Virus record (IMG/VR): IMGVR_UViG_3300009545_000020
Location: 1-64,000 of that record
Source: a virus
Length of the DNA stretch: 64,000 bases
Strand: one strand, 5' to 3'
Of the stretch, positions 1-64,000 are shown piece after piece. The position numbers were made by a program, and so were the translations under genes. Positions within the stretch are counted from its first letter, which is position 1, and each line of letters starts with the position of its first letter. The notes beneath the pieces were generated by a model, which did no database searches, was not told where the DNA came from, and worked only from the letters and a program-made list of their open reading frames with translations.

Positions 1-15
1 AATGTGGAAACGTGG

Positions 16-43
16 AAAAAAGAATGCCCACTTGTTAGTGGGC
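16..43 (-). terminator. Rho-independent terminator downstream of the tRNA-like fragment
   Basis: Read on the minus strand, a perfect 7-bp stem (GCCCACT / AGTGGGC, positions 26-32 and 37-43) with a 4-nt loop is followed by a run of six T (A-run at 16-21). It lies just beyond the CCA end of the tRNA-Val fragment, as expected for a terminator of a tRNA transcript. It may be host flank or phage DNA. Confidence 0.75.
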
Positions 44-48
44 ACTCT

Positions 49-62
49 CGCGGAAAACCGCG
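49..62. other. Short perfect hairpin
   Basis: CGCGG-AAAA-CCGCG forms a 5-bp stem with a 4-nt loop between the tRNA fragment and the terminator. On the minus strand it would be the first structure after the tRNA 3' end, possibly a processing or antitermination-relevant element. Nothing more can be said. Confidence 0.5.
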
Positions 63-67
63 TCGTT

Positions 68-115
68 TGGTAGGCGCGATTGGACTCGAACCAACGACCC
101 CCACCATGTCAAGGT
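68..115 (-). other. tRNA-Val(GAC) 3' half: candidate att core
   Basis: On the minus strand this reads as the anticodon loop TTGACAT (anticodon GAC, Val), the 3' anticodon stem GGTGG, variable loop, T arm (GTTGG-TTCGAGT-CCAAT), 3' acceptor strand CGCGCCT and ACCA. The 5' half does not follow: bases beyond 115 pair poorly as an anticodon stem and no D arm is seen. A 3' tRNA half running from the anticodon loop to CCA is the usual attP/attL/attR core used by tyrosine integrases. Whether 1-67 is phage or host flank cannot be decided. No integrase lies in the window. Confidence 0.72.
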
Positions 116-209
116 TCAAGACATCCGCTGCAAGCCAATGAATCCGGGGCTTCCAACCAACTATGGCTGTTTCACTATGGCCGTTAGATTTTAGAGCGAG
201 GACCGCCCT
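116..209. promoter_or_regulatory. Leader of the left gene cluster with paired TTAGA sites
   Basis: No gene is seen here. TTAGA at 184-188 and TTAGAG at 191-196 form a direct pair of the half-site found before many other genes in the window. A GAGGA ribosome-binding sequence follows and the first gene starts at 210. No convincing -35/-10 pair was recognised. Confidence 0.45.
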
Positions 210-473
210 ATGCACGTGTACCGCACATTCAACAGCCTCGACGAAGCGAGCGTTGGACACCCCGAATACTTCGGCGTCATGAAGGAAGCGCACGACGACG
301 CCAGGGCTTTCAATGCACCGGTCTACCCAATGGTGCGCATCGAGCTAGTCGATGTGAAGATCGACAAGTCGGGGCTGGTCGAGCTGCTGAACGAAGTACA
401 GAAGTTCGAGATCCTCCGCACCTGGTGCCTCACCGCTCGCGGCGGGCTCAAAGAGATCGAGAATGGAGAATGA
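210..473 (+). CDS. Hypothetical protein, first gene of the left small-gene cluster
   Basis: An 87-residue protein of unknown function, mixed alpha/beta in character, with no signal peptide or membrane segment. The ATG is preceded by GAGGA about 8 nt upstream. Its TGA overlaps the ATG of the next gene, so it heads a coupled operon of five small genes. It lacks the ELP...LP start and KKML-type end that mark the three downstream paralogues. No family recognised. Confidence 0.72.
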   Translation: MHVYRTFNSLDEASVGHPEYFGVMKEAHDDARAFNAPVYPMVRIELVDVKIDKSGLVELLNEVQKFEILRTWCLTARGGLKEIENGE

Positions 474-652
474 TAAAGCTCGCCATCAACCTGCGCACCG
501 ATGATCTCGGCAACATCGCCGTTGACACTGTTGCTCGTTCGCTGGTCGTCGCGGCGCTCCGCATCAGCGAAACGAAGTCGCTCGCTGATCACGTGATCTA
601 CAACGAAGCGGGTGAGAAGGTCGGCAGTTTCGAAGTTGAGTTCGTGAAATGA
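470..652 (+). CDS. Hypothetical 60-residue protein
   Basis: Start chosen at 470 because this ATG overlaps the preceding stop (ATGA), matching the coupling style of the cluster; an upstream in-frame ATG at 425 would bury deep in the previous gene. The protein begins MIKLAINLRTDD and has alternating hydrophobic beta-like stretches. The stop overlaps the next start. Function unknown. Confidence 0.68.
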   Translation: MIKLAINLRTDDLGNIAVDTVARSLVVAALRISETKSLADHVIYNEAGEKVGSFEVEFVK

Positions 653-870
653 CCGAACTCCCCGATGGCGTCGAGCTTCCTGATGACTTCGTGACCTATG
701 CGTGGGTAGGCCAGCGCATGCGCAACGGTATTTGGATGGTCGAGCTGTGCAGCGTTATTAGCCGAATCCCCAACCACAAGATCTACGAGACCGAAAGTGA
801 AGAACGCGCCCGCCAAGTTGCCGCGCTTGTGAGAGAACACCTCGCGGTTACGAAGAAGATGCTCGGATGA
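649..870 (+). CDS. Mini-array protein, ELPD/KKML type (left array, 1)
   Basis: A 73-residue protein starting MTELPDGVELPDD and ending TKKMLG. The ELPD...LP start and the basic-Met-Leu end recur in the next two genes and in the array at 58997-60454, so these are treated as one diverged family. The final codons (AAG AAG ATG CTC GGA TGA) carry AAGAAG 8 nt before the ATG of the next gene, so the protein tail also looks like the downstream ribosome-binding site. Function unknown; small, soluble. Confidence 0.75.
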   Translation: MTELPDGVELPDDFVTYAWVGQRMRNGIWMVELCSVISRIPNHKIYETESEERARQVAALVREHLAVTKKMLG

Positions 871-1082
871 GCGAACTCCCCGACGACATTGAAATTCCAG
901 ACAATTGCCAGTGGGTCTTCGCGATCCACGACCAAGTCAATGACAGGTGGATTATTTATGATCAAACCTACGTCGACATGCAATTGATCCCGTTGGCCGT
1001 TTTCAACGACCAGGCAGAAGCGTATGAGTTCGTGCATTCTGTAAATCAGTTGCTAGAGATCCAAAGGAAAATGCTCTCATGA
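867..1082 (+). CDS. Mini-array protein, ELPD/KKML type (left array, 2)
   Basis: A 71-residue protein with the start MSELPDDIEIPDN and end QRKMLS. Coupled by ATGA on both sides. The middle is aromatic and beta-like (WVFAIHDQ, RWIIYDQ), then an acidic/aliphatic helix precedes the tail. Same layout as its neighbours at 649 and 1079 but only weak identity in the centre, as expected for fast-diverging tandem duplicates. Function unknown. Confidence 0.74.
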   Translation: MSELPDDIEIPDNCQWVFAIHDQVNDRWIIYDQTYVDMQLIPLAVFNDQAEAYEFVHSVNQLLEIQRKMLS

Positions 1083-1294
1083 CTGAGCTACCCGAAGGCG
1101 TCAAACTTCCTACCGATCTCACTAGCTACCGAGGAGTGCACGTGGCCGTGTGGGGAGATACCTTCAGCGTGTACCTAGACCGCGGAGCGTTTGATCGCAC
1201 TCATGTGTTTTTGGCGCAAAACTCGGCGCAAGCATACGAAGTTCGAGACGCCCTGCGGAACCTGTTGGAGATCACGAAGAAGATCCTGAGCTGA
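1079..1294 (+). CDS. Mini-array protein, ELPD/KKML type (left array, 3)
   Basis: A 71-residue protein starting MTELPEGVKLPTD and ending TKKILS. It is the last member of this array: the next gene starts 84 nt later with its own strong ribosome site. Keeping the KKILS tail although nothing is coupled behind it argues either that the tail has a protein role or that a downstream member was lost. Function unknown. Confidence 0.73.
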   Translation: MTELPEGVKLPTDLTSYRGVHVAVWGDTFSVYLDRGAFDRTHVFLAQNSAQAYEVRDALRNLLEITKKILS

Positions 1295-1378
1295 CCCCCC
1301 TCGTTCGCGGGGTGAGGGAAAACCAGAACTGTGTTGCATAGTTCGCGCGCGGCGAGTTGCCCGCGTGAAGGAGATGCT

Positions 1379-1891
1379 ATGCGTTCTGTCCTAGCGGGGT
1401 TCGCCCTCGCCGCCTTGCTCACTTCGGCCGCGCACGCCGATCTGGTGGGGTATGACGACAACCTCGTCTATTACGACACGGCCAACATCACTTGGACGCG
1501 AGAGGCTGTGCTCGCCGAGAAGCTGCCCCAGGTTCCTCCGTACTTCGGAGCGCTGACCAAGGCCGAAGCGGTTTCGTTTGCCAGCTCGCTCGACTTCGAC
1601 GGAATAACCGGCTGGCGCTTGCCAACGGCCGCGGAGATCTCGATCTGGGCGAACCAGATGGGATACCCCGTCAGAAACGTCCGCACGGCGCTCGGGTACT
1701 GGTCGTCCGATTCGAACCAGCTGTACGACATCGGTAACAGCTACGCGTTCATCACCCCCGCGCAAGATCTCGGCTACGCCTGGGTTGTGCACGACGGGAA
1801 CGTCATCCCTGTGCCAGAACCCGCAACCTATGCGTTGATGTGCGCGGGGCTCGCCATCATTGTTCAACGTCGGCGCTCGCGCCGCGGGTAA
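1379..1891 (+). CDS. PEP-CTERM sorted secreted protein with Lcl/DUF1566-like core
   Basis: Start chosen at 1379: GAAGGAG lies 5 nt upstream and the first 20 residues form a clean signal peptide (MRSVLAGFALAALLTSAAHA then DLVGY). The centre contains GWRLPTAAEI, typical of the Lcl/DUF1566-type domain. The C terminus is VPEPATYALMCAGLAIIV followed by an Arg-rich tail: a textbook PEP-CTERM signal (VPEP, hydrophobic helix, basic end) processed by exosortase/archaeosortase-type enzymes in Gram-negative bacteria that make exopolysaccharide. The phage carries no exosortase here, so a host enzyme is implied. Position next to an att-like site fits a lysogenic-conversion cargo gene. The family call is strong; the role in infection is inference. 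Confidence 0.82.
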   Translation: MRSVLAGFALAALLTSAAHADLVGYDDNLVYYDTANITWTREAVLAEKLPQVPPYFGALTKAEAVSFASSLDFDGITGWRLPTAAEISIWANQMGYPVRNVRTALGYWSSDSNQLYDIGNSYAFITPAQDLGYAWVVHDGNVIPVPEPATYALMCAGLAIIVQRRRSRRG

Positions 1892-1944
1892 CATTCACGC
1901 GCTCAGAGCGCAGCGAAGAGCCCCAACCTCTGTAAAGGACCCCT

Positions 1945-2289
1945 ATGAAAAACGCCTGGGCCATCCTGTGCTTCATCGTAGGGGCTGTATGCGTCTTCCT
2001 GCTGCTCTCCAGCACGTACCGGCCCGAGCTGATGCGTTCGTTCGCAGCTGGCACCGTGCTGTTCTTCCTCGCGCTGGCCTGGCTCCCCTATGCGCCGATC
2101 GGGCTCGATGCACGCATCGCGATCGGCTTCGCGATGATCAACGGCGCGCTCTGTTGGTACTTCGGATCACCTGAGGCCGGTGTATCTGGAGCTGTACTTG
2201 CAGCCGTCGTTTTCGGGCTTTTTCGGGCCTTCCAATCCGGTTGGCGCGCGCATGTAACTCGGAACAAAAACGAGTACATCTCGAAGTAA
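1945..2289 (+). CDS. Small integral membrane protein
   Basis: A 114-residue protein with about four hydrophobic segments (roughly residues 4-23, 32-50, 57-74 and 80-96) and a basic, Asn-rich C terminus. The start follows AAAGGA. It sits between the PEP-CTERM gene and the convergent end of the late unit. Such cargo membrane proteins are often superinfection-exclusion factors, but no family was recognised and that role is only a guess. Confidence 0.68.
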   Translation: MKNAWAILCFIVGAVCVFLLLSSTYRPELMRSFAAGTVLFFLALAWLPYAPIGLDARIAIGFAMINGALCWYFGSPEAGVSGAVLAAVVFGLFRAFQSGWRAHVTRNKNEYISK

Positions 2290-2385
2290 CAAGGTTACCA
2301 AAATATCCCTTTGACTTGTAAGGCTGAAATGGCCCTCGCAAGTAACCTTACCGTTACCAGATTTTTGGAAGCTCAGGGATGAATC
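2290..2385. other. Convergent intergenic stretch with nested inverted repeats
   Basis: No gene. AGGTTAC (about 2291) and GTAACCT (about 2342) are 7-bp inverted arms, and ACTTGT / GCAAGT pair inside them. A further GTTACC follows. The arms may form a weak long-range hairpin at the end of the left plus-strand unit; no U-run follows. Confidence 0.35.
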
Positions 2386-2524
2386 AAGTCCTTGATTTTA
2401 TTCACTTCTTCCAATCTTCCATTCCAAAATAAATCCTCCTTAGGAAACACTAGAGACTAGTGATACATCCTAAAAATATTTTCCCCTATAGGATTTGGAG
2501 CGAATGGAATGGAAGGGATACATC
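2386..2524 (+). repeat. Inverted repeat, copy A (flanks late block)
   Basis: This stretch matches the reverse complement of 42905-43048. The first ~55 bases (2386-2441) agree with about four mismatches, including TTGATTTTATTCACTTCTT and AATCTTCCATTCCAAAA. Beyond that, shared islands remain: TCCTCCT..AGGA, GATACATC, CCTATAG and GGAATGGAA. The copy lies in the convergent gap at the 3' end of the minus-strand late unit. Role unknown: origin, recombination site or regulatory element are all possible. Confidence 0.82.
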
Positions 2525-2536
2525 TCGATGTATCCC
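2515..2536. other. Perfect hairpin at the end of the late unit
   Basis: GGGATACAT-CTCG-ATGTATCCC gives a 9-bp stem with a 4-nt loop (up to 10 bp if the loop is tightened), ending six bases before the stop codon of the giant late gene. No U-run follows on either strand, so it may protect mRNA 3' ends or bind a protein rather than terminate by itself. Confidence 0.6.
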
Positions 2537-2541
2537 AAAGC

Positions 2542-5500
2542 TCACTCAGCGAAGTTCGGATCAGCTTGGCCATGACCGACAGATTCGGCGTACAAAGCGT
2601 TCGCCGGCATGGCATGAAGCGCGAAGTTCGAGAACTGCTTGTGGCCTCCGATCGCTTCGACCGCATCGCCCAGTTGTTCGAGCGACGGGCCAGCGAGTGC
2701 ACCGATGCCAATGCCGCCACGATGTACGTCGTTGATCACGTCCGCGCCGAACTGACCAACGCCGAGCAGGCCGCCGCGCTGGATGCCCGACCACAGGTAA
2801 TCCTCCGGCCCCCAGTCCTGTTTCCATTGGGGCTGTGAGCCACCGCCCTGTAGCGCGCCCTTCAGCGCATCCGCCGCGATCATCACGGGCACGTAGCTCA
2901 GCAGCGCGTAGGCCGGCGTGTAGTTCCCATTGCGCATTTCATGGGCAACCCTGGCTAGCATCGTGTGATGGAACGAGTACACGAACTGCTTCAGGTGCGA
3001 CACGAGCGCGAAGTGCGGGTCGTTCATCCAGACGGGCTTGTCAGCAGCGTCCGGGCGCAGGATTGCGCCATCGACCCACTTATTCACTGCGGCGCGCATC
3101 TGCAGCGCATGCTCGGCGGTGAGGCCGTCGGCCTCGGTCAACGCCACGCGACCGTCACGCATCGTCACGTCCGAGGCCTTCAGGCCCAGTTCGGAGAGGT
3201 ATCGAGCTGAGTGCTCGTTCGGCGCAGTCACGTGGCGCTGCAGGAAGTTCAGTGCGGCTTCGGTCGCCCCCACCCGCATCGACGTGTTGAACTGCTCCAT
3301 CAGGTTCAGACGGAAGAACGTGTCGTTGATCTTCCGACCGGTGTCGCTGACCATGCCCTGGGAATACATCGCGCCGAGGCTGTGCACGAGCGATGCGTTG
3401 TCGATCACGCCCATTGTCTCGGCGAGCCGCGTCGAAGCATCCTTGGCGTCGCTGCCTTTGAGCCCCTTCGGGATCTCCGCGATGCCGCGCTTGAACGTCT
3501 TCCACGCGTCGCCGACCGTACCGCCGCGCACGATGATCCCGAGCGGGTCGACCGCGGAGCTGAAGATCGCGAGCGGTAGGAGGCGCACGTTCTGGTAGAC
3601 GATCATGTTGCCCATCAGCCGGCGGGCCGTCGGGTTCAGGTCATCGCCCAGTGTGCCGTCGACACCCTGCATGTACTTCTCGGCCGCGGTGATCTGGTCG
3701 GCGGTCGCGCCTTCTTTCACCGCCTGACCGTACAGCGCCTTCAGCCGCGAGCCATCGTCACCGAAGCGTCGTGCCCACTCAGCGCGGCGCCCGGCCTGCG
3801 TGATGTAGCTGTTCATCGTTTGGAACAGATCCTTCTGAACGAACCGAGCGATCTCGTCGTCGGGGATGTTCTTCAGCACCCGTTCCTTCAGGTTCTGCAT
3901 GCCGGGCCGCGACGTGACGCGGAATTCATTGCCCTCAGCGCCGACGATCGCATGCATCACGCCCACGGGGTTCGCCACGCCGTGCTTCTCCAGCAGCGTT
4001 TGGAACTCCGTCTGGTGGCGCGAGATGTAGTCAGGGTCGTAGACGCGCGGGAAGTAATCCTTGCCGACGCCGAGATCCTTGACGTTCACGCCGGCCTCGG
4101 TCATGTATTTGAACTGATCATCGAGGACTTTCCGAACGATGCGCGCGACGGTCTTGCCTTCGGTTGAAGCTGCGGGCTGCTTGGTCTGCAGTGCTTCGAG
4201 CCCTTCGTGAATCTGGTCCTTGGTGTACCCGTGGAGCGCTTCGCCCAGGCCGTTCATCGTCGCCGTGCGGTGCTCGCGGGCCGCCGGCAAGAAGCCTTGG
4301 TCCTGGCCCTCGCCCGTCGTCGTGCGCTTCACCAGGTCCGCGAGCTGCGACAGCGCCGGCACACCCGTGTCCCGTAGCCGCGCCTGGCCAGCGCCGAACA
4401 CCGAGTCGCCGATCTTGGTGACCGGCTCGGCCATCTTCTTCAGCGCCTCGAACGCCTTGTTCTTCCCTGGCTCGTTGAGCGCGCGCGTAACCGCGTTGAC
4501 ATCGTGCGAGCCCTTCGCGAACTCGCCCTCGTTGAAGTAGCGAAGGATATGGAGAGCCCTTTCATCGTTGCTCCAGATCCCGAGCGCCGAGCGGATGCCC
4601 GAGGCGATGCGCTTGAACAAACCTTGCACGCCGTCGCCAAGGCTGAGCTTCTTCGCCGCCCAGAACTGATACATGTACGCCGCACGCTCTTCGGGGTTCG
4701 TGAGCTGGCGCAGCGCCTCAGGTTCGTTCGCCAGCAGCTTCCTCAGTTGGTTCATCACCGCTGGCGACTCGGCCGCCTTCACGAGGGTTCGGGTGGTTTC
4801 ATGATTCCCCATGTCGCGCAGCTGGGCGAAGAACCCGTGCAGGCTCTCGTGATAGGCAACCGACGTTGGATCGAGCGCGTGCACGCTCAGCCTGATCACG
4901 TCGTGCGTGGCAGTGCGCACGAAGTCACCCGCGTTGAGCATCTTCGCGAATCGAACTTGGACCTTCGGGCCGAGCACGGTCTCGATGTGCTTGGCGATGT
5001 CGGTTTGCGTCGCGGTAGACGCACTCGCGCTCTTGTCCGTATGCTCCAGGCTGTACTTCTTGGTCTGCAGCCCATAGGCAGTGTCGGGGTTCTGCACCAG
5101 TTCCCCGAGCCGTTTATTTATCGCGTCGACAGTTTTCGCGATTCGCGAATCGCGAATATCTTCCTTACTCAGTGCCTCGGCCGCACGCTGAAGACCCTTG
5201 GCGTCATCACTCGACGCCAAGGTCTTGATCAGTTCAGGGTCACCAGAGCGGGCTTTCTCCAGGAACGCCGCCTGCTTGGCGGCCCTGACTTTTGGGCTGG
5301 GGGGTTCTCCGCTCGCTTTGATCTTGATCGGCGTTCGAACCTGCTCCGCACCAACAGGGTCGGCGTAGTGCCGGTTGAACGTGTTCGTGAACGCGCGGCC
5401 GAACTGCTGCAGCATGCTCTCGACGGCACGTTGCTGCTTGTCGGTCATGCGGTCGCGCATCTCCATGTACGCATCGCCGAGCGCGACGGCTTCGTCGGCG

Positions 5501-8500
5501 TGGCTCTGCACCGCGGCCTGGTCGGTGTTGTCCTGCAGCTCGATGAACCGGCGCGATTCATCGAGCGAGCGGTCGACGAGATCTCGCGCGCGGATGAACA
5601 GGTCCTGCGGGTTCTTCACCGGGGGCGGAGGTTCGGGGGCCTTGGGGGCTTCGGGCTCGACGGGCGTGATCCTCTGCTTTGCTTCGCGTGCTGCAACGGC
5701 CTCAGCCACCTTCTTTGCGTCAGCTTGCACGCCGTACTTCTCGGCGAGCTTGTTGATCACCGCGGCGCGTTCGCTGGGCTTCTTCAGCGCGACGATGGTT
5801 TGCAACCGCATCGCGTCTTCCTTGGACAGCTTGGCATCGAGGAGCTGCTTGGCCTTGTCCGCAATGACCCGTTGCGCAGCGACGTGGCTCGCGGCCATCT
5901 CATCGACCACGCCCTTCAGTGCCTCAGCGTTCGTGCGGGTCACCGGCAAGTTCTTGTTGCTGCCGTCGAGGTTCGTGGTTGCTTCGAGATCCTTGGGCGC
6001 GAGCTGGCTCGCCGCTTCATGGATCTGCGCGTCCTTGCTCGGCGACGTACCGGGCTCCTCGGATGCGTGTTCCGCAGTCTGTTCCTTGGCGATGCGCTCG
6101 GCCTTGGCATCGACGATCTTCTTCGCGGACTTGGCAATCTCCTGGCGGTCTTCAGGACCCGCAGCCTTGTATGCCTTCCGCGACTCGACGAGAGCGTTCG
6201 TGTCCGCATCGTCGAGCTTGTCCGTCCCCGTGCGCACGTCGAGCTTCTTCGCCTTCCCGAACGTCAGGTCTTCATCGCCGATGCGCGCGATCACCATCGA
6301 GTCGGGGATCTTCAGCTCGACGCCCTTCTCGGTTTGCAGCGCGGCGATGCCTTCCATGAACGCGCGAGCCGCACGCACCGGATAGCTCGGGCCTTGGTCG
6401 GTGCCTTTCAGCATCGCCTTCGTGATGCGCTTCGCGTCGAACGCCTCGCCGCCAATGTCGATCCGGCCGGGGCTGTTCGCGTACTTCTTCGTGTCGAGTT
6501 TCATCGCTCGAAGCTGTTCGCTGCTGAGCTTCGTCGGGTCCGCCTGCTTCTCGATCGCCACGACGCCATACTTCGACGGTTCGCCGTTGGTCATGGAGTT
6601 CAGATCGTCGCGGCCGATGCCCGTTTGTTCGGCGTACTCACGCGCGGACATGAACCGCACGTTCTTGTCGGGGTGTTCAGCTTGGGCTTTTTTGATGAGG
6701 CGTTCGGCTTGGGATTCATTGTTGAACTGCGAACGATGTGCTTCCGGCGACGGCATGAGACCGCTGTACTTGGTCTCGATGTTCTCCGGGGTCAGCATCT
6801 GTTCGGGCGTGTCGTGGAACCCGCCCGAGTCGTCCGGACCGCCCTTGCCCTTCGCCTCCGCACCCATCGGGTCACGTTGCCGCGCAACTTCCTTCTCCAG
6901 CGCCGCACGGACACCGTCCGCCTTGTCGCCGAAGTGTTGTTTCAGGAACCCCTCGACTTCGCTGTTGTGGAACGCAGCTTGTGCTGGCGTCATGCCTTGC
7001 GTGGTGTCGCCGCGCGCCCATTTGATGAGCCCTTGCGTCAGGCCGGGGACATCTTTCGCGAGCAGGGTGTTTTGACTTTCATCCGTGAGGCTCTTCCCGA
7101 TCAGGTCGTTGATCGAGCCGGCGGTCTTCGAATGCTCGTTGATTTCATTCAACGCGCGGAAGTACCGCTCGGTTGCGACCGGGTCTTCGTTGCCGATGAC
7201 GCTATGCAGCTTGCCTAGCACGGACTGCGTGTCCTGACCGAACACACGGCCGAGGTTCGTTTTGATGCTGTCCGGCAGCGCACCCGTGCGGTTGCTCGAT
7301 GCGTACTGGATGAACATGCGCAACGAGTCGGCGAGTTGATTGACCGAAGCTGCGCTTCGGAGAATCTCCGGGTTCGCTTGCTGCAAGTACGGAACGATCT
7401 CGTCGGTGATGGCTTGACGGATGCCGCTGAAGTCGTTGGAGGCCTTCGCGTCGTCGGTGGCCGCCGGCTTGATCTTCTCGGCCAGGCTGTCGTAAAGATT
7501 CTTTACGTGGCCGATCGCTTGCTCGCCGAGGTCTTGGGCTTTCTTCGCGGCGGCGACGGTCTGTTGGCTGGCCTGGTCGCCGAGGTTCGCCATGGCGTCG
7601 CTGACTTGCTGTCGACGCTCCGGGTCGAGCCCGGCCTTGCCGAGCAGCTCCTCGCCCCAGGCCTTGGCCTTCTGGGCGGCTTGGCTGTCGGAGAGATCCA
7701 TCAGCTCCCTCAGCCGGCCGCCCTGCGCCGTGGAGAACTCGTTCAGGTCACCGAGCGGCACGCCTTCGGCCACGCGATCGACGGAGTCATCCGCCGCGGC
7801 CTTGCCCTTGGCGATCAGGTCGGGGATCGTCGTGTCCGGTGCCGGGCCGGTGACCAGAGCCTTCGCCTTGTCGGTCGCCGAGCCCACGGCGTCGCGCGCC
7901 GTGCCCAGCGCATCGCCCACGGATGCACCAATCTGGGCCTTCTTCCCGGTCAAGCCGCCTGCAGCGCCGAAGCCCGCACCAAGCACCCCACCCCCTACCG
8001 CGGCGTCAATCGCCTGCTGTGGGTCGATTCCGGTGCCCGCGCCGAGCTGTTTCGCCACTTCGCCCCCTGCCCCGAGCGCGGCTTGCTCGCCCGCGCCCTT
8101 GACGATGCCGCCCACCACGCTCGAACCAAGGTGCCCGCCGGCCGCCAGGCCGGGCACGACGTTCTGCAGCGCGGCCGAGCCCACGCCGGCCAAGCCGGCA
8201 GTGCGCAGGCTCGGGGTCTGCCCGGCGGCATCCTGTCGCTGCAGCACATCCCCGGTCTCCAGCGGCGCCTGCAGCGCGGTGCCGGCCAGCATCGTCGGGA
8301 TCGCCCGGCCACGTGTCAGGGCCGCAGCGCCGAGCGCGAGGCCCGCCTGCGGCGCAGCCTGGCCCGCGAGCCCGGCCACGTAGTCTCCCGCGTCGCGCAG
8401 GCTGTGCACGTCGCGGTAGGAGCCCACGCGCGGGGCTTCCGTGGCGGCCTCAGCCGCGAGATCCCTGCTGCGCTGCAGCATCTCGGGAGAGTCGAGCGCC

Positions 8501-8640
8501 GCCGCGCCAAGCGCGTTGAGCTGGCCCTTCGCGCTGGTCAGCCCGGAGCGCAGTCCCTTCGAGAACTCGCTGGGGGTGTTGAAGTCGTCCTCGGGGACGC
8601 TGCCGCCCAGCTCCTTCACCGCATCGATCAGCGCGCCCAT
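2542..8640 (-). CDS. Giant polyvalent internal-virion protein, LPD38-like C terminus
   Basis: A 2032-residue protein, last gene of the late unit, overlapping the previous gene by ATGA. Residues ~60-260 are Gly/Ala-rich and hydrophobic, like membrane-interacting parts of ejected podovirus proteins. Long helical, Lys/Glu-rich stretches follow. Near residue 1260 is AYHESLHGFF, an HExxH-like motif (HESLH). The last ~170 residues (SFHHTMLARVAHEMRNGNY onward, with QPQWKQDWGPEDYLWSGIQ) match my memory of the LPD38 domain of large polyvalent proteins that are injected with phage DNA. Likely packaged in the head or tail and delivered into the cell. Domain naming rests on recall, not on a search. Confidence 0.78.
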   Translation of the reverse strand: MGALIDAVKELGGSVPEDDFNTPSEFSKGLRSGLTSAKGQLNALGAAALDSPEMLQRSRDLAAEAATEAPRVGSYRDVHSLRDAGDYVAGLAGQAAPQAGLALGAAALTRGRAIPTMLAGTALQAPLETGDVLQRQDAAGQTPSLRTAGLAGVGSAALQNVVPGLAAGGHLGSSVVGGIVKGAGEQAALGAGGEVAKQLGAGTGIDPQQAIDAAVGGGVLGAGFGAAGGLTGKKAQIGASVGDALGTARDAVGSATDKAKALVTGPAPDTTIPDLIAKGKAAADDSVDRVAEGVPLGDLNEFSTAQGGRLRELMDLSDSQAAQKAKAWGEELLGKAGLDPERRQQVSDAMANLGDQASQQTVAAAKKAQDLGEQAIGHVKNLYDSLAEKIKPAATDDAKASNDFSGIRQAITDEIVPYLQQANPEILRSAASVNQLADSLRMFIQYASSNRTGALPDSIKTNLGRVFGQDTQSVLGKLHSVIGNEDPVATERYFRALNEINEHSKTAGSINDLIGKSLTDESQNTLLAKDVPGLTQGLIKWARGDTTQGMTPAQAAFHNSEVEGFLKQHFGDKADGVRAALEKEVARQRDPMGAEAKGKGGPDDSGGFHDTPEQMLTPENIETKYSGLMPSPEAHRSQFNNESQAERLIKKAQAEHPDKNVRFMSAREYAEQTGIGRDDLNSMTNGEPSKYGVVAIEKQADPTKLSSEQLRAMKLDTKKYANSPGRIDIGGEAFDAKRITKAMLKGTDQGPSYPVRAARAFMEGIAALQTEKGVELKIPDSMVIARIGDEDLTFGKAKKLDVRTGTDKLDDADTNALVESRKAYKAAGPEDRQEIAKSAKKIVDAKAERIAKEQTAEHASEEPGTSPSKDAQIHEAASQLAPKDLEATTNLDGSNKNLPVTRTNAEALKGVVDEMAASHVAAQRVIADKAKQLLDAKLSKEDAMRLQTIVALKKPSERAAVINKLAEKYGVQADAKKVAEAVAAREAKQRITPVEPEAPKAPEPPPPVKNPQDLFIRARDLVDRSLDESRRFIELQDNTDQAAVQSHADEAVALGDAYMEMRDRMTDKQQRAVESMLQQFGRAFTNTFNRHYADPVGAEQVRTPIKIKASGEPPSPKVRAAKQAAFLEKARSGDPELIKTLASSDDAKGLQRAAEALSKEDIRDSRIAKTVDAINKRLGELVQNPDTAYGLQTKKYSLEHTDKSASASTATQTDIAKHIETVLGPKVQVRFAKMLNAGDFVRTATHDVIRLSVHALDPTSVAYHESLHGFFAQLRDMGNHETTRTLVKAAESPAVMNQLRKLLANEPEALRQLTNPEERAAYMYQFWAAKKLSLGDGVQGLFKRIASGIRSALGIWSNDERALHILRYFNEGEFAKGSHDVNAVTRALNEPGKNKAFEALKKMAEPVTKIGDSVFGAGQARLRDTGVPALSQLADLVKRTTTGEGQDQGFLPAAREHRTATMNGLGEALHGYTKDQIHEGLEALQTKQPAASTEGKTVARIVRKVLDDQFKYMTEAGVNVKDLGVGKDYFPRVYDPDYISRHQTEFQTLLEKHGVANPVGVMHAIVGAEGNEFRVTSRPGMQNLKERVLKNIPDDEIARFVQKDLFQTMNSYITQAGRRAEWARRFGDDGSRLKALYGQAVKEGATADQITAAEKYMQGVDGTLGDDLNPTARRLMGNMIVYQNVRLLPLAIFSSAVDPLGIIVRGGTVGDAWKTFKRGIAEIPKGLKGSDAKDASTRLAETMGVIDNASLVHSLGAMYSQGMVSDTGRKINDTFFRLNLMEQFNTSMRVGATEAALNFLQRHVTAPNEHSARYLSELGLKASDVTMRDGRVALTEADGLTAEHALQMRAAVNKWVDGAILRPDAADKPVWMNDPHFALVSHLKQFVYSFHHTMLARVAHEMRNGNYTPAYALLSYVPVMIAADALKGALQGGGSQPQWKQDWGPEDYLWSGIQRGGLLGVGQFGADVINDVHRGGIGIGALAGPSLEQLGDAVEAIGGHKQFSNFALHAMPANALYAESVGHGQADPNFAE

Positions 8641-10577
8641 CAGCGAGCGCTCCGCAGGCTACGGCGCTCGGCCGGCGTCGGCCCGAGATCCGCGGTCGGA
8701 GTCTTGAACGCATCCGGCAGGAACGCGTTCGCCGGTTCGGTGTAGCGGAGGTCGTTGGCGCCGATCGACTGGCCGCCCGCCATGCGGAGCCGGTTCTGCA
8801 CCAGCGTGCCCGGATCGTTGCCGGTGATGGCGTAGTCGAACAGGTCGTTGCTCACCGGGCCGCCAGCCGAGAACGGCCCGATGCCACGCGTCTGCGCGTG
8901 CCGCTGCTGCCGATCGAACAGCGTCTTCATGTAGGCAAGGTCATCGGGTTCGAGGCCGGCGAGGCCACGGTCCCTCAGCTTCTGTGCGCCGGCCGTGTTG
9001 CCCGAGGCTTCGAGGCGCTGGATGAGGCCGCCGAGCGTTTGCTGCGCGGCCGTGGTGAACTGGCCCACCTTGGCCTTGTCCGACACCACGTTCCCCTTGT
9101 CGTCCGTGGTCGTGAACATCGTGCCGAGCTTGTCGCCCAGCGCTTTGTCCGCGCTCTCGCGCGCGGTGCGGTTCTGCTCGGCGACCTGGGTGCCGTACTT
9201 TTGGACGTCGAGCTGGTAGGCCCGGTCCTTGTTGAACTGGTCGATCCGCGCAGCGTTGCGCGCGGTGGCAGCGGTCATGTCCTGGCCGCGCAACGTCACG
9301 TCCTGGCCACGAGCGGTGAGCTGCGCGTTCTGGTTGCCGAGGTACCGCTCGGTCCGATCGCGGGCCATCGCTCGCGTGCTCTCGCCTGCTTCACGCAGTC
9401 GCGCGGTCTGCACGCCGGCATTGGCGTTCTGACGCTGCGCTTCCGCGCCAAGGATTGCATTCGCCTGCTCGGCGCCGCGGCGCGGGTTCATGCGGATCGC
9501 CTGGTCGGCGAGGTAGTTCGCGCGGTCGCGTTGGTACTGGTCCTCGTTGCGCGCGGTGACAAGCGGGCCGCTGCCGCCGAGATCCGCCGCACCGCCGCCC
9601 GTGGCACCAGGGCCAAACGGGTCTTGACCAGCGGGCGCAGGGGAAGCGCTCGGCGTGAAGCCCGGCACCGTCGTCACGCCTGCACGCAGCCCGGCCGGTC
9701 CGTTCTGGCCACCGCTCGGCGAGCCGTCGGAGTAGCTGAAGCCGGGGGTAATGTTCGAGCCTGAGAACGAGCTGCCCGAGCGAAGGATCTGGTTCTCGGG
9801 CGGTGCCGTCGGCAGCTGCGGGCCGATGCTCGGGTCCGCGGTCTGTGCCCCCGGCGTCGCGGCGTTCGCCACGCCCGTCGGCAGCGAGGCGTTGGGCAGC
9901 GACGGCAGCGAGGCAGGCGCAGCGCCCGAGATCTGCGCACCGCGCAACGTGTTCGCCGCCACGTCGGCGCCTTGAATGCCGCGCAGCGCCGCGCCACCAG
10001 CTCGCAGCGTCGCCCCGAGCGCGCCGGCCGGGAGACCCAGCGTAGCGTTCAGGGTGTTCGAGATGTTCCGCGTCACCTCGTTGTCGCCGCCGAAGCCGAG
10101 CGGCTGGGGCTCGGGCTGCGCAGGCGGCGCTTCGTAGCCGGGAGCCTGACCGGGGATCACGCCGGCACCAGTCGTGGGGTCCGGAGCACGGCCCGGCTGC
10201 GGCGTGGTGTCTCCACGCAGCGCCGTCGCCCCGAGGTAGCCGATGGCACCAGGCAATGCGCCCTTCACCGCCGCGGTGCCGGCGCTGCGCAAGTTCTGCG
10301 CGAGCGCCGCGCGCACGGAGGTAGGAGCTGCGGGCGGCGTCGTGATGTTCGGTTGGATGCCGGGAGCGGGCGGCCCTTGGAAGCCAGGGGCGCCGGGCGC
10401 CGAGTTCGCCTGACGGAACGCCGTGGCTTCCGGCGATGCACCCTGCCGCAAGCTCTGCACCGGGGGCGGCTGGCGCAGTTCGGTTGCATCCCCGACGGGG
10501 ATGTGCGGGATCTCCATGGCATCGCCGACGGGGATCGAGTCATACGCCTCACCGACAGGGATTCGAAGGCTCGCCAT
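8640..10577 (-). CDS. Internal virion-type protein, Pro/Gly-rich N terminus and coiled coil
   Basis: A 645-residue protein directly upstream of the giant gene and overlapping it by ATGA. The first ~35 residues hold three IPVG-(E/D)-A repeats. Residues ~40-340 are low-complexity Pro/Gly/Ala. Residues ~340-500 are charged and helical (RDRANYLADQAIRMNPR onward), suited to a coiled coil. Placement before the giant polyvalent protein matches ejection or internal proteins of podoviruses. No named family recognised. Confidence 0.65.
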   Translation of the reverse strand: MASLRIPVGEAYDSIPVGDAMEIPHIPVGDATELRQPPPVQSLRQGASPEATAFRQANSAPGAPGFQGPPAPGIQPNITTPPAAPTSVRAALAQNLRSAGTAAVKGALPGAIGYLGATALRGDTTPQPGRAPDPTTGAGVIPGQAPGYEAPPAQPEPQPLGFGGDNEVTRNISNTLNATLGLPAGALGATLRAGGAALRGIQGADVAANTLRGAQISGAAPASLPSLPNASLPTGVANAATPGAQTADPSIGPQLPTAPPENQILRSGSSFSGSNITPGFSYSDGSPSGGQNGPAGLRAGVTTVPGFTPSASPAPAGQDPFGPGATGGGAADLGGSGPLVTARNEDQYQRDRANYLADQAIRMNPRRGAEQANAILGAEAQRQNANAGVQTARLREAGESTRAMARDRTERYLGNQNAQLTARGQDVTLRGQDMTAATARNAARIDQFNKDRAYQLDVQKYGTQVAEQNRTARESADKALGDKLGTMFTTTDDKGNVVSDKAKVGQFTTAAQQTLGGLIQRLEASGNTAGAQKLRDRGLAGLEPDDLAYMKTLFDRQQRHAQTRGIGPFSAGGPVSNDLFDYAITGNDPGTLVQNRLRMAGGQSIGANDLRYTEPANAFLPDAFKTPTADLGPTPAERRSLRSAR

Positions 10578-10590
10578 GATCTTTGCTCCG

Positions 10591-10616
10591 TCTAAGTTAG
10601 ATGTGAGAGTTTAGAG
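10591..10616 (-). promoter_or_regulatory. TCTAA/TTAGA site before internal-virion gene
   Basis: The 33-nt gap between the genes contains the perfect inverted repeat TCTAAGTTAGA (10591-10601) and a second TTAGAG (10611-10616) that overlaps the stop codon of the preceding gene. The same arrangement recurs before many genes in this window. Confidence 0.55.
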
Positions 10617-11612
10617 CGATTCACTGCCCGAAATACCCGCTGCGGCGTGCAGGGCGTTGAGCGAGGCGGCCGCCTGCGTAGCGAGCATCTGCGCCGCTGC
10701 GATGGCGGTACTCACGCGCTGAGATAGAGCTTCGATCGCCGCACGCAGGTTCGCCTCTTTGGCTCTAACGTCGAACTCGGCAGTAGATGTGTCGGCCCGG
10801 AGCTTCGTCTCAGCGGCCGAGATCTGCGCGCGGTAGAACTCCGACACGGCGCCGGTCATCTTCGCCTGCGCATCGACGATCGAAGACATGAGCTGCGCGC
10901 CGACCTGGGGGCCGAGCGCGATGGCACGGATGAAGTCACCCGCCGCGCTCACCGCGATCTGGCGCAGGCTGATCGCCTTGTCGACCGCGAAGCGTACGTT
11001 CTCGATCTCCGTGTCGAACACCTTGATCGCGGTGCCACGCGACGATTCCGCGATCTTGTCGGCAGCGTCCTTCTGTGCTTGGAGGAGTTGATACGCCGCA
11101 GCGCCAGGCGGCAGGGGAAACCGGCGGCTGGCCCAGGTCGAGATCAGTTCCTCTTGAACACGGCCGGAATCCTTCAGCACGCGGGAACGATCACGCTCCC
11201 AGATCTGATCTTCGACCGCGGCATTGATCCCCGAGCCGCCGGTCGAGATCGCGTCGGCGAGCCAGGTCTGCGCCGCGGCGAGTTCGCTGCCGACGGGGAA
11301 GTACGTCGTCAGGAACGTATCGAACGAACTCGTCAGCAACGTCACGACTTCGTTCTTCGCTGTCTCGAACAACGACAGCGCCGCGGTCTGGTCGAGGGGC
11401 GTCGGTGCAGTGGGTGCGGTCGGCAGCGTCACGCCCACGGTCGGCGTCGCTGCGATCGTCGGCGCCGTCGAAGCGAGCGCAATCGCTGCATCGGTGCGGG
11501 TCAATGCATCGACGGACTTCGCCGCGGCCAGATCCCATGACAGGTTGAACACGCCAGCGGTGAACGCCGCGCCGACCGACGGGCCGGAATAGGTAAATGC
11601 AGGACTCGGCAT
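10611..11612 (-). CDS. Structural late protein, helical, unknown role
   Basis: A 333-residue protein with an Ala/Thr/Pro-rich N-terminal third (residues 30-90) and a long alpha-helical remainder. It overlaps the upstream tail gene by one base (TAATG-type junction at 11612) and its stop lies inside the TTAGA-bearing intergenic site. Location between appendage genes and internal-virion genes suggests a tail or ejection component. No family recognised. Confidence 0.62.
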   Translation of the reverse strand: MPSPAFTYSGPSVGAAFTAGVFNLSWDLAAAKSVDALTRTDAAIALASTAPTIAATPTVGVTLPTAPTAPTPLDQTAALSLFETAKNEVVTLLTSSFDTFLTTYFPVGSELAAAQTWLADAISTGGSGINAAVEDQIWERDRSRVLKDSGRVQEELISTWASRRFPLPPGAAAYQLLQAQKDAADKIAESSRGTAIKVFDTEIENVRFAVDKAISLRQIAVSAAGDFIRAIALGPQVGAQLMSSIVDAQAKMTGAVSEFYRAQISAAETKLRADTSTAEFDVRAKEANLRAAIEALSQRVSTAIAAAQMLATQAAASLNALHAAAGISGSESL

Positions 11613-13495
11613 TAGAGCCTCCGGTTGATGTCGACGATCGCGAACTCCAGCTGTTCAAGCTCGAAGTCGCAGCCGTCCTTGTTGTAGATCTCGAACGTCA
11701 GGTAGTTCGCCCTGATACCGCGGCCCGTGTCGAAGCGCTGGGTTTCGAGCGACTCCTTGAACCCACGGGCTGTGTAGAGGTACTCGGCCGCCTGCGGGCT
11801 TCCTTCATCGACGATCACTTTCAGCACCATGACGCCCGTCGAAGACATCGCCGCGTAGCACGCCTCGATGCGCTTCTGCTTCAGCGTGCCGAAGTTCTTC
11901 TTGCCGAAGCCCATCGAAGCGCGGATCGGCTGGCCGTTGTCGTCGTCGCCTTCGAGGAGGTACACGCCATCGCTGCGCGCGCCGTAGTAGCTGTCGCCGA
12001 TGCGCGCGAAGCTGTTGAAGTCGTACTGCTCGTACGAGTAGCTCGCGGACGTGTTGAGGTTCATCACCCACGTCTGGTTGTCTTCGTCCGCCAGCGGCAC
12101 GCCGGCCAGCATGTTGATCGCAGACATCATCACCGCCGAGATGTCGGCACTGATCGCGTCGAAGATCGGAGTCACCGCGAGCAGCGAGACGATCGAGGTT
12201 TCCTCGCGCGTGGTGAACGTCATGGCGTCGGTGATGACGCCGCTCTCGTTCATCAGCGCAGCGATGAGTACCGAGCCGATCATCGTTGGAGGAATGTTGA
12301 CGACTTGGATCATCGATCCGGTACCCATCGGATCACTGCGCGCAAATACCATGGGGTACTCCATAGCGAGCTTCGCCTCGCCGTAGGGATGGTCCGCCGC
12401 CAGCATCGCCAAGCGCTTCATTGTCATCGTCGCGCCGCCAGAGCCCACGTACGAGAAACCGACAAAAGTCAGTGGTTCCATGGACATATTCGAACCGCTC
12501 GCGACGAGAAAGTCCGTTGCGTAGCTGTACATCTCCATCGGCGCCATACGCAGTGCGACCCCGCCAACGGGGTAGTTCGACGCCATCATGGTCAGCGGTA
12601 GCATGGTCAGCGGCGACTTGTCCACCGCTCCGCTGACCATGCGCAGGGGGAGCAGGTTCATCGCCACATCCACAACCGCGCGGCCCGCGTTCATGGCCAT
12701 CGGGCGCATAACCAAATCAGCAGCAACGACAGGCCGAAGCACTGGATCGTAGATATAGTCGCCAGCCGTGTACAACGCAGCATCGGCGTAAAGGTAGTTG
12801 TACGGCGGTACGTAGAGTCCCGTGTGTCCGACAAAGATAGTCCGGTCGTTTGGAGTGCCTGCACCAGGATCAAGTGCTTCGTTGTGCGGCGAGGAGTAGT
12901 ACAGCAAGTAATTCAACGTCCCGTCGAGCAGTTCGCTCACAGTCATGAAGATCGTGTCGCCGTGGCGCACAATCGTGAACGTGGCGCCTTCGGCGTACGC
13001 GACCCGTAGATCGTGGTCTACTGATCCATTGTCGCGGCTGCTCACATTGCCGCCATACAAATTGAACCCGATCGATGGGTTCATGCGGTATGGGCTGTAA
13101 AAAGCTAACCCAACAATAGCGCCAGTGAGAGATCGTGGCGCTTTGAAGCTGAATACAAGATCCGTCTGAAGCGACTTGATCGACAACGCACCAGCGTTCC
13201 ATCCGACATTCAGACTTTCAACCGTGGCGGGTACTGTAACCGTACGCGGCGGGATCACGATCGAACCTGATGTCACGACGGCTACTTTTATAGCAGAGGC
13301 AAAGACACTGACCCCGCCGCTGCCGATTGGGTATTCCTTGCCGCCAATGAGTTGCGATACTGCATTCGCAGGCGGCGGCACGGACGGTCCTACCCAGTGG
13401 TACTCTATGAACGTCGTCGGGATCGTGTACCCCGGAATGACAACTTCACGTGTCGTGTTGACCGTGATTGTGTCCTTGATCAGTTTGTTGCTCAT
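11612..13495 (-). CDS. Tail appendage protein with Met-rich repeats
   Basis: A 627-residue protein. N-terminal ~200 residues look beta-rich (FSFKAPRSLTGAIVGLAFYS). Residues ~245-400 contain a run of imperfect ~20-25-residue units, each built around Met-X-(M/P)-(L/M) cores such as MRPMAMNAG, LPLRMVSG, LTMLPLTMMASNYP and MTMKRLAMLAADHP. The C-terminal third resembles virion proteins with a conserved aromatic/Gly pattern (SYYGARSDGVYLLEG). Its ATG overlaps the stop of the upstream sialidase-like gene. Probably a tail or fibre component; function otherwise unknown. Confidence 0.66.
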   Translation of the reverse strand: MSNKLIKDTITVNTTREVVIPGYTIPTTFIEYHWVGPSVPPPANAVSQLIGGKEYPIGSGGVSVFASAIKVAVVTSGSIVIPPRTVTVPATVESLNVGWNAGALSIKSLQTDLVFSFKAPRSLTGAIVGLAFYSPYRMNPSIGFNLYGGNVSSRDNGSVDHDLRVAYAEGATFTIVRHGDTIFMTVSELLDGTLNYLLYYSSPHNEALDPGAGTPNDRTIFVGHTGLYVPPYNYLYADAALYTAGDYIYDPVLRPVVAADLVMRPMAMNAGRAVVDVAMNLLPLRMVSGAVDKSPLTMLPLTMMASNYPVGGVALRMAPMEMYSYATDFLVASGSNMSMEPLTFVGFSYVGSGGATMTMKRLAMLAADHPYGEAKLAMEYPMVFARSDPMGTGSMIQVVNIPPTMIGSVLIAALMNESGVITDAMTFTTREETSIVSLLAVTPIFDAISADISAVMMSAINMLAGVPLADEDNQTWVMNLNTSASYSYEQYDFNSFARIGDSYYGARSDGVYLLEGDDDNGQPIRASMGFGKKNFGTLKQKRIEACYAAMSSTGVMVLKVIVDEGSPQAAEYLYTARGFKESLETQRFDTGRGIRANYLTFEIYNKDGCDFELEQLEFAIVDINRRL

Positions 13496-15369
13496 GGCTT
13501 GTCGAACTCACCGGGGAATGCCGCGTACACACTCTTGGCGTAGTTGGCGAAATAGTGATCCATCGTCCAGGCGCTGAAGTACGCACCAGAGTCGAGGCTC
13601 GACGGACCAGGGTGCAGGGTATAGAGCGTCTTCCAATCGACGAAGTTACCATCGGTCGACATGAATGTCAGCGTGCCCGCAGCATGGTCCGGTGCGGCGA
13701 AGATGATCTTGCCGGGGTTACCAGAGTTCACATACGGCTTCACGACGATGCCGTAGATCCCGCCCTGGCCAGGATTCCCGGCAGATGTCGGCTTGTTGAT
13801 CGACGGCGCGACGATTGCCTCGGGCACGGGTGCAGAAGTAGTCCACGTTGCCCCGAAGTCGCGGCTGAATACGATGCGCCACACGAAGCCGAACGTGCCC
13901 TCGTCGTAGAGCGTCGGGACGTACACACAGCCGTTGCCGAACGCCATCGGGAGCGGGCGCATCCAACCGAGCAACGTCGTGCCAGGGATTGGGTTGGTCG
14001 TCACCGAATTGCTTAGGTCCGGGTTCCGCTTCTCGCGATACCCACCAGTCATGTTCACCAGGAAGTTTTCGAGCGGCCAAGTGATCTTGGTGTACCCAGT
14101 GCCGCCAGTACCGATGAACGCGATGCAACGAAACACCGCGCCGATGTCGCCGATGTTGTACGGCGGCCCGCCCGCAGCCTGGTAGTCCGGATCACCCTGC
14201 ATGTACGCATTCGGCACGATCACGAGCGACTTGTTGCTACCCAGATAGACAACCTTCATGTTCTTCAGCATGTACATCAACTGAGAGTCGTTGTAGAAGC
14301 CGAGAGAGGGAAGGTTATCGTCATCAGGGCCGATGCCTTCAGTCACACCAGGGTCGGTCAGGTTCGTGTAGATGTACGGCGTCAGGAAGTCCGCGTCATG
14401 CTCGGTCCAGGTATCTCCGTGGTCGGTCGTCAGCACGAGCTTGATTGGGCCGTAGACTGGAGGATCGGAGTAGCCGGGGTCGACAACCGGCAACCCGGTA
14501 TGAACATCGGTGTGGCTGTTGCGCACGCCGATGTAGTTGTTCAGCGGCGCGCGGAAGCAGATCGCTTTCCCACGACCGATGCACTCAGGCATGAGCGTCC
14601 ATGACGCCCAGCGTCGACCCGTCGCCAGGTTGTCTACGCCAGTTATCGCCGGCAGATCAGTCGCGGTGTACGTCGTCTCGGTCAGTGAATAGTCGCCCGT
14701 CGCGCCGATGAGGATGTGCGGCCGCGGCGAGATCAGGAAGCCGCCGAACGCCTCGTATGTGACGACGTTCTCAAGATAAGAAGTCAAGTATCGGTATCGC
14801 TTCGTGTCGTTGTCCCAACCAGTCGGCACGGTCGTGACGGTGAGAAGGAACGCGGCATACCCGATGGGGTCACCGATCGGGTCAGGCGGCACGATCGGCA
14901 ACGTGTCAGCGAAGGAGATCGTCTTCTTCTCGTGCCCTAGCTCGGTCGCGCTGTACTCCCGGCTCGCGATGCTCGCGCGCGCGATCGAGAAGTGATACAT
15001 CACACCGTCATGGCTCGTACCCGTCGTGTCGGCCAGGCCGGTGATGCGAGCGATGTAGTCGTCGCCCACGAACGCCTTCCAAGGCGTGATCTCGTAGGTC
15101 GTGACGCCGTAGGAGTATTCGGTCTTGTGCTTCTTCTCCGGATTCGTCGTCAGCATCTCGAAGCCACTGGTGCCGAGAGTCTGATGCCCCCAGAGGTAGT
15201 CAACCACCTTCACAGGCTTGTTGACGAACACCTCATAGAACCCGTTCTTCTTGTAGCTGACCGAATCCGGCCCGTAGGTCGTCAGGAACGGAGCATCGAT
15301 GCCCTGCTGAGCGCGGGTCTGAGCTTCACCGATCGGAGACGAGCCGTCCCATAACTTAGGGTACTTCAT
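13492..15369 (-). CDS. Tail protein with sialidase-like Asp-box repeats
   Basis: A 625-residue protein. Two Asp-box-like motifs are visible: TTDHGDTWTE near residue 320 and SRDFGATWTT near residue 505, as in BNR/sialidase-type beta-propellers. This suggests a carbohydrate-binding or cleaving propeller in a tail appendage. The catalytic Arg triad of sialidases was not verified, so enzymatic activity is not claimed. It overlaps both neighbours by a few bases. Confidence 0.68.
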   Translation of the reverse strand: MKYPKLWDGSSPIGEAQTRAQQGIDAPFLTTYGPDSVSYKKNGFYEVFVNKPVKVVDYLWGHQTLGTSGFEMLTTNPEKKHKTEYSYGVTTYEITPWKAFVGDDYIARITGLADTTGTSHDGVMYHFSIARASIASREYSATELGHEKKTISFADTLPIVPPDPIGDPIGYAAFLLTVTTVPTGWDNDTKRYRYLTSYLENVVTYEAFGGFLISPRPHILIGATGDYSLTETTYTATDLPAITGVDNLATGRRWASWTLMPECIGRGKAICFRAPLNNYIGVRNSHTDVHTGLPVVDPGYSDPPVYGPIKLVLTTDHGDTWTEHDADFLTPYIYTNLTDPGVTEGIGPDDDNLPSLGFYNDSQLMYMLKNMKVVYLGSNKSLVIVPNAYMQGDPDYQAAGGPPYNIGDIGAVFRCIAFIGTGGTGYTKITWPLENFLVNMTGGYREKRNPDLSNSVTTNPIPGTTLLGWMRPLPMAFGNGCVYVPTLYDEGTFGFVWRIVFSRDFGATWTTSAPVPEAIVAPSINKPTSAGNPGQGGIYGIVVKPYVNSGNPGKIIFAAPDHAAGTLTFMSTDGNFVDWKTLYTLHPGPSSLDSGAYFSAWTMDHYFANYAKSVYAAFPGEFDKP

Positions 15370-16024
15370 GGGTACCGACGAACATTGTCCAGAAGTCGGG
15401 CGTGTCTTCAGGGGGCGGAGCGTCGATGCTATAGATCGTGACGTAATCGAAAGTCGAGTCAGTGGATTGCTGGATATTCAAGTAGTCCAGGTCGAGACGG
15501 TCCGAACTGGTGTACGAGTTCGACACGGTCACCACCGTGGCTCCGAACGTCAAGATCGTTGTACCCGGAATCACCTTGATAGATCCGAGATACGTTCCCC
15601 CGCCGGCAAGAGTCACCGGTTGGGTGATGCTGTAGCCAGCGACGTTCATGATCCATTGAGAGCCATCCCATTGAATCGTGAACCCATCCTGAAAGGTGTA
15701 GCCCGCATGCCGGCCGCCGACACCTATCGCCGATTTAGACGTGTCGAGAGTGGGCGCCGCAGTCCACGAAAACCGCATATCCCAGCCGCCCGCCGGGGTG
15801 TAGGCGATGTGATCGGGGGTCGAACCATCCTCTCCGTAGGATGACGAAGTAATGAAGCTCCCGGTCGGGTACGGACTGGTCGTGGTGAGCTTTCCCGAGG
15901 AGCGAACAGCTGTACCGTTCCCCGTCGACCACGCAAACGAGTTGAAGCCCAGCGTATCCGGAGAAGCGCCGTTATTGTCCCCCGAGCCGGAGAACTGGTC
16001 GTCAAAAAAGACTACGCTGGGCAT
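15356..16024 (-). CDS. Beta-sandwich tail accessory protein
   Basis: A 222-residue, Ser/Thr/Gly-rich protein with alternating beta strands and patterns such as GYTFQDGFTIQWDGSQWIM, suggestive of a concanavalin-like jelly-roll that binds glycans. It overlaps the downstream sialidase-like gene by 14 nt. Probably part of the receptor-binding apparatus. No specific family recognised. Confidence 0.6.
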   Translation of the reverse strand: MPSVVFFDDQFSGSGDNNGASPDTLGFNSFAWSTGNGTAVRSSGKLTTTSPYPTGSFITSSSYGEDGSTPDHIAYTPAGGWDMRFSWTAAPTLDTSKSAIGVGGRHAGYTFQDGFTIQWDGSQWIMNVAGYSITQPVTLAGGGTYLGSIKVIPGTTILTFGATVVTVSNSYTSSDRLDLDYLNIQQSTDSTFDYVTIYSIDAPPPEDTPDFWTMFVGTHEVP

Positions 16025-16027
16025 GTC

Positions 16028-16471
16028 TTACAGCGTCGGCAACGCCACCGAGTAATAGTCGATGGTCTGCGTTGCGGCGTTTACCAGCGCCACACTCGTC
16101 AGGTTCAGTTCCCCGCCCGCGAGCGCGACCAATCCTTGAATGCGCGCTTGCGTCGTAGACGAAGTACCGTCATCACCAACAGCGACATGACGGAAGAACG
16201 TCGCGGTGCCGGATGCTGCATTGACGCCACTCCACACCTCCGCCGACGCTTTCTGAAGGACACCGCTGGCCGCGGCCGAGGCGAAATTGATGCCAGTGCC
16301 GGTACTGTTGTTGCTGATCGTGCAGAGCAGCGTCGCGCTCCCGAGTGCCGAATCGGCATCGGGCGGAACGGCCCCACCGTAGATCTTGATGAACCCCGCG
16401 GCGAAGATTGTCTTCAGCGGGTTCGTGTCGAGCATTTTGTTGCGCAGCCCGGTCGAAAGTTGCATTGACAT
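16028..16471 (-). CDS. Small structural protein
   Basis: A 147-residue protein starting MSMQLSTGLRNKMLDTNPL. The Gly/Ala/Thr-rich beta pattern and location among appendage genes suggest a virion protein. Similar small proteins lie between fibre and stabilisation genes in other podoviruses, but no family is named with confidence. Confidence 0.6.
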   Translation of the reverse strand: MSMQLSTGLRNKMLDTNPLKTIFAAGFIKIYGGAVPPDADSALGSATLLCTISNNSTGTGINFASAAASGVLQKASAEVWSGVNAASGTATFFRHVAVGDDGTSSTTQARIQGLVALAGGELNLTSVALVNAATQTIDYYSVALPTL

Positions 16472-16480
16472 GCTATGTGC

Positions 16481-16500
16481 CTCTTAGTTGGACGTGAGAG
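16481..16500 (-). promoter_or_regulatory. Degenerate TCTAA-type intergenic site
   Basis: Read on the minus strand, CTCTCACGTCCAAC-TAAGAGG overlaps the TAA of the 16484 gene and precedes the 16471 start. It is a diverged version of the CTCTAACGTCTAA form seen at 23821-23834 and 55157-55180. Confidence 0.4.
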
Positions 16501-16981
16501 TGAAGCCCGCAGTGATCCGGAGCACGCTGCCCGAATCGAGTACCTTGGGAGAAGAGAACTTGACGGCCGAGACCAGCACGCCGGTCGTCGCACCCTTGGC
16601 CGACGACGACGACATGAAGCCGCCGTAGATCGTCTTCGTGGCGTTCATCGTGAACTCGGCGCGGCTCGCGGAGTTGTCGAGCGCACCAGCTGCTACGGTG
16701 CCTGGCACGAATGCCACGCGCGTCGTCTCGGCGTAGGCCGTTGACTCGGTCGCGGCGGCCGGCAACGTCGCGGCCGTCACGCCTGCGCTCGGGGTGTAGT
16801 TGCCCTCGTAGATTCCGATGTACCAGGTACCGACTTGCGACGTTCCTTTGAACTCGGTAGTGAGGAAGTGGTTGAGGCCCTCGGTTGGAACGAGGTTCGA
16901 GATCCATTCGGACTCGACGACTTCGCCGCCTTTGAGGACTTCGACGAGATAGCGGAATCCGCCACGTAGTTGATCGATCAC
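16484..16981 (-). CDS. Structural protein of unknown role
   Basis: A 165-residue protein (MIDQLRGGFRYLVEVLKGGE start) with a beta-rich, Ala/Thr/Gly composition, coupled by ATGA to the upstream stabilisation-type gene. Resembles small fibre-associated proteins in phage late operons in general character only. Confidence 0.58.
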   Translation of the reverse strand: MIDQLRGGFRYLVEVLKGGEVVESEWISNLVPTEGLNHFLTTEFKGTSQVGTWYIGIYEGNYTPSAGVTAATLPAAATESTAYAETTRVAFVPGTVAAGALDNSASRAEFTMNATKTIYGGFMSSSSAKGATTGVLVSAVKFSSPKVLDSGSVLRITAGFTLTSN

Positions 16982-18240
16982 AGCACTGTTTCCTTTCGAA
17001 CGATTTCCGCTTCCATGAAGCTACCTGCGGCAGCAACATCCGGCCCAGTACCGAAGAGCGTCGATGTCACGCGCTTCATGCCGTCAGCATCTCGGTACAA
17101 CGTCGCGCCGGCCTTCGCCGTCGGGACTCCGATGGTCTTGTCTTGCGGGTATTCGACCGACCCGTCTTCATGCGCCACGACATAGCCGTTCGGACTCATC
17201 CACCAGACATCGGTCGTATCCGGCGAGCGCGCGCTGCTGCGCGCGTATCCCGCGTATGGGGACTTCACCGAGAGCTGGGAATCATCGATCGGGTCGGGCA
17301 ACCAGTAGGTCTTGTCGGCGACGATGAACACGCCACCACCACAGGGTTCGAGAACCGAGATCACCTCGGGGAACGGGATGTATCCCTTCGCCGGGTTGTA
17401 GAGGCCGAACGCATAGGGCTCCGAATAGAAGAGCACCGTGCCGCTCGCGACCAGCAAACGCCCATTGAACGCCCTCACGATGTTGCCCGGCGGCATCTGC
17501 TGCATCAGCACGGTCTGGCACCGGCCGCCGAGCGTCGGGATCACCGTGATGCTGGTCGTCGCGCCTGCGCTGTAGTTCTGCGCCGTGCCGGTGCTGAGCA
17601 GGAGGTCGCTGTTGACCGGGCTCATGTAGATCCGCGCGTAGCCCGCAGGGATGTTCGAGATCGTGATCTTCCCGTTCGCCGGTACCTCGACTTGCACAGG
17701 CACCGTCGAGCCCGACTCCTCGCCCGTGGCCTGGTTGACCGCGGTGAGGCAGACCAGGTAGACGCCGGCCGGCAGCGAGCCCCCTGAGAGCCCCGAGACG
17801 CCCGGTTCCGGGCTGAGCCGCGGCACCCCTACGCTGAAGTCGGCCGCGCCCTGCACGCGCCCGATAGCGGCCCCGTTGGAGTAGTAGGTGCTGCCGTCGC
17901 CCGGAGAGGCGTAGGAGACCGGGGCGGCCGGGTCGAGACCGCCGCGCACAGCTGTCGGCACCGCGGCGGCCGAGAGCGCATACAGCGTGCCGTTGTCGAC
18001 GAAGAACGCAGACCCGTCCTCGTCGCCCCACAGGCTGTGTGCCTTGGTCGCGTCGATCACCCGTGTGTAGCCCAGTCGGCGCTTGAGCGTGCCGGCTTCG
18101 GTGATGTCCGCGTTTACGGCGTGGCGCAGGAACGTCTGCTTGCCCGACGCGTTGCGCTGTTCGAGCTGCGTCGGCGGCAGGCGGTTGTTCACGCCGGCCG
18201 GGAACGGTCCGAGCGGGGCGGGGCGGAATGGCGCGGTCAT
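16978..18240 (-). CDS. Tail stabilisation-like beta-propeller protein
   Basis: A 420-residue beta-rich protein with the opening pattern FPAGVNNRLPP and repeats such as GYTRVIDATKAHSLWGDEDG and VWWMSPNGYVVAHEDGS. This layout is typical of the podovirus protein that sits between the portal/adaptor and the tail needle or fibres (P22 gp10-like role). Overlaps both neighbouring genes by 4 nt. Assignment is by composition and context, so role is moderately sure. Confidence 0.55.
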   Translation of the reverse strand: MTAPFRPAPLGPFPAGVNNRLPPTQLEQRNASGKQTFLRHAVNADITEAGTLKRRLGYTRVIDATKAHSLWGDEDGSAFFVDNGTLYALSAAAVPTAVRGGLDPAAPVSYASPGDGSTYYSNGAAIGRVQGAADFSVGVPRLSPEPGVSGLSGGSLPAGVYLVCLTAVNQATGEESGSTVPVQVEVPANGKITISNIPAGYARIYMSPVNSDLLLSTGTAQNYSAGATTSITVIPTLGGRCQTVLMQQMPPGNIVRAFNGRLLVASGTVLFYSEPYAFGLYNPAKGYIPFPEVISVLEPCGGGVFIVADKTYWLPDPIDDSQLSVKSPYAGYARSSARSPDTTDVWWMSPNGYVVAHEDGSVEYPQDKTIGVPTAKAGATLYRDADGMKRVTSTLFGTGPDVAAAGSFMEAEIVRKETVL

Positions 18241-18416
18241 GTCGGGATGTAGTTGTCGAACTGCGCGTCGAACTCGGCGGCCGGGAGCGTGAACCAGACG
18301 TTCGTGTCAACGGCGCGGATCACCTTCATGGCGGCCGAGCCGTCCCACGAATAGGCGAGCGCCACCATGGATTCATAGATCTTCCCGGTCGCACGGCAGA
18401 CGTACATCTCGCTCAT
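18237..18416 (-). CDS. Hypothetical 59-residue late protein
   Basis: Start chosen at 18416 (MSEMYVCRATGK) because this ATG overlaps the tailspike stop by the ATGA rule used across the operon; the longer form at 18464 would overlap the tailspike by 50 nt. The stop overlaps the next gene. Contains an aromatic C-terminal half (NVWFTLPAAEFDAQFDNYI). Unknown. Confidence 0.6.
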   Translation of the reverse strand: MSEMYVCRATGKIYESMVALAYSWDGSAAMKVIRAVDTNVWFTLPAAEFDAQFDNYIPT

Positions 18417-21400
18417 AGCTTCCAGAACTCCATCGGGTGATCGGCGCTCGGTTGAACGAGCCATGCATCGAACTCAGCCACGTACTTCGGTCGACCGAAG
18501 TTCATCTCGCCCGCGGCATAGTTCGTGTAGTTGCTCGTGCCGGTGAGCGCATGACGCGCCCAGGTCCACGTCCCCGAAACAAGGTCTGCGAACGTCGTGG
18601 CACCGGCCGGGCGGCTGAGTTCGAAGTACCCAGTCGGCGGAGTCGTCGATGTATCGAGGATGATGAAGGTGTCGGTCTTGTTCGCCGAACGGCCTTGACC
18701 GTTGCGATGCTCGATACCGAAACCACCCATCGTGACCGGACCGGTCCCCGTGAAGTTGATGACGCTGAAGCCCGCGGGGATGTTGTTGGCGTCGCAGATG
18801 CAGAGGTTCGAGCCCGCATACGCGGAGCCCCATTGCACGCCGGCCAGGATCGCGTCGAAGACCGGGTCATAGACACCGCCCGCTTCGTTCGAGTGCGGGT
18901 ACAGGCCCGAGACTTGGTCAACGCTGCCCCAGTTGCCGACCCGCGCAGCCATCGTGCCGGACTGCCACGTGTTTGCGGAATTCGTGTAGTCGAAGGTGAA
19001 GTAGTTGGTACCGTTGTCCGACGGGAAGCGGATGAACAGCTTGCGCTTCGTGTCCTTGACGAAGCATTGAACGATAGACGACGGCGTGATGGTCCCGGAG
19101 TCTCCGAAGCGGCTCCAAGTCTTCGAGACGAGATTGAACGCGTGCGCCTGCGCAGCGCTGATCGCACCGGAGCCAACAGCAGAGCCATAGGCTTGAACGA
19201 TGCAAGGACTGCTTGCTTCGTTGCTGTCGAGAGCCAGCAAGTTGAAGTACATGTGCTGACTGGCGGGACGATTTGCGATGTCTTCGCCGTGCACGGTGTC
19301 AGCGGTCGCCACTGGGTCGACGCGCGACGGAGCGAGCATCAGCTCCCATGCGTTCGTGCTCGCGCGCCAGGCAATGACACCGTCATAGCCCGTGTCGCCG
19401 TGACCACCGCCATAGACGACGTACAGGAGATCGCTCAACGCACCGTTGGCGTCGTAGATCCGAACGAGTTGCGCACTACCCCACGCACCCAGCACCTTCG
19501 GCAAGTTGAATTGAACATCGCCCGCGGTGAAGCCGCTGCCGTTCGCAGCGGTGTCGTTCGGCACGCTCGATCCGAGCTGGCCGATAGTGCCGGCGGCCGG
19601 GAGCGTGAACGGCCAGTCATTCGGGCATGCCGGCATCACTGCCGAGTTGCCAGCTGCGAAGATGATCTGACCGAAGTCCATGTAATACGAAGCTGCGGGC
19701 GGGATCGCCCCCAACTCCATATTCAAGTACCCAGTCAGGGACACAGCATTCCAACCCGGCAATGCCGTTGTCCAGGTGTTCTCCGTCGGACCGCTGGAAC
19801 CGAAGATGATTGCTTCGTTGGTCTTCGAGATGACCTTGGTGTAGACCGTCTCTTTGAACTTCGCTGCGTACAACTCGACAGTGGTGTCTTGCACACCCGT
19901 AGCAGTGGGGTTGCCAGTCGGGTCCCAGTTGTGGCCCGCCTTGACGTGCAAGAGGAACGTCACCCACTGACCGCTCGGGTTTTCGTAGGCGGACCCGACC
20001 GGAGCATCTGCCGTGCCGTTGATCGCGGTGAGGTCGTACGGACCGCCAGGCTGGAGGGAATGGTTCGTGCCTTCGATGAGTCGGCCTGCGAGTCCGCCGT
20101 TGACCGAATACGCCGCGATGGCAACGACGGGTTCCGGAGTCGACGGGATCTGATAGCGCGTGCCGCCCGGCCCGTACCCCATGGCCAGCTGCTGCGGCAC
20201 CGTCATCTGCGACTGCAGCATGAAAGTCTTGCGACCCCAGCGATTGTCATTGTTGTAGTTGGGGACGTTCAGAGCCAGCATGCGCGGGTCGACGTACTGG
20301 CGCCACTGCAGCCAGAATTCATCCCCGTCCCACACGTTCGAGCGAAGAACGCTGTCGATATTGACCGGGCCGTAGTCACTCGGCCGCCACGTGGGGTGAG
20401 CAGCTTGTTCGTCAGCATGTCCGTACCACGCATACCCGAAGGCTTGGCCACCATGCGGGAAATTGGTTTGGTCGTTGACGCTCCGCAGGATCTTGCCCGG
20501 CTTGTTGATGTCGTCGACCACGCGCCCGGTACTGTCCGCCTTCAACGCGGAGAACAGTCGCGACCAGTTCACTCCGCACTGGTGACCGATATAGACGGTG
20601 TTCGCCGCCACCCAGTCCTTTTGTGCTCCGTACAGTGGCTGACCACTCTGGGCTTGATAGGTCACGGTCAGAGTGTTGCCCGACTTGGCGGTGACGAGCC
20701 ACAGGTTGTTCTGTTGATCGGCGAACTCGGCCGTGGTGTGCACGTAGTAACTGCCGTATGGCGCGCCCGTCATCGGGTTCGTCGCGGCCGGGTCGGGCCA
20801 ATAGGTGGCGTCATTTATCGTCACCGGCCGCGGCCCAACGCCACCACTGACCAACAAGTCCGAAGTGATCTTCGCCCCGAGCGCGTAGAAGCGCATCGCG
20901 GTACCCAGCACCGGCACCGTGACCTTGGAAGGATGAAGGGCCGTACCCGCTTCGAGCACACCGGCCGAAGACCCCGTCAGGAACGACGTGATCTCTTCCT
21001 TGGCGCTGATGTCATGCGACCAGACAACACCGGCCGCGGTAGATCGGGCCGTGTAGTCAGCAGAGACAGACGGAGGAGGAGCTGGCGGCGCGGCTACGAG
21101 AAACGTGGCGGCGTCGATATAAAACGTCGCGCCATCCCCCCTGGTAATACGCCACGATTGCGACGTGCCGTTGATCTGTTCTTTGATCGATGCAATCGAG
21201 TAGCCGACGATGTATCGCTTGAACCAAGCGAACACGCTGGCGCACAGCGCTTCGGACGTTGGCCCGAACCACTTACGCCCCGAGTTGTCGGTATTGAGTC
21301 CCGACTTGATCTGGAATGGGCTGAAGGTATTCGCTCCGAGACAGAACGCATTCAGCAAGTGACTGGCCAAGAAGAGACCACGCTGGCCGTCGTCCGCCAG

Positions 21401-23194
21401 CGCGTACATCGGGTTGGTGAAGCCGCACTCGGTTACGTCGAAGCCGCCCCAAGTACCGCCGAGCGAGATGACTTCCTCCATCGCTTCCGCGATGCAGCCT
21501 TTGTTCGAGCTGAAGAGCGCGTCGCCGACGTTCGACGTGTTGGCCGACATTTCGTTCGGCGAGCAGTCATAGGGGTGAGCCCCCCAGCTGTCGAATGTCT
21601 GATATCCCTTGACGCTGGTGTTGACTGCGCCGCTCGCGTTCAGGAACGTGCGAACGCCTTTCAGTGCATCGCCTGACCCGATCCACCCGGCCGAGACGAT
21701 GACGAACCGCGAGTCGACCGCTTTCGCGGCGGTCTTGATCGTGTGGTGAATATCGACCAGCTGCGCCATCGAGCCGGTGAAGAAGTTGCCGCCGGCCGGT
21801 TCATTCCAGCACTCGACTCGATCGATCGTTCCGTACCCGTATCGAGTCAGGAACGTCGTGACGAACGCCGACAGATCGGCGAGGTTCGCCCAGGGCACTC
21901 CCGTGAACTCGTCCGTGATACTCGGGTTGGTCGACTTGACCCGCGGAGTCCCGAAGAACGAGATCGTGATCTTCAGCCCGAGCGCAGCCGCGGCAGCGAT
22001 GCGCGCGTCGTACCAGGTCCAGGTCGGATTCGCTGGGTCGGAGATGATCGACTGCGCCGGGCCGGCCGCGCCGACGTGCGTGCCGTTCGCCAAAGTGCCG
22101 ACGCCATCTTCCCAGCCGAATGCCCGCAGGCCCCCGATGCTGCCGGCGTAGGCCGGCGCGGAATACTGCGTGCCGTAGCCGCCAGCCGGGCCAGGCCACC
22201 CCGGCTCGACTGGGCGGATGAACGTCGCAGGGAAGACCCTCGGACCGTTGTAGAGGCGTTCGGCACCGCGCCAGGCCCCCGGCGGGTTCGTGCCGGCGAT
22301 CTCCAGCATCCGCCAGCAGCCGAGGCCGCCCTTGCGGCCGGGACTGCCGCTTACGCCGCCCGAGCCACCGGAGCCATAGGCCGTGTTGATGATGCTGTCG
22401 GTAGCACCAGCGGAGTACGAGTCAGCCTTGCCGTTGTAGCCCTGGGTCCAGCTGAAGCCGGGGTTGTTGCCGCCCGCCCCTGCATCGGCACCGCCGTTCA
22501 CGCCCTGGTTGTTGACCCCGGCGTTGCCGTTGATCGAATCAGCGGCGCCACCGAAGCCACCCGTGCCGGCGGTCGAATTCGAACGGGTCGATTCATAGAA
22601 GCCGCCCCCGCCGCCGCTCGCGCCAGGTACGACGTTCCCCGCGGTGATGTAGCTCGCGATGTCGCCGGGGAAGTTGCCCGTGCCACCACGCGTACCGACC
22701 GCGTTGCTGCCAGCTCCGCCGACCATCTCACCGTTGGGCGAGCTGGCACCGTTGCCACCGTTCACACCCACCGCGCTGAACCCGCGCGCGCCGCCGCGTA
22801 GCGACTGCAGAAGTACGGTCGTGTTGTTGGCCAGCACGGCATAGGCCGTGCTGTTCTGGGCATTTACACCGTCGGTCGACGACGGAGCATTCGCCCGTCC
22901 AGGGGTGCCCAACAAGCCGTTGTAGAAGTCGATTGCCTTCGTCGTCGCCGGCAGGTTGTATAGCTTCCCGAGGCTCGCCGAGCCGACGTACTCGCCGGCC
23001 GAGCCGCCGCCACCGCCACCGCCAGCGGTCTTGCCGCCGCCACCGGGGCCGCCCGGAGCGATGCCCTGCAGGCGCACCTGGGTCACGCCAGGCGTGATCG
23101 GCACCCGCACCGTGGTTCCGGGCAGGATGATCAGGTGGGCCTGGGTCTGGTAGGCGGTCTCGATCGCCTGCGCCAGTACGCCAGTCGAGATCAC
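18413..23194 (-). CDS. Large tailspike with glycoside hydrolase-like and beta-propeller modules
   Basis: A 1593-residue protein. Residues ~40-320 are extremely Gly-rich, a fibre or adhesin-like stalk. Residues ~330-700 resemble a clan GH-A (beta/alpha)8 glycosidase: CWNEPAGGN near residue 460 supplies an Asn-Glu pair (acid/base) and DVTECGF near 587 the likely nucleophile Glu. Residues ~700-1190 look like jelly-roll carbohydrate-binding modules. The C terminus (~1200-1593) has Kelch/galactose-oxidase-like repeats (VVYGGGHGDTGYDGVIAW). Best read as a capsule or exopolysaccharide depolymerase. Catalytic assignment is by motif only. Confidence 0.75.
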   Translation of the reverse strand: MISTGVLAQAIETAYQTQAHLIILPGTTVRVPITPGVTQVRLQGIAPGGPGGGGKTAGGGGGGGSAGEYVGSASLGKLYNLPATTKAIDFYNGLLGTPGRANAPSSTDGVNAQNSTAYAVLANNTTVLLQSLRGGARGFSAVGVNGGNGASSPNGEMVGGAGSNAVGTRGGTGNFPGDIASYITAGNVVPGASGGGGGFYESTRSNSTAGTGGFGGAADSINGNAGVNNQGVNGGADAGAGGNNPGFSWTQGYNGKADSYSAGATDSIINTAYGSGGSGGVSGSPGRKGGLGCWRMLEIAGTNPPGAWRGAERLYNGPRVFPATFIRPVEPGWPGPAGGYGTQYSAPAYAGSIGGLRAFGWEDGVGTLANGTHVGAAGPAQSIISDPANPTWTWYDARIAAAAALGLKITISFFGTPRVKSTNPSITDEFTGVPWANLADLSAFVTTFLTRYGYGTIDRVECWNEPAGGNFFTGSMAQLVDIHHTIKTAAKAVDSRFVIVSAGWIGSGDALKGVRTFLNASGAVNTSVKGYQTFDSWGAHPYDCSPNEMSANTSNVGDALFSSNKGCIAEAMEEVISLGGTWGGFDVTECGFTNPMYALADDGQRGLFLASHLLNAFCLGANTFSPFQIKSGLNTDNSGRKWFGPTSEALCASVFAWFKRYIVGYSIASIKEQINGTSQSWRITRGDGATFYIDAATFLVAAPPAPPPSVSADYTARSTAAGVVWSHDISAKEEITSFLTGSSAGVLEAGTALHPSKVTVPVLGTAMRFYALGAKITSDLLVSGGVGPRPVTINDATYWPDPAATNPMTGAPYGSYYVHTTAEFADQQNNLWLVTAKSGNTLTVTYQAQSGQPLYGAQKDWVAANTVYIGHQCGVNWSRLFSALKADSTGRVVDDINKPGKILRSVNDQTNFPHGGQAFGYAWYGHADEQAAHPTWRPSDYGPVNIDSVLRSNVWDGDEFWLQWRQYVDPRMLALNVPNYNNDNRWGRKTFMLQSQMTVPQQLAMGYGPGGTRYQIPSTPEPVVAIAAYSVNGGLAGRLIEGTNHSLQPGGPYDLTAINGTADAPVGSAYENPSGQWVTFLLHVKAGHNWDPTGNPTATGVQDTTVELYAAKFKETVYTKVISKTNEAIIFGSSGPTENTWTTALPGWNAVSLTGYLNMELGAIPPAASYYMDFGQIIFAAGNSAVMPACPNDWPFTLPAAGTIGQLGSSVPNDTAANGSGFTAGDVQFNLPKVLGAWGSAQLVRIYDANGALSDLLYVVYGGGHGDTGYDGVIAWRASTNAWELMLAPSRVDPVATADTVHGEDIANRPASQHMYFNLLALDSNEASSPCIVQAYGSAVGSGAISAAQAHAFNLVSKTWSRFGDSGTITPSSIVQCFVKDTKRKLFIRFPSDNGTNYFTFDYTNSANTWQSGTMAARVGNWGSVDQVSGLYPHSNEAGGVYDPVFDAILAGVQWGSAYAGSNLCICDANNIPAGFSVINFTGTGPVTMGGFGIEHRNGQGRSANKTDTFIILDTSTTPPTGYFELSRPAGATTFADLVSGTWTWARHALTGTSNYTNYAAGEMNFGRPKYVAEFDAWLVQPSADHPMEFWKL

Positions 23195-23799
23195 GGCTTA
23201 CCCCCCACCATGTCGTAGACGTTGGTTGCCGTCGGGACCAGCGTGCACCAGGGATTCGCAGCGCCGCTCGTGCGTGCCTCATTGACCGTCACGCCAGAGG
23301 CAGCGGCGAAGGTCATGGTCCCCTTGGCCTCGACGCGCCGCATGAACCCGAGCGGGACGGTCAGTACCGGGGAACTGGTGCAGATGAGCGGCGCCTGTGC
23401 GTCCGCCGTGGTCAGAACTCGATCCGCCGACACCGGGATCGGAGTCAGGACCGAACCGGCGTCAACATACTGCTTGGTCGCTGGCTGCAGCGCTGCAGTT
23501 GGATCGGCCGCGAGCACGAGCGGACCGGTCATCGTGTCGCCGCCCTTCGCGACCTTGCCGCTGACTGACGAGGTCAGCGCGGACACTGCCGACGACAGCG
23601 TACTCAGTGCGTTGGATAGCGCTGTGTTGATCGTGGTGAGATCAACCGAGGCCGCATCGGTGAGGCCCGCATAGGTCGATGACCCTCCCCCACCGCCACC
23701 GCCGGTGAGGTTGATCGTGACTGCGCCGATGCGCATGCCGGTGATCGCGCCGCTCGAATCGCGGATGAACTCAGCTTGTCCGACTTCACCGAATGCCAT
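23191..23799 (-). CDS. Short tail fibre or fibre-anchor protein
   Basis: A 202-residue protein with a Gly-run (GGGGGGG) then STYAGLTDAASVDLTTINT, nearly repeated in the larger fibre at 30432-32600. The shared segment is probably a virion-attachment or trimerisation module. The centre has the fibre-type pattern GGDTMTGPLVLAADPTA and the end is beta-rich. Its stop overlaps the tailspike start, suggesting that the two proteins work in one appendage. Confidence 0.68.
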   Translation of the reverse strand: MAFGEVGQAEFIRDSSGAITGMRIGAVTINLTGGGGGGGSSTYAGLTDAASVDLTTINTALSNALSTLSSAVSALTSSVSGKVAKGGDTMTGPLVLAADPTAALQPATKQYVDAGSVLTPIPVSADRVLTTADAQAPLICTSSPVLTVPLGFMRRVEAKGTMTFAAASGVTVNEARTSGAANPWCTLVPTATNVYDMVGGKP

Positions 23800-23820
23800 G
23801 ATGATCTTCCTTACTTCTTA

Positions 23821-23834
23821 CTTAGACGTTAGAG
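23821..23834 (-). promoter_or_regulatory. TCTAA-type intergenic site
   Basis: Minus strand CTCTAACGTCTAAG, overlapping the stop codon of the adaptor gene and followed by AAGTAAGGAAG before the fibre gene at 23799. The same CTCTAACGTCTAA core occurs on the plus strand at 55157-55169. Confidence 0.5.
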
Positions 23835-24470
23835 GCCGCCATAAGCGATGAGGCCGGGCTTGTAGTTGCGGCGCTCCAGTTCGAGCTTCGCTTCGGCACA
23901 GCGCGACCTGAACCGCGCTGCAAACGATTCACTCCGCGTGCGGTTGTATGTGTCCGCGTCGTCCTTCAGGTACGCCAGCTCGAACATCCCATCGATCAAG
24001 TACGCCACGTACTCGTCGCGGATCTCGAACGACGACGTGCTGTCGACGATAGAGGTAAGAGGCAGACGCCCGACTGTGAGATTGATCGTCGTGTTCGCGC
24101 TCGGCCGATCGACGGCGCGCAGCATGTTCTCGCTCTCGCCGATGACGAAGTAATTCAGGTTCGCCGTACGCGAGAACCCGCGCACTGTCGGGTCCGTATG
24201 GTTGTAGATCTTGTAGTCACGAAGCGCCGTGAGATCCTTCGCGTCGAACACCCGCAAGATCCGCGGATCGAGCGCGGTGTACGTGTCGGTCGGCGTCACG
24301 ACGATCGAGCAGATCGAAGACACGCTGTCGCGAATGCCGTCGGTCAGCCGCGCGAACGTGATCTGCGCTTCGTCCATGTACCCATAGATCTCGTCGTCGG
24401 CCCACATCGGCGGGTCGGCCTTGTCGCCCGACTGACTGCGGAACTTCGCGAGGAGTTGAACCGGAGTCAT
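23829..24470 (-). CDS. Head-tail adaptor-like protein
   Basis: A 213-residue, mainly helical protein with the start MTPVQLLAKFRSQSGDK and a helix-rich end (ARFRSRCAEAKLELERR). Size and pattern (a short N-terminal helix, WADDEIYGYMDEAQ, then LTALRDYKIYN) fit the podovirus adaptor/DUF6682-type proteins that bind beneath the portal. Overlaps the spanin gene by ATGA. Family call from memory. Confidence 0.58.
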   Translation of the reverse strand: MTPVQLLAKFRSQSGDKADPPMWADDEIYGYMDEAQITFARLTDGIRDSVSSICSIVVTPTDTYTALDPRILRVFDAKDLTALRDYKIYNHTDPTVRGFSRTANLNYFVIGESENMLRAVDRPSANTTINLTVGRLPLTSIVDSTSSFEIRDEYVAYLIDGMFELAYLKDDADTYNRTRSESFAARFRSRCAEAKLELERRNYKPGLIAYGGL

Positions 24471-25057
24471 GGCGTTACCAGGTCGAATGAAGCGGGGGGT
24501 TGGGAAGCCGGCAACATGAACCCGGCACGAAGACCCCCACCCCCCGCTGGGGATCGGTCAACGTTCTTCTTGATCGAACGGATGTAGCTCTGCAGACCGA
24601 TCACTTTGTTGGCGTCGGACTCAGCTCCTGCAGCCACCTGTTGATATTGGCCGACGCACTCGCTGAAGCGCCGACTGACTTCGGCGGCGTCATCAATGAG
24701 GCGTCCGGGTCCGGGATCACTGGCGCTGGGGGCACTACGGGCAGCGGCGAGAAGCTGCTGCAGCCGGCGAACGCTTGACTGAGCAGCAGAAGCAGCGGAA
24801 GCAGCAGCTTCCGCACGTTGAACGTCCTGAACATGTGCACTCTCCACGTTGGCCCGGACACTCGCGTCCTCTGCCTTTTGCTTTTCGACGGCAGCATCGA
24901 GATCCTTCTGGGCCTGCTCGCGCATCGCGGTCTGGCCGTCCGCCACGCCGTCGCGGTACTGGTTGTGCCCGTAGCTCCAGACGGCCAGGCCGGCGCACGC
25001 CAGCGCGAGCGCGGCGATGATCAGGTCGGTCTTGATACTGGAGAACGCGGCGAACAT
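24467..25057 (-). CDS. Rz: Inner-membrane spanin (i-spanin, Rz-like)
   Basis: Start chosen at 25057 (MFAAFSSIKTD...) where GGTGG precedes it and the gene begins just after the stop of the endopeptidase-like gene. A single N-terminal membrane anchor (IIAALALACAGLAVWSYG) is followed by a long periplasmic helical region rich in Ala/Gln/Glu, typical of Rz. A lipoprotein gene is embedded in another frame, the classical Rz/Rz1 pattern. Acts in the last step of lysis by fusing inner and outer membranes. Confidence 0.85.
   Translation of the reverse strand: MFAAFSSIKTDLIIAALALACAGLAVWSYGHNQYRDGVADGQTAMREQAQKDLDAAVEKQKAEDASVRANVESAHVQDVQRAEAAASAASAAQSSVRRLQQLLAAARSAPSASDPGPGRLIDDAAEVSRRFSECVGQYQQVAAGAESDANKVIGLQSYIRSIKKNVDRSPAGGGGLRAGFMLPASQPPASFDLVTP
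24601..24834 (-). CDS. Rz1: Embedded outer-membrane spanin (o-spanin, Rz1-like)
   Basis: This 77-residue gene lies wholly inside the i-spanin gene in a different frame. It begins MFRTFNVRKLLLPLLLLLS and has the lipobox AFAG-C at residues ~22-26, followed by a Pro-rich stretch (SPLPVVPPAPVIPDP), as in Rz1 proteins. The mature lipoprotein would sit in the outer membrane and meet Rz across the periplasm. Confidence 0.86.
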   Translation of the reverse strand: MFRTFNVRKLLLPLLLLLSQAFAGCSSFSPLPVVPPAPVIPDPDASLMTPPKSVGASASASANINRWLQELSPTPTK

Positions 25058-25058
25058 C

Positions 25059-25460
25059 TCAGCCCACCGTGATCGCGATGTCTTCGCCCGCGGACTTCGC
25101 GGCTTGGAGCTGGGCAAACAGGGCATTGAATGCCGCGCGCGAGTTGCCGATGAAATCGGTCGACCGCGTCTGCCCGACGAGAATGCAGCCGTCGGTGTCT
25201 CCCGAGGAGTTCCCCGGATGAATGCGGATGCCGATGAAGTTCGGCACGTCGATCAGCAGCGGCAGCATCGTCTTGAAGCGCGGGCTGAACGTTATGTCGA
25301 CTTTGTAGTTGCCAGCGGGAATCGCGGTCTCACCGTAGATCTTTACCCCGTTGGGGCGGACCACGTCTTCGAGCGTGTAGCACTCGAACTTGCCATTGAT
25401 CGCGAGTTCTCCGATCGTCGAGTCCGAGCTGAAGTTCTTGCGAGCCAGAGTGAGCTTCAT
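25059..25460 (-). CDS. DUF5675-like lysis-cassette protein
   Basis: A 133-residue protein beginning MKLTLARKNFSSDSTIGEL, with CYTLEDVVRPNGVKIYGETA, IPAGNYKV and GIRIHPGNSSGDTDGCI. These are the hallmarks I associate with the DUF5675 family, found where phages often encode the endolysin; the His and Cys residues recall L,D-transpeptidase-like folds. It sits between holin-like and spanin genes, so a cell-wall role is likely. No other endolysin is visible in the window. Confidence 0.7.
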   Translation of the reverse strand: MKLTLARKNFSSDSTIGELAINGKFECYTLEDVVRPNGVKIYGETAIPAGNYKVDITFSPRFKTMLPLLIDVPNFIGIRIHPGNSSGDTDGCILVGQTRSTDFIGNSRAAFNALFAQLQAAKSAGEDIAITVG

Positions 25461-25753
25461 AGATTGCCAGCCTTCGAATTCATGTATGCCGGTGGAACAA
25501 ACTTGACGCCGCGCTGATGAGTGACGCTGAGATGAGAGATAGCGGTACCGATCGCAGCCATCGAGTCGATGTCGACAGTCTTCGTCACGAGCAGCTTGGC
25601 AATCGCAACGATCAATCCGGCCCCGAGGAATCCATGCAGAGCGACGTAGTCAATGCGCTGAGTCTTGTAGTGCAGCTTCACCATGCGAAGGAAGTACGCT
25701 GCGAAGCAAACGCACCCTAGCGCCGCAGCGCTGTATGCGAAGAACTCCATCAT
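25457..25753 (-). CDS. Holin-like small membrane protein
   Basis: A 98-residue protein with two hydrophobic segments (residues ~4-22 and ~42-58) separated by a basic loop. It is coupled by ATGA to the endopeptidase-like gene and overlaps the upstream membrane protein by ATGA. Size, topology and place fit a holin or pinholin. Which of the two adjacent membrane genes is the holin or antiholin is not resolvable. Confidence 0.62.
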   Translation of the reverse strand: MMEFFAYSAAALGCVCFAAYFLRMVKLHYKTQRIDYVALHGFLGAGLIVAIAKLLVTKTVDIDSMAAIGTAISHLSVTHQRGVKFVPPAYMNSKAGNL

Positions 25754-26172
25754 GGCTGTCCTCCATCCGAAGGCGGCCGAGGCGCAATAGGCGGGAGTCC
25801 GAAGGCCCTCCGGATACCTTCGACGACGATGTTTGGCAGAACCTTGATCAGCGTCTTGGTGATCGGGTAGAAGCCAAAGGCGAGGCCGACCGCAGTGAGG
25901 TACCGAACAGTCGGCTCTTCGATGTGCGTCAACTTGCTGAGCGCCGTGGCTGCGAGAGCTGAGATCAAACTCGACAGGACGAACTTCGCGATGGCCTTCG
26001 GGATGCTCTTCTCGGGGTCAAGACCCTGACCGAAGAACCCACCCGCGAATGCGTACAGGAAAGTCGTCATGTCGATGCCGAGCACCGCAGAGACAGTCGT
26101 ACCGATACACGCAACGGCAGTCGTGCACGCTACGCTGATACCGATGCCGACCGTGCTTGCGGGCTCAGCCAT
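25750..26172 (-). CDS. Holin-like membrane protein
   Basis: A 140-residue protein with several hydrophobic helices (residues ~8-30, 36-48, 63-80, 90-104), a Gly-rich turn and a Pro-rich C-terminal tail. It opens the lysis cassette, so a holin-like role is likely. No precise holin superfamily was recognised. Confidence 0.62.
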   Translation of the reverse strand: MAEPASTVGIGISVACTTAVACIGTTVSAVLGIDMTTFLYAFAGGFFGQGLDPEKSIPKAIAKFVLSSLISALAATALSKLTHIEEPTVRYLTAVGLAFGFYPITKTLIKVLPNIVVEGIRRAFGLPPIAPRPPSDGGQP

Positions 26173-26175
26173 GGA

Positions 26176-26541
26176 TCACTTCGACTCGCCGAACTTCTTC
26201 TGGAAAGCAGCCCAGCTCGAATCGCGTTCCGCGACCGACACGGAGAAGCCCACCAGGCCCGACACGACGCGCGCATGGGGCTCACCGCCCTTGGCCAGGT
26301 CGTTCGGCTCGCCGCGCTTCATGATCTCTTCGTACGCCATGAAGATCTGCTTCAGGCGCTCGGCCGCGGTCTGTTCCTTCTCGGCTTCGAGCACGAGTTC
26401 GGTGTCCTCGGCGACACCATCGGCGGCCATGGCCTCGGGCCAGAGCTTCGGGGGAACGTGTGTGGGCACGCCCTTCTTGAACTCGACGGAATGGCCGAAA
26501 ATGGACGGGATCGTGATGTCCCTGGGCATGACGAATTTCAT
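26176..26541 (-). CDS. Hypothetical head-region protein
   Basis: A 121-residue protein with MKFVMPRDITIPSIFGHSVEFKKG at the start and an acidic helical middle. It lies after the capsid and decoration genes, a site where small head-completion or core proteins are common. No family recognised. A strong hairpin follows the upstream gene (26563-26600). Confidence 0.6.
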   Translation of the reverse strand: MKFVMPRDITIPSIFGHSVEFKKGVPTHVPPKLWPEAMAADGVAEDTELVLEAEKEQTAAERLKQIFMAYEEIMKRGEPNDLAKGGEPHARVVSGLVGFSVSVAERDSSWAAFQKKFGESK

Positions 26542-26562
26542 GTGTGAACTCCAGTTGTGAAA

Positions 26563-26600
26563 CAGGCCGAGCTACGGGCAAATGCACGCGGCTCGGCCTG
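26563..26600 (-). terminator. Strong stem-loop between decoration and next gene
   Basis: CAGGCCGAGC and GCTCGGCCTG form a perfect 10-bp stem around an 18-nt loop, after the stop of the 26624 gene and before the 26541 start. No full U-run follows (only TGTTTC), so it may be a weak terminator or an mRNA-stabilising structure that lets capsid-proximal genes outrun the lysis genes. Confidence 0.55.
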
Positions 26601-26623
26601 CGAAGCGGCGAAGGTGCCGGGGA

Positions 26624-27058
26624 TCAGGCGATCTGTGACTCGTTGGCGCGACCGCGCACGACGTAGGTGACGCGGACGGTGACCTTGCCGGCGGTGGCGT
26701 TGGCACCCGCGTTCGCGAGCGCGATGCGGACGTTCTCGCCGACACCCACGTAGCCCGTCGGCACGAGCACGGTGCGGCCGGTCGCCTTGATGTTCGTGGC
26801 ACCCAGGTAGCGCGTCGCGTTGCCCGAGTCGCCGACGGTGATCGTCGCGGTGCTGGAGTCGTTCGAGGCGATCTCGACGGTCACGTCGCCGCCGATCACG
26901 ATGGCGTTCGGCGGGAGCGGAATCACGTCGGCGATCGGCGCGGCGACCGAGAACGCCTTGACGGTGCCATCGGTGGCGAGGATGGTGTCCGTCAGGTTGA
27001 AGACGAACTCCGCGTGGAGGGCGTACTGCGCGGTGCGCGAGGCATTGAGCTTGGCCAT
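26624..27058 (-). CDS. Head decoration-like structural protein
   Basis: A 144-residue beta-rich protein right behind the capsid gene, starting after a perfect AAGGAGG site. Patterns such as DVTVEIASNDSSTATITVGDS and VLVPTGYVGVGENVRI suggest a beta-sandwich. Capsid-adjacent genes of this size commonly encode decoration proteins. Assignment by context and composition. Confidence 0.6.
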   Translation of the reverse strand: MAKLNASRTAQYALHAEFVFNLTDTILATDGTVKAFSVAAPIADVIPLPPNAIVIGGDVTVEIASNDSSTATITVGDSGNATRYLGATNIKATGRTVLVPTGYVGVGENVRIALANAGANATAGKVTVRVTYVVRGRANESQIA

Positions 27059-27071
27059 GATCTGGGCCTCC

Positions 27072-28184
27072 TTATTGCTGAGCCACGTACGTCGAGATGA
27101 CGCCGAAGTCTTCGGTGGAGTTGCCCTCGTAGATCGAGCCGAATTTCGGCTTCAGGAACCCGAAGATCTTCCCCAGCTCGATACCTTGCTGGTTGCCGTA
27201 GTCGAACTCTTTCTCGTTCCACTCGGGCTCGCCGATGTCGGCCATGCCCAGCGCTTGAGCGCCGCAGAAGAGAACCTGGCATCCGTCGACCGTGCCCGAG
27301 CTGCCGTACTTCGAGCCCGAGGCCGCGCCCAGCGTGTTCGGCACGTGGCGGAACTCGTGCAGGTAGATGCCGTCGATGTTGACGGCGTCGCCCGTGAACA
27401 GCTCGTTCTTGTCGCCGCGCGTGATCGCGTGGCGCAGGTTGAGCATGTAGTCCTGGTCCATCTTCAGCTTGGCCATGGCCAGCGGGGTCAGGAACGCGTG
27501 ATAGGTCTCGCGGCCGCCCGATTCCTTGACGCCGCGGATGTAGCGGGTCTTGGCGTAGGCCTTGAGCTGCACGAACATGTTCCAGGTCGGGAAGTCGACC
27601 GAGGTCACAGCGCTCGACGCGGCGTTCGCCACCAGCGTCTTGTTCGTCGCATCCCAGCGCAGGCGGCGGTTCGAACTCGGCGCGGCCACGTCGGCTGCGA
27701 ATTCGAGGAACGGGAGATCCGACGAAGACCGGGTCGAGCCGTCCGGCTTCAGCGTGTAGCTGATGCCGGCGAGGGTCAGGAACGCGAGCTGGTCGATGCG
27801 GTCCGCGAGCCAGTAGGACAACACGTCCTTGCTGTTCGAGCGGAACTCGACGACGCTCTTCTGGTTCGCCATCTTGCCTTCGTGGCGATTGGCGTGGCGC
27901 AGCTGGTCGATGCGGATCACCTGGTCGTAGGTGAGCATCGATTCTTCGTTGCCTTCCAGGGTGCGGTCGCCGGCCACGCCGTCGCCCACCAGGTCCGCCA
28001 GCAGCGTGATCACGGCGCGGGCGCCCTTCTCGCTTTGCTTCAGCTCGGTGATGTGCTGGATCAGCGAGTTCGGACCGGAACCCAGGAACCGGTTGACGAA
28101 GGACATGTTCCGGGCATTGCGCCAGGTGTCGCGAGACCAGATGGTCTTCTGCTCGTTCGTGAGCAGCGAGAAATTGGTAAGCAC
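27072..28184 (-). CDS. Major capsid protein, N4-gp56-like family
   Basis: A 370-residue protein starting with GTG at 28184 behind CAGGAGG. The opening ends in NMSFVNRFLGSGPNSLIQ and is followed by TELKQSEKGARAVITLLADL and LEGNEESMLTYDQ, the pattern of the N4-gp56 family major capsid proteins. The length is in the family's usual range. Expected to form the HK97-fold head with the scaffold at 32706-33704. Its leader carries a possible promoter and two TCTAAGTTAGA-type repeats, consistent with separately boosted expression. Confidence 0.87.
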   Translation of the reverse strand: MLTNFSLLTNEQKTIWSRDTWRNARNMSFVNRFLGSGPNSLIQHITELKQSEKGARAVITLLADLVGDGVAGDRTLEGNEESMLTYDQVIRIDQLRHANRHEGKMANQKSVVEFRSNSKDVLSYWLADRIDQLAFLTLAGISYTLKPDGSTRSSSDLPFLEFAADVAAPSSNRRLRWDATNKTLVANAASSAVTSVDFPTWNMFVQLKAYAKTRYIRGVKESGGRETYHAFLTPLAMAKLKMDQDYMLNLRHAITRGDKNELFTGDAVNIDGIYLHEFRHVPNTLGAASGSKYGSSGTVDGCQVLFCGAQALGMADIGEPEWNEKEFDYGNQQGIELGKIFGFLKPKFGSIYEGNSTEDFGVISTYVAQQ

Positions 28185-28204
28185 TTGGTGTGCCTCCTGC
28201 GGGG

Positions 28205-28321
28205 TCTAAGTTAGAGACTCGGGTTCCTTGCCGAATCTCGCTTCGGACCTGCGCAGGGTTCGCGCCGTATCGTGGCGCCGCCGATGCGCGGCAGTTTACT
28301 CTAAGTTAGAGCTTCGATGTC
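28205..28321 (-). promoter_or_regulatory. Capsid leader: paired TTAGA inverted repeats and possible promoter
   Basis: Two perfect inverted repeats, TCTAA-G-TTAGA (28205-28215) and CTCTAA-G-TTAGAG (28299-28311), stand before the capsid gene. On the minus strand TTGACA occurs at 28316-28321, but a matching -10 box at the proper spacing is poor (AGTAAA), so promoter status is uncertain. A terminator lies just upstream, which makes a fresh promoter here plausible. Confidence 0.5.
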
Positions 28322-28335
28322 AAGCCGCAAAGAGA

Positions 28336-28355
28336 AAGGCCCCTTTCGGGGCCTT
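28336..28355 (-). terminator. Perfect GC-rich terminator hairpin before the capsid leader
   Basis: AAGGCCCC-GAAA-GGGGCCTT (minus strand) is an 8-bp perfect stem with a GNRA-like GAAA loop, followed by TCTCTTTG. It directly follows the stop of the 39-residue ORF at 28358. Termination may be partial because the U-tract is mixed. Confidence 0.72.
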
Positions 28356-28357
28356 GG

Positions 28358-28477
28358 TCAGTCCAGCAGGTAGAGCCGTAGCCTCGTGGGCGTCGGGATC
28401 TTGACCAGCCTCGGGTGAGGCGGCTTCGGCCGGCAGAGCCGCGCGAGAACGCGGACCAGGCGGCAGAAGTCGCACAT
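28358..28477 (-). CDS. 39-residue CxxC micro-protein
   Basis: A short ORF starting MCDFCRLVRVLARLCRP, very basic, with a CxxC near the start and a third Cys. Its ATG overlaps the stop of the upstream gene (TGATG) and its stop lies two bases before a perfect terminator hairpin, which supports a real gene. It could be a metal-binding or nucleic-acid-binding peptide. No homology can be judged at this length. Confidence 0.5.
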   Translation of the reverse strand: MCDFCRLVRVLARLCRPKPPHPRLVKIPTPTRLRLYLLD

Positions 28478-28794
28478 CACGCCACCGACAGGGTCAGCTT
28501 GGTCGGCGTGGCGATGGTGATCGTCACCGGGGCCGTGGGCACGACAATCGTGGCGTCGGCCGGCACGACGGGGCCGATGGGCGCCTCGTCGGCGTCGACC
28601 AGGCTGATGGTGCCGGCGTAGGTGCCGGGCACGGTGACCACGACGCTGATGCTCGTGGCGCCGATCGCCGCGGTCTGCTTGACCTGGGCGCCGGTCGTGG
28701 TTTCGGTCAGGGTGAGGAGCAGGCCGACGGCGGCGGTGCCGTCGGGGTAGGTTGCGTTGGGGTCGTTCTCGATGGTGCCGTTGACGGTGGACAT
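28477..28794 (-). CDS. Ig-like/decoration-type structural protein
   Basis: Start chosen at 28794 (MSTVNGTIENDP) because AAGGA stands about 10 nt upstream; an in-frame ATG at 28833 has no ribosome site. The protein of 105 residues is Val/Thr/Ala-rich with regular beta strands (AATYPDG-like loop, VVVTVPGTYAGTISLVDADE), like small Ig-like virion surface proteins. Lies between the esterase tailspike and the capsid. Confidence 0.6.
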   Translation of the reverse strand: MSTVNGTIENDPNATYPDGTAAVGLLLTLTETTTGAQVKQTAAIGATSISVVVTVPGTYAGTISLVDADEAPIGPVVPADATIVVPTAPVTITIATPTKLTLSVA

Positions 28795-28845
28795 GGGGGC
28801 TGTTCCTTGCAAGGGGGAAGCGGGGACCATCATCGTATCCCCGTT

Positions 28846-28872
28846 CTTAGATCGTGGTTAGAGCTTAGATGT
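28846..28872 (-). promoter_or_regulatory. Three-half-site TCTAA element
   Basis: Minus strand reads ATCTAAG-CTCTAAC-CACGATCTAAG: three TCTAA half-sites at spacings of 7 and 11 nt. The same spacing and nearly the same bases occur upstream of plus-strand genes at 46126-46149 and 62205-62228. It fills the gap between the SGNH gene and the Ig-like gene. Confidence 0.55.
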
Positions 28873-28883
28873 TTCAACGTGTT

Positions 28884-30422
28884 TTAGCTGATCCGAATCA
28901 GACCGACCCGCCCGATCGTCAGTCGCGCGGTGCCCGCGCCAGCGAACGTCGCAGTGAGATTGATCCGGAAGATCGACGGCGTGCCGGTACCGGGGATCGT
29001 CAGCGGCCGAGTCTTCGAGACCAGAGTGAACGACTCGGGGTAGGGTCCGTCGGTGGAAGCCCACGCGTTCTCCCACGAAAAATAGTTCGTGGTTCCGTCG
29101 TAGTACTGCAAGTAAAACTGAATACCCGACAGATTCCCGGCACTCGTCAGCGCCGCGCCACCGGCACCCGAGGCCGAGATCTCGGCGACAGCGATATACG
29201 TCGCACCGACGACGGCGTTCGCATGTTGACTCGGGAATCGCGCTTCGTATGCGTCACCAGCTGCGGTAGCGGTGACTTCCATGGACATATCTTGTCCGAA
29301 CCCGTCCGCGCGCGAAGCCACCGAACAGACGCACGCTGACGGAGAACCGCCGCGGTTGATCGAGATGCCGCCGGTCGGGATATTCCCCGAGACGTTCGTG
29401 CCGGTCGCAGCAGTCGAACCAGTGAGCAACGGGTTCGGTTGAAGCTGAAGAATCGCACCGTCTGCGGCGATCGTCGCAGCGTTCGATGCCGGCAAGATGT
29501 CGGTGTACGAAGGGATCGTCGCGAGAATCCACGATTTCAGTGCTTGTGCTTCGCGATAACCGCCGAGATTGTTCTCGTGCACCGTCGCATCGCGGAAGTA
29601 CGTCGACAGCGACTCGATGTTCGCCGAAGTCGGCGCGAGCATCGAGTTGTAGATGTCGACAATCTGCATGCCCGGAGTCGCCGCGACATAGTCACGGATC
29701 TTCCGGTTCAGGTTGTCGAGTTCCCGCGCTTTCGCAGTCGTCATGCCGCCGGTAGCGAATGCCGGCAAAGGAATCGTGAGTGCGACCGGAGTGATCCCGG
29801 CGGCGAAGAGCGCCTTGTAGATCTTGATGATAATCGGCATCGTTGCTGATGCCGTCCCACCATTCGTGATGATGTCGTTGAAACCAATCGACACGAAACA
29901 ATACCGCGGCGCGAATGGAATCACGCCGGGGGAAGTTGTCACGACGGCGGCCTGACTACCGATAGCGCCGAAGCCTGCTCCGAACGTCGCGTTCGAGAGC
30001 CGGTTCAACAGCCCCTGCGCGGTGTCGCCGGAAACACCAGCGTTCGCCACGAGATTCAGACGCTGACGAGCAAGCGCGTTGCCCAACGTGAACCACCGCG
30101 GACGGCCGGTGATTGCAGTCGAGCTTTGGTCATAGTGCTGTTGAACGCGCGAGTCGCCAGCGATTGCGCACGTCACGCCGAGATCGGGCCGCTGTTCGAT
30201 GGCGTTGATCTGAAACGACGAAGCGTTCGACCCATCAACGAGTGTGAAGCTCTGGCGGCGGAAGTACGGCCCGAAGGTCGTGACCCCTGCGGCCAGCGGC
30301 GTCGCGAGCGATGCCCCCGACGCGTTTGTACGAGTCACGGTGCAACCGGCGGCGCCAGCCGTGACTGTCATGATGGAGCCGACTTCGAGTGCGACGGCGT
30401 GATTTCCGACTGTGATAGTCAT
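28884..30422 (-). CDS. Tail-associated SGNH-family esterase (putative polysaccharide deacetylase)
   Basis: A 512-residue protein. SGNH/GDSL signature blocks appear in order: AGDSRVQQ (Ser, ~residue 91), NAGVSGDTAQG (Gly, ~127), VSIGFNDI (Asn, ~178) and DATVHENNLGG (Asp and His, ~280). The N-terminal ~80 residues and the C-terminal ~190 are beta-rich and probably virion-anchor and glycan-binding parts. Encoded next to tail fibres, it probably removes O-acetyl groups from surface polysaccharide. Family call strong; substrate is inference. Confidence 0.83.
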   Translation of the reverse strand: MTITVGNHAVALEVGSIMTVTAGAAGCTVTRTNASGASLATPLAAGVTTFGPYFRRQSFTLVDGSNASSFQINAIEQRPDLGVTCAIAGDSRVQQHYDQSSTAITGRPRWFTLGNALARQRLNLVANAGVSGDTAQGLLNRLSNATFGAGFGAIGSQAAVVTTSPGVIPFAPRYCFVSIGFNDIITNGGTASATMPIIIKIYKALFAAGITPVALTIPLPAFATGGMTTAKARELDNLNRKIRDYVAATPGMQIVDIYNSMLAPTSANIESLSTYFRDATVHENNLGGYREAQALKSWILATIPSYTDILPASNAATIAADGAILQLQPNPLLTGSTAATGTNVSGNIPTGGISINRGGSPSACVCSVASRADGFGQDMSMEVTATAAGDAYEARFPSQHANAVVGATYIAVAEISASGAGGAALTSAGNLSGIQFYLQYYDGTTNYFSWENAWASTDGPYPESFTLVSKTRPLTIPGTGTPSIFRINLTATFAGAGTARLTIGRVGLIRIS

Positions 30423-30431
30423 GGCTGTTCC

Positions 30432-32600
30432 TTAGATCTTTTCGAGAGAGAAGTCGTCGGCGTGACTCGTACCGGTGAATGAGTTCCACGCGACTTCGAC
30501 CTTCACCTGTGCTGCGCCGGTAGGAGCCCGGTACGTCGACCCGTAGAGGGTGAATGCCTGGGTCGCAGACAAAGACGCAACGGATTGCGTGCCGTCGGTC
30601 GCAACGACTTGGCCATCAGCAGAGAGCCAGTACAGCGTGAAGGTGACAGTGCCGGTGGAGATCGCCTCGATGCTCAGCGAGCCGCGCAGCAGATACTCCA
30701 TGCCGGGCTCGACACCGCCGAACGCCTGGCTGAGGTTCGTTGTATCGCCGACGCCGACAACCTGCAGCGACGTGAGGTTGCGCAGCGGGATCGTTGCCGT
30801 CGCGCCCGTGCCGTCGCCGGTCACCGTCAGCGTCACCGTGCCGGTGACTGCGTAGGCCTCACGCGTCTTGGTGTAGCTGGTGATCTGGCCGCCGACGATG
30901 TTCGGCGTGATCTGCAGTCCCGAGCAACCCGTCACCGTCACGGCGGCCGTCGTGTACCCGCTGCCCAGCGCGCCAGGCACCGGGTTTCCGAAGCCACTGA
31001 ACGACGCCAGATCGGTGTTGTAGACCGCCGTGTCCTGGCTCAGCGTGTTGCCGCCGTCGACATACGTCCAGCCGGTCACGACACCCAGCTCGAAGCCGCC
31101 GTTGCGCAGCAGGTTCGTGCGGGTGCTGATACGGCTCGGGGCGCCGCCTTGGCGCTGCGTGTTGATGTTGCGTGCCGAGACCGTGCCGAGCCCCGCGCCG
31201 GTATGACTGAACATCTGCGTGCGCTTGCGCCCGAACGCAGTCCAGTAGACGCCGTCGACCGATGCTTTGATTCGGTCGCCAGCATTCGGCGCGATCTCGA
31301 AGAGGTGCGCGCGGCCGGCCGCGTTCTCGGTCTGCACGCCGTTCGGACCGTTCTGCGTGATCGCGCCACCGCGCATGTTGAAAGAAGTGGCCGGGCCGCC
31401 GCCCGTGTAGCTGAAGACGCCCATCGGCGCCTCGTTGTTGTTCTCCAAGTGCACGTTCGAGAGATTCAGCGCACCTTGTTGCCAATCGAAGAAACGGTCG
31501 CAGTAGTCGAAAGACCCGTCTCGCATCGACATATCGAGTGTCGAGCTGCTTGCTGGGTTGTAGATCGCGATGCAGTTGCCGGCGGCGTTGCGGCAGTTGT
31601 AGATGTCGAAGCCACCTGTGAACGAGATGTTCTCGCCCGCGTTCGTCGTGCCTGCGAAGTGAAACCCGTACTTGTGTGCCGACGCGATCGTGAAGTGATC
31701 GAAGTTCACCACGTACACGTTGCTGCCGAGCACTACCCCGCGGGAAAAGCCCTGGAAGATCATGTTCTGCACACGCACACGGCCAGGGCCTGTACCACCC
31801 AAGGAAATACCGTCCTGAGTCGCCGCATCGGTGTCGGCGCCGATGAAGTGCCCGTTCATCACCATCGACAGCGCGGAGCTGTCGTATGCGATGCCGCTGG
31901 TCGCACCGATCAGGTTGAGCGCAGCAACACCAGCGCCGAGTCCGGCGCAGTTGAATTGGATCTTCCCGAAGTCGACCGTGTAGTTCGACGAGGCAATGGT
32001 CAAACCCATCGCAGTCAGCGCCGCCTTCTTCGCATCACGCGGGAAGCGCGCGATCTTGTGCGCGGCGCTTGCATTGGCCGGAGCGAATGAGAGCAACGAC
32101 GCAGCGATGTTCGCGCTGTCGTCCGTCGAACCGTTCAGTACGACGTTGTTCGCCGACAGGACCGTCTCGAACTTGCCGAAGTCGCTCGGCACATAGATCG
32201 ATTGCCCGTACCACGGCGAAGCCGCTGCGATCGTCGCTTTCGCGCTGATCGAGGTGCTCATCCCGCTCAACGTGGAGTTGATCGTCGTGAGCGCGTTGGA
32301 CAACGGGGTGTTGACGGTCGTAAGATCGACGCTGGTCTTGTCGGTCAGTCCAGCGAATGTGGTGGAACCACCTCCGCCACCGCCGATGGAACCCGTGATG
32401 TCGGTGTTCCGCGCGTAGAACTTGCCGGTCTGCGGGTCGTAGGTGACGAGTCCGCTGCCGATGGCAGTAAAGACGTAGTCGATACCACCATTGGCGAGTA
32501 GCAGCGTACGCGTCGAACTGTCAACGTCGTACACCGTATTGCGCTCGTACAAGAGCCCACCGCTCACTTGGTAGTCCGCGAGCATTCGCACGAGGGACAT
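30432..32600 (-). CDS. Large tail fibre/tailspike with beta-helix-like centre
   Basis: A 722-residue protein. N terminus carries GSIGGGGGGSTTFAGLTD then KTSVDLTTVNTPLSNAL, shared with the short fibre at 23191-23799. The middle (~190-480) has regular short strands and Gly/Asn turns (FTGGFDIYNCRNAAGNCIAI) like a right-handed parallel beta-helix of the pectate-lyase type. The C terminus after ~residue 500 resembles a jelly-roll CBM (NGGFELGVVTGWTYVDGG). Likely receptor binding or depolymerase. Its stop lies in a TCTAA-type site. Confidence 0.72.
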   Translation of the reverse strand: MSLVRMLADYQVSGGLLYERNTVYDVDSSTRTLLLANGGIDYVFTAIGSGLVTYDPQTGKFYARNTDITGSIGGGGGGSTTFAGLTDKTSVDLTTVNTPLSNALTTINSTLSGMSTSISAKATIAAASPWYGQSIYVPSDFGKFETVLSANNVVLNGSTDDSANIAASLLSFAPANASAAHKIARFPRDAKKAALTAMGLTIASSNYTVDFGKIQFNCAGLGAGVAALNLIGATSGIAYDSSALSMVMNGHFIGADTDAATQDGISLGGTGPGRVRVQNMIFQGFSRGVVLGSNVYVVNFDHFTIASAHKYGFHFAGTTNAGENISFTGGFDIYNCRNAAGNCIAIYNPASSSTLDMSMRDGSFDYCDRFFDWQQGALNLSNVHLENNNEAPMGVFSYTGGGPATSFNMRGGAITQNGPNGVQTENAAGRAHLFEIAPNAGDRIKASVDGVYWTAFGRKRTQMFSHTGAGLGTVSARNINTQRQGGAPSRISTRTNLLRNGGFELGVVTGWTYVDGGNTLSQDTAVYNTDLASFSGFGNPVPGALGSGYTTAAVTVTGCSGLQITPNIVGGQITSYTKTREAYAVTGTVTLTVTGDGTGATATIPLRNLTSLQVVGVGDTTNLSQAFGGVEPGMEYLLRGSLSIEAISTGTVTFTLYWLSADGQVVATDGTQSVASLSATQAFTLYGSTYRAPTGAAQVKVEVAWNSFTGTSHADDFSLEKI

Positions 32601-32705
32601 GATGATCTTCCTTAGAGATTAGATGTCGGGTTTCATTTGCGTCTCCAGCGGTTCATGCGCTGTGGGTTGAGGAACGGGTTGTTGGGTTGAAGTTGGCTGC
32701 TGCGA
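32601..32705 (-). promoter_or_regulatory. Intergenic gap with TCTAA site
   Basis: Minus strand ACATCTAATCTCTAAGG (32610-32626) precedes AGGAAGATC and the fibre start at 32600. No other gene was seen in the remaining ~80 nt. Confidence 0.45.
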
Positions 32706-33704
32706 TTACTCGGACGACACGGTGTCGCCGCGGAGTTTCGCCATCAGCCTCTCGTCGGATTCCGCGAGCTTCGCGAACTCCGCCTGATTCATCTTCATCA
32801 CGTCTTTGGCCGTGATGTTCGCGAGCGAACCGCCCGCCTTGTCGTGATCGCCGCCGACCTTGGAGATGTCGGGGGGTTGCTTGCCGACTGCCGTGGCCGT
32901 TTTGTCGACCGCGGCCTTCTTGCGCTCCTTCTCGACTTCCTTGGGATCGACGCGCGCCGTCACTTCGACGGCGGTCTTCTCGGCCACGGTCTTCGGTGCG
33001 CCCATCACGTACTTCACGGCCTTCTGAAGCGCAGCGCTCGGGGCCATGCCCTTCGCCTTGAACGCTTCGTGAAGCTCCAGCACTTCGGCGCTCTTCGCCT
33101 TGTCGAAGGTCTCGTGATCCTCGTTCAGCTCGGGGTACGCTTCTTCGATGCGTTCGAGCGTGGTGTTGTAGCGCACGGTCTCGACGGCCTGCGCGGTCGC
33201 GGCCTGCAGCCGCATCTCGCTGGTCTGCTCGATGATCGAACGTTCGAGCACGCGGATCTCGCGCGCGACGGCGAGCGCCTTTTCGGTCTCACCGTCGAGA
33301 CGATGCTTTTCGAGCTTCTCTTCGAGCCCGGCGAGCTTTGTTTCCGCCTCGGTCACCTTCTGGTTGACATTGGCAGCGACACGACCGGCCGTGAGGGCGT
33401 CGATCTGAGCTTGCAGGCGGTCGCGCTCGGCCTTGGCCTCGTCGCGGGCCTTCTGGAGGATCTCCTTGTGGCGCGAGGCGGGAATGCGCGTGTCTTTCTT
33501 GCCGTCGCCCTTGGTTTCCTTGTCCTCATCGGTCTCGGTCTTGGGTTCGGGCTCTTCGACCTTCGGCTCGGGCTTCTTGGTCGTTGTCTCATCGACCTCG
33601 TCTTCCGTCGGCGTGAAGTCATCGCCGCGGTCTTCGCCGCCCCCTCCCCCGCCGTCTTCGCCTGCGGGTGCCATGAACTGATGGAACAACCAATGGAGCT
33701 TCAT
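32706..33704 (-). CDS. Scaffolding protein
   Basis: A 332-residue, highly charged and helical protein (acidic N-terminal ~80 residues with Asp/Glu/Lys/Pro runs; coiled-coil region from ~85 to ~190 such as LAGLEEKLEKHRLDGETEK). Such a protein between portal and capsid is characteristic of the scaffold in tailed phages. The start overlaps the portal stop by ATGA. Exact family not identified, but role by context is good. Confidence 0.76.
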   Translation of the reverse strand: MKLHWLFHQFMAPAGEDGGGGGGEDRGDDFTPTEDEVDETTTKKPEPKVEEPEPKTETDEDKETKGDGKKDTRIPASRHKEILQKARDEAKAERDRLQAQIDALTAGRVAANVNQKVTEAETKLAGLEEKLEKHRLDGETEKALAVAREIRVLERSIIEQTSEMRLQAATAQAVETVRYNTTLERIEEAYPELNEDHETFDKAKSAEVLELHEAFKAKGMAPSAALQKAVKYVMGAPKTVAEKTAVEVTARVDPKEVEKERKKAAVDKTATAVGKQPPDISKVGGDHDKAGGSLANITAKDVMKMNQAEFAKLAESDERLMAKLRGDTVSSE

Positions 33705-35839
33705 GCTGTCTTTTCCGGTGAGGTGAATGAAACCTTTGCTTGGGCTGCGGCCTGGGCCGCAGCGGCGCGGGCGTCGGCGCGTTTCTCCGCGTCGTCCTTG
33801 GCCTTCAGTTGGAGCTTGGCCTGCTCTTTCTCGCGATCGAGCGCGAGCTTCGCGAAGTCAACCTGTTGCTCGTGAGCGAACTTCTGCTGATCGAGCTGGA
33901 TGTCGGCGTGGGCCTTTGTCAGCGCGGCGCCGCCATCGCCCTGTTCCTGCTCTGGAGGCGTTGCAGCGTCCTTGTGGGCCTTAACCATGGTCTCGGCGGC
34001 CTTGGCCTGCTTGAGGCCCGCGTCGGCGTGTTTCTGCACCGTCTCGGCGTTCGTCTTGTCGACCTCGGCCTTCTGGCCTTCCAGCGCGAGCTGCTGCGCT
34101 TGCTGGGCCTGCGGGCTCGATGCCGCTGCGGCCATCTTCTTGATGATGTCCTTCTTGTTCATCAAGCGGCTGCTGTCGATCAGCACTTCGTCCGGGATGC
34201 CGATGCCTTCCTGACGCATCGCCAGCGCCTGGTCGAACTGGCTGTCTTCGAGCACTTCGCGCTGCGGCACTGACGTGACCACCACGTCGTACTCACCGAT
34301 CATCAGATCGTTGACGACTTCGCCCGTGGTCTGGTCGACCTGGTTGATCGCGACCTGTTCGGTCTCACCCGTCGCGCGGTCGTGCGTGATCGTGAAGATC
34401 CGCGCTTCGGTGTAGAACTCTTGGACGATGTCGAGGATGTTCCGCGCGAGCATGAAGTCCGTGCGGGTCAGGTTGTCGAGCGGCTTGGCGAGGTGCGTGG
34501 AGCCGGCCTGACGCTTTTGCTGGATGGCTTTCGCTGCAACATCCGCGCGGTCCATGCCTTGCGCGGAGTCGGAGACACCCGAGATCGTTTTGATGCTCTC
34601 CTCGGCCTTGAAGCTCATCCGATCGAGGCCCTGCGGCGTCGTGTTCGGCTGAATCTTCTCGGCGTCGTCGATCTCCTTCAGTTCGAGCACGATCCCGGTC
34701 TGAGCGCCCTTCGCTTCGAGCTGCTCGGCGCTCATGTTGATCAACGAACCCGCTTTGATCTTCCAACCGCTGTTCGCGGTTGTATTCAGGACGTGGAGTT
34801 CTTGAGAGGTTGTCTTGTTCAGCAGTTCCTGAGGACCCGTGAGGTTCTCGACCAGGCCGATCGTGCGGCCGTGGCGGAAGTGCGGGAAGAACGGAATGAT
34901 CGTGAAGTGCTTGTACGGGCTCCAGTCATCGTGCAACAGCACGTCGTCGGCAATGACGCACCATTTGATGCGGCGCACGAGCTTCTTGATGACTTTGAAG
35001 CCGAACTTCTCGACGAAGAACGCGATCTTGTTGCGATCGAACTCCTCGGGGATCGGACGCATGTCGCCTTCGTTCGAAACGAAGTGTTTTTGCGCTGTCA
35101 GCGTCCGATACTGACGTTCGATGAGCCGGATACTCCGGTTCACGTTCGAATCGTCGTAGGTCGTCGAGGTATAGAACGGGTTGTTCGGGGCGCCGATGCG
35201 ATCACGTCGCGTGTCGATCGAGTCATAGCCGAACGGATAGGCAGCGATGCCCTTGTTACGGAGAATCTCGGCGTCTTTCTCGTTGTAGAGGACCGCGATA
35301 TCGTCGGCAGTGACCCATTTCGTGAGGAATACTTCGGACCACGAGTCGGGGTCATATTCCTCGCCGTCGGGATCGAGAATCACGTTCTTCGGATTCGGAA
35401 CCTCGATGCGCACTTCGCCTTGCATCTGGTCGTCGTGACCGAGGCGAACGTCGTAGAAACCTCGGCTCCCGATGATTCCATCGGTGAAAACGTCGCTGCG
35501 CTTCCAATCGAGCTGGTTGTTGTCGGAGATCTGCTTGAAAACCTTGTTCAACACGTCCGCGGTCGCTGCGGGCGCACCAGAACGCGGCCGGTAGCTGATT
35601 TCGCTGCGGTTGTAGATCTGCTCGCCGAGAACGTTCGAGACCGTGCTGAGAATCTTGTTGATCGTCAGCGCGGGGCGGCGTACCTTGGCGAGCGCTTCCT
35701 TATCTTCGTGCCGCCACTGGTCGCCCGCGAACATGCTCTCGCACACGTCGACCTTTTCGACGTACTTCGCGTGCCCGGCATCGCGGCAATACGCGTACCG
35801 GACCCAAACCTCTTGCGTCTTGGCGGTGTTGACTGGCAT
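33701..35839 (-). CDS. Portal protein, P22-like
   Basis: Start chosen at 35839 (MPVNTAKTQEVWVRYAYC) because it begins just four bases after the upstream stop; the longer frame to 35929 would lie in that gene. The 712 residues include CESMFAGDQWRHEDKEAL, RPALTINKILSTVSNVLGEQ, GVSDSAQGMDRAD and a long C-terminal Gln/Lys/Glu-rich helix. Pattern and size fit the large P22-type portal proteins that form the dodecameric DNA gate at one capsid vertex. Confidence 0.85.
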   Translation of the reverse strand: MPVNTAKTQEVWVRYAYCRDAGHAKYVEKVDVCESMFAGDQWRHEDKEALAKVRRPALTINKILSTVSNVLGEQIYNRSEISYRPRSGAPAATADVLNKVFKQISDNNQLDWKRSDVFTDGIIGSRGFYDVRLGHDDQMQGEVRIEVPNPKNVILDPDGEEYDPDSWSEVFLTKWVTADDIAVLYNEKDAEILRNKGIAAYPFGYDSIDTRRDRIGAPNNPFYTSTTYDDSNVNRSIRLIERQYRTLTAQKHFVSNEGDMRPIPEEFDRNKIAFFVEKFGFKVIKKLVRRIKWCVIADDVLLHDDWSPYKHFTIIPFFPHFRHGRTIGLVENLTGPQELLNKTTSQELHVLNTTANSGWKIKAGSLINMSAEQLEAKGAQTGIVLELKEIDDAEKIQPNTTPQGLDRMSFKAEESIKTISGVSDSAQGMDRADVAAKAIQQKRQAGSTHLAKPLDNLTRTDFMLARNILDIVQEFYTEARIFTITHDRATGETEQVAINQVDQTTGEVVNDLMIGEYDVVVTSVPQREVLEDSQFDQALAMRQEGIGIPDEVLIDSSRLMNKKDIIKKMAAAASSPQAQQAQQLALEGQKAEVDKTNAETVQKHADAGLKQAKAAETMVKAHKDAATPPEQEQGDGGAALTKAHADIQLDQQKFAHEQQVDFAKLALDREKEQAKLQLKAKDDAEKRADARAAAAQAAAQAKVSFTSPEKTA

Positions 35840-35843
35840 GACT

Positions 35844-36176
35844 TCAGTTCTTCGGACCGACTGCGTCCATCTGCTCGTCGACAGCGAGGACCGCCTGGCC
35901 GGAGAGAAGCGGCGCAACGTTCTGGGCACCGAGCCACGTGCGCGGACCAGGGAACGGGTAGCTGTCCTCGATGCGATTCGGACGATCGGGCTTCGGGTCG
36001 CGGTTGATCTGGTCGAAGATCGAGGGCTGCTGGCGGATCGGCGGGGGGACCAGCGCCGCCGTCCCTACCTTGTCGATCTCGGCGACGATGCGGTCCCAGA
36101 CGATGGGCGGCGGTGCCTCGGGCGCGAACGAATCACGGATGCCCTTGAGCCAGGTGACGAAGTCGTGGGGGGTCAT
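35844..36176 (-). CDS. Hypothetical 110-residue protein
   Basis: A Pro-rich, possibly disordered protein (DKVGTAALVPPPIRQQPSIF) located between portal and the 104-residue gene. Its start overlaps the previous stop (ATGA). Genes at this place can encode terminase- or portal-associated accessory factors, but nothing specific is recognised. Confidence 0.6.
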   Translation of the reverse strand: MTPHDFVTWLKGIRDSFAPEAPPPIVWDRIVAEIDKVGTAALVPPPIRQQPSIFDQINRDPKPDRPNRIEDSYPFPGPRTWLGAQNVAPLLSGQAVLAVDEQMDAVGPKN

Positions 36177-36487
36177 TTCGCCTCCCTGATGTGCCGCGCA
36201 ATCAAGCGATTGGCAGGGGAATGAAGGAAACGGAGCCGCACAACACTCGGGTCGCTCTCGGTTCGAACCCCGAAGCGCGCAGTGAGCGCGCCTTCGCGGA
36301 AGGAAAATCCGACCCCTGTGATCGAGAGGAACCCGACCAGCAGCGGTGCGTACCAGGCCGGCAGCTCGGTGAAGTCCCCGCGCGCGAGCTGGTGCTCTCG
36401 CTCGGCGCGCGTCGAGAACTGTTCTCGCGCGAGGAAGAAGGCGCCACGCGGGCGGCGAAGACGAAAGGCGTGATACGCAGTTGCCAT
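36173..36487 (-). CDS. Hypothetical 104-residue protein
   Basis: Basic N terminus (MATAYHAFRLRRPRG) and a short hydrophobic stretch near residues 44-60 (YAPLLVGFLSITGVGF), perhaps one membrane-proximal segment. Lies directly after the large terminase. Coupled to the next gene by ATGA. Function unknown. Confidence 0.58.
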   Translation of the reverse strand: MATAYHAFRLRRPRGAFFLAREQFSTRAEREHQLARGDFTELPAWYAPLLVGFLSITGVGFSFREGALTARFGVRTESDPSVVRLRFLHSPANRLIARHIREAK

Positions 36488-36488
36488 G

Positions 36489-38009
36489 TCAGGCCGCCAT
36501 GTGAGAGACGCCGTGCGTCACGCCGGCCTGGAGCCGGTCCTTCCAGGACTTCATGCCCTGGGGCTTCGGGGGGACGGGGGCGGCTGACTCGACCACCATC
36601 TGGGTCACCCAGGCAAGGGAGTCGACGCAGTCATCGTGCACACCAGCGGGGAAACGCAACATCTCATTCCTCACGGTCTCGTACCACTCAGCACCCTCAG
36701 CGAACGACACCATGCCCTGCTGCATTCGGCCCTGGAGCGCTCGACCACGGGTCAATTTGTCGGTTAGCGGTTTGAGCAACGTGATGGACGGATACAGCTT
36801 CCTCTCACGTTCTCTCATGGTCTTCGTAAATAGAGCTTCGAGGCTGCGCCAAATTTGACCGTCCTCGAAGCCCAATCTTAGAGCCGGACTGTACCACTTC
36901 TCGCAGAGAGACAATATGGCGTCTACGATGAAGAAGGCGTTTCCGCTCTTGAATCTAACGACTTCTACGACGTGCATTAGATCGTTTTCGTCCTGCAGGG
37001 CCACGGTACCAACGGTGTAGTCGTTGGTTTTCTTCTCGGATATCGCAAAGTCCCACGCGATAAACACGTTGCAGCGCTTGTAGTGCGGCGGCGGCCCGCG
37101 CCGGAACTGTTCCTTCAGGAAATACCCGCCGTCGTCAGGGACAGGGTTTTGTTGGTACAGCGCGGACCACCACCGGCCGCCCTTGTGCTGCGCCTTGATC
37201 CGCAGCAGCTTGTTCAGGTCGTAGCGCGCGGGGTGCAGGGCCTCGCCTTTGCTGCGAAGAAGACGAAGGTCCGCCAGGTCGTGGGCGGAGGTATCGACGA
37301 TGATCTGGTGCGTGAGGGGGTCTACGTACTCATCCTGCTCCGCGATCGCCGGGTACTTCACGACCTCGAACTGGTCGATGTGCTCCCGGTCTGGATCATC
37401 CGCGTCGACCTTCATCATCTGCTGCAGGCGGCCGGCGAGATCGTCGTCGTGCCACCAGGTCTGGATGACGAGGACACCGCCGCCAGGTGCGAGCCGCGAA
37501 TACGCGGTGGAGAGGTACCACTGCCAGATCTTTTCGCGCGCATCGGCGCTGTCGGCTTCCTCAGCGTTCTTTACCGGGTCGTCGATGACCAGGATGTGCG
37601 CGCCCTTGCCCGTGATCGGGCCGCCGATGCCGGCCGGGAGGTACGCACCGCGCGAGCCCGACAACGCCCACGAGCTGGCCGATCGGTTGTTCGGGTCGAG
37701 CTTCGTGCCGAAAACGCTCTGGTATGCCTCGTCGTCGATGATTCCCTGAACTTTCCGCGAGAAGTCGAGGGCCAGGTCAAGGTTGTACGAGCACGAGATG
37801 AATTCGTGATCGGGATTGCGGCCGAGGTGCCAGGCGGGGAAGTTTTTGGAGGCGAGTTCGCTCTTTCCATGCCGCGGAGGCATGAGGAGCATGAGCCGCG
37901 GGCTTTTTCCGTCGACAACGTCTTGAGAGAAGCGTTCGAGGCGCTCGCAGATGTCTCGATGCACCCAGCCGTCGAGATACCGCGGGTTGAGGCGCTTCAC
38001 GAACGGCAT
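36489..38009 (-). CDS. terL: Terminase large subunit
   Basis: Contains the DNA-packaging ATPase motifs: Walker A-like MPPRHGKSE (~residue 40 from this start), Walker B HILVIDDP (~145), a coupling TWWHDDD (~195), then the nuclease domain with FIAWDFAISEKKTNDYTVG (~310) and FEDGQIW (~370). The start is uncertain: homologous-looking helix (SDPKLAAVQKELAERVLARR) extends upstream of the ATG at 38009, and a TTG at 38111 could include it. The frame is open much further (to 38501) but that part is Ser/Thr-rich and is a shadow of the gene at 38071-38517. Confidence 0.85.
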   Translation of the reverse strand: MPFVKRLNPRYLDGWVHRDICERLERFSQDVVDGKSPRLMLLMPPRHGKSELASKNFPAWHLGRNPDHEFISCSYNLDLALDFSRKVQGIIDDEAYQSVFGTKLDPNNRSASSWALSGSRGAYLPAGIGGPITGKGAHILVIDDPVKNAEEADSADAREKIWQWYLSTAYSRLAPGGGVLVIQTWWHDDDLAGRLQQMMKVDADDPDREHIDQFEVVKYPAIAEQDEYVDPLTHQIIVDTSAHDLADLRLLRSKGEALHPARYDLNKLLRIKAQHKGGRWWSALYQQNPVPDDGGYFLKEQFRRGPPPHYKRCNVFIAWDFAISEKKTNDYTVGTVALQDENDLMHVVEVVRFKSGNAFFIVDAILSLCEKWYSPALRLGFEDGQIWRSLEALFTKTMRERERKLYPSITLLKPLTDKLTRGRALQGRMQQGMVSFAEGAEWYETVRNEMLRFPAGVHDDCVDSLAWVTQMVVESAAPVPPKPQGMKSWKDRLQAGVTHGVSHMAA

Positions 38010-38070
38010 CAGACGACGCCGCGCGAGAACGCGCTCAGCTAGTTCCTTCTGAACTGCGGCGAGCTTAGGG

Positions 38071-38517
38071 TCAGAAGGGGCATTCGACGCCGTCGAGCTT
38101 GCGTGAGGCAACGGCGCCGGCGCGCTGAGAGGTGTCGATGTCGGGGACGGTGAGCCAGTCGCGCTCGGTGTACGTGCCGGTTGCTTTGAAGTCTTCGAGG
38201 GCTCGGACTTTCCACTCGCGCTCGGCTTTGCTGTCCCAGAGGTCGGGCTCGATTTCCTCGGGGGCTTTGGCTTTGCGCCAGTCGATGTAGAGGTCGACTT
38301 CGCTTTCTTTGTAGCCTTGGCGACGCGTGAGGAGGACGCGGCGGTTTGGGATGTTGTCGATCGGGATGCCGAGGATGCGGTCTGCGATCGAGGCGTATTC
38401 GAGCTTGTCGCTGGCGACGAAGGGGCGTTCGAACGGCGTGTCGACTTGGATGACGATGTTGATTTCGTCGTCGGCAGGAACTCGTTCGCAGGCTTCTTCA
38501 CGAGATGCGGATGTCAT
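38071..38517 (-). CDS. WEYAS-family protein with long C-terminal extension
   Basis: A 148-residue protein carrying FERPFVASDKLEYASIADRI near residue 29, matching the KPF-(I/V)-A-x-DGWEYAS-(I/L)-x-D-R core of four other late genes here. It adds ~95 charged residues (ESEVDLYIDWRKAKAPEEIE). Placed between terminase genes; it overlaps the upstream paralogue by 20 nt. Function unknown; a packaging-related or small regulatory role is conceivable. Confidence 0.68.
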   Translation of the reverse strand: MTSASREEACERVPADDEINIVIQVDTPFERPFVASDKLEYASIADRILGIPIDNIPNRRVLLTRRQGYKESEVDLYIDWRKAKAPEEIEPDLWDSKAEREWKVRALEDFKATGTYTERDWLTVPDIDTSQRAGAVASRKLDGVECPF

Positions 38518-38812
38518 TGACGAAGATCCGAGTCGCTCGGAACCCAGGCATGATGAAAACCGCGTCGTTGAAGTTGTGGCTCAGGAGCGAGCCGTGCTCC
38601 TTGTTCCAGTTGTGTTCGCTCGGCCACTTCTTCCGCCCGATCATGAGATCGCCGAGGTTCGCGTACTCCCATCCATCAGGTCCGATGCGCGCCGTGAAGG
38701 CGGCCAGCTGCTCACGAGCCTGCTTCCCGTACGCCGGGCCGAGCTTCTTCGCCAGGTTCCGCTGCTGGGCTTCGAGCGAAGCAGCGCGGCCGAAGCGGTC
38801 AGCCTTCCGCAT
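38498..38812 (-). CDS. WEYAS-family protein, diverged
   Basis: A 104-residue protein with a helical basic N terminus and the core GPDGWEYANLGDLMIGRK near residues 44-60, followed by SEHNWNKEHGSLL, where the HN motif recurs in the paralogues (SQHNALRE, SAHNRAKV, SDHNHHRE). Overlaps the terminase small-subunit gene by 14 nt. Function unknown. Confidence 0.67.
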   Translation of the reverse strand: MRKADRFGRAASLEAQQRNLAKKLGPAYGKQAREQLAAFTARIGPDGWEYANLGDLMIGRKKWPSEHNWNKEHGSLLSHNFNDAVFIMPGFRATRIFVNDIRIS

Positions 38813-39425
38813 CGCCGTCTCCGTCGCCGAGCACTTCTTCCACGAGTTCGGGGCTCTTCGAGATGCCGTCGGTGATCAGCTTCAGCAACTCGGCGTCGCT
38901 GAGCTTGTTCATGCGCTCCATCACGAGGTTGCCTGTGAGGTTGATGTCGAGGGTCTTCTTGATCGGCTCGTAGTAGCCGCACATGCGGCCGATCTCGCGC
39001 CAGCCGCTGATCATCGAAGCAGGCTCGGCCATGAGCTTCGCCATCTCGATTCCTTCGAGCAGGCCATCCATGACCCGCTTCCGGGTCATCTGGCTGGCTT
39101 CCTCATAGAGCTTCTTTTCCTTCTCGTACAGCGCAATCACCTGGGGCAGATGCACGATGCGGTACGCGTAGGAGGCGCCGTCGCCGTAGCCGGCGCGCGC
39201 CGAGGCGTTCGGGATGGACTCGCCCTGAGCCCAGAACTTCACGAACAGCTTCGCCTTGTCGGTCAGCGGCTTGTTCGGGTCGGCACGTTCGGCGAGTTCA
39301 GCGACAGGGACTGCGCTGAGGTTGAGGTACTTCGCACGAGCGTTGAGAGCCGAGCCCTTGCGGTCGACGGCGCTGGCACCGCGCTTCTTGGCGTACCCGC
39401 TGCCCTTGCCTTCGCGCGCGGTCAC
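38799..39425 (-). CDS. terS: Terminase small subunit
   Basis: Start set at GTG 39425: it overlaps the stop of the upstream WEYAS gene and has GAGGAG 5 nt upstream. The 208 residues include LTDKAKLFVKFWAQGESIPN then ASARAGYGDGASYAYRI, a helix-turn-helix pattern typical of phage terminase small subunits that bind pac DNA. The C terminus is acidic (EEVLGDGDGDAEG). Fits with the large terminase a few genes downstream. Confidence 0.8.
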   Translation of the reverse strand: MTAREGKGSGYAKKRGASAVDRKGSALNARAKYLNLSAVPVAELAERADPNKPLTDKAKLFVKFWAQGESIPNASARAGYGDGASYAYRIVHLPQVIALYEKEKKLYEEASQMTRKRVMDGLLEGIEMAKLMAEPASMISGWREIGRMCGYYEPIKKTLDINLTGNLVMERMNKLSDAELLKLITDGISKSPELVEEVLGDGDGDAEG

Positions 39426-39637
39426 AGGTACTCCTCGGGGTCGCGATGACCATGCTCGGTGACGTGGTAGGAGGGAAACGCTTTCCAGTTCTTCAACAGG
39501 TTCGAGGCTTCGCGCAGCGCGTTGTGCTGGCTGAAGAGGTAGCCGATCCGCTCGCCGAGCATGAAGTCGCCGATCGAGGCGTATTCCCACCCGTCCACGG
39601 CGACGAAGGGTTTGGAGATGTCGACGGCGGAGGTCAT
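39422..39637 (-). CDS. WEYAS-family small protein
   Basis: A 71-residue protein: MTSAVDISKPFVAVDGWEYA then SIGDFMLGERIGYLFSQHNA. First half is nearly the same as the next upstream paralogue, also at DNA level, so duplication is recent. Coupled on both sides (ATGA upstream, GTGA to terS). Function unknown. Confidence 0.72.
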   Translation of the reverse strand: MTSAVDISKPFVAVDGWEYASIGDFMLGERIGYLFSQHNALREASNLLKNWKAFPSYHVTEHGHRDPEEYL

Positions 39638-39858
39638 ACGGCGGCGCCCTTCTTCAGGGTATTGAAGTACGACGGGCGCTTCGCGGCGATGAACAAGGCA
39701 TCCGACCAGATGGATTCCACGGGGGCGCGTACCTTGGCTCGGTTATGCGCGCTCAGAAGCGGCGATATCGGCCTGTCAAGGACTCGATCGGCCAGCGACG
39801 CGTACTCCCAACCGTCGGAGGCAATGAAGGGTTTGGTGACGTCGACGGCGGGGGTCAT
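39634..39858 (-). CDS. WEYAS-family small protein
   Basis: A 74-residue protein: MTPAVDVTKPFIASDGWEYA then SLADRVLDRPISPLLSAHNR. The shared core and HN motif align with the other members; the C-terminal half is different (IWSDALFIAAKRPSYFN). ATGA overlaps with both neighbours. Function unknown. Confidence 0.72.
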   Translation of the reverse strand: MTPAVDVTKPFIASDGWEYASLADRVLDRPISPLLSAHNRAKVRAPVESIWSDALFIAAKRPSYFNTLKKGAAV

Positions 39859-40229
39859 TGGCGGCCGTACTGCTTCACAGCGGCTTCGACGGCGCCGTAC
39901 TTCGCCACGAGACGCTCGACGAGACCGGGGACCGGTTCGAGGATGTCGAAGGCATCGTGCCGGCGGAGGAACTTGGCCAGCAGCTCTCGATGATGGTTGT
40001 GATCGGAATCCATTCGGTTCCCGAGCAAGCGATCCGCGATCGAGGCGTACTCCCAGCCGTCGGAGGCAATGAAGGGCTTGGAGGCCAGCATCTTTCCGAC
40101 CACCTCATCGGTGTCCTTCTTCTGCTCTTCGAGCATGTCCGTCAGCTCGTCTACCACGTCATTCAGCTCGACGTAGATAGGGCCGAAGGGCGCGGGCGGC
40201 ACCGGTTCGAGGGGGAGGGGCTCGGTCAT
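39855..40229 (-). CDS. WEYAS-family protein, first gene of the late unit
   Basis: A 124-residue protein with an added acidic, helical N-terminal domain (~residues 20-48, DVVDELTDMLEEQKKDTDE) before SKPFIASDGWEYASIADRLL and SDHNHHREL. It is the promoter-proximal late gene, right behind the divergent control region. Function unknown; being first in the terminase operon, a regulatory or packaging-accessory role is possible. Confidence 0.7.
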   Translation of the reverse strand: MTEPLPLEPVPPAPFGPIYVELNDVVDELTDMLEEQKKDTDEVVGKMLASKPFIASDGWEYASIADRLLGNRMDSDHNHHRELLAKFLRRHDAFDILEPVPGLVERLVAKYGAVEAAVKQYGRQ

Positions 40230-40467
40230 GTGGCTCTAAGCTCTAAGTTAGACGAGATTCTCGTCTAAAAAATTTTTCAGAGCAAGGCCTTAGAGAAAGG
40301 GGTGGGGGTACCGGGGATTTTTCCTGGGTACGGAGGATGAAAAACTTCGTGCTGGGGGCTCAGAAACGGGGGTGTGAGGCTCCCCTCCCCGTCCCTCGTT
40401 CGACGCCCCCCACTTCGGATTCGTGATCCCACGGGCTCAAAAAGGAGTCTCTTCGAGTGGGGGCCAC
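40230..40467. promoter_or_regulatory. Divergent control region between late and small-membrane units
   Basis: No gene in ~240 nt. Next to the late start lie TCTAA half-sites at 40235-40239 and the inverted repeat TCTAAGTTAGA (40242-40252), then a perfect 10-bp inverted repeat (arms TTAGACGAGA and TCTCGTCTAA, 40248-40268) and AAAAAATTTTT. GCCCCCCACT (40405-40414) and AGTGGGGGC (40456-40464) can pair. This looks like an operator-promoter region. Exact promoters were not identified. Confidence 0.6.
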
Positions 40468-40493
40468 GCAGACGACAAAAACACGTCGTCTGC
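40468..40493 (+). ncRNA. Twin stem-loop leader, copy 1
   Basis: GCAGACGAC-loop-GTCGTCTGC is a perfect 9-bp stem with an 8-nt loop (AAAAACAC). About 20 nt later comes TTAACTCATTG and a GAGGT ribosome site, then the 53-residue gene. A second copy with compensatory base changes precedes the next gene, so RNA folding appears to be selected. Possible attenuator, regulatory leader or protein-binding site. Confidence 0.68.
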
Positions 40494-40536
40494 TTCGATC
40501 TTCGAGCTATGTCATTAACTCATTGAGGTCTACATC

Positions 40537-40698
40537 ATGCTCTCACTCCTCAAGGCTCTTGGCCTCGTAGCTATCGCTGTGCCGTTGATTCTCTTTGGCG
40601 TTGATCAACACTTCGTCGGCGCCGACCAGAGTGGTTGGTACATCGTTGCTGGTGCGTTGGTATTCGTACGCGCAGTCTTCGTTGCTGCGAGTGAATAA
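40537..40698 (+). CDS. Small membrane protein, 53 residues
   Basis: Starts MLSLLKALGLVAIAVPLILF and contains two hydrophobic segments (~2-21 and ~34-50). The start follows GAGGT after the first stem-loop leader. It is one of four small genes here, three of them membrane proteins, reading away from the late unit. Function unknown. Confidence 0.66.
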   Translation: MLSLLKALGLVAIAVPLILFGVDQHFVGADQSGWYIVAGALVFVRAVFVAASE

Positions 40699-40712
40699 CG
40701 TGCTACTCAGTC

Positions 40713-40738
40713 GCAGACAACACAAACACGTTGTCTGC
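40713..40738 (+). ncRNA. Twin stem-loop leader, copy 2
   Basis: GCAGACAAC-loop-GTTGTCTGC, a 9-bp stem with an 8-nt loop (ACAAACAC). Compared with copy 1 one pair changes from G-C to A-T on both arms, keeping the stem perfect. The spacer then repeats TCGATCT, TTAACTCATTG and AGTC before ATCATG, as in copy 1. Confidence 0.68.
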
Positions 40739-40777
40739 ATCGATCTACATCCTTGTCCTTAACTCATTGGAGTCATC

Positions 40778-41185
40778 ATGCCCAAAGTTCGCCCAATCAA
40801 TGCAGCCATGTCGGAAGATCAACACAACTCCGACTCCGCAACTCATTCCGCCATTGAAACCATCGTCTCGGGTTTCAAGTTCCAGATTGCCAGCTTCATC
40901 GCGAATCTCTTCGTCGCTGGCACTCTTTGCTACGTTGGCATGAACGTCGTCACGTGGCTCATCGTTGGTGCAACGATGTTGACGGGTTCGGCGTTCCTCG
41001 CGTTCATGATCGCGTTCATCGGTTATGCGATCGTCTTCATCGGCAGCATGGCTGTTGGCAGCTACGTTGCGAAGTACATCGCACAAGGAACTGCGCTCGA
41101 CGACATGAAGGCGGTGAAAGATGTCTGCGTAGCGAAGCTCGTTGATGTTCGCGCGTGGTTCGATGCACGTGTTGCCAACTTCTAG
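40778..41185 (+). CDS. Membrane protein, 135 residues
   Basis: Begins MPKVRPINAAMSEDQHN (a second Met at residue 11 is possible). Two to three hydrophobic segments: ~residues 35-58, 60-78 and 80-101, then a charged end with a predicted helix. The GGAGT site and the second stem-loop leader precede it. No family recognised; may alter the host envelope. Confidence 0.65.
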   Translation: MPKVRPINAAMSEDQHNSDSATHSAIETIVSGFKFQIASFIANLFVAGTLCYVGMNVVTWLIVGATMLTGSAFLAFMIAFIGYAIVFIGSMAVGSYVAKYIAQGTALDDMKAVKDVCVAKLVDVRAWFDARVANF

Positions 41186-41197
41186 GAGTTAACGATC

Positions 41198-41482
41198 ATG
41201 ATTGAAATGGCGTTGCTCGTAGCAGCGGGTCTCATTGTTATTTGGTGGCGACTCTCGTGGAAGTGGAAGCTGAGAATGTTGTCCCATCCGACTGCAATCG
41301 ATGTATTTGTATTCATCGGATTGACTGCGCTCCATTGGGGCACGTTCGCCGGCGTAATGGTCGCTGCGATCGCCGCGCTCGCAGTTTCCGTGAGCCTTTC
41401 ACTCGGTCGCTGGCTCTTCGGTTATTACTTGAAGGGCGAGTTCCATCAAGGCCGGATCAACATTCGGAGCAAGCTGCAATGA
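41198..41482 (+). CDS. Membrane protein, 94 residues
   Basis: Starts MIEMALLVAAGLIVIWWRLS with a first helix at residues 3-18 and two more around 36-50 and 53-72, then a charged C terminus (KGEFHQGRINIRSKLQ). The TGA overlaps the next start. Function unknown. Confidence 0.63.
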   Translation: MIEMALLVAAGLIVIWWRLSWKWKLRMLSHPTAIDVFVFIGLTALHWGTFAGVMVAAIAALAVSVSLSLGRWLFGYYLKGEFHQGRINIRSKLQ

Positions 41483-41661
41483 GCCTCATACCTTTCACCT
41501 TCCTCATCCTCATCTCCGATAACCACACACAACTAGCGAAGCTCTCAGGCACCGATCAACTGATCCGCTGGTTCGACGAGCACAGAGATTTCATCGAGAT
41601 CCATCGCAGCTACAAGGATCTCCCCGACGGCTCGACCATCTGCAAGGTGTTCGTGTCGTGA
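41479..41661 (+). CDS. Hypothetical 60-residue protein
   Basis: Start chosen at ATG 41479, overlapping the preceding stop. Sequence MSLIPFTFLILISDNHTQLA then a soluble part ending GSTICKVFVS. Mixed alpha/beta. The unit ends at the strong terminator that follows. Function unknown. Confidence 0.62.
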   Translation: MSLIPFTFLILISDNHTQLAKLSGTDQLIRWFDEHRDFIEIHRSYKDLPDGSTICKVFVS

Positions 41662-41716
41662 TCAACAAGGAGCTGAACATGCCGCCCTAGACCCTAACAA
41701 CTCCACTGCTCTTTTC

Positions 41717-41750
41717 AAGGGCCAACGTTTTTACAGCGTTGGCCCTTTTT
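41717..41750 (+). terminator. Strong Rho-independent terminator
   Basis: AAGGGCCAACG and CGTTGGCCCTT pair perfectly (11 bp) around a short loop; five T follow. It closes the small membrane-gene unit before the gene at 41781. Confidence 0.88.
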
Positions 41751-41780
41751 CTTTGCACCAACCAATGGAGATCACCGTGA

Positions 41781-42821
41781 ATGGAACTTAGCTACTCCCA
41801 ATGCTCTTCACTCGCGTTGCATGTCGAGTCCATACATGCAGATCGCAGCGATCCCATCGAACACATCGCTGCCCTCGAAGAACTGTTCGGCTCATCCATA
41901 TACGCACACCACATCATGAACCACACTGTCCAAACCAACGCCATCACCGAAGCCATGACCCAACTCCCCGCCGACGCCATCGCCAAGGTCGTGAACTCCT
42001 CGTACGTCTACTTCGACCTCCACGAGACGCTCAAATCGCTGCTGCCGCACGAACTGCTCTACGCCCGCGTTCTCAGCTCGCTCGCCTGGACGCTCGACAC
42101 CAACATCGTGAACAACGCGCGCGGTGTGGTCTACGATCTCTACAGCGAAGCGATGGCCACCGGCACGATCGACAGCTGGGCCGAGTTCATCAACGCGCTG
42201 AAGGAAATCGAAGCCTCCGAAGCCAACGCGGTGCTCAACGGCTTCGAGGAAACCGGCAACTTCAAGGTGCTGGTGGAACTCTTGAACCAGTCGAAGAGCT
42301 GGCACGATCAAGCCGAAGCCGCAGCCGATCGCGCCGAGATCAAGTACCGCAAGCGCTCGCTCGAAGAACTCCTGGCCAACGAGCAACCGCAGCGCGTCGA
42401 CACCTTCACGCGCGACAACCTGGCCACGATCGCAAAGCACGTTGCGAAAGGCGACACCAACCGCGAGCGCATCACCACCGAGATGCTCATTCGCCAGCGC
42501 ACCAACCAGGCCGCCTCGCAGCACGAGCAACGCCAGAAGCTGCAACCTGCCGTCTTGCGCGTCCTCCACGAGGCACAGCGCCGTTGCGACAACGCCGGCT
42601 ACGACAACGAAGACATCGCGTTCCACACGTTGCCGCTGGCCGTTCAGGTGCGCATGATCGAGGCCACCATCCGCATCATCGAGCGCACCCTCACCGATCT
42701 GTCCGGCTACCGCCAGATCACGCCGATCGCGTTCGCCGGCATCACGGCTGAAGGCTTCGATGCGATGGATCACTTGAAGCTCGTGCTCAAGGCTCCGAAG
42801 TACGCGAACGCCACGCGCTAA
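41781..42821 (+). CDS. Conserved-looking helical protein of unknown function
   Basis: A 346-residue, mainly alpha-helical, soluble protein with acidic N-terminal half and a charged, Glu/Arg/Gln-rich middle (residues ~170-260). The ATG follows GGAG. It stands alone between two terminators, so it has its own promoter in all likelihood. No signature motif seen; an abundant virion or host-interaction protein are both possible. Confidence 0.68.
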   Translation: MELSYSQCSSLALHVESIHADRSDPIEHIAALEELFGSSIYAHHIMNHTVQTNAITEAMTQLPADAIAKVVNSSYVYFDLHETLKSLLPHELLYARVLSSLAWTLDTNIVNNARGVVYDLYSEAMATGTIDSWAEFINALKEIEASEANAVLNGFEETGNFKVLVELLNQSKSWHDQAEAAADRAEIKYRKRSLEELLANEQPQRVDTFTRDNLATIAKHVAKGDTNRERITTEMLIRQRTNQAASQHEQRQKLQPAVLRVLHEAQRRCDNAGYDNEDIAFHTLPLAVQVRMIEATIRIIERTLTDLSGYRQITPIAFAGITAEGFDAMDHLKLVLKAPKYANATR

Positions 42822-42827
42822 GCATCT

Positions 42828-42858
42828 GAGATGTACGGGTTCACAGCCCGTACATCTC
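42828..42858. other. Long perfect hairpin after the 346-residue gene
   Basis: GAGATGTACGGG and CCCGTACATCTC form a 12-bp perfect stem with a 7-nt loop. GATGTAC resembles the GATACATC island of the nearby inverted repeat. It lies 10 nt ahead of a bidirectional terminator. Confidence 0.72.
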
Positions 42859-42867
42859 GCATTGATT

Positions 42868-42900
42868 AAAAATGAGGCACTCACGGACTGCCTCATTTTT
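42868..42900. terminator. Bidirectional Rho-independent terminator
   Basis: AAAAATGAGGCA and TGCCTCATTTTT pair over 12 bases with a 9-nt loop. The A-run and T-run on the two sides allow use in both directions, isolating the replication unit from the 41781 gene. Confidence 0.88.
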
Positions 42901-42904
42901 AGGC

Positions 42905-43048
42905 AATACATCCCATTCCTTCCAACCAAAACGCTTTTCCCTCTATAGGGACACTTTTTTGTAGAGATGTATCGACCCCTATAGCACCTCCTTAGGAGGA
43001 TATCTTTTGGAATGGAAGATTGTAAGAAGTGAATAAAATCAACGACTT
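42905..43048 (-). repeat. Inverted repeat, copy B (flanks late block)
   Basis: The reverse complement of this region aligns with 2386-2524. The end at 43048 is best conserved; GAGATGTATC (42964-42973) and CTATAG islands remain further in. It also contains CCTCCT-T-AGGAGG and CCCTCTATAGGG-like palindromes. It lies between a terminator and the start of the replication unit. Confidence 0.82.
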
Positions 43049-43062
43049 AGAACATCTCCCCT

Positions 43063-43087
43063 CTTCCAAAAAAAGAGTGTTTGGAAG
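43063..43087. other. Hairpin upstream of primase
   Basis: CTTCCAAA and TTTGGAAG form an 8-bp stem with a 9-nt A/G-rich loop, followed by a run of A. It lies directly outside inverted-repeat copy B. Possible origin or leader element. Confidence 0.5.
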
Positions 43088-43095
43088 AAAAAAAA

Positions 43096-43119
43096 GACGC
43101 TCTAAAATGACGCTCTAAA
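43096..43119 (+). promoter_or_regulatory. Tandem GACGCTCTAAA repeat before primase
   Basis: GACGCTCTAAA occurs at 43096-43106 and again at 43109-43119 (period 13 bp), each with a TCTAA half-site. The gene start follows 18 nt later without a strong ribosome site other than AAAGGG. Confidence 0.6.
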
Positions 43120-43137
43120 CAAAGGGCACGTGAAACC

Positions 43138-45519
43138 ATGCAACTGCATCATTTTGAGGCACCTTTTCCCCTGACAAAGAGCTACGAACGTAATGCCGAT
43201 TCGACGCTCTCGAAAGAAAGTTATCCACAGGCGTACGAGGTCACGAGCCACGCAGACAACGTCTCGAACATCACTGACTTCTATGCCTGCATCAACAAGC
43301 ACGCAGCCCTCGGTCACTGCATCAGCAAGGGCGAACTGAACCGCCAGCTGGTCAAAGAATCACGTGCCGGCAGCACCGACCGAACTGCCAAGACCTGGTG
43401 GATGTGCCTCGACTTCGACGGACTTCCCACCACATACGAAGACCAGCTCGAAGACGGCACACCCGTGAAGCTGAAGGTCACCCCGGACTTGGTTATGCAG
43501 CGCCTCGGGCTCGGCGACATCTCCTACGTTCTGCAATGGAGCGCCTCGTACAACATCGCTGATCCCCTGCTCCGCTTCCACGCCTTCATCATCCTCAGCA
43601 CCCCTGTACCAGCCACGATCCTGAAGGAATGGCTGAAAGAGCGAAACCACAACACCAAGCTGCTCAGCGACAACATCACACTGACCAAGACGCACAACGC
43701 TCTGCACTGGCCGCTCGACGTCACCACGTGCCAAAACGACAAGCTGATCTACATCGCGCCGCCGGTCCTCAAGAAGATCCCCAATCCGCTCGGTCGCCAG
43801 AAGCGAATTCAGCTGATCATCAAATCCAAGGCTACGTACACGTTCCCGACCGCCCTGCCCGACATCCAGAAGAACAAGGTCGCCACAGAAGCCAAGATCT
43901 CCGAACTTCGCATCGCATCCGGTCTACCGGCCCGCAAGTTCGTCACGAAAGTTGCCAACGGCGTCGAATACCTCACGAAACCCGGAGCTGCTCACATCAC
44001 GGAGATGAAGCAAGACCGCGGCTTCACCTACTTCAACCTGAACGGCGGCGATTCCTGGGGCTACTACCATCCCGACGACCGGCCCGACTACATCTACAAC
44101 TTCAAAGACGAACCGATCTACCTGACGAAAGAGCTGCTGCCTGAATACTGGGCCGATCTCTGCGCCCAAGGCACCAGGAAAGACGCATCAGGTTCCGAGC
44201 TATTCGCGTTCATCGACCTGAGCACCTCCGTCTACTACCGCGGCTCCTACAACCCGCAGACCGATGATCTGATCATCGACGCCGCGAAGAACGATGGCAT
44301 GGTGCGCAACTTCCAGAAGCTGCACAACCTCCCCGCCGACGGACCAATCCCCGAATGGCGGGTGATGTTCGACCCGCACGACAACGCCAGGTTCGACACG
44401 GTCAACAAGACCCTGAACCTGTTCCAGCTTACGCAATACATGCGCGCCACGGTCAAGCGCGTCGCTCGATGCCCTCAGACCATCTTCAAGGTGATCCATC
44501 ACGCGTTGGGCCTGGACACCGCGATCACCGAGCACTTCATCAATTGGCTCGCGTTCATCCTTCAAGAACGCACACGCACACAAACCTCGTGGGTGCTGCA
44601 CGGCGTCGAAGGAACCGGCAAAGGCATCCTTATGAACCGGATCATTCGCCCGATCTTCGGCTTCAGCCAGACCGCCGTGCGCCGCGTCGAACAGCTCAAC
44701 GAGCTTTACAACGACTACATGGCCCGCAGCCTCGTAGTCTTCGTCGATGAGATGGAGGCCGATGCTCTCTTGAACGAGAAGGGCGCGATGGCCAAGATCC
44801 GCGGCTTCATCACCGAACCAATCGTTCCCGTGCGGCGAATGTTCGCCATGGCCACGGATGAACCGAACTACGCGAACTTCATCTTTGCAAGCAACAAGGC
44901 ACGACCTGTCGCGATACCCCCCACGGATAGGCGTACGAACGTGGCGAAGTACCAGCCTCAGCGGTTACGCTTGTCTAACTTAGATCTACAAGCCGTCGAA
45001 GACGAACTGCAAGAGTTCCACGACTACCTGATGAGCTTCACCGTCGACCACAATGCCGCAGGCACGCCGCTCGAAACCGATGACCGAGCAACGTTGATCT
45101 CGATCTCCGAGACCAGCATCGACACGATCACGACCGCGCTGCTCGAAGGGAACATGGACTACTTCATCGATCTGCTGCCGTCATCCTCGAACCCTTCCTC
45201 GATGGCATCGCAGATCAAGATCGACGATTACAAGCACACGCTCGCCCTACTCCTCGCTCGAACCCACCCGGCTACAGGCTCTTGCAATATCTCTCGCGAC
45301 GAGTTGCGCGTGCTGTTCGATTACGCGAATGGCGGGATGCCTGAGTCCCCGAACAAGTTCACGTCTCTGCTCAAACACCATCGGCTTCACATGACCAAGG
45401 TCTGGGTCGACAAAACCGTCAACGGGATCACAGTGCTATGGAAAACGTACAAGACATTCCCGAAGCTGTTGCTGGAGCTGCAACCGAAAAAGCAAGTGTC
45501 GACGACCAAAGCGCGTTAG
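43138..45519 (+). CDS. Primase-helicase/polymerase, NrS-1-like
   Basis: A 793-residue protein. N-terminal part has WWMCLDFDG (~residue 83-91, the DxD of archaeo-eukaryotic primase-like folds). The C-terminal half holds an SF3/D5-type helicase: Walker A GVEGTGKGI (~482), Walker B LVVFVDEMEAD (~528-538) and the arginine-bearing RMFAMATDEPNYANF (~565-580), as in DUF5906-type helicase domains of NrS-1-like polymerases. Initiates and unwinds phage DNA for the family A polymerase at 56953. A TCTAACTTAGATCTA stretch lies inside at 44974-44988. Confidence 0.78.
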   Translation: MQLHHFEAPFPLTKSYERNADSTLSKESYPQAYEVTSHADNVSNITDFYACINKHAALGHCISKGELNRQLVKESRAGSTDRTAKTWWMCLDFDGLPTTYEDQLEDGTPVKLKVTPDLVMQRLGLGDISYVLQWSASYNIADPLLRFHAFIILSTPVPATILKEWLKERNHNTKLLSDNITLTKTHNALHWPLDVTTCQNDKLIYIAPPVLKKIPNPLGRQKRIQLIIKSKATYTFPTALPDIQKNKVATEAKISELRIASGLPARKFVTKVANGVEYLTKPGAAHITEMKQDRGFTYFNLNGGDSWGYYHPDDRPDYIYNFKDEPIYLTKELLPEYWADLCAQGTRKDASGSELFAFIDLSTSVYYRGSYNPQTDDLIIDAAKNDGMVRNFQKLHNLPADGPIPEWRVMFDPHDNARFDTVNKTLNLFQLTQYMRATVKRVARCPQTIFKVIHHALGLDTAITEHFINWLAFILQERTRTQTSWVLHGVEGTGKGILMNRIIRPIFGFSQTAVRRVEQLNELYNDYMARSLVVFVDEMEADALLNEKGAMAKIRGFITEPIVPVRRMFAMATDEPNYANFIFASNKARPVAIPPTDRRTNVAKYQPQRLRLSNLDLQAVEDELQEFHDYLMSFTVDHNAAGTPLETDDRATLISISETSIDTITTALLEGNMDYFIDLLPSSSNPSSMASQIKIDDYKHTLALLLARTHPATGSCNISRDELRVLFDYANGGMPESPNKFTSLLKHHRLHMTKVWVDKTVNGITVLWKTYKTFPKLLLELQPKKQVSTTKAR
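44974..44988 (+). promoter_or_regulatory. TCTAACTTAGATCTA inside primase gene
   Basis: Encodes Ser-Asn-Leu-Asp-Leu using TTA and CTA leucine codons that look out of place in this GC-rich gene. It holds the perfect inverted repeat TCTAA-C-TTAGA. May be a regulatory site inside the coding region or chance. Confidence 0.35.
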
Positions 45520-45752
45520 AGATCAAAGAAAACGAAGAAGGTGCTCCCCATCGTTCAGGTTCGTTTCTTCGTTGTGTAGTGATCGATCCCAATATCCTTA
45601 TCAATGATAAAGCGATGGCGGTGATAGAGATCGAGCTGAACAAGTGGTGGGTAGTTCCAACATTCCAAGCTGACGAAGACACAACCGAAGACATCGGCCC
45701 CTTCCCCACACCCGAAGCTGCGTACACCGCGCTCCTCATGCTGAAGGACTGA
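45438..45752 (+). CDS. Hypothetical 104-residue protein
   Basis: Overlaps the primase end by 82 nt in another frame; the start at 45438 lacks a clear ribosome site, and a later start (for example GTG 45579) is possible. The C-terminal half has beta/aromatic character (IEIELNKWWVVPTFQADEDT) and ends GPFPTPEAAYTALLMLKD, faintly like the helix-and-tail ends of the mini-array proteins. Function unknown. Confidence 0.55.
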   Translation: MENVQDIPEAVAGAATEKASVDDQSALEIKENEEGAPHRSGSFLRCVVIDPNILINDKAMAVIEIELNKWWVVPTFQADEDTTEDIGPFPTPEAAYTALLMLKD

Positions 45753-45757
45753 ATCGA

Positions 45758-46105
45758 ATGATCGCAATCAATCCGAATCCAATCCTTGATCGACTCATTC
45801 TCTTCCTGATCCCCAAGGTTGCTGCACTACCAAACAAAACGTGGCACGTCAATTCATTAGGACAGATCAAAGATCAGAATAACAAATCTGCACTTGTGGC
45901 GCTCTGTCAAACAACGCCTCAGTTCCAAATTGTCATCGACCCGAAGACGAACTCTTACGAACAAGTAGTCAACATGGTTCGTTTTCTTCTCGCTGATTTC
46001 AACGAAGAAGTCGCTGATTCCGATTGCACGGCACTCGCGACCTATTTCCCCGAGTACCCAAAAGACCAACATTACCAACAACTCCACGACGCTCTCATCA
46101 AGTAG
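45758..46105 (+). CDS. Hypothetical 115-residue protein
   Basis: Begins MIAINPNPILDRLILFLIPK (possible amphipathic or membrane-touching helix) then a soluble alpha/beta part ending HQQ-like HYQQLHDALIK. Lower GC and more A-rich codons than its neighbours, perhaps a later arrival. Followed by the three-half-site TCTAA element before the MoxR gene. Unknown function. Confidence 0.62.
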   Translation: MIAINPNPILDRLILFLIPKVAALPNKTWHVNSLGQIKDQNNKSALVALCQTTPQFQIVIDPKTNSYEQVVNMVRFLLADFNEEVADSDCTALATYFPEYPKDQHYQQLHDALIK

Positions 46106-46125
46106 TTCCTTTCCTTCGCCCCGTC

Positions 46126-46149
46126 CTCTAACCTCTAACTACGATCTAC
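46126..46149 (+). promoter_or_regulatory. Three-half-site TCTAA element before MoxR gene
   Basis: CTCTAAC-CTCTAAC-TACGATCTAC: half-sites at spacings of 7 and 11 nt, ending 8 nt before the ATG. Nearly the same as 62205-62228 and, on the other strand, 28846-28872. No clear Shine-Dalgarno sequence separates it from the start. Confidence 0.58.
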
Positions 46150-46157
46150 CAACCAAC

Positions 46158-47156
46158 ATGAAACCCAGTCACATCGCCCCCGCTCTCGTCAAACTCATCG
46201 CCAAGCAGCGCCCCACCTTCATCTGGGGGCCGCCCGGCGTCGGCAAGTCCGACGTGGTGCGTCAGACCGCCGATCACCTCGGCATCGAGCTGCGCGACGT
46301 GCGCATGAACCTGCTCGATCCGGTGGACCTGAAGGGCTTCCCGGTGGCCAACCAGAAGACCAAGCAGATGAGCTGGCTCCCGCCCGACTTCCTGCCCAGC
46401 GACCCGGACAGCCAGGGCATCCTGTTCCTCGACGAGATGAACAGCGCCCCGCCGGCGGTACAGGCGAGCGGCTACAGCCTCGTCCTGGACCGCAAGATCG
46501 GCGACTACGAGCTGCCTGCCGGCTGGACGGTCATCGCGGCCGGCAACCGAGCCTCGGACCGCTCCGTGGTCAACGCCATGCCCGCGGCGCTGGCCAACCG
46601 GTTCGTGCACATCAACTTCGAGGTCGATGTCGAGGACTGGTGCGTCTGGGCGCAGGGCGCGAACCTCAACAGCGATCTCCGGGCCTTCATCCGCTTCCGC
46701 AGCAACCTCCTGCACGACATGAAGGTCGCGGCCGGCGGCACGCTCCTGGCCTTCCCCAGCCCCCGCAGCTGGGCCATGGTGAACGACATCTACCAGGACG
46801 GCCACACGCCCGACGTGGAACACGACCTGATCAAGGGCACCGTAGGCGAAGGCGCCAGCGCCGAGTTCCTGGGCTTCGTCCGCCTGATCAAGGATCTGCC
46901 CACCGTCAACGAAGTGCTGCTGAACCCGGAGACCACGCCGATCCCCAAGGAACCGGCAGCACAGTACGCCATTGCGTGCGCGTTGGACTCGAAGATCAGC
47001 AAGGAGAACTTCGGCAAGGTGATGCTGTACCTGTACCGCATGCCGGTCGAGTTCCAGATCATCTGCATCCGCGCTGCCTCGCGTCGCGACAACTCGCTGA
47101 CCAAGACCAAGGCGTTCATCGACTGGGGCCAGAAGAACGCGGCCGTGCTGACCTGA
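46158..47156 (+). CDS. MoxR-type AAA+ ATPase
   Basis: A 332-residue protein: Walker A GPPGVGKS (residues 24-31), Walker B GILFLDEMNSA (~88-98), sensor-like AAGNRASD (~126-133) and Arg-bearing AALANRFVHI (~143-152). This is the MoxR/AAA_5 pattern; such ATPases act with VWA proteins as chaperones that remodel or insert cofactors. A DUF3150-like gene (48364) and a metallopeptidase-VWA gene (50206) complete the usual set. Codons here are markedly more GC-rich than those of the preceding small genes. Confidence 0.86.
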   Translation: MKPSHIAPALVKLIAKQRPTFIWGPPGVGKSDVVRQTADHLGIELRDVRMNLLDPVDLKGFPVANQKTKQMSWLPPDFLPSDPDSQGILFLDEMNSAPPAVQASGYSLVLDRKIGDYELPAGWTVIAAGNRASDRSVVNAMPAALANRFVHINFEVDVEDWCVWAQGANLNSDLRAFIRFRSNLLHDMKVAAGGTLLAFPSPRSWAMVNDIYQDGHTPDVEHDLIKGTVGEGASAEFLGFVRLIKDLPTVNEVLLNPETTPIPKEPAAQYAIACALDSKISKENFGKVMLYLYRMPVEFQIICIRAASRRDNSLTKTKAFIDWGQKNAAVLT

Positions 47157-47170
47157 AGCGTTGTCCTTTG

Positions 47171-47204
47171 CTCTAAGCTCTAACCTAGGCGAACGAAAGA
47201 TCTA
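47171..47204 (+). promoter_or_regulatory. TCTAA element before the 133-residue gene
   Basis: CTCTAAGCTCTAACC followed by GATCTA ten bases ahead of the ATG. The first two half-sites keep the 7-nt spacing; the third is shifted by about 12 nt. Confidence 0.5.
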
Positions 47205-47206
47205 CG

Positions 47207-47608
47207 ATGAACATTCAACGACTCAAGTTCGCCTGGGCGCGAGGAGCGAGGATTCAATACTGGAACCCTCGCTGCTACGGTTGGAAAGAGAGAGCCACAT
47301 TCGAGGAATCGGGTGACTATCCCTGGACCAATGCCGAAGACACGACGAACTGGTTCCACCCGTGGTATGCGCATTGCCCGAAGCGGATTCATCCGGATGA
47401 CGAACATCTCGCTTATGGGCCTGTCGCGACGGCATTCCGCGACATGGCCCTGTTCACGGACTACACCGACGACTTGCCAGAGATCGTCACATTGTTCGAA
47501 GACCTGGCAGGCAGCAACTATCTCCTCGAAGGTTCGAGCACCGACAACGTCGTCACCGATTTCACCCGCCTCTTCTTCGCTGAATACCTGGCGGACGAAG
47601 GCCTGTGA
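47207..47608 (+). CDS. Hypothetical 133-residue protein
   Basis: Starts MNIQRLKFAWARGARIQYWN. Trp/Tyr-rich N-terminal half, acidic C-terminal half. Its stop is overlapped by the next GTG. It lies within the MoxR-VWA operon, so an accessory role to that system is possible. No family recognised. Confidence 0.66.
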   Translation: MNIQRLKFAWARGARIQYWNPRCYGWKERATFEESGDYPWTNAEDTTNWFHPWYAHCPKRIHPDDEHLAYGPVATAFRDMALFTDYTDDLPEIVTLFEDLAGSNYLLEGSSTDNVVTDFTRLFFAEYLADEGL

Positions 47609-47835
47609 AAACAATCCGATACCGCGATTGCCACGTCGCAGACAACACCGATCTATATCGCCTGATTGAACAGGGCAAAGTTAAGAAAGCCTTTGAACAC
47701 TACCAGAAGGTGATGCATGAGTACCACAAACTCCACGGGACGACACCTGACTCCGCAGCAGCTCGTGGACGCGGTGAGGAATCGCATCCCCGGACCAGCT
47801 TGCACAGCGATGGCAGCAGTGATCGGCCAGGGTGA
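47605..47835 (+). CDS. Hypothetical small protein, start GTG
   Basis: GTG start overlaps the preceding stop. First ~45 residues look genuine (KTIRYRDCHVADNTDLYRL, basic helix VKKAFEHYQKV); the last ~38 residues (Arg/Ser/Gly-rich) overlap the next gene in another frame and look like read-through of it. Both genes may be expressed by overlap. Confidence 0.52.
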   Translation: MKTIRYRDCHVADNTDLYRLIEQGKVKKAFEHYQKVMHEYHKLHGTTPDSAAARGRGEESHPRTSLHSDGSSDRPG

Positions 47836-47947
47836 CTGGAACTGGATCTCGCTCGAAACCGACGTTCTCGAAGGCCGACCAGGCGCATACGAGAAACTGC
47901 TTCGCGGATACATGGCATACCTGGAACACCGAATCCTTCGAGGTTAG
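47717..47947 (+). CDS. Hypothetical 76-residue protein
   Basis: AGAAGG stands 6 nt before this ATG, supporting it despite a 119-nt overlap with the previous ORF. Helical protein with TPQQLVDAVRNRIPGPAC and the end YMAYLEHRILRG, which resembles the helix-plus-basic-Leu tails of the mini-array proteins. Function unknown. Confidence 0.6.
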   Translation: MSTTNSTGRHLTPQQLVDAVRNRIPGPACTAMAAVIGQGDWNWISLETDVLEGRPGAYEKLLRGYMAYLEHRILRG

Positions 47948-47950
47948 GCC

Positions 47951-48358
47951 ATGGCGACAAAAGCGAAGTGGCAAACCAAGGACGGCCAGCTCCTTAATGT
48001 TGCTTTCATGGATTCAGTGCATCTTCTGCACTCGGCGAACATGGTGATTCGGAACTACGCCAATCAGCCAGTTTACAGAGCCAATTTCGCTGTCTCTTCT
48101 TCCGTCTACAAAGAAGCAATAAAGCGCGGATACAAGCCAATCGACAAGCAGCCTGGAAGCGCATTTCGGATTACGAATTTCGTATACCGCGAATCTCGCA
48201 AACAACTCTGCATGCTTCAAGCATTGCTCGAAGTATCGAGTCATAACGCTCAACCTCGTCCCTTTACCCCCGAACAACTCGATGACTATATCGAGCGATC
48301 GAAAGATCACCCAGAACTCTTCGCCCGTTATCTCCACTACCTCATGACCAAAGGCTGA
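47951..48358 (+). CDS. Hypothetical 135-residue protein
   Basis: Begins MATKAKWQTKDGQLLNVAFM; basic, mixed alpha/beta, ends in a helix (DHPELFARYLHYLMTKG). AT-richer codons than the flanking MoxR and DUF3150-like genes. Position inside the AAA-VWA operon is the only hint of role. Confidence 0.6.
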   Translation: MATKAKWQTKDGQLLNVAFMDSVHLLHSANMVIRNYANQPVYRANFAVSSSVYKEAIKRGYKPIDKQPGSAFRITNFVYRESRKQLCMLQALLEVSSHNAQPRPFTPEQLDDYIERSKDHPELFARYLHYLMTKG

Positions 48359-48363
48359 ATACC

Positions 48364-49203
48364 ATGCTCCAAGCTCGCGCCATGCTCGTCGCTCTGTCCA
48401 TTTCCCAATGGACTGCTCGCAAACACGACAGGACGGTTTCCGACGAAGTCGACCACAACCACGGGGCGAAGGACGCCGGGCGATACAACAAGCTCCTGAT
48501 CGACAAGGAACATCTCGAACCACTGGCCAAGTTGTCCGGCGAGATCCGTACCCACCACTACGCCAAAACGCTCCCGTGGGGCGACAACGGCGAGCGCCTG
48601 CTGTCGTCGCAGCTCTTCTTCGATTACACGCGCCAGATGGCGACGTACAAGAATCAGTTCGCCGCGCTAGCCGATACCTTTGTCCAAAACTACCCAGCCA
48701 TGATCCAGACCGCCCGTCAGCGTCTGGGCACGATGTACGAGCCCAGGGACTATCCGCTCAGCTCGGATATCCGCAACCGATTCTCCATCGCCCTGTCCTT
48801 CACGCCGGTCCCGAGCGCCAACGATTTTCGGGTCGACGTGGGCAACGAGGCGCTCGAAGAGATTAAAGCCTCGATCGAGGCCACGAACAGGCAGCGCGAG
48901 CAAGAGGCCATCAAGGACACCTGGCGCCGTGTGCGGGAGGTTATCTCGAAGATCCAAGCCCGCACGGCCGACCCGAAGGCCAAGATCTTCGACACCCTGG
49001 TCGAGAACGCCGCCGAGCTGGTGGCCACGTTGCCGGGCTTGAATATCAACGACGACCCGGAGCTGACGGCGATCCAGAAGGATATCCAGGACCATCTGCT
49101 CGTGCGCCCGACGATCCTGCGAAACAACCCCTTCGCTCGCCAGCGCGTCGCCGACCAGGCGCAATCCATTCTGGACAAATTCTCGTGGGCAACGAGCCAA
49201 TAA
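48364..49203 (+). CDS. DUF3150-like partner of the MoxR/VWA system
   Basis: A 279-residue helical protein starting MLQARAMLVALSISQWTARK with GAKDAGRYNKLLID, TLPWGDNGERLLSS and FTPVPSANDFRVD. These are the marks I associate with DUF3150, regularly found with MoxR ATPase and DUF2201-type metallopeptidase/VWA genes in phages. Probably a substrate or adaptor in that complex. Followed by the second mini-array, which separates it from the VWA gene. Confidence 0.72.
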   Translation: MLQARAMLVALSISQWTARKHDRTVSDEVDHNHGAKDAGRYNKLLIDKEHLEPLAKLSGEIRTHHYAKTLPWGDNGERLLSSQLFFDYTRQMATYKNQFAALADTFVQNYPAMIQTARQRLGTMYEPRDYPLSSDIRNRFSIALSFTPVPSANDFRVDVGNEALEEIKASIEATNRQREQEAIKDTWRRVREVISKIQARTADPKAKIFDTLVENAAELVATLPGLNINDDPELTAIQKDIQDHLLVRPTILRNNPFARQRVADQAQSILDKFSWATSQ

Positions 49204-49409
49204 CCTTCGAGTACGACCTGGTACTCGGCGCACTGAGTGAGCTAATGCTTGAAAACGAGTATTGGTTTAGCAACTACAAGTTATATATCCAATACGACCG
49301 CCCTATGCAGGAATGGTGGTTCCGTCGCGCAAAGCTCCAAGCCGAGAAAGGAGTACCAGCCATGCGAGAACTAGTTGATCGAGTCATCGCACTGAAGATG
49401 CAGTCATGA
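49185..49409 (+). CDS. Middle mini-array protein 1
   Basis: A 74-residue protein starting with GTG inside the end of the DUF3150-like gene (19-nt overlap). Ends MRELVDRVIALKMQS. The end VI-A-x-K-M recurs in the next four proteins. Aromatic-rich centre (EYWFSNYKLYIQYDRPMQEW). Function unknown. Confidence 0.65.
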   Translation: MGNEPITFEYDLVLGALSELMLENEYWFSNYKLYIQYDRPMQEWWFRRAKLQAEKGVPAMRELVDRVIALKMQS

Positions 49410-49624
49410 CTGCCGAGAAAACTCTCAATCTCTGGCTCGATGTATTGCACGGGAGTACATATACGGCACCCACCGCTGATTACGCGTCAACCCAATGGTT
49501 CTGGGGCTTAGTAGTAGGGGCAGGCATATTTGAAAAGATCGAAGAGACCAAGCGCCTTGCAGCTGAAGGCCACCCTATTGCAGCCGAACTAGTCAGCCTC
49601 GTGGTCGCGGAGCGTCTGAAATGA
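49406..49624 (+). CDS. Middle mini-array protein 2
   Basis: A 72-residue protein ending AAELVSLVVAERLK. ATGA coupling on both sides. N-terminal part Trp-containing (LNLWLDVLHGSTY), helical C-terminal third. Function unknown. Confidence 0.68.
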   Translation: MTAEKTLNLWLDVLHGSTYTAPTADYASTQWFWGLVVGAGIFEKIEETKRLAAEGHPIAAELVSLVVAERLK

Positions 49625-49812
49625 ATGAAGTCGACTTCTTCAGGCAAGTGCTTTACCAAGACGGCCTAATAGACGAATTCGATTATCGATGGACAATTGA
49701 TGTTGCCGACTCCTGGGAACTCCGCCGACATGTCATCGTCAATCTCGCGGCCGCAGGCGACGAACGAGCCACTCGAATCCTCAACGCTGTCATCGCAGAG
49801 CGGATGAAATGA
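49621..49812 (+). CDS. Middle mini-array protein 3
   Basis: A 63-residue protein with WTIDVADSWELRRHVIVNLA then AAGDERATRILNAVIAERMK. Shares the AAxGDExAT-x-ILNAVIAERM end almost exactly with the next gene: a recent duplicate. The GAGCGG in the AERM codons stands 5 nt before the next ATG. Confidence 0.72.
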   Translation: MNEVDFFRQVLYQDGLIDEFDYRWTIDVADSWELRRHVIVNLAAAGDERATRILNAVIAERMK

Positions 49813-50000
49813 GCGACGACGCTGAGACTTTCAGGTACACGCTAATCGCTAGCGAAGTTAGTAACTTGCATTACCAATGGGTTCGCACTCTAGGAGAAAC
49901 CTGGGAAGCCCGCCGGCAAGCAATACTGAGTCTTGCAGCCATTGGTGATGAAACAGCAACCTGGATTCTCAACGCTGTCATCGCAGAGCGGATGAGATGA
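49809..50000 (+). CDS. Middle mini-array protein 4
   Basis: A 63-residue sister of the preceding gene: VRTLGETWEARRQAILSLAA then IGDETATWILNAVIAERMR. The identity lies in the C-terminal half, the N terminus is free. ATGA overlaps on both sides. Function unknown. Confidence 0.72.
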   Translation: MSDDAETFRYTLIASEVSNLHYQWVRTLGETWEARRQAILSLAAIGDETATWILNAVIAERMR

Positions 50001-50209
50001 GCATCAGTACAGCCGAACGTGCATTGTGGTGGAAAGTCTGCGAAGTAAGACGTGACGATTGGTTCTTTGCCGTAGACGATAACAAAGCAATGAACTTCGT
50101 CCAACGCATGGACTACCGAATAACCAGAACCAAAGAACTCGCAGCTCAGGGCGATCCAAAAGCAATCGAACTCCTCAACCGCGTCATCGCAGAAAGAATC
50201 CTCACATGA
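49997..50209 (+). CDS. Middle mini-array protein 5
   Basis: A 70-residue protein with KELAAQGDPKAIELLNRVIA then ERILT, keeping the GD-x3-A-x-x-LLN-x-VIAER pattern. Its stop overlaps the start of the metallopeptidase-VWA gene, tying the array to that system at the translational level. Confidence 0.7.
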   Translation: MSISTAERALWWKVCEVRRDDWFFAVDDNKAMNFVQRMDYRITRTKELAAQGDPKAIELLNRVIAERILT

Positions 50210-51330
50210 ACTCTGAAGTCCTCACCAAATTGACCAAGGCGCGTATCGCTCTGATCTTCGAACAACCTTTCTTCGGTCAGCTCGCCTTGCGCTTGGCGCT
50301 GAAGGAGATGAGCCCGGCGCATGAAGCGATGTTCGCCGCTCACGGTATGATCCCAACCCTCGCAGTCGACGGTAAGACGATCTACTACTCGCCGAGCTTC
50401 ATCCAGGGCCTCAGCCACGAACTCACCAAGTCCGCCCTCGCCCACGAGATCGGTCATTGCATCTACGACCACACGGGCCGGCGCGGCGCGCGCGAGCCGA
50501 TGCGCTGGAATTTCGCTGGCGACTACGTCATCAACGACATGCTCAAGGACGCGAACTTCGAGATCGGCAAGGGCTGGCTCCTCGATGCGCAATACAAGGG
50601 CATGTCGAGCGACGAGATCTACAACAGGTTGCCGACGGAAGAAGATGGACAAAGCCAAGGCGGCGGAGGCTTCGATATCGTCATGGACGCCGAGGCCGGC
50701 GAAGCCGAGGTCGAGGCCCTGGAATGGAAGATCGCCGTCAGCCAGGCCGCCCAGACCGCCAAGGCCGCGGGCAAGCTGCCGGCGAGCCTCGAACGCTTCC
50801 TCGAAGAGATGCAGGCGCCGAAGGTCGACTGGCGTGCTCAGCTCCGCCAGTTCGTCACCCAGCTCTCGAAGAACGACTACACCTGGATGCGGCCGAACCG
50901 CCGGTTCCTGAGCGCTGGCTTCTTCATGCCCAGCCTTTTCAGCGAGAACATGGGCACGATCGCCGTGGCAATCGACACCTCGGGCTCGATCGACGCTAAG
51001 ACACTCACCGCATTCGGCGCCGAGATCAAGGCGATCAAGGACAGCGTGAACCCCGAGAAGATCGTCATCATCTACTGCGATGCGCGGGTCAACCACATCG
51101 ACACGTTCGAGCAGTACGACGAGCTGCACTTTGACATGCACGGCGGCGGCGGCACCGACTTCCGCCCGCCGTTCGAGTACCTGAAGGAACACGAGATCAA
51201 CCCGGCGTGCTTCGTGTACCTCACGGACGGCTACGGCCCGTTCGGCGAGTCGACGACGTTCCCGACGCTGTGGTGCATGACGACGGAAGTGAAAGCGCCG
51301 TTCGGCGAGAACATCCGGATCGAGGTGTGA
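50206..51330 (+). CDS. Metallopeptidase-like + VWA protein (DUF2201 type)
   Basis: A 374-residue protein. The N-terminal half has ALAHEIGHCIYDHTGRR near residues 75-91, an HExxH zinc motif with a further His. The C-terminal half is a VWA-like fold with AIDTSGSIDA (~255-264, DxSxS MIDAS), the conserved Thr in GGGGTDFRP (~315) and YLTDGYGPFG (Asp, ~343). This two-domain design is typical of DUF2201 proteins paired with MoxR ATPases. Substrate unknown; it could modify host or phage proteins. Zn-dependent catalysis is inferred from the motif. Confidence 0.82.
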   Translation: MNSEVLTKLTKARIALIFEQPFFGQLALRLALKEMSPAHEAMFAAHGMIPTLAVDGKTIYYSPSFIQGLSHELTKSALAHEIGHCIYDHTGRRGAREPMRWNFAGDYVINDMLKDANFEIGKGWLLDAQYKGMSSDEIYNRLPTEEDGQSQGGGGFDIVMDAEAGEAEVEALEWKIAVSQAAQTAKAAGKLPASLERFLEEMQAPKVDWRAQLRQFVTQLSKNDYTWMRPNRRFLSAGFFMPSLFSENMGTIAVAIDTSGSIDAKTLTAFGAEIKAIKDSVNPEKIVIIYCDARVNHIDTFEQYDELHFDMHGGGGTDFRPPFEYLKEHEINPACFVYLTDGYGPFGESTTFPTLWCMTTEVKAPFGENIRIEV

Positions 51331-51331
51331 A

Positions 51332-51955
51332 GTGAGCTTCGCTCGCGAACACTTTGCTGCATACAAAGCGTTGCGGGAAAAGTATTTCCCGTACATGAGC
51401 CCGGACTCAGCGCTTTGGCATGTTCGAAACGACATCAACAACGCAATCATTCGCAAGCTGCTTCCTCCCGAATTCGAGATCCAAGGAATTTATCGAGATG
51501 CGAAGTTTGATGTCGAAGATCACACGATCAAAGCTGGTAGCAAGTCCTTCGACGATCGCGACATTCTCGAAGGATTCGCAATGATCATCGAACCTGGTCG
51601 GAATAGCCAAGGTGCAAGCCAACGATGCAGCGAATACCAACTCCAAAGTGGCAGCTACACCATCCTCAACTATTCGGAAGATACCGCTTACAAGGATCTA
51701 CGCAAGGAAAAGGTTGGCAAAGCAGACGCACGCCGCCGGGCAATAGAGAGTCGTCAAAGAGATGTGGTCTACGTTGAGAACGTTCAACGTGGAAACATTT
51801 ACGAAGTTGATGTATTTGTTGAATGCGACGACATCGACTTCTGGGAATGTGAGGTTTTTTCAACCGATAGCGAAGACGAAGCAACCGCTTGGCTCGAAGA
51901 CACCATAACCAAATGCGCCGCCGAGATCCGAGCAACCGTTGCCGCCAAGGAATGA
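51332..51955 (+). CDS. Hypothetical 207-residue protein
   Basis: GTG start one base after the preceding stop. Mixed alpha/beta with an acidic end (STDSEDEATAWLEDTITKCA). It is distinctly less GC-rich than the VWA gene before it. It belongs to the MoxR/VWA operon by position. No family recognised. Confidence 0.62.
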   Translation: MSFAREHFAAYKALREKYFPYMSPDSALWHVRNDINNAIIRKLLPPEFEIQGIYRDAKFDVEDHTIKAGSKSFDDRDILEGFAMIIEPGRNSQGASQRCSEYQLQSGSYTILNYSEDTAYKDLRKEKVGKADARRRAIESRQRDVVYVENVQRGNIYEVDVFVECDDIDFWECEVFSTDSEDEATAWLEDTITKCAAEIRATVAAKE

Positions 51956-51956
51956 C

Positions 51957-52133
51957 ATGCCCCCCACCCCCAAGTTCATCCTCGTCCCACAGCCCCTTCT
52001 GCTGCGTGCCATCCGTGCCCTTCGCTACAAGGCCCAACACGAGGGAAACGGCTACAAGAACAGCGTGGACTGGGCCGATGCCAATGCGCTGAAGAAGCTG
52101 GTCGACGAGGCAAAGGCTTCCCCCGGCGTCTAA
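51957..52133 (+). CDS. Hypothetical 58-residue protein
   Basis: Start chosen at 51957 (MPPTPKFILVPQ) because AAGGA is 7 nt upstream; an upstream in-frame ATG at 51939 is less well placed. Basic helix (LLRAIRALRYKAQHEG) and a WADANALKKLVDEAK helix. Its TAA is part of the following TCTAA element. Function unknown. Confidence 0.6.
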   Translation: MPPTPKFILVPQPLLLRAIRALRYKAQHEGNGYKNSVDWADANALKKLVDEAKASPGV

Positions 52134-52151
52134 GCTCGTAGTACGATCTAA
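52128..52151 (+). promoter_or_regulatory. TCTAA element before the Cas4-like gene
   Basis: GTCTAAG-CTCGTAG-TACGATCTAA: first and third half-sites intact at the standard spacing (18 nt), middle one degraded. It overlaps the stop codon of the previous gene; ATTAGAGATCG follows before the ATG at 52178. Confidence 0.5.
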
Positions 52152-52177
52152 CCTTCAGCCATTAGAGATCGACCGCC

Positions 52178-53062
52178 ATGCCCATCAATTCCTGGTCTTA
52201 TAGCTCCCTCGCCGAGTTCGAGAAGTGCGCCTTCCGGGCCTACCTGAAGTACGACCAGCGAATCCCCGAGCCCCAGCGCGAGTTGCCCCCAGGCAAGACC
52301 GAGCATGCCAACGATCGCGGCACCCGTATCCATACGGCCGCTGAGATGTTCGTGCAGAGCAAAGGCCCCTTCATCCCTGAGATGAAGAAGTTCGAGGCCG
52401 AGTTCATAACCCTGCAGCAGCTCTACAAGCAGGGCAAGGTCTCACTCGAAGGCGAATGGGCGGTGACCGACCAGTGGGAGCCCGTAGCTTGGGGAGGGGA
52501 ATGGAAAGAAGGCTACTTCTTCGGCGAAGAAGCCGACAACGAGATCAAGGTCGTCAAAAAGCTGCCGCAATACGGGCGCTTCGGCGATGTCGTCAAGCTC
52601 GGCAAGAAGCTCTACGGCTGGATGCCCGCCTGGCACCGATCGAAGATCGACGCCATGGTGACATACAACGAAGGCACTTCGGCCGTCGTCATCGACTACA
52701 AGTCCGGCAAGAAGTTCGGCAACGAGATCAAGCACGGCGAGCAGGTTCAGCTCTACCAGCTCAACGCCTTCATGCGGTACCCGCATCTCGAAGAGGTCGT
52801 CACCGAACTCTGGTACCTCGATGTCGATGACATCACGCGCATGAAGTTCACGCGGGACCAAGGGCTTCGGTTCAAGCGCTCGTTCGACATACGCGGGAAC
52901 AAGATGGTCAACGCCACGACCTTCCCGGCCAACCCCAACAAGTTCAGCTGCCAATACTGCATGTATTCGAACCGCCCCGACGGCGGCACGAGCCAATGCA
53001 CCGTCGGCGTCGACAAGGCCGGCCGGCGCTGGCCGAGCGGGATCGCGGTCGTCGCAGCCTAA
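52178..53062 (+). CDS. Cas4/RecB-like PD-(D/E)XK nuclease
   Basis: A 294-residue protein with a complete PD-(D/E)XK layout: SYSSLAEFEKCAFRAYLKY at the start (first Cys), NDRGTRIHTAAEMF with the catalytic His (~residue 48), AVVIDYKSGKKFG (D-x-K, ~168-180), QVQLYQLNAF (~190) and a C-terminal Cys set CQYCMYS...SQC (~258-275) suited to an Fe-S cluster. Probably an exonuclease in phage recombination or DNA end processing with the helicase downstream. Confidence 0.82.
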   Translation: MPINSWSYSSLAEFEKCAFRAYLKYDQRIPEPQRELPPGKTEHANDRGTRIHTAAEMFVQSKGPFIPEMKKFEAEFITLQQLYKQGKVSLEGEWAVTDQWEPVAWGGEWKEGYFFGEEADNEIKVVKKLPQYGRFGDVVKLGKKLYGWMPAWHRSKIDAMVTYNEGTSAVVIDYKSGKKFGNEIKHGEQVQLYQLNAFMRYPHLEEVVTELWYLDVDDITRMKFTRDQGLRFKRSFDIRGNKMVNATTFPANPNKFSCQYCMYSNRPDGGTSQCTVGVDKAGRRWPSGIAVVAA

Positions 53063-53074
53063 CCCGAGAGAACC

Positions 53075-53371
53075 ATGACACCCTTCACCGACAACCGCGG
53101 CAAGAACTGGCTACCAGAGCATTACCGCCTGATCAAAGACCTGTTCATCGCGGGTACATCTCTGCAGGACATCGCCAGGCGATCCGGCCGCACGCCCGTC
53201 GCCGTGGTGTCGAAGCTCAGCGAACTGGGACTGATCACGATCAAAGGACGTGATTACCACAAGGTTGACCCCGATCCCTGGATGAGCTGGACGATGCTGA
53301 AGATCGAGAACGAAGAGTTCGAGGCCAACATCAAGAGCTTCTACGCCAAGTCCAAAGAACCGCAGCCATGA
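53075..53371 (+). CDS. Helix-turn-helix DNA-binding protein
   Basis: A 98-residue protein. Residues ~15-50 (LIKDLFIAGTSLQDIARRSG then RTPVAVVSKLSELGLI) make a clear HTH of the GcrA/MarR-like or sigma-region-4-like kind. The rest is acidic and aromatic. A candidate regulator that could recognise the repeated TCTAA sites, but this link is inference. Confidence 0.72.
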   Translation: MTPFTDNRGKNWLPEHYRLIKDLFIAGTSLQDIARRSGRTPVAVVSKLSELGLITIKGRDYHKVDPDPWMSWTMLKIENEEFEANIKSFYAKSKEPQP

Positions 53372-53544
53372 CCGAGACCAAGAAAAAGCGGTTACGAAGC
53401 ACAACGCGACTTCGTAGAGACGTCAATCGATTGAAGAACAAGTTCGTGACTTGCAAGATGCTCGGACACGAGAACCTAGCAACACATTGCCTGGACATGC
53501 TCAACAGACGGATGTCGCGGCTCGCGAAGGTCGAGCATGGATAG
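53368..53544 (+). CDS. Basic 58-residue protein
   Basis: A short ORF whose ATG overlaps the HTH gene stop and whose end overlaps the next start. Very basic: MTETKKKRLRSTTRLRRDVN then a helical part with HCLDMLNRRMSRLAKVEHG. Likely a nucleic-acid-binding peptide. No family recognised. Confidence 0.62.
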   Translation: MTETKKKRLRSTTRLRRDVNRLKNKFVTCKMLGHENLATHCLDMLNRRMSRLAKVEHG

Positions 53545-53728
53545 AGACGAACTCCTCGGGCACATCGCAAGGTGCACAGCCGACCTCGTGAGGATCAAAC
53601 TCATCGAAGGAGATGAGACCGAAGAATACAAATGGATTCGCTGGAATCGAACCATATACCAGATGAAACTTAACGAACTTGACCGTCACCCTTCAGTCAT
53701 CTCTGCCGCCCTCACCTCTAAGCCCTAA
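53537..53728 (+). CDS. Hypothetical 63-residue protein
   Basis: Begins MDRDELLGHIARCTADLVRI and overlaps the previous gene by 8 nt. Mixed helix with YKWIRWNRTIYQMKLNELDR. Its TAA is part of a TCTAAGCCCTAA stretch (53715-53728) before the helicase. Function unknown. Confidence 0.6.
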   Translation: MDRDELLGHIARCTADLVRIKLIEGDETEEYKWIRWNRTIYQMKLNELDRHPSVISAALTSKP

Positions 53729-53733
53729 TCAAG

Positions 53734-55194
53734 ATGCTCGCTTCGATCAAACCCTTCCGGCATCAAGTCCTGTCCATCAAGCACAACGACAAGACGCCGA
53801 TCGTGTACGACACGAGCGAGCCCGGCACGGGAAAGACATACGTCCGCATCGCGGCCTACGCGAAGCGCCAGAAGCGCCTCAAGCACAAGCTCCTCGTGCT
53901 CTGCACTCGCTCGACGATGCAAAGCGTCTGGGCCGCGGACTTCAAGAAGTTCGCCCCGCATCTGCGTGTGGTGATCGCTGACGCTGCACACCGCGAAGCT
54001 GCATTCGCAACTGATGCCGACGTGTACATCGCGAACCATGACGCGGTGAAGTGGCTGAGAGCGAAGAAGAAGGCGTTCTTCGCGAATTTCCGCGAACTCG
54101 CGGTCGACGAGTGCACAGCCTTCAAGCACCACACGAGCCAGCGCAGCAAGGCGATCGTGAAGATCCGGAAGCACTTCGAGTACGTGGCCCTGATGACCGG
54201 CACGCCGAACCCGAACGGCATCTGCGATGTGTGGCACCAGGTCAAGATCCTCGACAACGGCGAGCGCCTGGGTACCTCGTACTACGCCTTTCGCAACACG
54301 GTCTGTGCACCGACACAGAAGGGCAAGAACGAGAACGCCATCGAATGGACCGACAAGGAAGGCGCCGAGGAAGCTGTGTTCGGGCTGCTCACCGACATCG
54401 TGATCAGCCACAAGCGGGACAAGTGCCTGGATCTGCCCGAGAACCACCAGTATTCGGTGCCCTACTTCCTCAGCGAGAAGCAGAAGAAAGCCTACGTCAC
54501 GCTGCACGAAGACCAGATCATGCTGTTCGGCACCAGCAAGCCGCTGACCGCCAAGCAGAAGGTCGAGTTCGTCCGGGCCAAGATGCTCGGCACCCCGGCA
54601 CCCACCGTGAAGATCTCCGCGGTGAATGCTGCTCAGGTGGCCAACAAGCTGCTGCAGGTCTCCTCTGGCGCGGTCTACGAATCCGCCGGCAAGTACCACG
54701 TGATCGATCAGGCCCGGTACGAGTTCGTCATGGACCTCGCCGAGGAGAGCCCGCATAGCCTGGTGTTCTTCCTCTGGCAACACCAGCGAGATCTCCTGGA
54801 GCTGCAGGCGCAGACCCGCAAGCTGCGCTACTGCATCATGGACGGCGAGACCAGCGACCGAGACCGCGCTGCGAACGTCATGGCCTACCAGGCTGGCAAG
54901 TTTGACATGATGTTCGCCCACCCGCTGGTCATGGCGCACGGGCACACGTTGACCCGAGGCCGCCGGACAATCTGGTCGAGCCCGACATACAACCTGGAGT
55001 GGTTCAAACAAGGTTCGCTGCGCCAGAACCGGATTGGCCAGAAGCACAAGACCGAGAACATCGTCGTTGTCGCTGAGGGCACGATCGAAGAAGCCGTGTA
55101 CTCCGAGATGCTCGCGAAGGATGCACGCATGACGAACCTTCTCGATTTATTCTCTTCTCTAACGTCTAATCACGATCTAAGGAAGGCGGCATGA
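53734..55194 (+). CDS. SNF2-like DEAD/DEAH superfamily 2 helicase
   Basis: A 486-residue protein. Walker A SEPGTGKTY (~residue 29-37), motif II AVDECTAFKH (~120, D-E-C-T), motif III-like MTGTPNPNG (~150), VFFLWQHQRDLLE (motif IV region, ~345) and motif VI QNRIGQKHKT (~430). The RIGQ signature is typical of SNF2-family members in phages. Probably works in replication or recombination. The last codons are part of a TCTAA element (55157-55180). Confidence 0.84.
   Translation: MLASIKPFRHQVLSIKHNDKTPIVYDTSEPGTGKTYVRIAAYAKRQKRLKHKLLVLCTRSTMQSVWAADFKKFAPHLRVVIADAAHREAAFATDADVYIANHDAVKWLRAKKKAFFANFRELAVDECTAFKHHTSQRSKAIVKIRKHFEYVALMTGTPNPNGICDVWHQVKILDNGERLGTSYYAFRNTVCAPTQKGKNENAIEWTDKEGAEEAVFGLLTDIVISHKRDKCLDLPENHQYSVPYFLSEKQKKAYVTLHEDQIMLFGTSKPLTAKQKVEFVRAKMLGTPAPTVKISAVNAAQVANKLLQVSSGAVYESAGKYHVIDQARYEFVMDLAEESPHSLVFFLWQHQRDLLELQAQTRKLRYCIMDGETSDRDRAANVMAYQAGKFDMMFAHPLVMAHGHTLTRGRRTIWSSPTYNLEWFKQGSLRQNRIGQKHKTENIVVVAEGTIEEAVYSEMLAKDARMTNLLDLFSSLTSNHDLRKAA
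55157..55180 (+). promoter_or_regulatory. Three-half-site TCTAA element in helicase 3' end
   Basis: CTCTAACGTCTAATCACGAT then CTAA: half-sites at spacings 7 and 11 nt. It sits inside the last codons of the helicase (encoding SLTSNHDL) and just before AAGGAAG of the next gene, so the sequence appears to be selected as DNA or RNA as well as protein. Confidence 0.52.
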
Positions 55195-55340
55195 AGGAAT
55201 TTATTTCGGCTATCGCGATTGCAGCTTGGATATTCGGTCTTGTCCTTGCCAAAGGATTCTGGTCGACGCTCATTGCATTAACTATCTTCCCATGGAGCTG
55301 GTACCTCGTCGCAGAATATTTGATTAAGAGGTTTTCGTGA
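55191..55340 (+). CDS. Small membrane protein, 49 residues
   Basis: Starts MKEFISAIAIAAWIFGLVLA and has two hydrophobic segments (~5-20 and ~25-44). AAGGAAG is 6 nt upstream and the ATG overlaps the helicase stop. The TGA overlaps the GTG of the HNH gene. Function unknown. Confidence 0.65.
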   Translation: MKEFISAIAIAAWIFGLVLAKGFWSTLIALTIFPWSWYLVAEYLIKRFS

Positions 55341-55771
55341 ATCGAAAGTACCGCGACATGGAGGACCGGCTTTTCTCGAACTCCTTCGCGATGGACTGCG
55401 GCTACGAGACTGAGTGCTGGGTGTGGATGGGCGCAAGCGATGGCAAAGGCGCATACCCGCGGATGTCGGTAGGAATCGACAAGACCAGAAAAGTCAAGAA
55501 GGCCAGCGCGCATCGAGTCTCGTACGAAACGTTCATCGGCCCGATCCCCGCCGGCTTCGAACTCGATCACAAATGCCAGGTGACTCGGTGCATTCACCCG
55601 AATCATCTTCAACCACTACCTCCGCCGGATAACCGGCGACTCGTTCAAGCAAGGAAGAAGCATGCGAGTGTTCCTAATCTGCGTCACGATCCTCCTCGCC
55701 ATGCGCATGACGATGGAGTTCGTGCTGATCATGAAGAACTCGAACACGAACACGAGCTGCAGCACAGCTGA
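55337..55771 (+). CDS. HNH endonuclease (HNH_3-like)
   Basis: A 144-residue protein with GTG start. ECWVWMGASDGKGAYPRM, SAHRVSYETFIGPIPAGFEL then DHKCQVTRCIHPNHLQPL carry the HNH motif (D-H ... N-H-L) with paired Cys for zinc binding. Such stand-alone genes are homing-type or DNA-processing nucleases. The last ~36 residues are His-rich and overlap a different-frame membrane gene at 55662, so they may be non-essential. Confidence 0.82.
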   Translation: MNRKYRDMEDRLFSNSFAMDCGYETECWVWMGASDGKGAYPRMSVGIDKTRKVKKASAHRVSYETFIGPIPAGFELDHKCQVTRCIHPNHLQPLPPPDNRRLVQARKKHASVPNLRHDPPRHAHDDGVRADHEELEHEHELQHS

Positions 55772-55784
55772 TCTGACGACATGA
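55662..55784 (+). CDS. Overlapping 40-residue membrane protein
   Basis: AAGGAAGAAGC precedes the ATG. Translation starts MRVFLICVTILLAMRMTMEF and forms one hydrophobic segment, then a Thr/Ser/Asn-rich tail (MKNSNTNTSCSTADLTT). It sits inside the 3' end of the HNH gene in another frame and overlaps the next ATG by ATGA, which fills the otherwise uncoupled junction. A good candidate for an overprinted real gene; a toxin-like or lysis-regulator peptide is possible. Confidence 0.6.
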   Translation: MRVFLICVTILLAMRMTMEFVLIMKNSNTNTSCSTADLTT

Positions 55785-56173
55785 AATATCTGCTCCACAC
55801 CGCTCCATTGCCAATCACGGTAATCTGCTACGCGAAGGTCGTGGCAATGCTCAGTGAACAGCCTTGTACCTACGCGCAGATGGTGGCGGAGATCGGCATG
55901 ACACGCAGCACGATTGCCAAATTCATCGCAGCGTTGCGCAAGGAAGACTACTGCTACATCGCAGCATGGACCGCCAATGACAACGGCCGGCGCAACCTTG
56001 CGATGTTCCAGATGGGCTCCAAGCAAGACGCGAAACAACCGTCCTATACCGACGCCGAGAAGAAAGCGCGCTATCGCCGCCGAAACAAGGAACGGATCAA
56101 GGAGAAGGCGCGCGAGAAGTATCGACAGAGTACCTACAAGCAACTGATGTCGATCGCGGAAGTACGAGCGTGA
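55781..56173 (+). CDS. Winged-helix-like DNA-binding protein
   Basis: A 130-residue protein. Residues ~16-60 (VICYAKVVAMLSEQPCTYAQ then MVAEIGMTRSTIAKFIAALR) form a helix-turn-helix/winged-helix. The C-terminal half is strongly basic and helical (ARYRRRNKERIKEKAREKYR). A likely transcription regulator; a second candidate for binding the TCTAA sites. Its stop overlaps the GTG of the first right-array gene. Confidence 0.7.
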   Translation: MKYLLHTAPLPITVICYAKVVAMLSEQPCTYAQMVAEIGMTRSTIAKFIAALRKEDYCYIAAWTANDNGRRNLAMFQMGSKQDAKQPSYTDAEKKARYRRRNKERIKEKAREKYRQSTYKQLMSIAEVRA

Positions 56174-56451
56174 ACCAGACGGAGATCCGCGAACTGGTGC
56201 GGTCGATCCTGACCGACGCCGGTTGCAAGTTCACGGTCAGGCATGTCGACAGCTATCGGTTCGTCACCATCAGCAATGAGCATCACGAAGTGCTGCGAGG
56301 TGCTTCGCGAGATCTACGAGCCAGGGTGATCTTCGCTGATGAAGCCTACCGAGACACGCTGCCAAAGGTTCACCTTCGCAGTCTCGCGCGGCTACTGAAA
56401 CTGCTCGACATCGCAGTCGCACGCGATGTCCGCAGAAAGATGTTGTCATGA
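56170..56451 (+). CDS. Right mini-array protein 1
   Basis: A 93-residue protein with GTG start. No ELPD-type start. Ends LDIAVARDVRRKMLS, with AGAAAG 8 nt ahead of the next ATG. Helical C-terminal third. Function unknown. Confidence 0.68.
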   Translation: MNQTEIRELVRSILTDAGCKFTVRHVDSYRFVTISNEHHEVLRGASRDLRARVIFADEAYRDTLPKVHLRSLARLLKLLDIAVARDVRRKMLS

Positions 56452-56702
56452 CCGACTACGAGAAGCTCACCGAACTTGAACGGCTGTACTCGCTGGGCAA
56501 AGGCGACTCTATTCCGATTAAGGATAGAACGACCGAATGCTGGATCAGAGACTTGGCCCTCCGATACAAGCACTTCAGACTTCGCTGGTCATACAGAAAC
56601 TACTGCATAGATGTCCACGTCGATCAGTACGGGCTCTGCTGCCTGATCTCCGCGCTGCAGAGAACGATCAACGAGAGAGTTGCGAAGAAGATTCTGTCAT
56701 GA
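56448..56702 (+). CDS. Right mini-array protein 2
   Basis: An 84-residue protein, Tyr/Arg-rich centre (RYKHFRLRWSYRNYCIDVHV), ending TINERVAKKILS. Coupled by ATGA on both sides. Shares only the helix and tail with neighbours. Function unknown. Confidence 0.68.
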   Translation: MTDYEKLTELERLYSLGKGDSIPIKDRTTECWIRDLALRYKHFRLRWSYRNYCIDVHVDQYGLCCLISALQRTINERVAKKILS

Positions 56703-56953
56703 AGCTCAACCTTACGCTGTTGCAGAAGAAGTCAGAGTTAAGTGCGCTGATTTCAACGATCGACAAGCATGTCTACCTGACTGACGTGCAGTGTGAATGG
56801 GTCCGCGCATTGGCGCTTCATCACCATTTGTCTCCGGATGTTGTCTTCTTTGTGCATGGGATAGGACGAGCTTCAACTCATTGCCTCGGCCAACTCCTCG
56901 ATAAAGTCGACAACGAAATCAATGAGCAAGTAGCAAGAAAGATGCTCTCATAA
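56699..56953 (+). CDS. Right mini-array protein 3
   Basis: Start at 56699, overlapping the previous stop. 84 residues ending DNEINEQVARKMLS, with AAGAAAG before the DNA polymerase start (TAATG junction, 1-nt overlap). Same tail as its neighbours although the body differs. Function unknown. Confidence 0.68.
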   Translation: MKLNLTLLQKKSELSALISTIDKHVYLTDVQCEWVRALALHHHLSPDVVFFVHGIGRASTHCLGQLLDKVDNEINEQVARKMLS

Positions 56954-59007
56954 TGGGCTGGTCATCTGCAATCAAGAAGGTTGAGCAAGCTCCCTTCCTC
57001 CGCCCTTCGTTCGAGAAGCATCGAGTCGATTGGGATCGCCTAGTCTCGGTTGACTTCGAGACGTACTTCGACGACGCCTACACGCTCAAGAAGCTGAGCA
57101 CATCGGAGTACGTTCGCGACAAGCAGTTCTCAGCGCACATGGCCTACGTGAAGATCGGCAAGCGCAAGGCGCGGATCATCCCCGCCAAGATGCTCAAGAC
57201 CTATCTGAAGGCTATCGATTGGTCGACGCACTCGCTCCTCGCTCACCACAACCAGTTCGACGGCTTCATCCTGTCGACGCACTTCGGCATCAAGCCGAAG
57301 TTCAACTACTGCACGCTCAGCATGGCGCGCGGGCTGCACAGCAACGAGATCGGCGCTGGCCTCGACGAGGTCTCGCAGTTCTACGGTGGAGGCGGCAAGA
57401 CCGAAGGCGTCATCGAGTTGATGAGAGGCGTGAAGGACCTCACCACCGTCCCCGGCCTCTACGACAAGGCGGCCCACTACTGCATGAACGACGGCGAGGA
57501 GATGTACCGCGTCTTCAAGCTGATGATCGACGACATGCCGGCCGACGAGATCGAGCTGATCCATCGCACGTGCGTGATGTTCAACGAGCCGGTGCTGAAG
57601 CTAGACAGGGAAAGAGCCCTACAGGCACTCGCCCAGGAACTGCAGGACAAAGAGGATCTTCTCTTTTCCATTGCTGGTACACCGGCCCAGGTCAAGCGCC
57701 TCATCGCCGACGCTGAGCCCTCCAAGGCCCTGCTCAAGAAGAACCCGAACGCCACGCCCAAGGATGCCGTGTTCGAGGCGGCCCGCAAGAAGCTCCGCAG
57801 CAGCGAGCAGTTCGCCGATCTCCTGCGCGCTGAGGGCATCGAGCCGCCACGGAAGATCTCACCAGCCTGGAAGAAGCTGCCCAAAGCCGAGCGCACGGAC
57901 GACAAGAAGTATAGCTACGCCTTCGCCCAGACCGACCTGAGCTTCAAACGCCTCCTCGAACACCCCAGGAAGCGCGTGCGCCAGCTCGTGGAGGCTCGAT
58001 TCGCGGTGATGAGCAACACGACAGAGACGCGCGCCGGCCGCATGCTGAAGAGCGGGGAGCGCGGAGCATCCCTGCCGATCTACTACCGCTACGCCGCGGC
58101 GCACACACTGCGCTTCGGCGGCGGCGACAAGCGGAACTACCAGAATCTCGAACGCGGTGGCGAGCTGCGTAAGTCGATCCTCGCGCCGAAGGGCTTCCTC
58201 ATCGCCGTCGGTGACTCGGGCCAAATCGAGGTACGGGTCACCGGGTACATGGCTGGCCAGGACGATCTGCTCGAAGACTTCCGCCTGGCCGACCAGGGCC
58301 TCGATCGCGACGTGTACTGCAAGTTCGGCGATGTGATCTATGGCCGCGAGATCAACAAGGTCGACGAGGACGAACGCTTCGTCAGCAAGGTCGGAGTGCT
58401 TTCGCTCGGGTACGGTGCGGGCCACCATCGGTTTCAATCGACCCTCGCGCTCGGCCAGATGGGGCCGCCGGTGTTCATCGACCTGGAGCTGGCGCAGAAG
58501 GTCGTCAATGCCTACCGCCGCAAGAACTGGAAGATCGTTCAGTGGTGGGGCAAGTGCGAGCAGATCCTCGAAGACATGGCGACCGGCCGCACAGGGACCC
58601 ACAAGTGCATCAGCTGGGAGAAGGAGAAGATCTGGCTCCCGAACGGCATGTGCATGAAGTTCCCGAACCTGCGCTGGAAGAAGAAAGACTCGGATGACGA
58701 GGACTCGCGCGACGGCTGGGTCTACACCCGCAAGGGCAACGACATCAAGATCTACGGCGCAATGCTCTGCGAGAACATCAGCCAGGCCCTCGCCCGGATC
58801 ATCGTCACGACGCAGTTGCTCGACGTTGCCCGCCTCGGCTGGCGAGTCGTGATGACAACGCACGATGAAATCGCCCTCATCGCTCGGATCGCGAAGGCCA
58901 AGAAGGCGTACGACGAACTAATGATGAAGATGAAGATCGCCCCGCACTGGGCGCCGGACATTCCATTGAACTGCGACGGGAAGCTGGAGCCGTACTATGC
59001 AAAGTGA
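56953..59007 (+). CDS. DNA polymerase, family A with 3'-5' exonuclease domain
   Basis: A 684-residue protein. Exonuclease motifs: LVSVDFETYF (D-x-E, ~residue 32), LAHHNQFDGFIL (Asp, ~96) and YCMNDGEEMYRVF (Y-x3-D, ~178). Polymerase motifs: A IAVGDSGQIEVRV (~415), B SKVGVLSLGYGAG (~477) and C MTTHDEIAL (~633). The replicative polymerase of the phage, embedded in the mini-array: three small genes before and eleven after, coupled on both sides. Confidence 0.9.
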   Translation: MGWSSAIKKVEQAPFLRPSFEKHRVDWDRLVSVDFETYFDDAYTLKKLSTSEYVRDKQFSAHMAYVKIGKRKARIIPAKMLKTYLKAIDWSTHSLLAHHNQFDGFILSTHFGIKPKFNYCTLSMARGLHSNEIGAGLDEVSQFYGGGGKTEGVIELMRGVKDLTTVPGLYDKAAHYCMNDGEEMYRVFKLMIDDMPADEIELIHRTCVMFNEPVLKLDRERALQALAQELQDKEDLLFSIAGTPAQVKRLIADAEPSKALLKKNPNATPKDAVFEAARKKLRSSEQFADLLRAEGIEPPRKISPAWKKLPKAERTDDKKYSYAFAQTDLSFKRLLEHPRKRVRQLVEARFAVMSNTTETRAGRMLKSGERGASLPIYYRYAAAHTLRFGGGDKRNYQNLERGGELRKSILAPKGFLIAVGDSGQIEVRVTGYMAGQDDLLEDFRLADQGLDRDVYCKFGDVIYGREINKVDEDERFVSKVGVLSLGYGAGHHRFQSTLALGQMGPPVFIDLELAQKVVNAYRRKNWKIVQWWGKCEQILEDMATGRTGTHKCISWEKEKIWLPNGMCMKFPNLRWKKKDSDDEDSRDGWVYTRKGNDIKIYGAMLCENISQALARIIVTTQLLDVARLGWRVVMTTHDEIALIARIAKAKKAYDELMMKMKIAPHWAPDIPLNCDGKLEPYYAK

Positions 59008-59218
59008 TGAGCTGCCGGATCACCCGGCGAGGAAGTTGCCGGAGTTCCATTCACTGCGAGCGATCCGCTACGGGCACGATGGACCTGCTTTTTCGGTTGG
59101 TGCAAAAGCCGACTGTCCTGATGGGTATAGGGCTCGTTTTGGGAACTGGCTTCCCACTGCCCAGGAAGCGCTCGACGTGTTCCTTGCCGAGCACATCGAG
59201 AAGAAGTTGCTGGCATGA
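58997..59218 (+). CDS. Right mini-array protein 4, ELPDHPAR type
   Basis: A 73-residue protein: MQSDELPDHPARKLPEFHSL at the start, TAQEALDVFLAEHIEKKLLA at the end. Starts within the polymerase end (11-nt overlap). First member of a run of seven genes sharing (E/D)-x-P-(D/N)-HPAR and EALD-x-F. Function unknown. Confidence 0.75.
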   Translation: MQSDELPDHPARKLPEFHSLRAIRYGHDGPAFSVGAKADCPDGYRARFGNWLPTAQEALDVFLAEHIEKKLLA

Positions 59219-59421
59219 AGTACATCAGCAACGAAGTTCCGAATCACCCTGCAAGAAAGCTCCCGCAGTTTCATTGCCTACTTCATCAACCCTGTCTAGC
59301 TGGAAACTTCCGAGTCAGTGTAGTCCGATCAATACCCTTCGAACTGCATTGGCACCATACCGCGACAGAAGCACTGGATGAGTTCTTCGCGGCGTGCCTC
59401 GCTGAGAAGATGCTGCGATGA
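59215..59421 (+). CDS. Right mini-array protein 5, ELPDHPAR type
   Basis: A 68-residue protein: NEVPNHPARKLPQFHCL near the start, TEALDEFFAACLAEKMLR at the end. AGAAG stands 8 nt before the next ATG. Function unknown. Confidence 0.75.
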   Translation: MKYISNEVPNHPARKLPQFHCLLHQPCLAGNFRVSVVRSIPFELHWHHTATEALDEFFAACLAEKMLR

Positions 59422-59621
59422 ACTGTAAAGAACTCCCTGACCACCCTGCGCGGCCACTCATGCGCACTAAGAACGTGTGTCTTCATGTGGACAAGACAGT
59501 CGTAAAGGCACCCTACGAAATCTTCGATTACGTAGGTCAGCGAGTGTTCTATGGAAACACTGCAAAAGAAGTTCTCGATGCGTTCTACAACAGCCACATT
59601 GAAAGAATGATGCTGCGATGA
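59418..59621 (+). CDS. Right mini-array protein 6, ELPDHPAR type
   Basis: A 67-residue protein beginning MNCKELPDHPARPL and ending KEVLDAFYNSHIERMMLR. Central beta-like hydrophobic/basic segments. ATGA overlaps on both sides. Function unknown. Confidence 0.75.
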   Translation: MNCKELPDHPARPLMRTKNVCLHVDKTVVKAPYEIFDYVGQRVFYGNTAKEVLDAFYNSHIERMMLR

Positions 59622-59839
59622 TCTGCAATGAACTTCCTGACCATCCGGCTAGAAAGATACCCGTGTTCAATCGACTAGAACTCAACAATTCTAGTACGAC
59701 ACTAGGCCCCAGATACTGCGTCATTCGGTCTAGCTACACTGATTCCCGAATAGCGACTAGCGAAACCTGGAGTTACACGGCTGAGGAAGCACTCAATTGC
59801 TGCTTTCGAGATTACTTGAGCTGGAAGATGCTGCGATGA
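59618..59839 (+). CDS. Right mini-array protein 7, ELPDHPAR type
   Basis: A 73-residue protein: MICNELPDHPARKIPVFNRL start, TAEEALNCCFRDYLSWKMLR end. GGAAG lies 8 nt before the next ATG. Function unknown. Confidence 0.75.
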   Translation: MICNELPDHPARKIPVFNRLELNNSSTTLGPRYCVIRSSYTDSRIATSETWSYTAEEALNCCFRDYLSWKMLR

Positions 59840-60033
59840 ACTGCAAAGAACTCCCTGACCATCCGGCACGTCGTCTGAAGAACTTCCAAGAGATTGAAAC
59901 AGCAGTGGGGTACGGCGACGGGGTAGATTTTTATCGGGTCTGGGGCCTAGATTCCTACTTCTGTGAGGCTGCAACCGCGCAAGAAGCACTCGATACCTTC
60001 TACAACGAACACATCGCGAAGAAGATGCTGTGA
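59836..60033 (+). CDS. Right mini-array protein 8, ELPDHPAR type
   Basis: Start at 59836 (MNCKELPDHPARRLKNF), overlapping the previous stop. 65 residues ending AQEALDTFYNEHIAKKML; the tail lacks the last residue because the stop is TGA directly after Leu. Function unknown. Confidence 0.75.
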   Translation: MNCKELPDHPARRLKNFQEIETAVGYGDGVDFYRVWGLDSYFCEAATAQEALDTFYNEHIAKKML

Positions 60034-60239
60034 TGAATTGTGATGACCAACACCCCGATCACCCAGCACGGCAACTGCTCGGCTTCGGAGGGGTGTACAA
60101 ATCCACCGCTCCAGGAACTCAAGACGAGCCGTTCTATATCTGGTCGACAAGATCGAATGGGGTGTTCTGGGGTGCGACACCAAAGGAAGCACTCGACGAG
60201 TTCTACAACGATTACATAGCGCAGAAGATGTTGGCATGA
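60033..60239 (+). CDS. Right mini-array protein 9, HPDHPAR type
   Basis: ATG at 60033 (TGATG junction) or GTG at 60030. 68 residues: MNCDDQHPDHPARQLLGF start, PKEALDEFYNDYIAQKMLA end. A clear duplicate of the preceding members. Function unknown. Confidence 0.74.
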   Translation: MNCDDQHPDHPARQLLGFGGVYKSTAPGTQDEPFYIWSTRSNGVFWGATPKEALDEFYNDYIAQKMLA

Positions 60240-60454
60240 AGCGCGATGACTTACCCAATCACCCTGCGAGGATGGCCAACACTTTCGGTTCCCTCGTCTA
60301 CCTCCCATTGACGAACCCAGAAGCACCGCGTTTCTTCATTTCGTTCGTTACTGACCCCAGTAGATACATCTCATCCGGCTTTTGGTCCTACACCGCCGAG
60401 GAAGCACTCGATGCCTTCTACCAAGACTACCTCGAACGAAAACTCCTCGGATGA
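60236..60454 (+). CDS. Right mini-array protein 10, LPNHPAR type
   Basis: A 72-residue protein: MKRDDLPNHPARMANTFGSL start, TAEEALDAFYQDYLERKLLG end. The tail codons lack a good AAGAAG here (CGAAAACTCC), and the next gene start is disturbed, see 60411-60635. Function unknown. Confidence 0.74.
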   Translation: MKRDDLPNHPARMANTFGSLVYLPLTNPEAPRFFISFVTDPSRYISSGFWSYTAEEALDAFYQDYLERKLLG

Positions 60455-60635
60455 GATCGTCGGAATTCATCCGGTGATCGAGCATCCTCAGTTCAGGTCG
60501 TTGATCAACATGGACGGGCATTTCCATGTGAGATTGAAGACCGGGGTCAATGACAAGTTCTACAGTCTCACCGCCAAAGGCGCGCTCGATCTCGCATGGA
60601 ACGAACTCATTGCAAGGAAGATGATCGATGACTGA
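60411..60635 (+). CDS. Right mini-array protein 11, start disrupted or shifted
   Basis: Body matches the family: HPVIEHPQFRSLINMDG, then TAKGALDLAWNELIARKMID. But the expected coupled ATG at 60451 opens only 8 codons (MRSSEFIR) and its TGA overlaps an in-frame GTG at 60474. The ATG at 60411 lies 44 nt inside the previous gene. Either translation restarts at GTG 60474, or a single-base indel has shifted the start. Function unknown. Confidence 0.55.
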   Translation: MPSTKTTSNENSSDEIVGIHPVIEHPQFRSLINMDGHFHVRLKTGVNDKFYSLTAKGALDLAWNELIARKMIDD

Positions 60636-60825
60636 TACCGAGATTCTCGACTACCTCGACAAAGAAGCTATCTCAGGTCGCAATCCGCGCGACGTGATCA
60701 TCGGCGATGTTCAATTTGTTGTCGGTATCAATCGCAAGACGACATTTCGAGAAGCGGTAATCGGCGGAATCGCCAAGGCCAACGAACTAAAGGTCGATCG
60801 AGTCAGAAAGAAGATACTGTCATGA
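60628..60825 (+). CDS. Right mini-array protein 12
   Basis: A 65-residue protein beginning MTDTEILDYLDKEAIS and ending VDRVRKKILS. It lacks HPAR but keeps the tail and AAAGAAG 8 nt before the next start. Overlaps the previous gene by 8 nt. Function unknown. Confidence 0.68.
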   Translation: MTDTEILDYLDKEAISGRNPRDVIIGDVQFVVGINRKTTFREAVIGGIAKANELKVDRVRKKILS

Positions 60826-61037
60826 ACAAGGTCGAAAAAGAAGTACGTGCACACCCGTACTTCCAGTCGATCAAGAAACCAGATTCGACTGGATGCGTCT
60901 TCGTCGTGTATTGGAGAGATCCGTCTGACCTCGACCACAACAAAAAGCCGACGTTGAAAGCAGCTTGGAGTTACGACCGCAGTGCTGCTTTCGAAGAGGC
61001 TCAGCAGCAGATCCTGACTGCAATGGTGATGAGATGA
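60822..61037 (+). CDS. Right mini-array protein 13, AHPYF type
   Basis: A 71-residue protein: KEVRAHPYFQSIKKPDSTG, then beta-like CVFVVYWRDP and AAFEEAQQQILTAMVMR. The AHP-(Y/W)-F start is shared with the next gene and matches the HPQF of the previous one. Function unknown. Confidence 0.72.
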   Translation: MNKVEKEVRAHPYFQSIKKPDSTGCVFVVYWRDPSDLDHNKKPTLKAAWSYDRSAAFEEAQQQILTAMVMR

Positions 61038-61219
61038 GTGATGCCGAGAAGGCAGTCCGGGCGCATCCGTGGTTCAGGCGACTTGGAGAGAGCGATGGTC
61101 GGTACTTCGTGCTCTACAAAGACGCTGACTCTTTCCCGGCGATCGTGTGGCACGCAGACAAAGACATAGCGTTTCAGATGGCTCTCGAAAACATCCTCAG
61201 ACATCAACTCCGCCTATGA
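61034..61219 (+). CDS. Right mini-array protein 14, AHPWF type
   Basis: Start at 61034, overlapping the previous stop. 61 residues: MSDAEKAVRAHPWFRRLGES, then RYFVLYKDADSFPAIVWHAD and the end ENILRHQLRL. Last member; its tail has lost the KKML form. Overlaps the HNH gene start by ATGA. Function unknown. Confidence 0.72.
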   Translation: MSDAEKAVRAHPWFRRLGESDGRYFVLYKDADSFPAIVWHADKDIAFQMALENILRHQLRL

Positions 61220-61695
61220 CTCTTGCCCTTCATCCCCGAGTCCTGCCGACGTTCACCTCGTGGATCGTCTCACGCGGTGCTCAAGTCCTGGCTACGACGA
61301 ACGAGTACGAGATGCTGCGGTTCAAGACCGACACGGGAACTGGCGTCGTGTACCGCAATAAGCACTTTCGTCTAAAGCTCGTCGGCGAAGCTCCCGTCGC
61401 CTTCGAAGCGTTCCGCAAGGGCCTGCCCTGGCGTGCGACGCCGGCTGTGCCCCGCGTACGACGCTCGGCAGACGAACAAACCTTGCGCCTACGCGACGGC
61501 GATCTGTGCTTCTTCTGCCAGAAGGATCTCGGTGACGACGCCACGGTCGAGCACCTGGTTGCTCGAACCCACAGCGGACCGAATCACATCAGCAACAAGG
61601 TTCTGGCGCACAAGATCTGCAACGCCGACGTGGGCCACATGAGCGCGATGGAAAAGATCCGCATCCATACCCAGGCCCTATTGTCTAAGCTCTAA
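61216..61695 (+). CDS. HNH endonuclease-like protein
   Basis: Start at 61216 because it overlaps the previous stop. 159 residues with CFFCQKDLGDDATVEHLVAR and SNKVLAHKICNADVGHM, i.e. CxxC, E-H-L, a second H and C-N: a zinc-bound HNH fold. Homing-type or DNA repair/packaging nuclease. Its last codons form part of the following TCTAA element (TCTAAGCTCTAA). Confidence 0.78.
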   Translation: MTLALHPRVLPTFTSWIVSRGAQVLATTNEYEMLRFKTDTGTGVVYRNKHFRLKLVGEAPVAFEAFRKGLPWRATPAVPRVRRSADEQTLRLRDGDLCFFCQKDLGDDATVEHLVARTHSGPNHISNKVLAHKICNADVGHMSAMEKIRIHTQALLSKL

Positions 61696-61708
61696 GTTAG
61701 ATGTTAGG
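61683..61708 (+). promoter_or_regulatory. TCTAA / TTAGA element after HNH gene
   Basis: GTCTAAGCTCTAAGTTAGA then TGTTAGG. The first 18 bases after the G equal those at 40235-40252 in the late control region, including the inverted repeat TCTAAGTTAGA (61691-61701). It lies ~70 nt before the next coding start. Confidence 0.6.
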
Positions 61709-61776
61709 ATGTCATCCAACGAACCATGGGTGACCCGTACCACGCCGATCTCGGCAAAACCACCCAAGGAAAGCAC

Positions 61777-62202
61777 ATGACCGTTGCCTCACCCACCAAA
61801 ACCGCGGCCAAAAAGGCCGCCAAGGGCGCCACCGTCGGCTCGATGATCGATGAGATGTGGCTGCTGCGCGAGCAGAAGCGCGCCCTCGAATCCGAGGTCA
61901 AGGTGATCGAGAAGAACATCGCCGCCCTGCAGGAACAACTCCTCGGCAAGATGGACGCCGAAGGCATCAAGGCCTCCACCGGCCGCGCCGCGAGTGCTTC
62001 GGTCACCGAGGTCATCACGGCGAACGTCGAGGACTGGGATGCGTTCTGGGCCTACATCGCCAAGAACAAGTACTTCCACCTCGTGCAGCGCCGCGCCAGC
62101 GACCCCGGCGCGCGCGAGCTGTGGGAGCAGGGCAAGAAGATCCCCGGCGTCGTGCCGTTCAAGAAGACCAACCTCAACCTCCGTTCGCTTTCCGCCGCCT
62201 GA
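61777..62202 (+). CDS. Hypothetical protein with coiled-coil helix
   Basis: Start at 61777 (MTVASPTKTAAKKAAKGA) behind AAGGAAAG; an upstream ATG at 61726 has no ribosome site. 141 residues: basic Ala/Lys N terminus, a helix (LREQKRALESEVKVIEKNIA, coiled-coil-like), then a globular end with TANVEDWDAFWAYI. Similar coiled-coil plus small domain proteins occur beside phage SSB-like genes. Function not assigned. Confidence 0.66.
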   Translation: MTVASPTKTAAKKAAKGATVGSMIDEMWLLREQKRALESEVKVIEKNIAALQEQLLGKMDAEGIKASTGRAASASVTEVITANVEDWDAFWAYIAKNKYFHLVQRRASDPGARELWEQGKKIPGVVPFKKTNLNLRSLSAA

Positions 62203-62204
62203 GC

Positions 62205-62228
62205 CTCTAAGCTCTAACTACGATCTAA
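62205..62228 (+). promoter_or_regulatory. Three-half-site TCTAA element, best consensus
   Basis: CTCTAAG-CTCTAAC-TACGATCTAA: half-sites at spacings 7 and 11 nt, followed by GAAAGG before the ATG at 62245. It differs in only three bases from 46126-46149. Confidence 0.6.
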
Positions 62229-62244
62229 GAAAGGATCGACCATC

Positions 62245-63048
62245 ATGGCAACTGCCAGCAAGCCCGCCGCCAAGAAGGCAGCACCCTCCCCCGCCGCCAA
62301 GAAGACCAGCACCGCGGTCGCAGTCAAGAAGCCGGGCGGCGCCGTCGTCGACATCGCCGCGATGCGCGAGGCCCTGCGTCAGCAGGCCGCCGGCATGGGC
62401 GACCGCACCCAACCGGGCAGCGGCCTGAAGATCAGCACGAAGGGCAAGCGGTTCACGCTACCCGACGGCACGAAGACCACCGACCCGCTCAGCCTGGTCA
62501 TCCTCGACTTCATCGCGATCAACAAGTTCTACCAGGGCAAGTACGACGCGGAGAACCCGGAAGCGCCCGCGTGCTTCGCGATCAGCGTCAACCCGAAGAA
62601 CATGATCCCGAGCGCGAACTCGCCCGTTCGTCAGTCGGACGCCTGCAACGGGTGCCCGCTGAACGAGTTCAAGTCGGCCGACAACGGCAAGGGCAAGGCG
62701 TGCAAGAACGGCCGGATGCTGGCCGTGCTGTCGCCCGATGCCGACGAGGACGACGACATCTGGTTGATCGAGGTCAGCCCGACCGGTCTGAAGGGCTTCG
62801 ACAACTACGTCGCCGGCCTGGCCCGCATGGGTATGACGCCCATGGAGATGATCACCACGGTGTCTCTCGACGAGGCGCAGGACTACCCGGTGCTGCAGTT
62901 CAGCAACCCGGTGCCCAACGAGAACCTGGCGGTGCACTTCGCGCGTCAGGAAGAAGCCAAGAAGCTGCTGGCGACCGAGCCCGATGTGTCGAGTTTCAAG
63001 AAGGCCGAGCCGCCGCCGGCCAAGAAGCAGGCCAACGCGCGCCGCTGA
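62245..63048 (+). CDS. Putative single-strand DNA-binding-type phage protein
   Basis: A 267-residue protein with an Ala/Lys/Pro N terminus (MATASKPAAKKAAPSPAAKK) and again a basic end (PPPAKKQANARR), typical of disordered nucleic-acid-binding tails. The core has ACFAISVNPKNMIPS and the Cys set QSDACNGCPLNEF plus GKACKNGRM, a likely zinc site. Phage proteins of this layout stand near replication genes. DNA binding is inference; no family was named. Confidence 0.62.
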   Translation: MATASKPAAKKAAPSPAAKKTSTAVAVKKPGGAVVDIAAMREALRQQAAGMGDRTQPGSGLKISTKGKRFTLPDGTKTTDPLSLVILDFIAINKFYQGKYDAENPEAPACFAISVNPKNMIPSANSPVRQSDACNGCPLNEFKSADNGKGKACKNGRMLAVLSPDADEDDDIWLIEVSPTGLKGFDNYVAGLARMGMTPMEMITTVSLDEAQDYPVLQFSNPVPNENLAVHFARQEEAKKLLATEPDVSSFKKAEPPPAKKQANARR

Positions 63049-63159
63049 TCAAGTTTCGGGGGCGCGGTTCGATTCCCGATCGCGCTCGGGTTTGACTCCC
63101 CGGCTGGTTGCCTTAATGGCGCGGCGCCCCCTCCCCCTTCCCACCACGAGAGAGCCAAC
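63049..63159 (+). other. Gap with tRNA-arm-like sequence
   Basis: GGTTCGATTCCCG at 63067-63079 imitates a T arm but no acceptor or anticodon stem can be built around it. GGCGCGGCGCC (63120-63130) is a small palindrome. No gene seen. Confidence 0.4.
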
Positions 63160-63345
63160 ATGGCAACCACGAAGACCTTCAAACCCAAGACCAAGGTGAA
63201 GTACACGAAGCGCACGGGCGAGACCCGTGACGGCGTCATCAAGGAGATCGACGAGACCGGCAGCAAGGGTGCCTGGTACCACGTCGTCGACACCGAGACC
63301 AAGGCCGTCGCCAAGGTCCGCCAGGCCAACCTCGCGTTCGCCTGA
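63160..63345 (+). CDS. Small basic protein, 61 residues
   Basis: A Lys/Thr-rich small protein (MATTKTFKPKTKVKYTKRTG) with a likely all-beta core (GVIKEIDETGSKGAWYHVV), reminiscent of SH3-like/KOW folds. Between the DNA-binding-type protein and the RyR gene. Closed by a hairpin terminator. Function unknown. Confidence 0.62.
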   Translation: MATTKTFKPKTKVKYTKRTGETRDGVIKEIDETGSKGAWYHVVDTETKAVAKVRQANLAFA

Positions 63346-63352
63346 TCGAGCT

Positions 63353-63370
63353 GGGGCGCTGCGGCGCCCC
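63353..63370 (+). terminator. GC-rich hairpin after the 61-residue gene
   Basis: GGGGCGC-TGCG-GCGCCCC, 7-bp stem, followed by TTCCTTCTGCCCCTT. A possible weak terminator or spacer structure before the RyR gene. Confidence 0.6.
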
Positions 63371-63399
63371 TTCCTTCTGCCCCTTCACCTGAGACCAAC

Positions 63400-63753
63400 A
63401 TGACCAAGACCGACATTGCCCAGATCTGCCACGAGGCCAACCGCGCCCTGTGCGTGACGCTCGGCGACCTTTCGCAGCTGCCCTGGGCCGATGCACCCGA
63501 GTGGCAGCGCGAGAGCGCCCTGAAGGGCGTGACCTTCCGCGCCGAGAACCCGGACGCGCCGGCCAGCGCCACGCACGAAGCCTGGAGCGCCGACAAGATC
63601 GCCGACGGCTGGGTCTGGGGGATGGAGAAGAACGTCATCGCCAAGACCCATCCGTGCCTCGTGCCGTTCGACATGCTGCCCCCGATGCAGCAAGCCAAGG
63701 ACGTGCTGTTCGGCGTGATCTGCATGGGTCTGCTGCAGTTCGTGGGGGCTTGA
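63400..63753 (+). CDS. RyR-domain protein
   Basis: A 117-residue protein: IAQICHEANRALCVTLGDLS, PEWQRESALKGVTFRAENPD, HEAWSADKIADGWVWGMEKN and AKTHPCLVPFDMLPPMQQAK. This is the bacterial/phage form of the ryanodine-receptor (RyR) repeat, a small helical domain common in phage and plasmid genes near replication modules. Function in phage is not established; ligand binding is suspected for the family. Confidence 0.86.
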   Translation: MTKTDIAQICHEANRALCVTLGDLSQLPWADAPEWQRESALKGVTFRAENPDAPASATHEAWSADKIADGWVWGMEKNVIAKTHPCLVPFDMLPPMQQAKDVLFGVICMGLLQFVGA

Positions 63754-63754
63754 A

Positions 63755-64000
63755 ATGCACAACATCCAATCCCCCGCGATCGACGACAACGCCATCGAGG
63801 CCGAGATCCAAGCCAAGGGTCTGACCGCCCCTCGTATCACGCCGGCCGATGTCGAAGATGCAATCGCATCGACGCACTACTTCACCGCGGGCCAGGGGAC
63901 GTTGCAGAACGCCATCTTTCGCGAAGACGACGGCGCGCAGGACTACCCGGCAGCGCTTGACCTCTTGACCTTCTGCGTGATCGTCCTCTACAACGGCTTC
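63755..64000 (+). CDS. Gp49-like protein (cut by window end)
   Basis: Begins MHNIQSPAIDDNAIEAEIQA and continues GLTAPRITPADVEDAIASTH, YFTAGQGTLQNAIF and LDLLTFCVIVLYNGF, matching the Gp49-family phage protein pattern (AxGLTAPRxTPxxIE...LTFCVLVLxNGF). The gene has no stop before 64000. Usually next to RyR-type genes in phages. Function unknown. Confidence 0.76.
   Translation, partial: MHNIQSPAIDDNAIEAEIQAKGLTAPRITPADVEDAIASTHYFTAGQGTLQNAIFREDDGAQDYPAALDLLTFCVIVLYNGF

Follow-up and report, generated by a model that had tools for sequence, protein, structure and literature searches.

Two distant, matching AT-rich sites in a KPP25-related prophage are probable replication sites for the phage's own initiator

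The 64,000-nt stretch of viral DNA analyzed here (the window; positions 1 to 64,000 of IMG/VR record IMGVR_UViG_3300009545_000020) carries two matching, AT-rich sites, which we call L and R (Table 1). Pairs of this kind occupy conserved places in related phages, are built on words specific to each genome, vary in relative orientation, lack L in some relatives and co-vary with a phage protein. Judging from sequence comparison, L and R are probably two copies of a cis-acting replication site for an initiator that the phage itself supplies; the likeliest candidate is the primase-helicase whose gene adjoins R. Paired initiator-binding sites are the best supported of the explanations considered because of the AT-rich core, the genome-specific words, the neighboring primase-helicase gene, and the co-variation of L with the C-terminal domain of that protein.

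Table 1. Coordinates of the L and R sites, their repeated words and cores, and the neighboring genes in the window
Feature	Coordinates	Strand	Remarks
Early/host-side gene, 114 aa	1945..2289	+	Converges on L
L site	2362..2524	+	AT-rich, repeat-flanked; between convergent gene ends (early + ends 2289, late - ends 2542)
L iteron-like word TTGGAAG	2365..2371	+	
L iteron-like words TTGGAAG (2408-2414) and ATGGAAG (2416-2422)	2408..2422	-	Tandem, 8-bp spacing
L AT-rich core	2423..2505		Contains TCCTCCTTAGGA, GATACATC, CCTATAGG
L iteron-like word ATGGAAG	2509..2515	+	Beyond AT-rich core, facing pair at 2408-2422
Last late gene, 2032-aa virion structural protein, PHROG 30152	2542..8640	-	In most relatives, its 3' end marks where L lies
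Bidirectional terminator-like hairpin AAAAATGAGGCA...TGCCTCATTTTT	42868..42900		Beside R, separate from R unit
R site	42905..43072	-	Matches L in inverted orientation; 65 bp separate it from the 5' end of the primase-helicase gene
R iteron-like word TTGGAAG	42919..42925	-	
R AT-rich core	42926..43011		Contains CCTATAG, GATACATC, CCTCCTTAGGAGG
R iteron-like word ATGGAAG	43012..43018	+	
R iteron-like word TTGGAAG	43063..43069	-	One more at 43081-43087 (+)
Primase-helicase, 793 aa, PHROG 24712, DUF5906/SF3-type helicase, NrS-1 polymerase family	43138..45519	+	Candidate initiator
C-terminal domain of primase-helicase, residues 688-783	45199..45486	+	Predicted helix-helix-helix-beta-wing; candidate iteron-binding winged helix

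The two sites in the window

The initial annotation had described a diverged inverted repeat at 2386-2524 and 42905-43048. The repeat is real: a gapped alignment of L and R spans ~160 bp with a local score of 111, compared to a maximum of 36 among 2,000 Markov-shuffled pairs. The outer part of the alignment, taken alone, also exceeds 2,000/2,000 shuffles. The coordinates first given were good to ~25 bp, the homology actually beginning at 2362 and stopping at 43072, and the shared islands then listed (TCCTCCT..AGGA, GATACATC, CCTATAG) all fall inside the gapped alignment. Of the inverted repeats that a repeat finder detected in the window, 2362-2445/42989-43072 was the longest (84 nt, 83% complementary). 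When positions 2380-2530 were searched against the whole 71,443-bp record, the only match besides the query was on the minus strand at 42989-43048 (92% over a 60-bp core, E = 7.5e-20), with no third copy of the unit anywhere in the record. The pair brackets the late block, as annotated; the ~40.5 kb in between consist of minus-strand late genes and a few plus-strand genes at 40778-42821.

Each single copy has words on both flanks of its AT-rich core, and these words are clustered far above background, the arrangement of an iteron-type site. In the window, L has the lowest GC content of any segment of the genome, or ties for it, and is recovered as the second-best segment by R's own hexamers. 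A CTATA/TATAG-type core word is present in 40 of 46 sites of the family, compared to 20.7 expected. The matched unit generally measures ~100-175 bp, with extremes of 55-77 bp in G017 and up to 198 bp for R of G029, and in the twin-site genomes its edges tend to coincide with the outermost repeated words. DnaA boxes were not enriched near the sites (2 found, 1.1 expected).

The early genes run rightward from R, and the late structural genes run leftward and end at 2542. Thus, R lies near the divergence of transcription and L exactly at its convergence. GC skew, which the annotation had proposed as a check of origin activity, gives no origin signature at L or R; because the strand bias follows the direction of transcription, the skew is uninformative as an origin test.

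Occurrence and concerted change in related genomes

The comparison set comprised ~35 records of the same general gene order, KPP25 included; relatives were recovered by a terminase query and by an alignment query, and a single-sequence scan of viral contigs for primase relatives found none. An L/R-like pair is present at the same two places in 19 genomes (the window and 18 others, KPP25 among them). R is located upstream of the early genes; in most genomes the primase-helicase gene follows it directly, and in KPP25 and G029 it is not adjacent to that gene. L is located just 3' of, or at most ~2 kb from, the homologue of the window's 2032-aa late protein, with G029 again an exception. In nearly all twin-site genomes, no other 150-bp window has a GC content as low as these two sites, and a scan with R-enriched hexamers that ignored GC placed L as the second-best window, above the third, in 19/19. 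They lie ~25-40 kb apart on phage genomes of 60-72 kb, and the arc between them covers 0.37-0.50 of the circle. In KPP25, all 10 plus-strand copies of GTTACGA fall in two loci half a genome apart, at 26.4-26.8 and 58.26-58.54 kb. Every KPP25-type isolate matches the KPP25 L site, at 4-5 places per record; a distant blastn search of the window's L against isolate phages gave no match because the words differ between genera.

The words are specific to the genome rather than to the site. Among the 19 twin-site genomes, a genome's own L and own R align with a mean score of 109, compared to 27 for an L and another genome's R; across genomes, the mean is 38 for R with R and 36 for L with L. None of 20,000 permutations reached the observed own-pair sum, although, since the 19 pairs were first chosen by GC rank and pair score (the hexamer scan being an independent check), this test measures how genome specific the pairs are and not how many genomes have a pair. 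The word common to L and R is TGGAAG in G000, G002, and G003; GTGTAA in G014 and G017; CTTATA in G004, G005, G009, and G031; AGAACA in G016 and G042; CCTAGCAAC in G029; and GTTACGA in KPP25. In twin-site genomes, one set of iterons recurs at two separated cis-sites. In G014 and G031, L and R agree at 92-93% of positions over 162-169 bp, and the agreement extends to the stretches between the words. This identity outside the words goes beyond shared binding sites and indicates copying or conversion between L and R. In the single close trio compared, L changes faster than R.

In ~12 relatives, R is present and L is not detectable. These include G007, which has a terminal repeat of 123 bp and is placed beside the twin-site genomes G006 and G008, and also G011 and G012, which are placed beside the twin-site genomes G016 and G042. 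A few of the remaining ones are partial or distant, and in these R was located from the dip in GC content close to the primase gene. The annotation had held that relatives with one copy and no loss of function would speak against the pair, and this came true in part: L is not essential across the group because ~12 relatives show only R.

The candidate initiator and competing explanations

The primase-helicase gene beside R encodes an SF3-type helicase, and the protein is the putative initiator. Its profile matches the helicase of the NrS-1 polymerase (6k9c, E = 3.4e-48), and its structural model matches NrS-1 polymerase structures (Foldseek E = 4e-23), with further structural matches to poxvirus D5/E5 and to the SaPI primase-helicases (7pds, 7ola). 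The best relatives are AEP-type PrimPol helicases, the sequence match being confined to the helicase part. The C-terminal domain is a candidate winged helix from the predicted order of its secondary-structure elements; a Foldseek search with this domain alone returned no significant match. In the relatives, the G013 primase-helicase (L102:14646-17840) is 1065 aa long and has an internal Intein_splicing match just under the Pfam cutoff, similarly long primase matches occur in L232, L238, and L243, and the G005 gene (L115:770-3148) has one in-frame stop codon.

Similarity among L sites follows similarity of the C-terminal domain (rho 0.57; partial correlation 0.51 after removing TerL/portal/PolA/SNF2 relatedness), even though L lies ~25-40 kb from the gene. 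The domain is the best correlate of L, ahead of the other protein parts, TerL, portal, PolA, SNF2, AAA, and vWA, and ranks best in 396/500 bootstraps; when hexamers were used instead of alignment, the linker region was slightly ahead of it (0.49 versus 0.45). For R, four candidates (the SF3 helicase, PrimPol, the C-terminal domain, and p267) correlate about equally well, with p267 the runner-up, and linkage could contribute to the co-variation of R. The protein p267 (62245-63048), which also co-varies with the sites, could instead be the binder, going by these similarities.

We infer a mechanism in which the C-terminal domain of the initiator would bind the words (TGGAAG in the window) flanking the AT-rich TATAG core, the helicase ring would open the core, and the primase domain would start synthesis. 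R would be the main origin, as it is present in every relative examined and evolves slowly. L would be a second origin or a helper site resembling the crr of P4, nearly opposite on the circle at the early/late convergence, and might face either way or be lost. The two would be kept alike within a genome by copying or conversion together with selection for the same binding protein.

The division of labor between the sites could take either of two forms. Both may fire, as true twin origins, so that copying proceeds simultaneously from opposite points of the genome. We hold this version only tentatively: it is favored by the words on both sides of the AT-rich core in each copy alone and by the L-R arc, but L is missing in ~12 relatives and evolved faster than R in the one close trio, and the skew does not show two origins. 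Equally tentative is a version in which R alone serves as the origin and the same initiator uses L as a helper site, for copy control (handcuffing), or as a fork barrier. R is universal, slow-evolving, and usually beside the initiator gene, while L is dispensable, flips, and sits at the transcription convergence where forks from R would meet, and the P4 crr provides a precedent; L nevertheless retains the full anatomy, including the AT-rich TATAG core, which a mere binding array would not need. Somewhat doubtful is the broader proposition that 60-72-kb phages replicate from two near-opposite iteron origins that are repeatedly re-copied and change their words together with the initiator, the second being free to flip or disappear.

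The initial annotation had offered three ideas for the repeat, namely twin origins, inversion of the bracketed segment, and common regulatory sites. Whereas the first, widened to paired initiator-binding sites, is the best supported, inversion was rejected. That the repeats serve as inversion sites for the late block is suggested by the window, where they are inverted and bracket that block. Among the relatives, however, the pair is direct about as often as inverted (inverted in 8 genomes and direct in 10, with G003 unclear and some assignments, including G002, G013, G016, and G017, resting on weak scores), and L differs in orientation between sisters, G004 and G005 being inverted and G009 direct, though their R sites are nearly identical. 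The late block itself is never flipped, lying on the strand opposite the primase gene in 34/34 records. With the pair orientation mixed and the late block constant, inversion as the function of the repeats is scarcely credible, and the mirror-image arrangement of L and R is an accident of the window's genome.

Transcription offers a less remote explanation, under which L and R would be operators, a phage-specific promoter, or bidirectional terminators common to both operons. Both sites mark operon borders, the TATAG core is reminiscent of a promoter element, and terminator-like stems are nearby. A promoter at L would nevertheless have nothing to drive, since the genes on either side end facing it, and a scan of L for sigma-70 sites found none; the TATAG core is therefore not supported as a promoter. 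The hairpin terminator beside R is separate from the unit, and neither the changing words nor the absence of L in relatives fits a shared terminator, so we consider a role in transcription improbable. It is more improbable still that the sites are packaging (pac) sites for the small terminase. R does lie within ~4-7 kb of TerL in most relatives, but two pac sites so far apart would start packaging at two points, and the similarity of the sites, by alignment, is unrelated to that of TerL (partial correlation, -0.10 to 0.02). Paired sites for the initiator remain the preferred explanation.

Known systems and other features of the genome

Satellite phage P4 has two separated cis-sites, ori1 and crr, made of the same short repeats and served by one phage-encoded primase-helicase; crr is its second initiator-bound cis site. 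The window phage resembles P4 in having two same-repeat cis-sites and a single primase-helicase as candidate initiator; the predicted secondary-structure order at the C terminus of this protein would fit a winged helix like that of P4. The P4 genome, however, is only 11 kb long, with a few kb between its sites, whereas the KPP25-like pair is 25-40 kb apart on a 60-72-kb phage. Unlike those of P4, the sites change sequence between relatives and keep no fixed orientation, and some relatives lack the second one, so that a P4-type second site is not universally required in the KPP25-like group. In the P4 alpha protein, a winged helix binds the ori repeats, and the protein then unwinds and primes (PMC4234260, which also cites Ziegelin and Lanka 1995). 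Its primase domain is of the TOPRIM type (PMC4234260), in contrast to the apparently archaeo-eukaryotic domain of the window phage.

A likeness to the Rep/Pri initiators and origins of SaPIs (staphylococcal islands) is also seen, in the iterons round an AT-rich stretch and in a structurally related initiator helicase (7pds, 7ola). In SaPI origins, iterons flank an AT-rich stretch, and SaPIs are not known to have more than one origin; the window phage, unlike them, has a second matching unit across the genome. The helicase region at the C terminus of the polymerase of Nitratiruptor phage NrS-1 is the best structural and sequence match, although that phage is otherwise unrelated. The KPP25 group (Kochitakasuvirus) has a similar gene order and paired AT-rich iteron sites with L at the same place, but differs in its word (GTTACGA), its mainly direct orientation, and an R that is not adjacent to the primase gene; moreover, the KPP25 isolates are lytic and the window phage is a prophage.

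A search of open-licence papers for paired origins in KPP25-group phages found no description. Taken singly, the parts belong to familiar types; their pairing across a large phage genome, with genome-specific words and free orientation, is a variant for which that literature yielded no description. The site pairs and their co-varying candidate initiator form a natural origin-initiator series in which recognition has been switched many times, and the recognition code should therefore be readable and testable. For annotators, the pairs indicate where to look for origins in KPP25-like phages, for which none were found described. They are also a clear example of concerted evolution between non-coding sites that lie far apart, one of which is lost or flipped at times.

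The record has the look of an integrated prophage, and its phage is a relative of Pseudomonas phage KPP25. A tyrosine integrase gene is located near its right end (L004:12010-13038), and a ~42-bp near-identical stretch is present at both ends (window 77-120 and the last 120 bases), consistent with the attL/attR of an integrated prophage; this stretch, GGACTCGAACC...GTCAAGGTTCAAG, resembles a tRNA end. The nearest isolates by primase gene are KPP25-like Pseudomonas phages (39% identity), and related primase genes are present in contigs of Herminiimonas, Variovorax, and Uliginosibacterium and in MAGs.

Several other features of the window were recorded. A 186-aa open reading frame at 1331-1891 has a PEP-CTERM match and a sub-threshold Lcl_C match, odd cargo for a phage, and tandem small paralogous open reading frames with common repeats (families D1, D5, D9) lie at 59004-60825 and 649-1294. 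A MoxR-type AAA ATPase gene (46158-47156) and a vWA/metallopeptidase-like gene (50206-51330) form a pair kept in nearly all relatives. Finally, a TCTAAGCTCTAA-type motif has 16 matches at ≤2 mismatches, compared to 1.4 expected, including plus-strand copies at 40235, 46127, 47172, 52129, 53717, 55158, 61684, and 62206, minus-strand copies at 23822, 28858, and 32612, and a degenerate copy at 43100-43119. The motif often lies 10-50 nt ahead of a start codon on the coding strand, followed in several cases by TACGATCTA, and relatives have a similar word ahead of the primase gene; the motif is a candidate operator or 5'-UTR element.

Follow-up and report, generated by a model that had tools for sequence, protein, structure and literature searches.

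What are the fourteen very small genes that crowd around the DNA polymerase gene of a metagenomic phage, and what do they have in common? Counter-defence proteins are often encoded in clusters of tiny early phage genes that evolve fast, and such mini-genes are hard to recognise because their sequences share nothing. A sequence-only reading of this locus had proposed that all fourteen are members of one repeatedly duplicated family within the replication operon. Here we follow up that proposal within the phage and in its relatives.

Results

The window, by which we mean the whole stretch of DNA that was analysed, comprises bases 1-64000 of a metagenomic IMG/VR virus record of 71,443 bp. Its DNA polymerase gene (56953..59007, + strand) forms a fixed marker between two slots, and the nearest named match of the encoded protein is the DNA polymerase of Pseudomonas phage KPP25, at 37.8% identity. 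Polymerases that are about 50% identical occur in a clade of uncultivated phages, as well as in contigs assigned to Herminiimonas, Janthinobacterium, Polaromonas and Rhodoferax. Among the related polymerase loci is one on the Herminiimonas sp. CN contig L272. The phage, a virus of soil and water bacteria, belongs to a Burkholderiales-associated clade and is probably temperate, since a tyrosine-integrase-like ORF, read by eye, is located near the right end of the record (L029:10009-11037, about 70,009-71,037 of the record).

The array around the polymerase

All fourteen small ORFs described earlier, three before and eleven after the polymerase, are present on the + strand with overlaps nearly all as described, and their placement inside a replication operon is borne out by the helicase, polymerase, gp157-like synteny. 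Upstream of the polymerase, g1 (56170..56451), g2 (56448..56702) and g3 (56699..56953) are joined by 4-nt ATGA overlaps, and g3 overlaps the polymerase gene by 1 nt (TAATG). On the other side, g4 (58997..59218, 73 aa) overlaps the polymerase gene by 11 nt, and is followed by g5 (59215..59421, 68 aa), g6 (59418..59621, 67 aa), g7 (59618..59839, 73 aa), g8 (59836..60033, 65 aa), g9 (60033..60239, 68 aa) and g10 (60236..60454, 72 aa), with overlaps of 4 nt each from g4 to g8, 1 nt (TGATG) between g8 and g9, and 4 nt between g9 and g10. The array ends with g11 (60411..60635), g12 (60628..60825, 65 aa), g13 (60822..61037) and g14 (61034..61219); here g11 and g12 overlap by 8 nt, and g12, g13, g14 and the HNH gene that follows by 4 nt each. 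The g10/g11 junction is the exception, as its ATGA is out of frame with g11, the first usual start of which (60411) lies 44 nt inside g10. This ATGA opens a short dead frame. With its in-frame coupled start lost, g11 may therefore be poorly translated.

Two unrelated HNH genes flank the polymerase and both of its mini-gene arrays. One is coupled to the end of the array (61216..61695, + strand; PHROG 7785, E 1.5e-18), while the other, an HNH_3 endonuclease gene (55337..55771, + strand; PF13392, E 2.1e-9), is found on the opposite side of the region. Possibly, they are elements of the homing type through which the slots stay variable.

The HPAR family and its limits

The end motifs that had suggested a single family were readily recovered. 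The [ED]xP[DN]HPAR start reported for seven genes is that of g4-g10, with one extra residue in g9; the EALD-x-F(Y) segment, reported for eight or more, is present with variants in g4-g11; a K-x-M-L-type tail occurs in g1-g12, g14 being without it; and the HP[QYW]F motif of three later genes is that of g11, g13 and g14. Profile similarity across all fourteen proteins draws a narrower boundary. In leave-one-out profile searches g4 (E 3.6e-19), g5 (2.2e-15), g6 (2.2e-17), g7 (8.4e-19), g8 (3.7e-20), g9 (4.9e-18) and g10 (4.5e-19) were all recovered, as was g11, a divergent member (HPVIEHPQF), at 3.4e-7, or 1.2e-5 in a search of the whole record. In contrast, g1, g2, g3 and g12 each scored below 2 bits against the HPAR profile, showing no family membership. 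As such, the claim of one expanded paralogous family holds for g4-g11 and probably for g13 and g14, and is not supported for g1-g3 and g12. The first three resemble each other at the C-terminus only, that segment being all that g1 and g2 have in common with g3, and g12 belongs to a separate MTDTEIL family present in several relatives, with a homolog in the related locus L039 (E 2.5e-6).

While g13 and g14 are clearly related to each other (hhalign E 7e-9), the link between their HPxF profile and that of HPAR is suggestive: the profile-profile E value is 0.0024 over an alignment of only 21 columns, and none of 150 column shuffles scored as well. Both are probably distant members of the family. 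Our own reading of the alignment is that the HP motifs may match one another, as H-P-A-R-x-L-P-x-F in the HPAR proteins, H-P-V-I-E-H-P-Q-F in g11, H-P-V-R-A-Q-P-Q-F in a homolog from another phage (L162, see below) and V-R-A-H-P-W-F in g14. The idea that HPAR is the N-terminal domain of the adjacent HNH protein was rejected (hhalign E 0.6-0.8). For the mini-genes scanned, PHROGs, Pfam and PADLOC returned only matches to unrelated or unnamed families, all of them with E 0.027 or worse and under the cut-off where one exists. What remains is a tandemly expanded family of 8-10 copies that makes up the largest array and fills a hypervariable slot directly downstream of the DNA polymerase.

Selection and predicted folds

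Among the seven HPAR paralogs, nonsynonymous divergence is low relative to synonymous divergence in the N-terminal block (pN 0.16, pS 0.92) and in the C-terminal 21 columns (pN 0.31, pS 0.64), showing that selection acts on both ends of the HPAR proteins. The core, with pN 0.66 and pS 0.74, has diverged as far as unrelated sequence, and because synonymous sites are near saturation, positive selection and relaxed constraint cannot be separated there.

AlphaFold2 predicts three strands and a C-terminal helix (beta-beta-beta-alpha, pLDDT 78) for eight HPAR members, g4 included, and a helix-strand-strand-long helix arrangement (alpha-beta-beta-alpha, pLDDT 84) for g12 together with eight relatives. 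One fold common to all fourteen proteins, the check that had been proposed, is thus unsupported by these models, which cover the HPAR family and g12. Foldseek returned nothing significant. An AP2-like or HicB-like DNA-binding fold was considered and set aside, as it found neither a Pfam match nor a convincing Foldseek match (best E 0.46 in PDB and 0.087 in BFVD).

Further arrays in the same record

The phage holds four operonic arrays of start-stop-coupled mini-genes, with at least 22 mini-genes between them, most of which come from families not found elsewhere, and only two of these arrays flank the polymerase. The other two, at 649-1294 and 49185-50209, are new and lie beyond the region described earlier. 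The left array consists of three genes on the + strand, at 649..870 (MTELPDG..., tail VTKKMLG), 867..1082 (tail IQRKMLS) and 1079..1294 (tail ITKKILS). This ELP family resembles HPAR in its N-terminal ELPD, and the bodies align over 4 columns only. The middle array comprises five genes, also on the + strand, at 49185..49409 (tail VIALKMQS), 49406..49624 (VVAERLK), 49621..49812 (VIAERMK), 49809..50000 (VIAERMR) and 49997..50209 (VIAERILT). It is situated in the early region between a DUF3150-like gene and a VWA-metallopeptidase gene (DUF2201, 50206-51330), to which its last member is coupled; a gene for a MoxR-like AAA+ ATPase (46158-47156; PF07726, PF07728) lies in the same early region.

All four arrays have a GC content of 0.51-0.53, against 0.60-0.65 in the surrounding genes measured, and are 3.4-fold richer in rare codons (9.1% versus 2.7%). 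When the whole record was scanned for small ORFs that terminate in [VIL][AT]x[KREQ][LMI], 13 of 479 ORFs matched, eleven of them inside the arrays, the remaining two being a minus-strand ORF and a 128-aa ORF beyond the window. The latter (L029:7923-8309, record 67,923-68,309) has a hydrophobic, membrane-like stretch and ends in VANKLLS, resembling the mini-gene tails.

A hypervariable slot in related phages

Anchored on the helicase, the polymerase and the gene at 62245-63048, the collection of related loci comprised 263 before the last scan, 147 of them in the close clade. Between these fixed flanks, both the helicase-polymerase and the polymerase-gp157-like slots are hypervariable. Where the window carries 11 mini-genes and an HNH gene after the polymerase, Burkholderiales relatives have 0-7 mini-genes, mostly unrelated: seven in L039, five in L163, three in L049 and three in L038, two of which have HPFF or HPAF starts. 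Several relatives with polymerases about 50% identical (L131, L135, L275) have none after the polymerase. A single HPAR homolog was found in L162 (E 0.005 plus synteny), and it came to light only when the syntenic slot itself was read. Copy number thus varies between related phages, as had been anticipated, with eight or more copies here, one HPAR homolog in L162, the HPFF/HPAF forms in L038 and none in most.

Back-translated patterns retrieved no HPAR relatives from viral and genome contigs, and no convincing relatives were found in named phages (best E 10). The family is essentially limited to this metagenomic record and one homolog. In another phage, the same slot carries an independent expansion of three look-alike mini-genes (L163:14096-14816; tail VAERLE/VAGRLDG). 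Furthermore, L037 retains after its polymerase, at about 12928-12993, an apparent end of a lost mini-gene (RKAALHIVTQRITQ) that matches an intact mini-gene in L038, which is evidence of gain and loss within the slot.

A C-terminal tail shared by unrelated mini-genes

A further new result concerns the ends of these proteins. Unrelated mini-gene families share a C-terminal helix ending in [VI][AT]x[KR][LMI]. This ending is conserved at the protein level, and its copies within one phage resemble each other more than they do those of other phages. Coupled mini-genes of the clade carry the tail in 47 of 324 cases, as opposed to 3 of 152 in other phage clades whose mini-genes are coupled in the same way (Fisher p 8e-6), a comparison in which the pattern was defined post hoc, from the window and the first relatives, and the ORF lists include spurious frames. 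Many slot mini-genes of the relatives are without it, and two small held-out sets, with few new members, did not confirm it, at 1/12 (several of them doubtful ORFs) and 0/9, against 0/57 in other clades. In L062, CxxC-containing and hydrophobic mini-genes (L062:3081-3839 and L062:15367-16036) carry similar tails (IKARLLR, LARLTK, VKARLLS).

A test that requires no pattern, and from which the window was left out, points in the same direction. The last 8 residues of non-homologous mini-genes were closer within than between phages (z 3.2; 3 of 2000 label permutations as high), while the three preceding 8-residue segments gave no clear signal (z 0.7-1.7). The last segment reached z 1.6 (112/2000) in other clades, where the next one inward gave z 2.3. 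The within-phage effect is modest in size.

In pattern-bearing tails from non-homologous mini-genes of the same phage, synonymous sites have diverged (pS 0.60 in the window, 0.71 in the others) as much as in the bodies (0.63-0.69). Nonsynonymous divergence is lower in the tails (pN 0.36 in the window, 0.20 in the others) than in the bodies (0.67-0.68), a difference to which selection by a regular expression contributes by construction. Since that selection biases pN downward and leaves pS and the within/between difference unaffected, the protein-level argument rests mainly on the saturated pS and on the tail pN being 0.33 within phages versus 0.40 between them.

Is the tail a protein feature, or a ribosome site in disguise? 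It could be a repeated translation-initiation element, of which the ATGA overlaps merely fix the reading frame. The tail is placed where the Shine-Dalgarno sequence of the next gene must be, its Arg codon is AGG or AGA in 38 of 48 coupled tails and 2 of 6 uncoupled ones, compared to 7% of the Arg codons in the phage's large genes, and within the clade it is commoner at coupled ends (47/324) than at uncoupled ends (11/361). Repeated start-linked sequences in one phage cluster provide a precedent (PMC3203893). Set beside a DNA element of that kind, the tails do have a ribosome-binding core beside the start in these AGG/AGA codons, though at most window junctions the anti-Shine-Dalgarno pairing is weak (-0.9 to -3 kcal/mol); nucleotide-level conservation is not seen, as their pS is about that of unrelated body codons. 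Moreover, 8 of 25 tail-bearing mini-genes are without a coupled downstream gene, and the coupled mini-genes of other clades manage without the tail. On balance we regard an initiation element as possible yet rather unlikely, and the same four observations (saturated synonymous sites, uncoupled tails, weak pairing, tail-less coupled mini-genes elsewhere) counter the tail being a Shine-Dalgarno artefact only. Apparently, the tail is an amino-acid motif in which the ribosome site of the next gene is nested within the Arg codon. Because pairing in the window is weak, re-initiation at the overlapping stop-start likely does most of the translation work there.

Discussion

So what could these mini-genes be doing? 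Neither the family libraries nor the fold searches gave a match. The explanation we favour, tentatively and at somewhat less than even confidence, is that the arrays and their shared tail constitute an early, diversifying host-interaction set with a nested ribosome site. The mini-genes would be translated as early proteins by re-initiation along one mRNA. Their conserved ends would act as an invariant scaffold or docking tag and the variable core as the working surface, which gene duplication and rapid evolution would have diversified as host targets changed, be it in host takeover or counter-defence. The Arg and Lys codons of the tag would, in addition, provide the next gene with its ribosome-binding site. 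We infer the host-facing part from the tandem expansion, the fast core, the presence/absence within an HNH-bordered hypervariable slot and the unusual composition; a host-defence or host-interaction role, as had been suggested earlier, would fit the variability of the slot, the rapid divergence of the core and the low GC.

Alternatively, the arrays may be largely neutral, consisting of tandem duplicates that were kept by accident and are drifting. Core pN close to pS, a copy number that varies freely and the remnant in L037 would all fit such drift. However, both ends of the HPAR proteins are strongly constrained (pN/pS 0.16/0.92 and 0.31/0.64), and the ORFs are open and coupled in all copies except g11, which makes neutrality improbable.

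It is equally a long shot that each phage of the clade has its own C-terminal tag, common to many of its unrelated mini-genes and read by a common partner that handles, activates or degrades interchangeable clients. Such a partner might be a phage chaperone or protease, for example the MoxR-type AAA+ ATPase and the VWA-metallopeptidase whose genes flank the middle array, or else a host factor, and new mini-genes could then be recruited by merely acquiring the tag, written into the gene junction. The MoxR/VWA pair is a candidate reader by position only, and since the VWA gene also has relatives beyond the clade, at loci where the coupled mini-genes showed no tail, a tight link between the pair and the tag is argued against.

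Two further readings are very unlikely. With two of four arrays flanking the polymerase inside the replication operon, the mini-genes might serve the phage replisome as regulators or accessory subunits, but the other two arrays are located elsewhere, and several relatives have no mini-genes beside the polymerase. Descent of all mini-genes from one ancient gene, with bodies diverged past recognition and only the C-terminal helix kept, would account for the HPAR/HPxF link and the g2-g3 and g1-g3 C-terminal matches, yet the predicted folds differ and tails are also found on proteins that look unrelated by eye, such as the CxxC-containing mini-gene of L062 and a hydrophobic, membrane-like one.

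Returning to the favoured host-interaction set, a tag common to one phage's unrelated mini-genes would, if true, offer a means to list such genes and raise the question of what reads it. Furthermore, the HPAR array offers 8-10 naturally occurring versions of a single small scaffold whose core is hypervariable, which makes it convenient for specificity tests. Finally, the nested ribosome site suggests two codes, a protein tail and a start signal, on the same bases.

Comparison with known systems

Our literature search found no report of unrelated small phage proteins that have a C-terminal tail in common, although such a case may exist elsewhere. The closest published analogue that we found is the SAS element of cluster K mycobacteriophages, where a conserved 13-bp DNA sequence (SAS/ESAS) precedes the starts of genes of different families (PMC3203893). 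In both cases a short sequence that overlaps the ribosome-binding site is tied to the starts of many genes of different families within one phage cluster. However, SAS is conserved as DNA, whereas the mini-gene tail has saturated synonymous sites and conserved amino acids, and its ending varies from phage to phage.

KPP25 (Kochitakasuvirus), with the nearest named polymerase, has a similar helicase-polymerase-gp157-like gene order, but only unrelated small genes follow its polymerase, and no HPAR homologs were found anywhere in it. The MoxR-like ATPase and VWA-metallopeptidase of the window, for their part, are similar to a chaperone pair described in jumbo phages, MoxR-vWA with a fused metallopeptidase (PMC7824862).

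Lastly, the arrays resemble the small early host-takeover and anti-defence clusters of phages and archaeal viruses (anti-CRISPR type, for which PMC11065993 describes discovery based on regulatory sequences) in being small, fast-evolving, operonic and variably present between relatives, and in carrying a shared feature that may help find members. There the shared feature is a promoter, while that of the mini-genes is a protein C-terminus. They also differ in that our searches found no homology between the mini-genes and any known inhibitor, and in that one family has been tandemly expanded to 8-10 copies.
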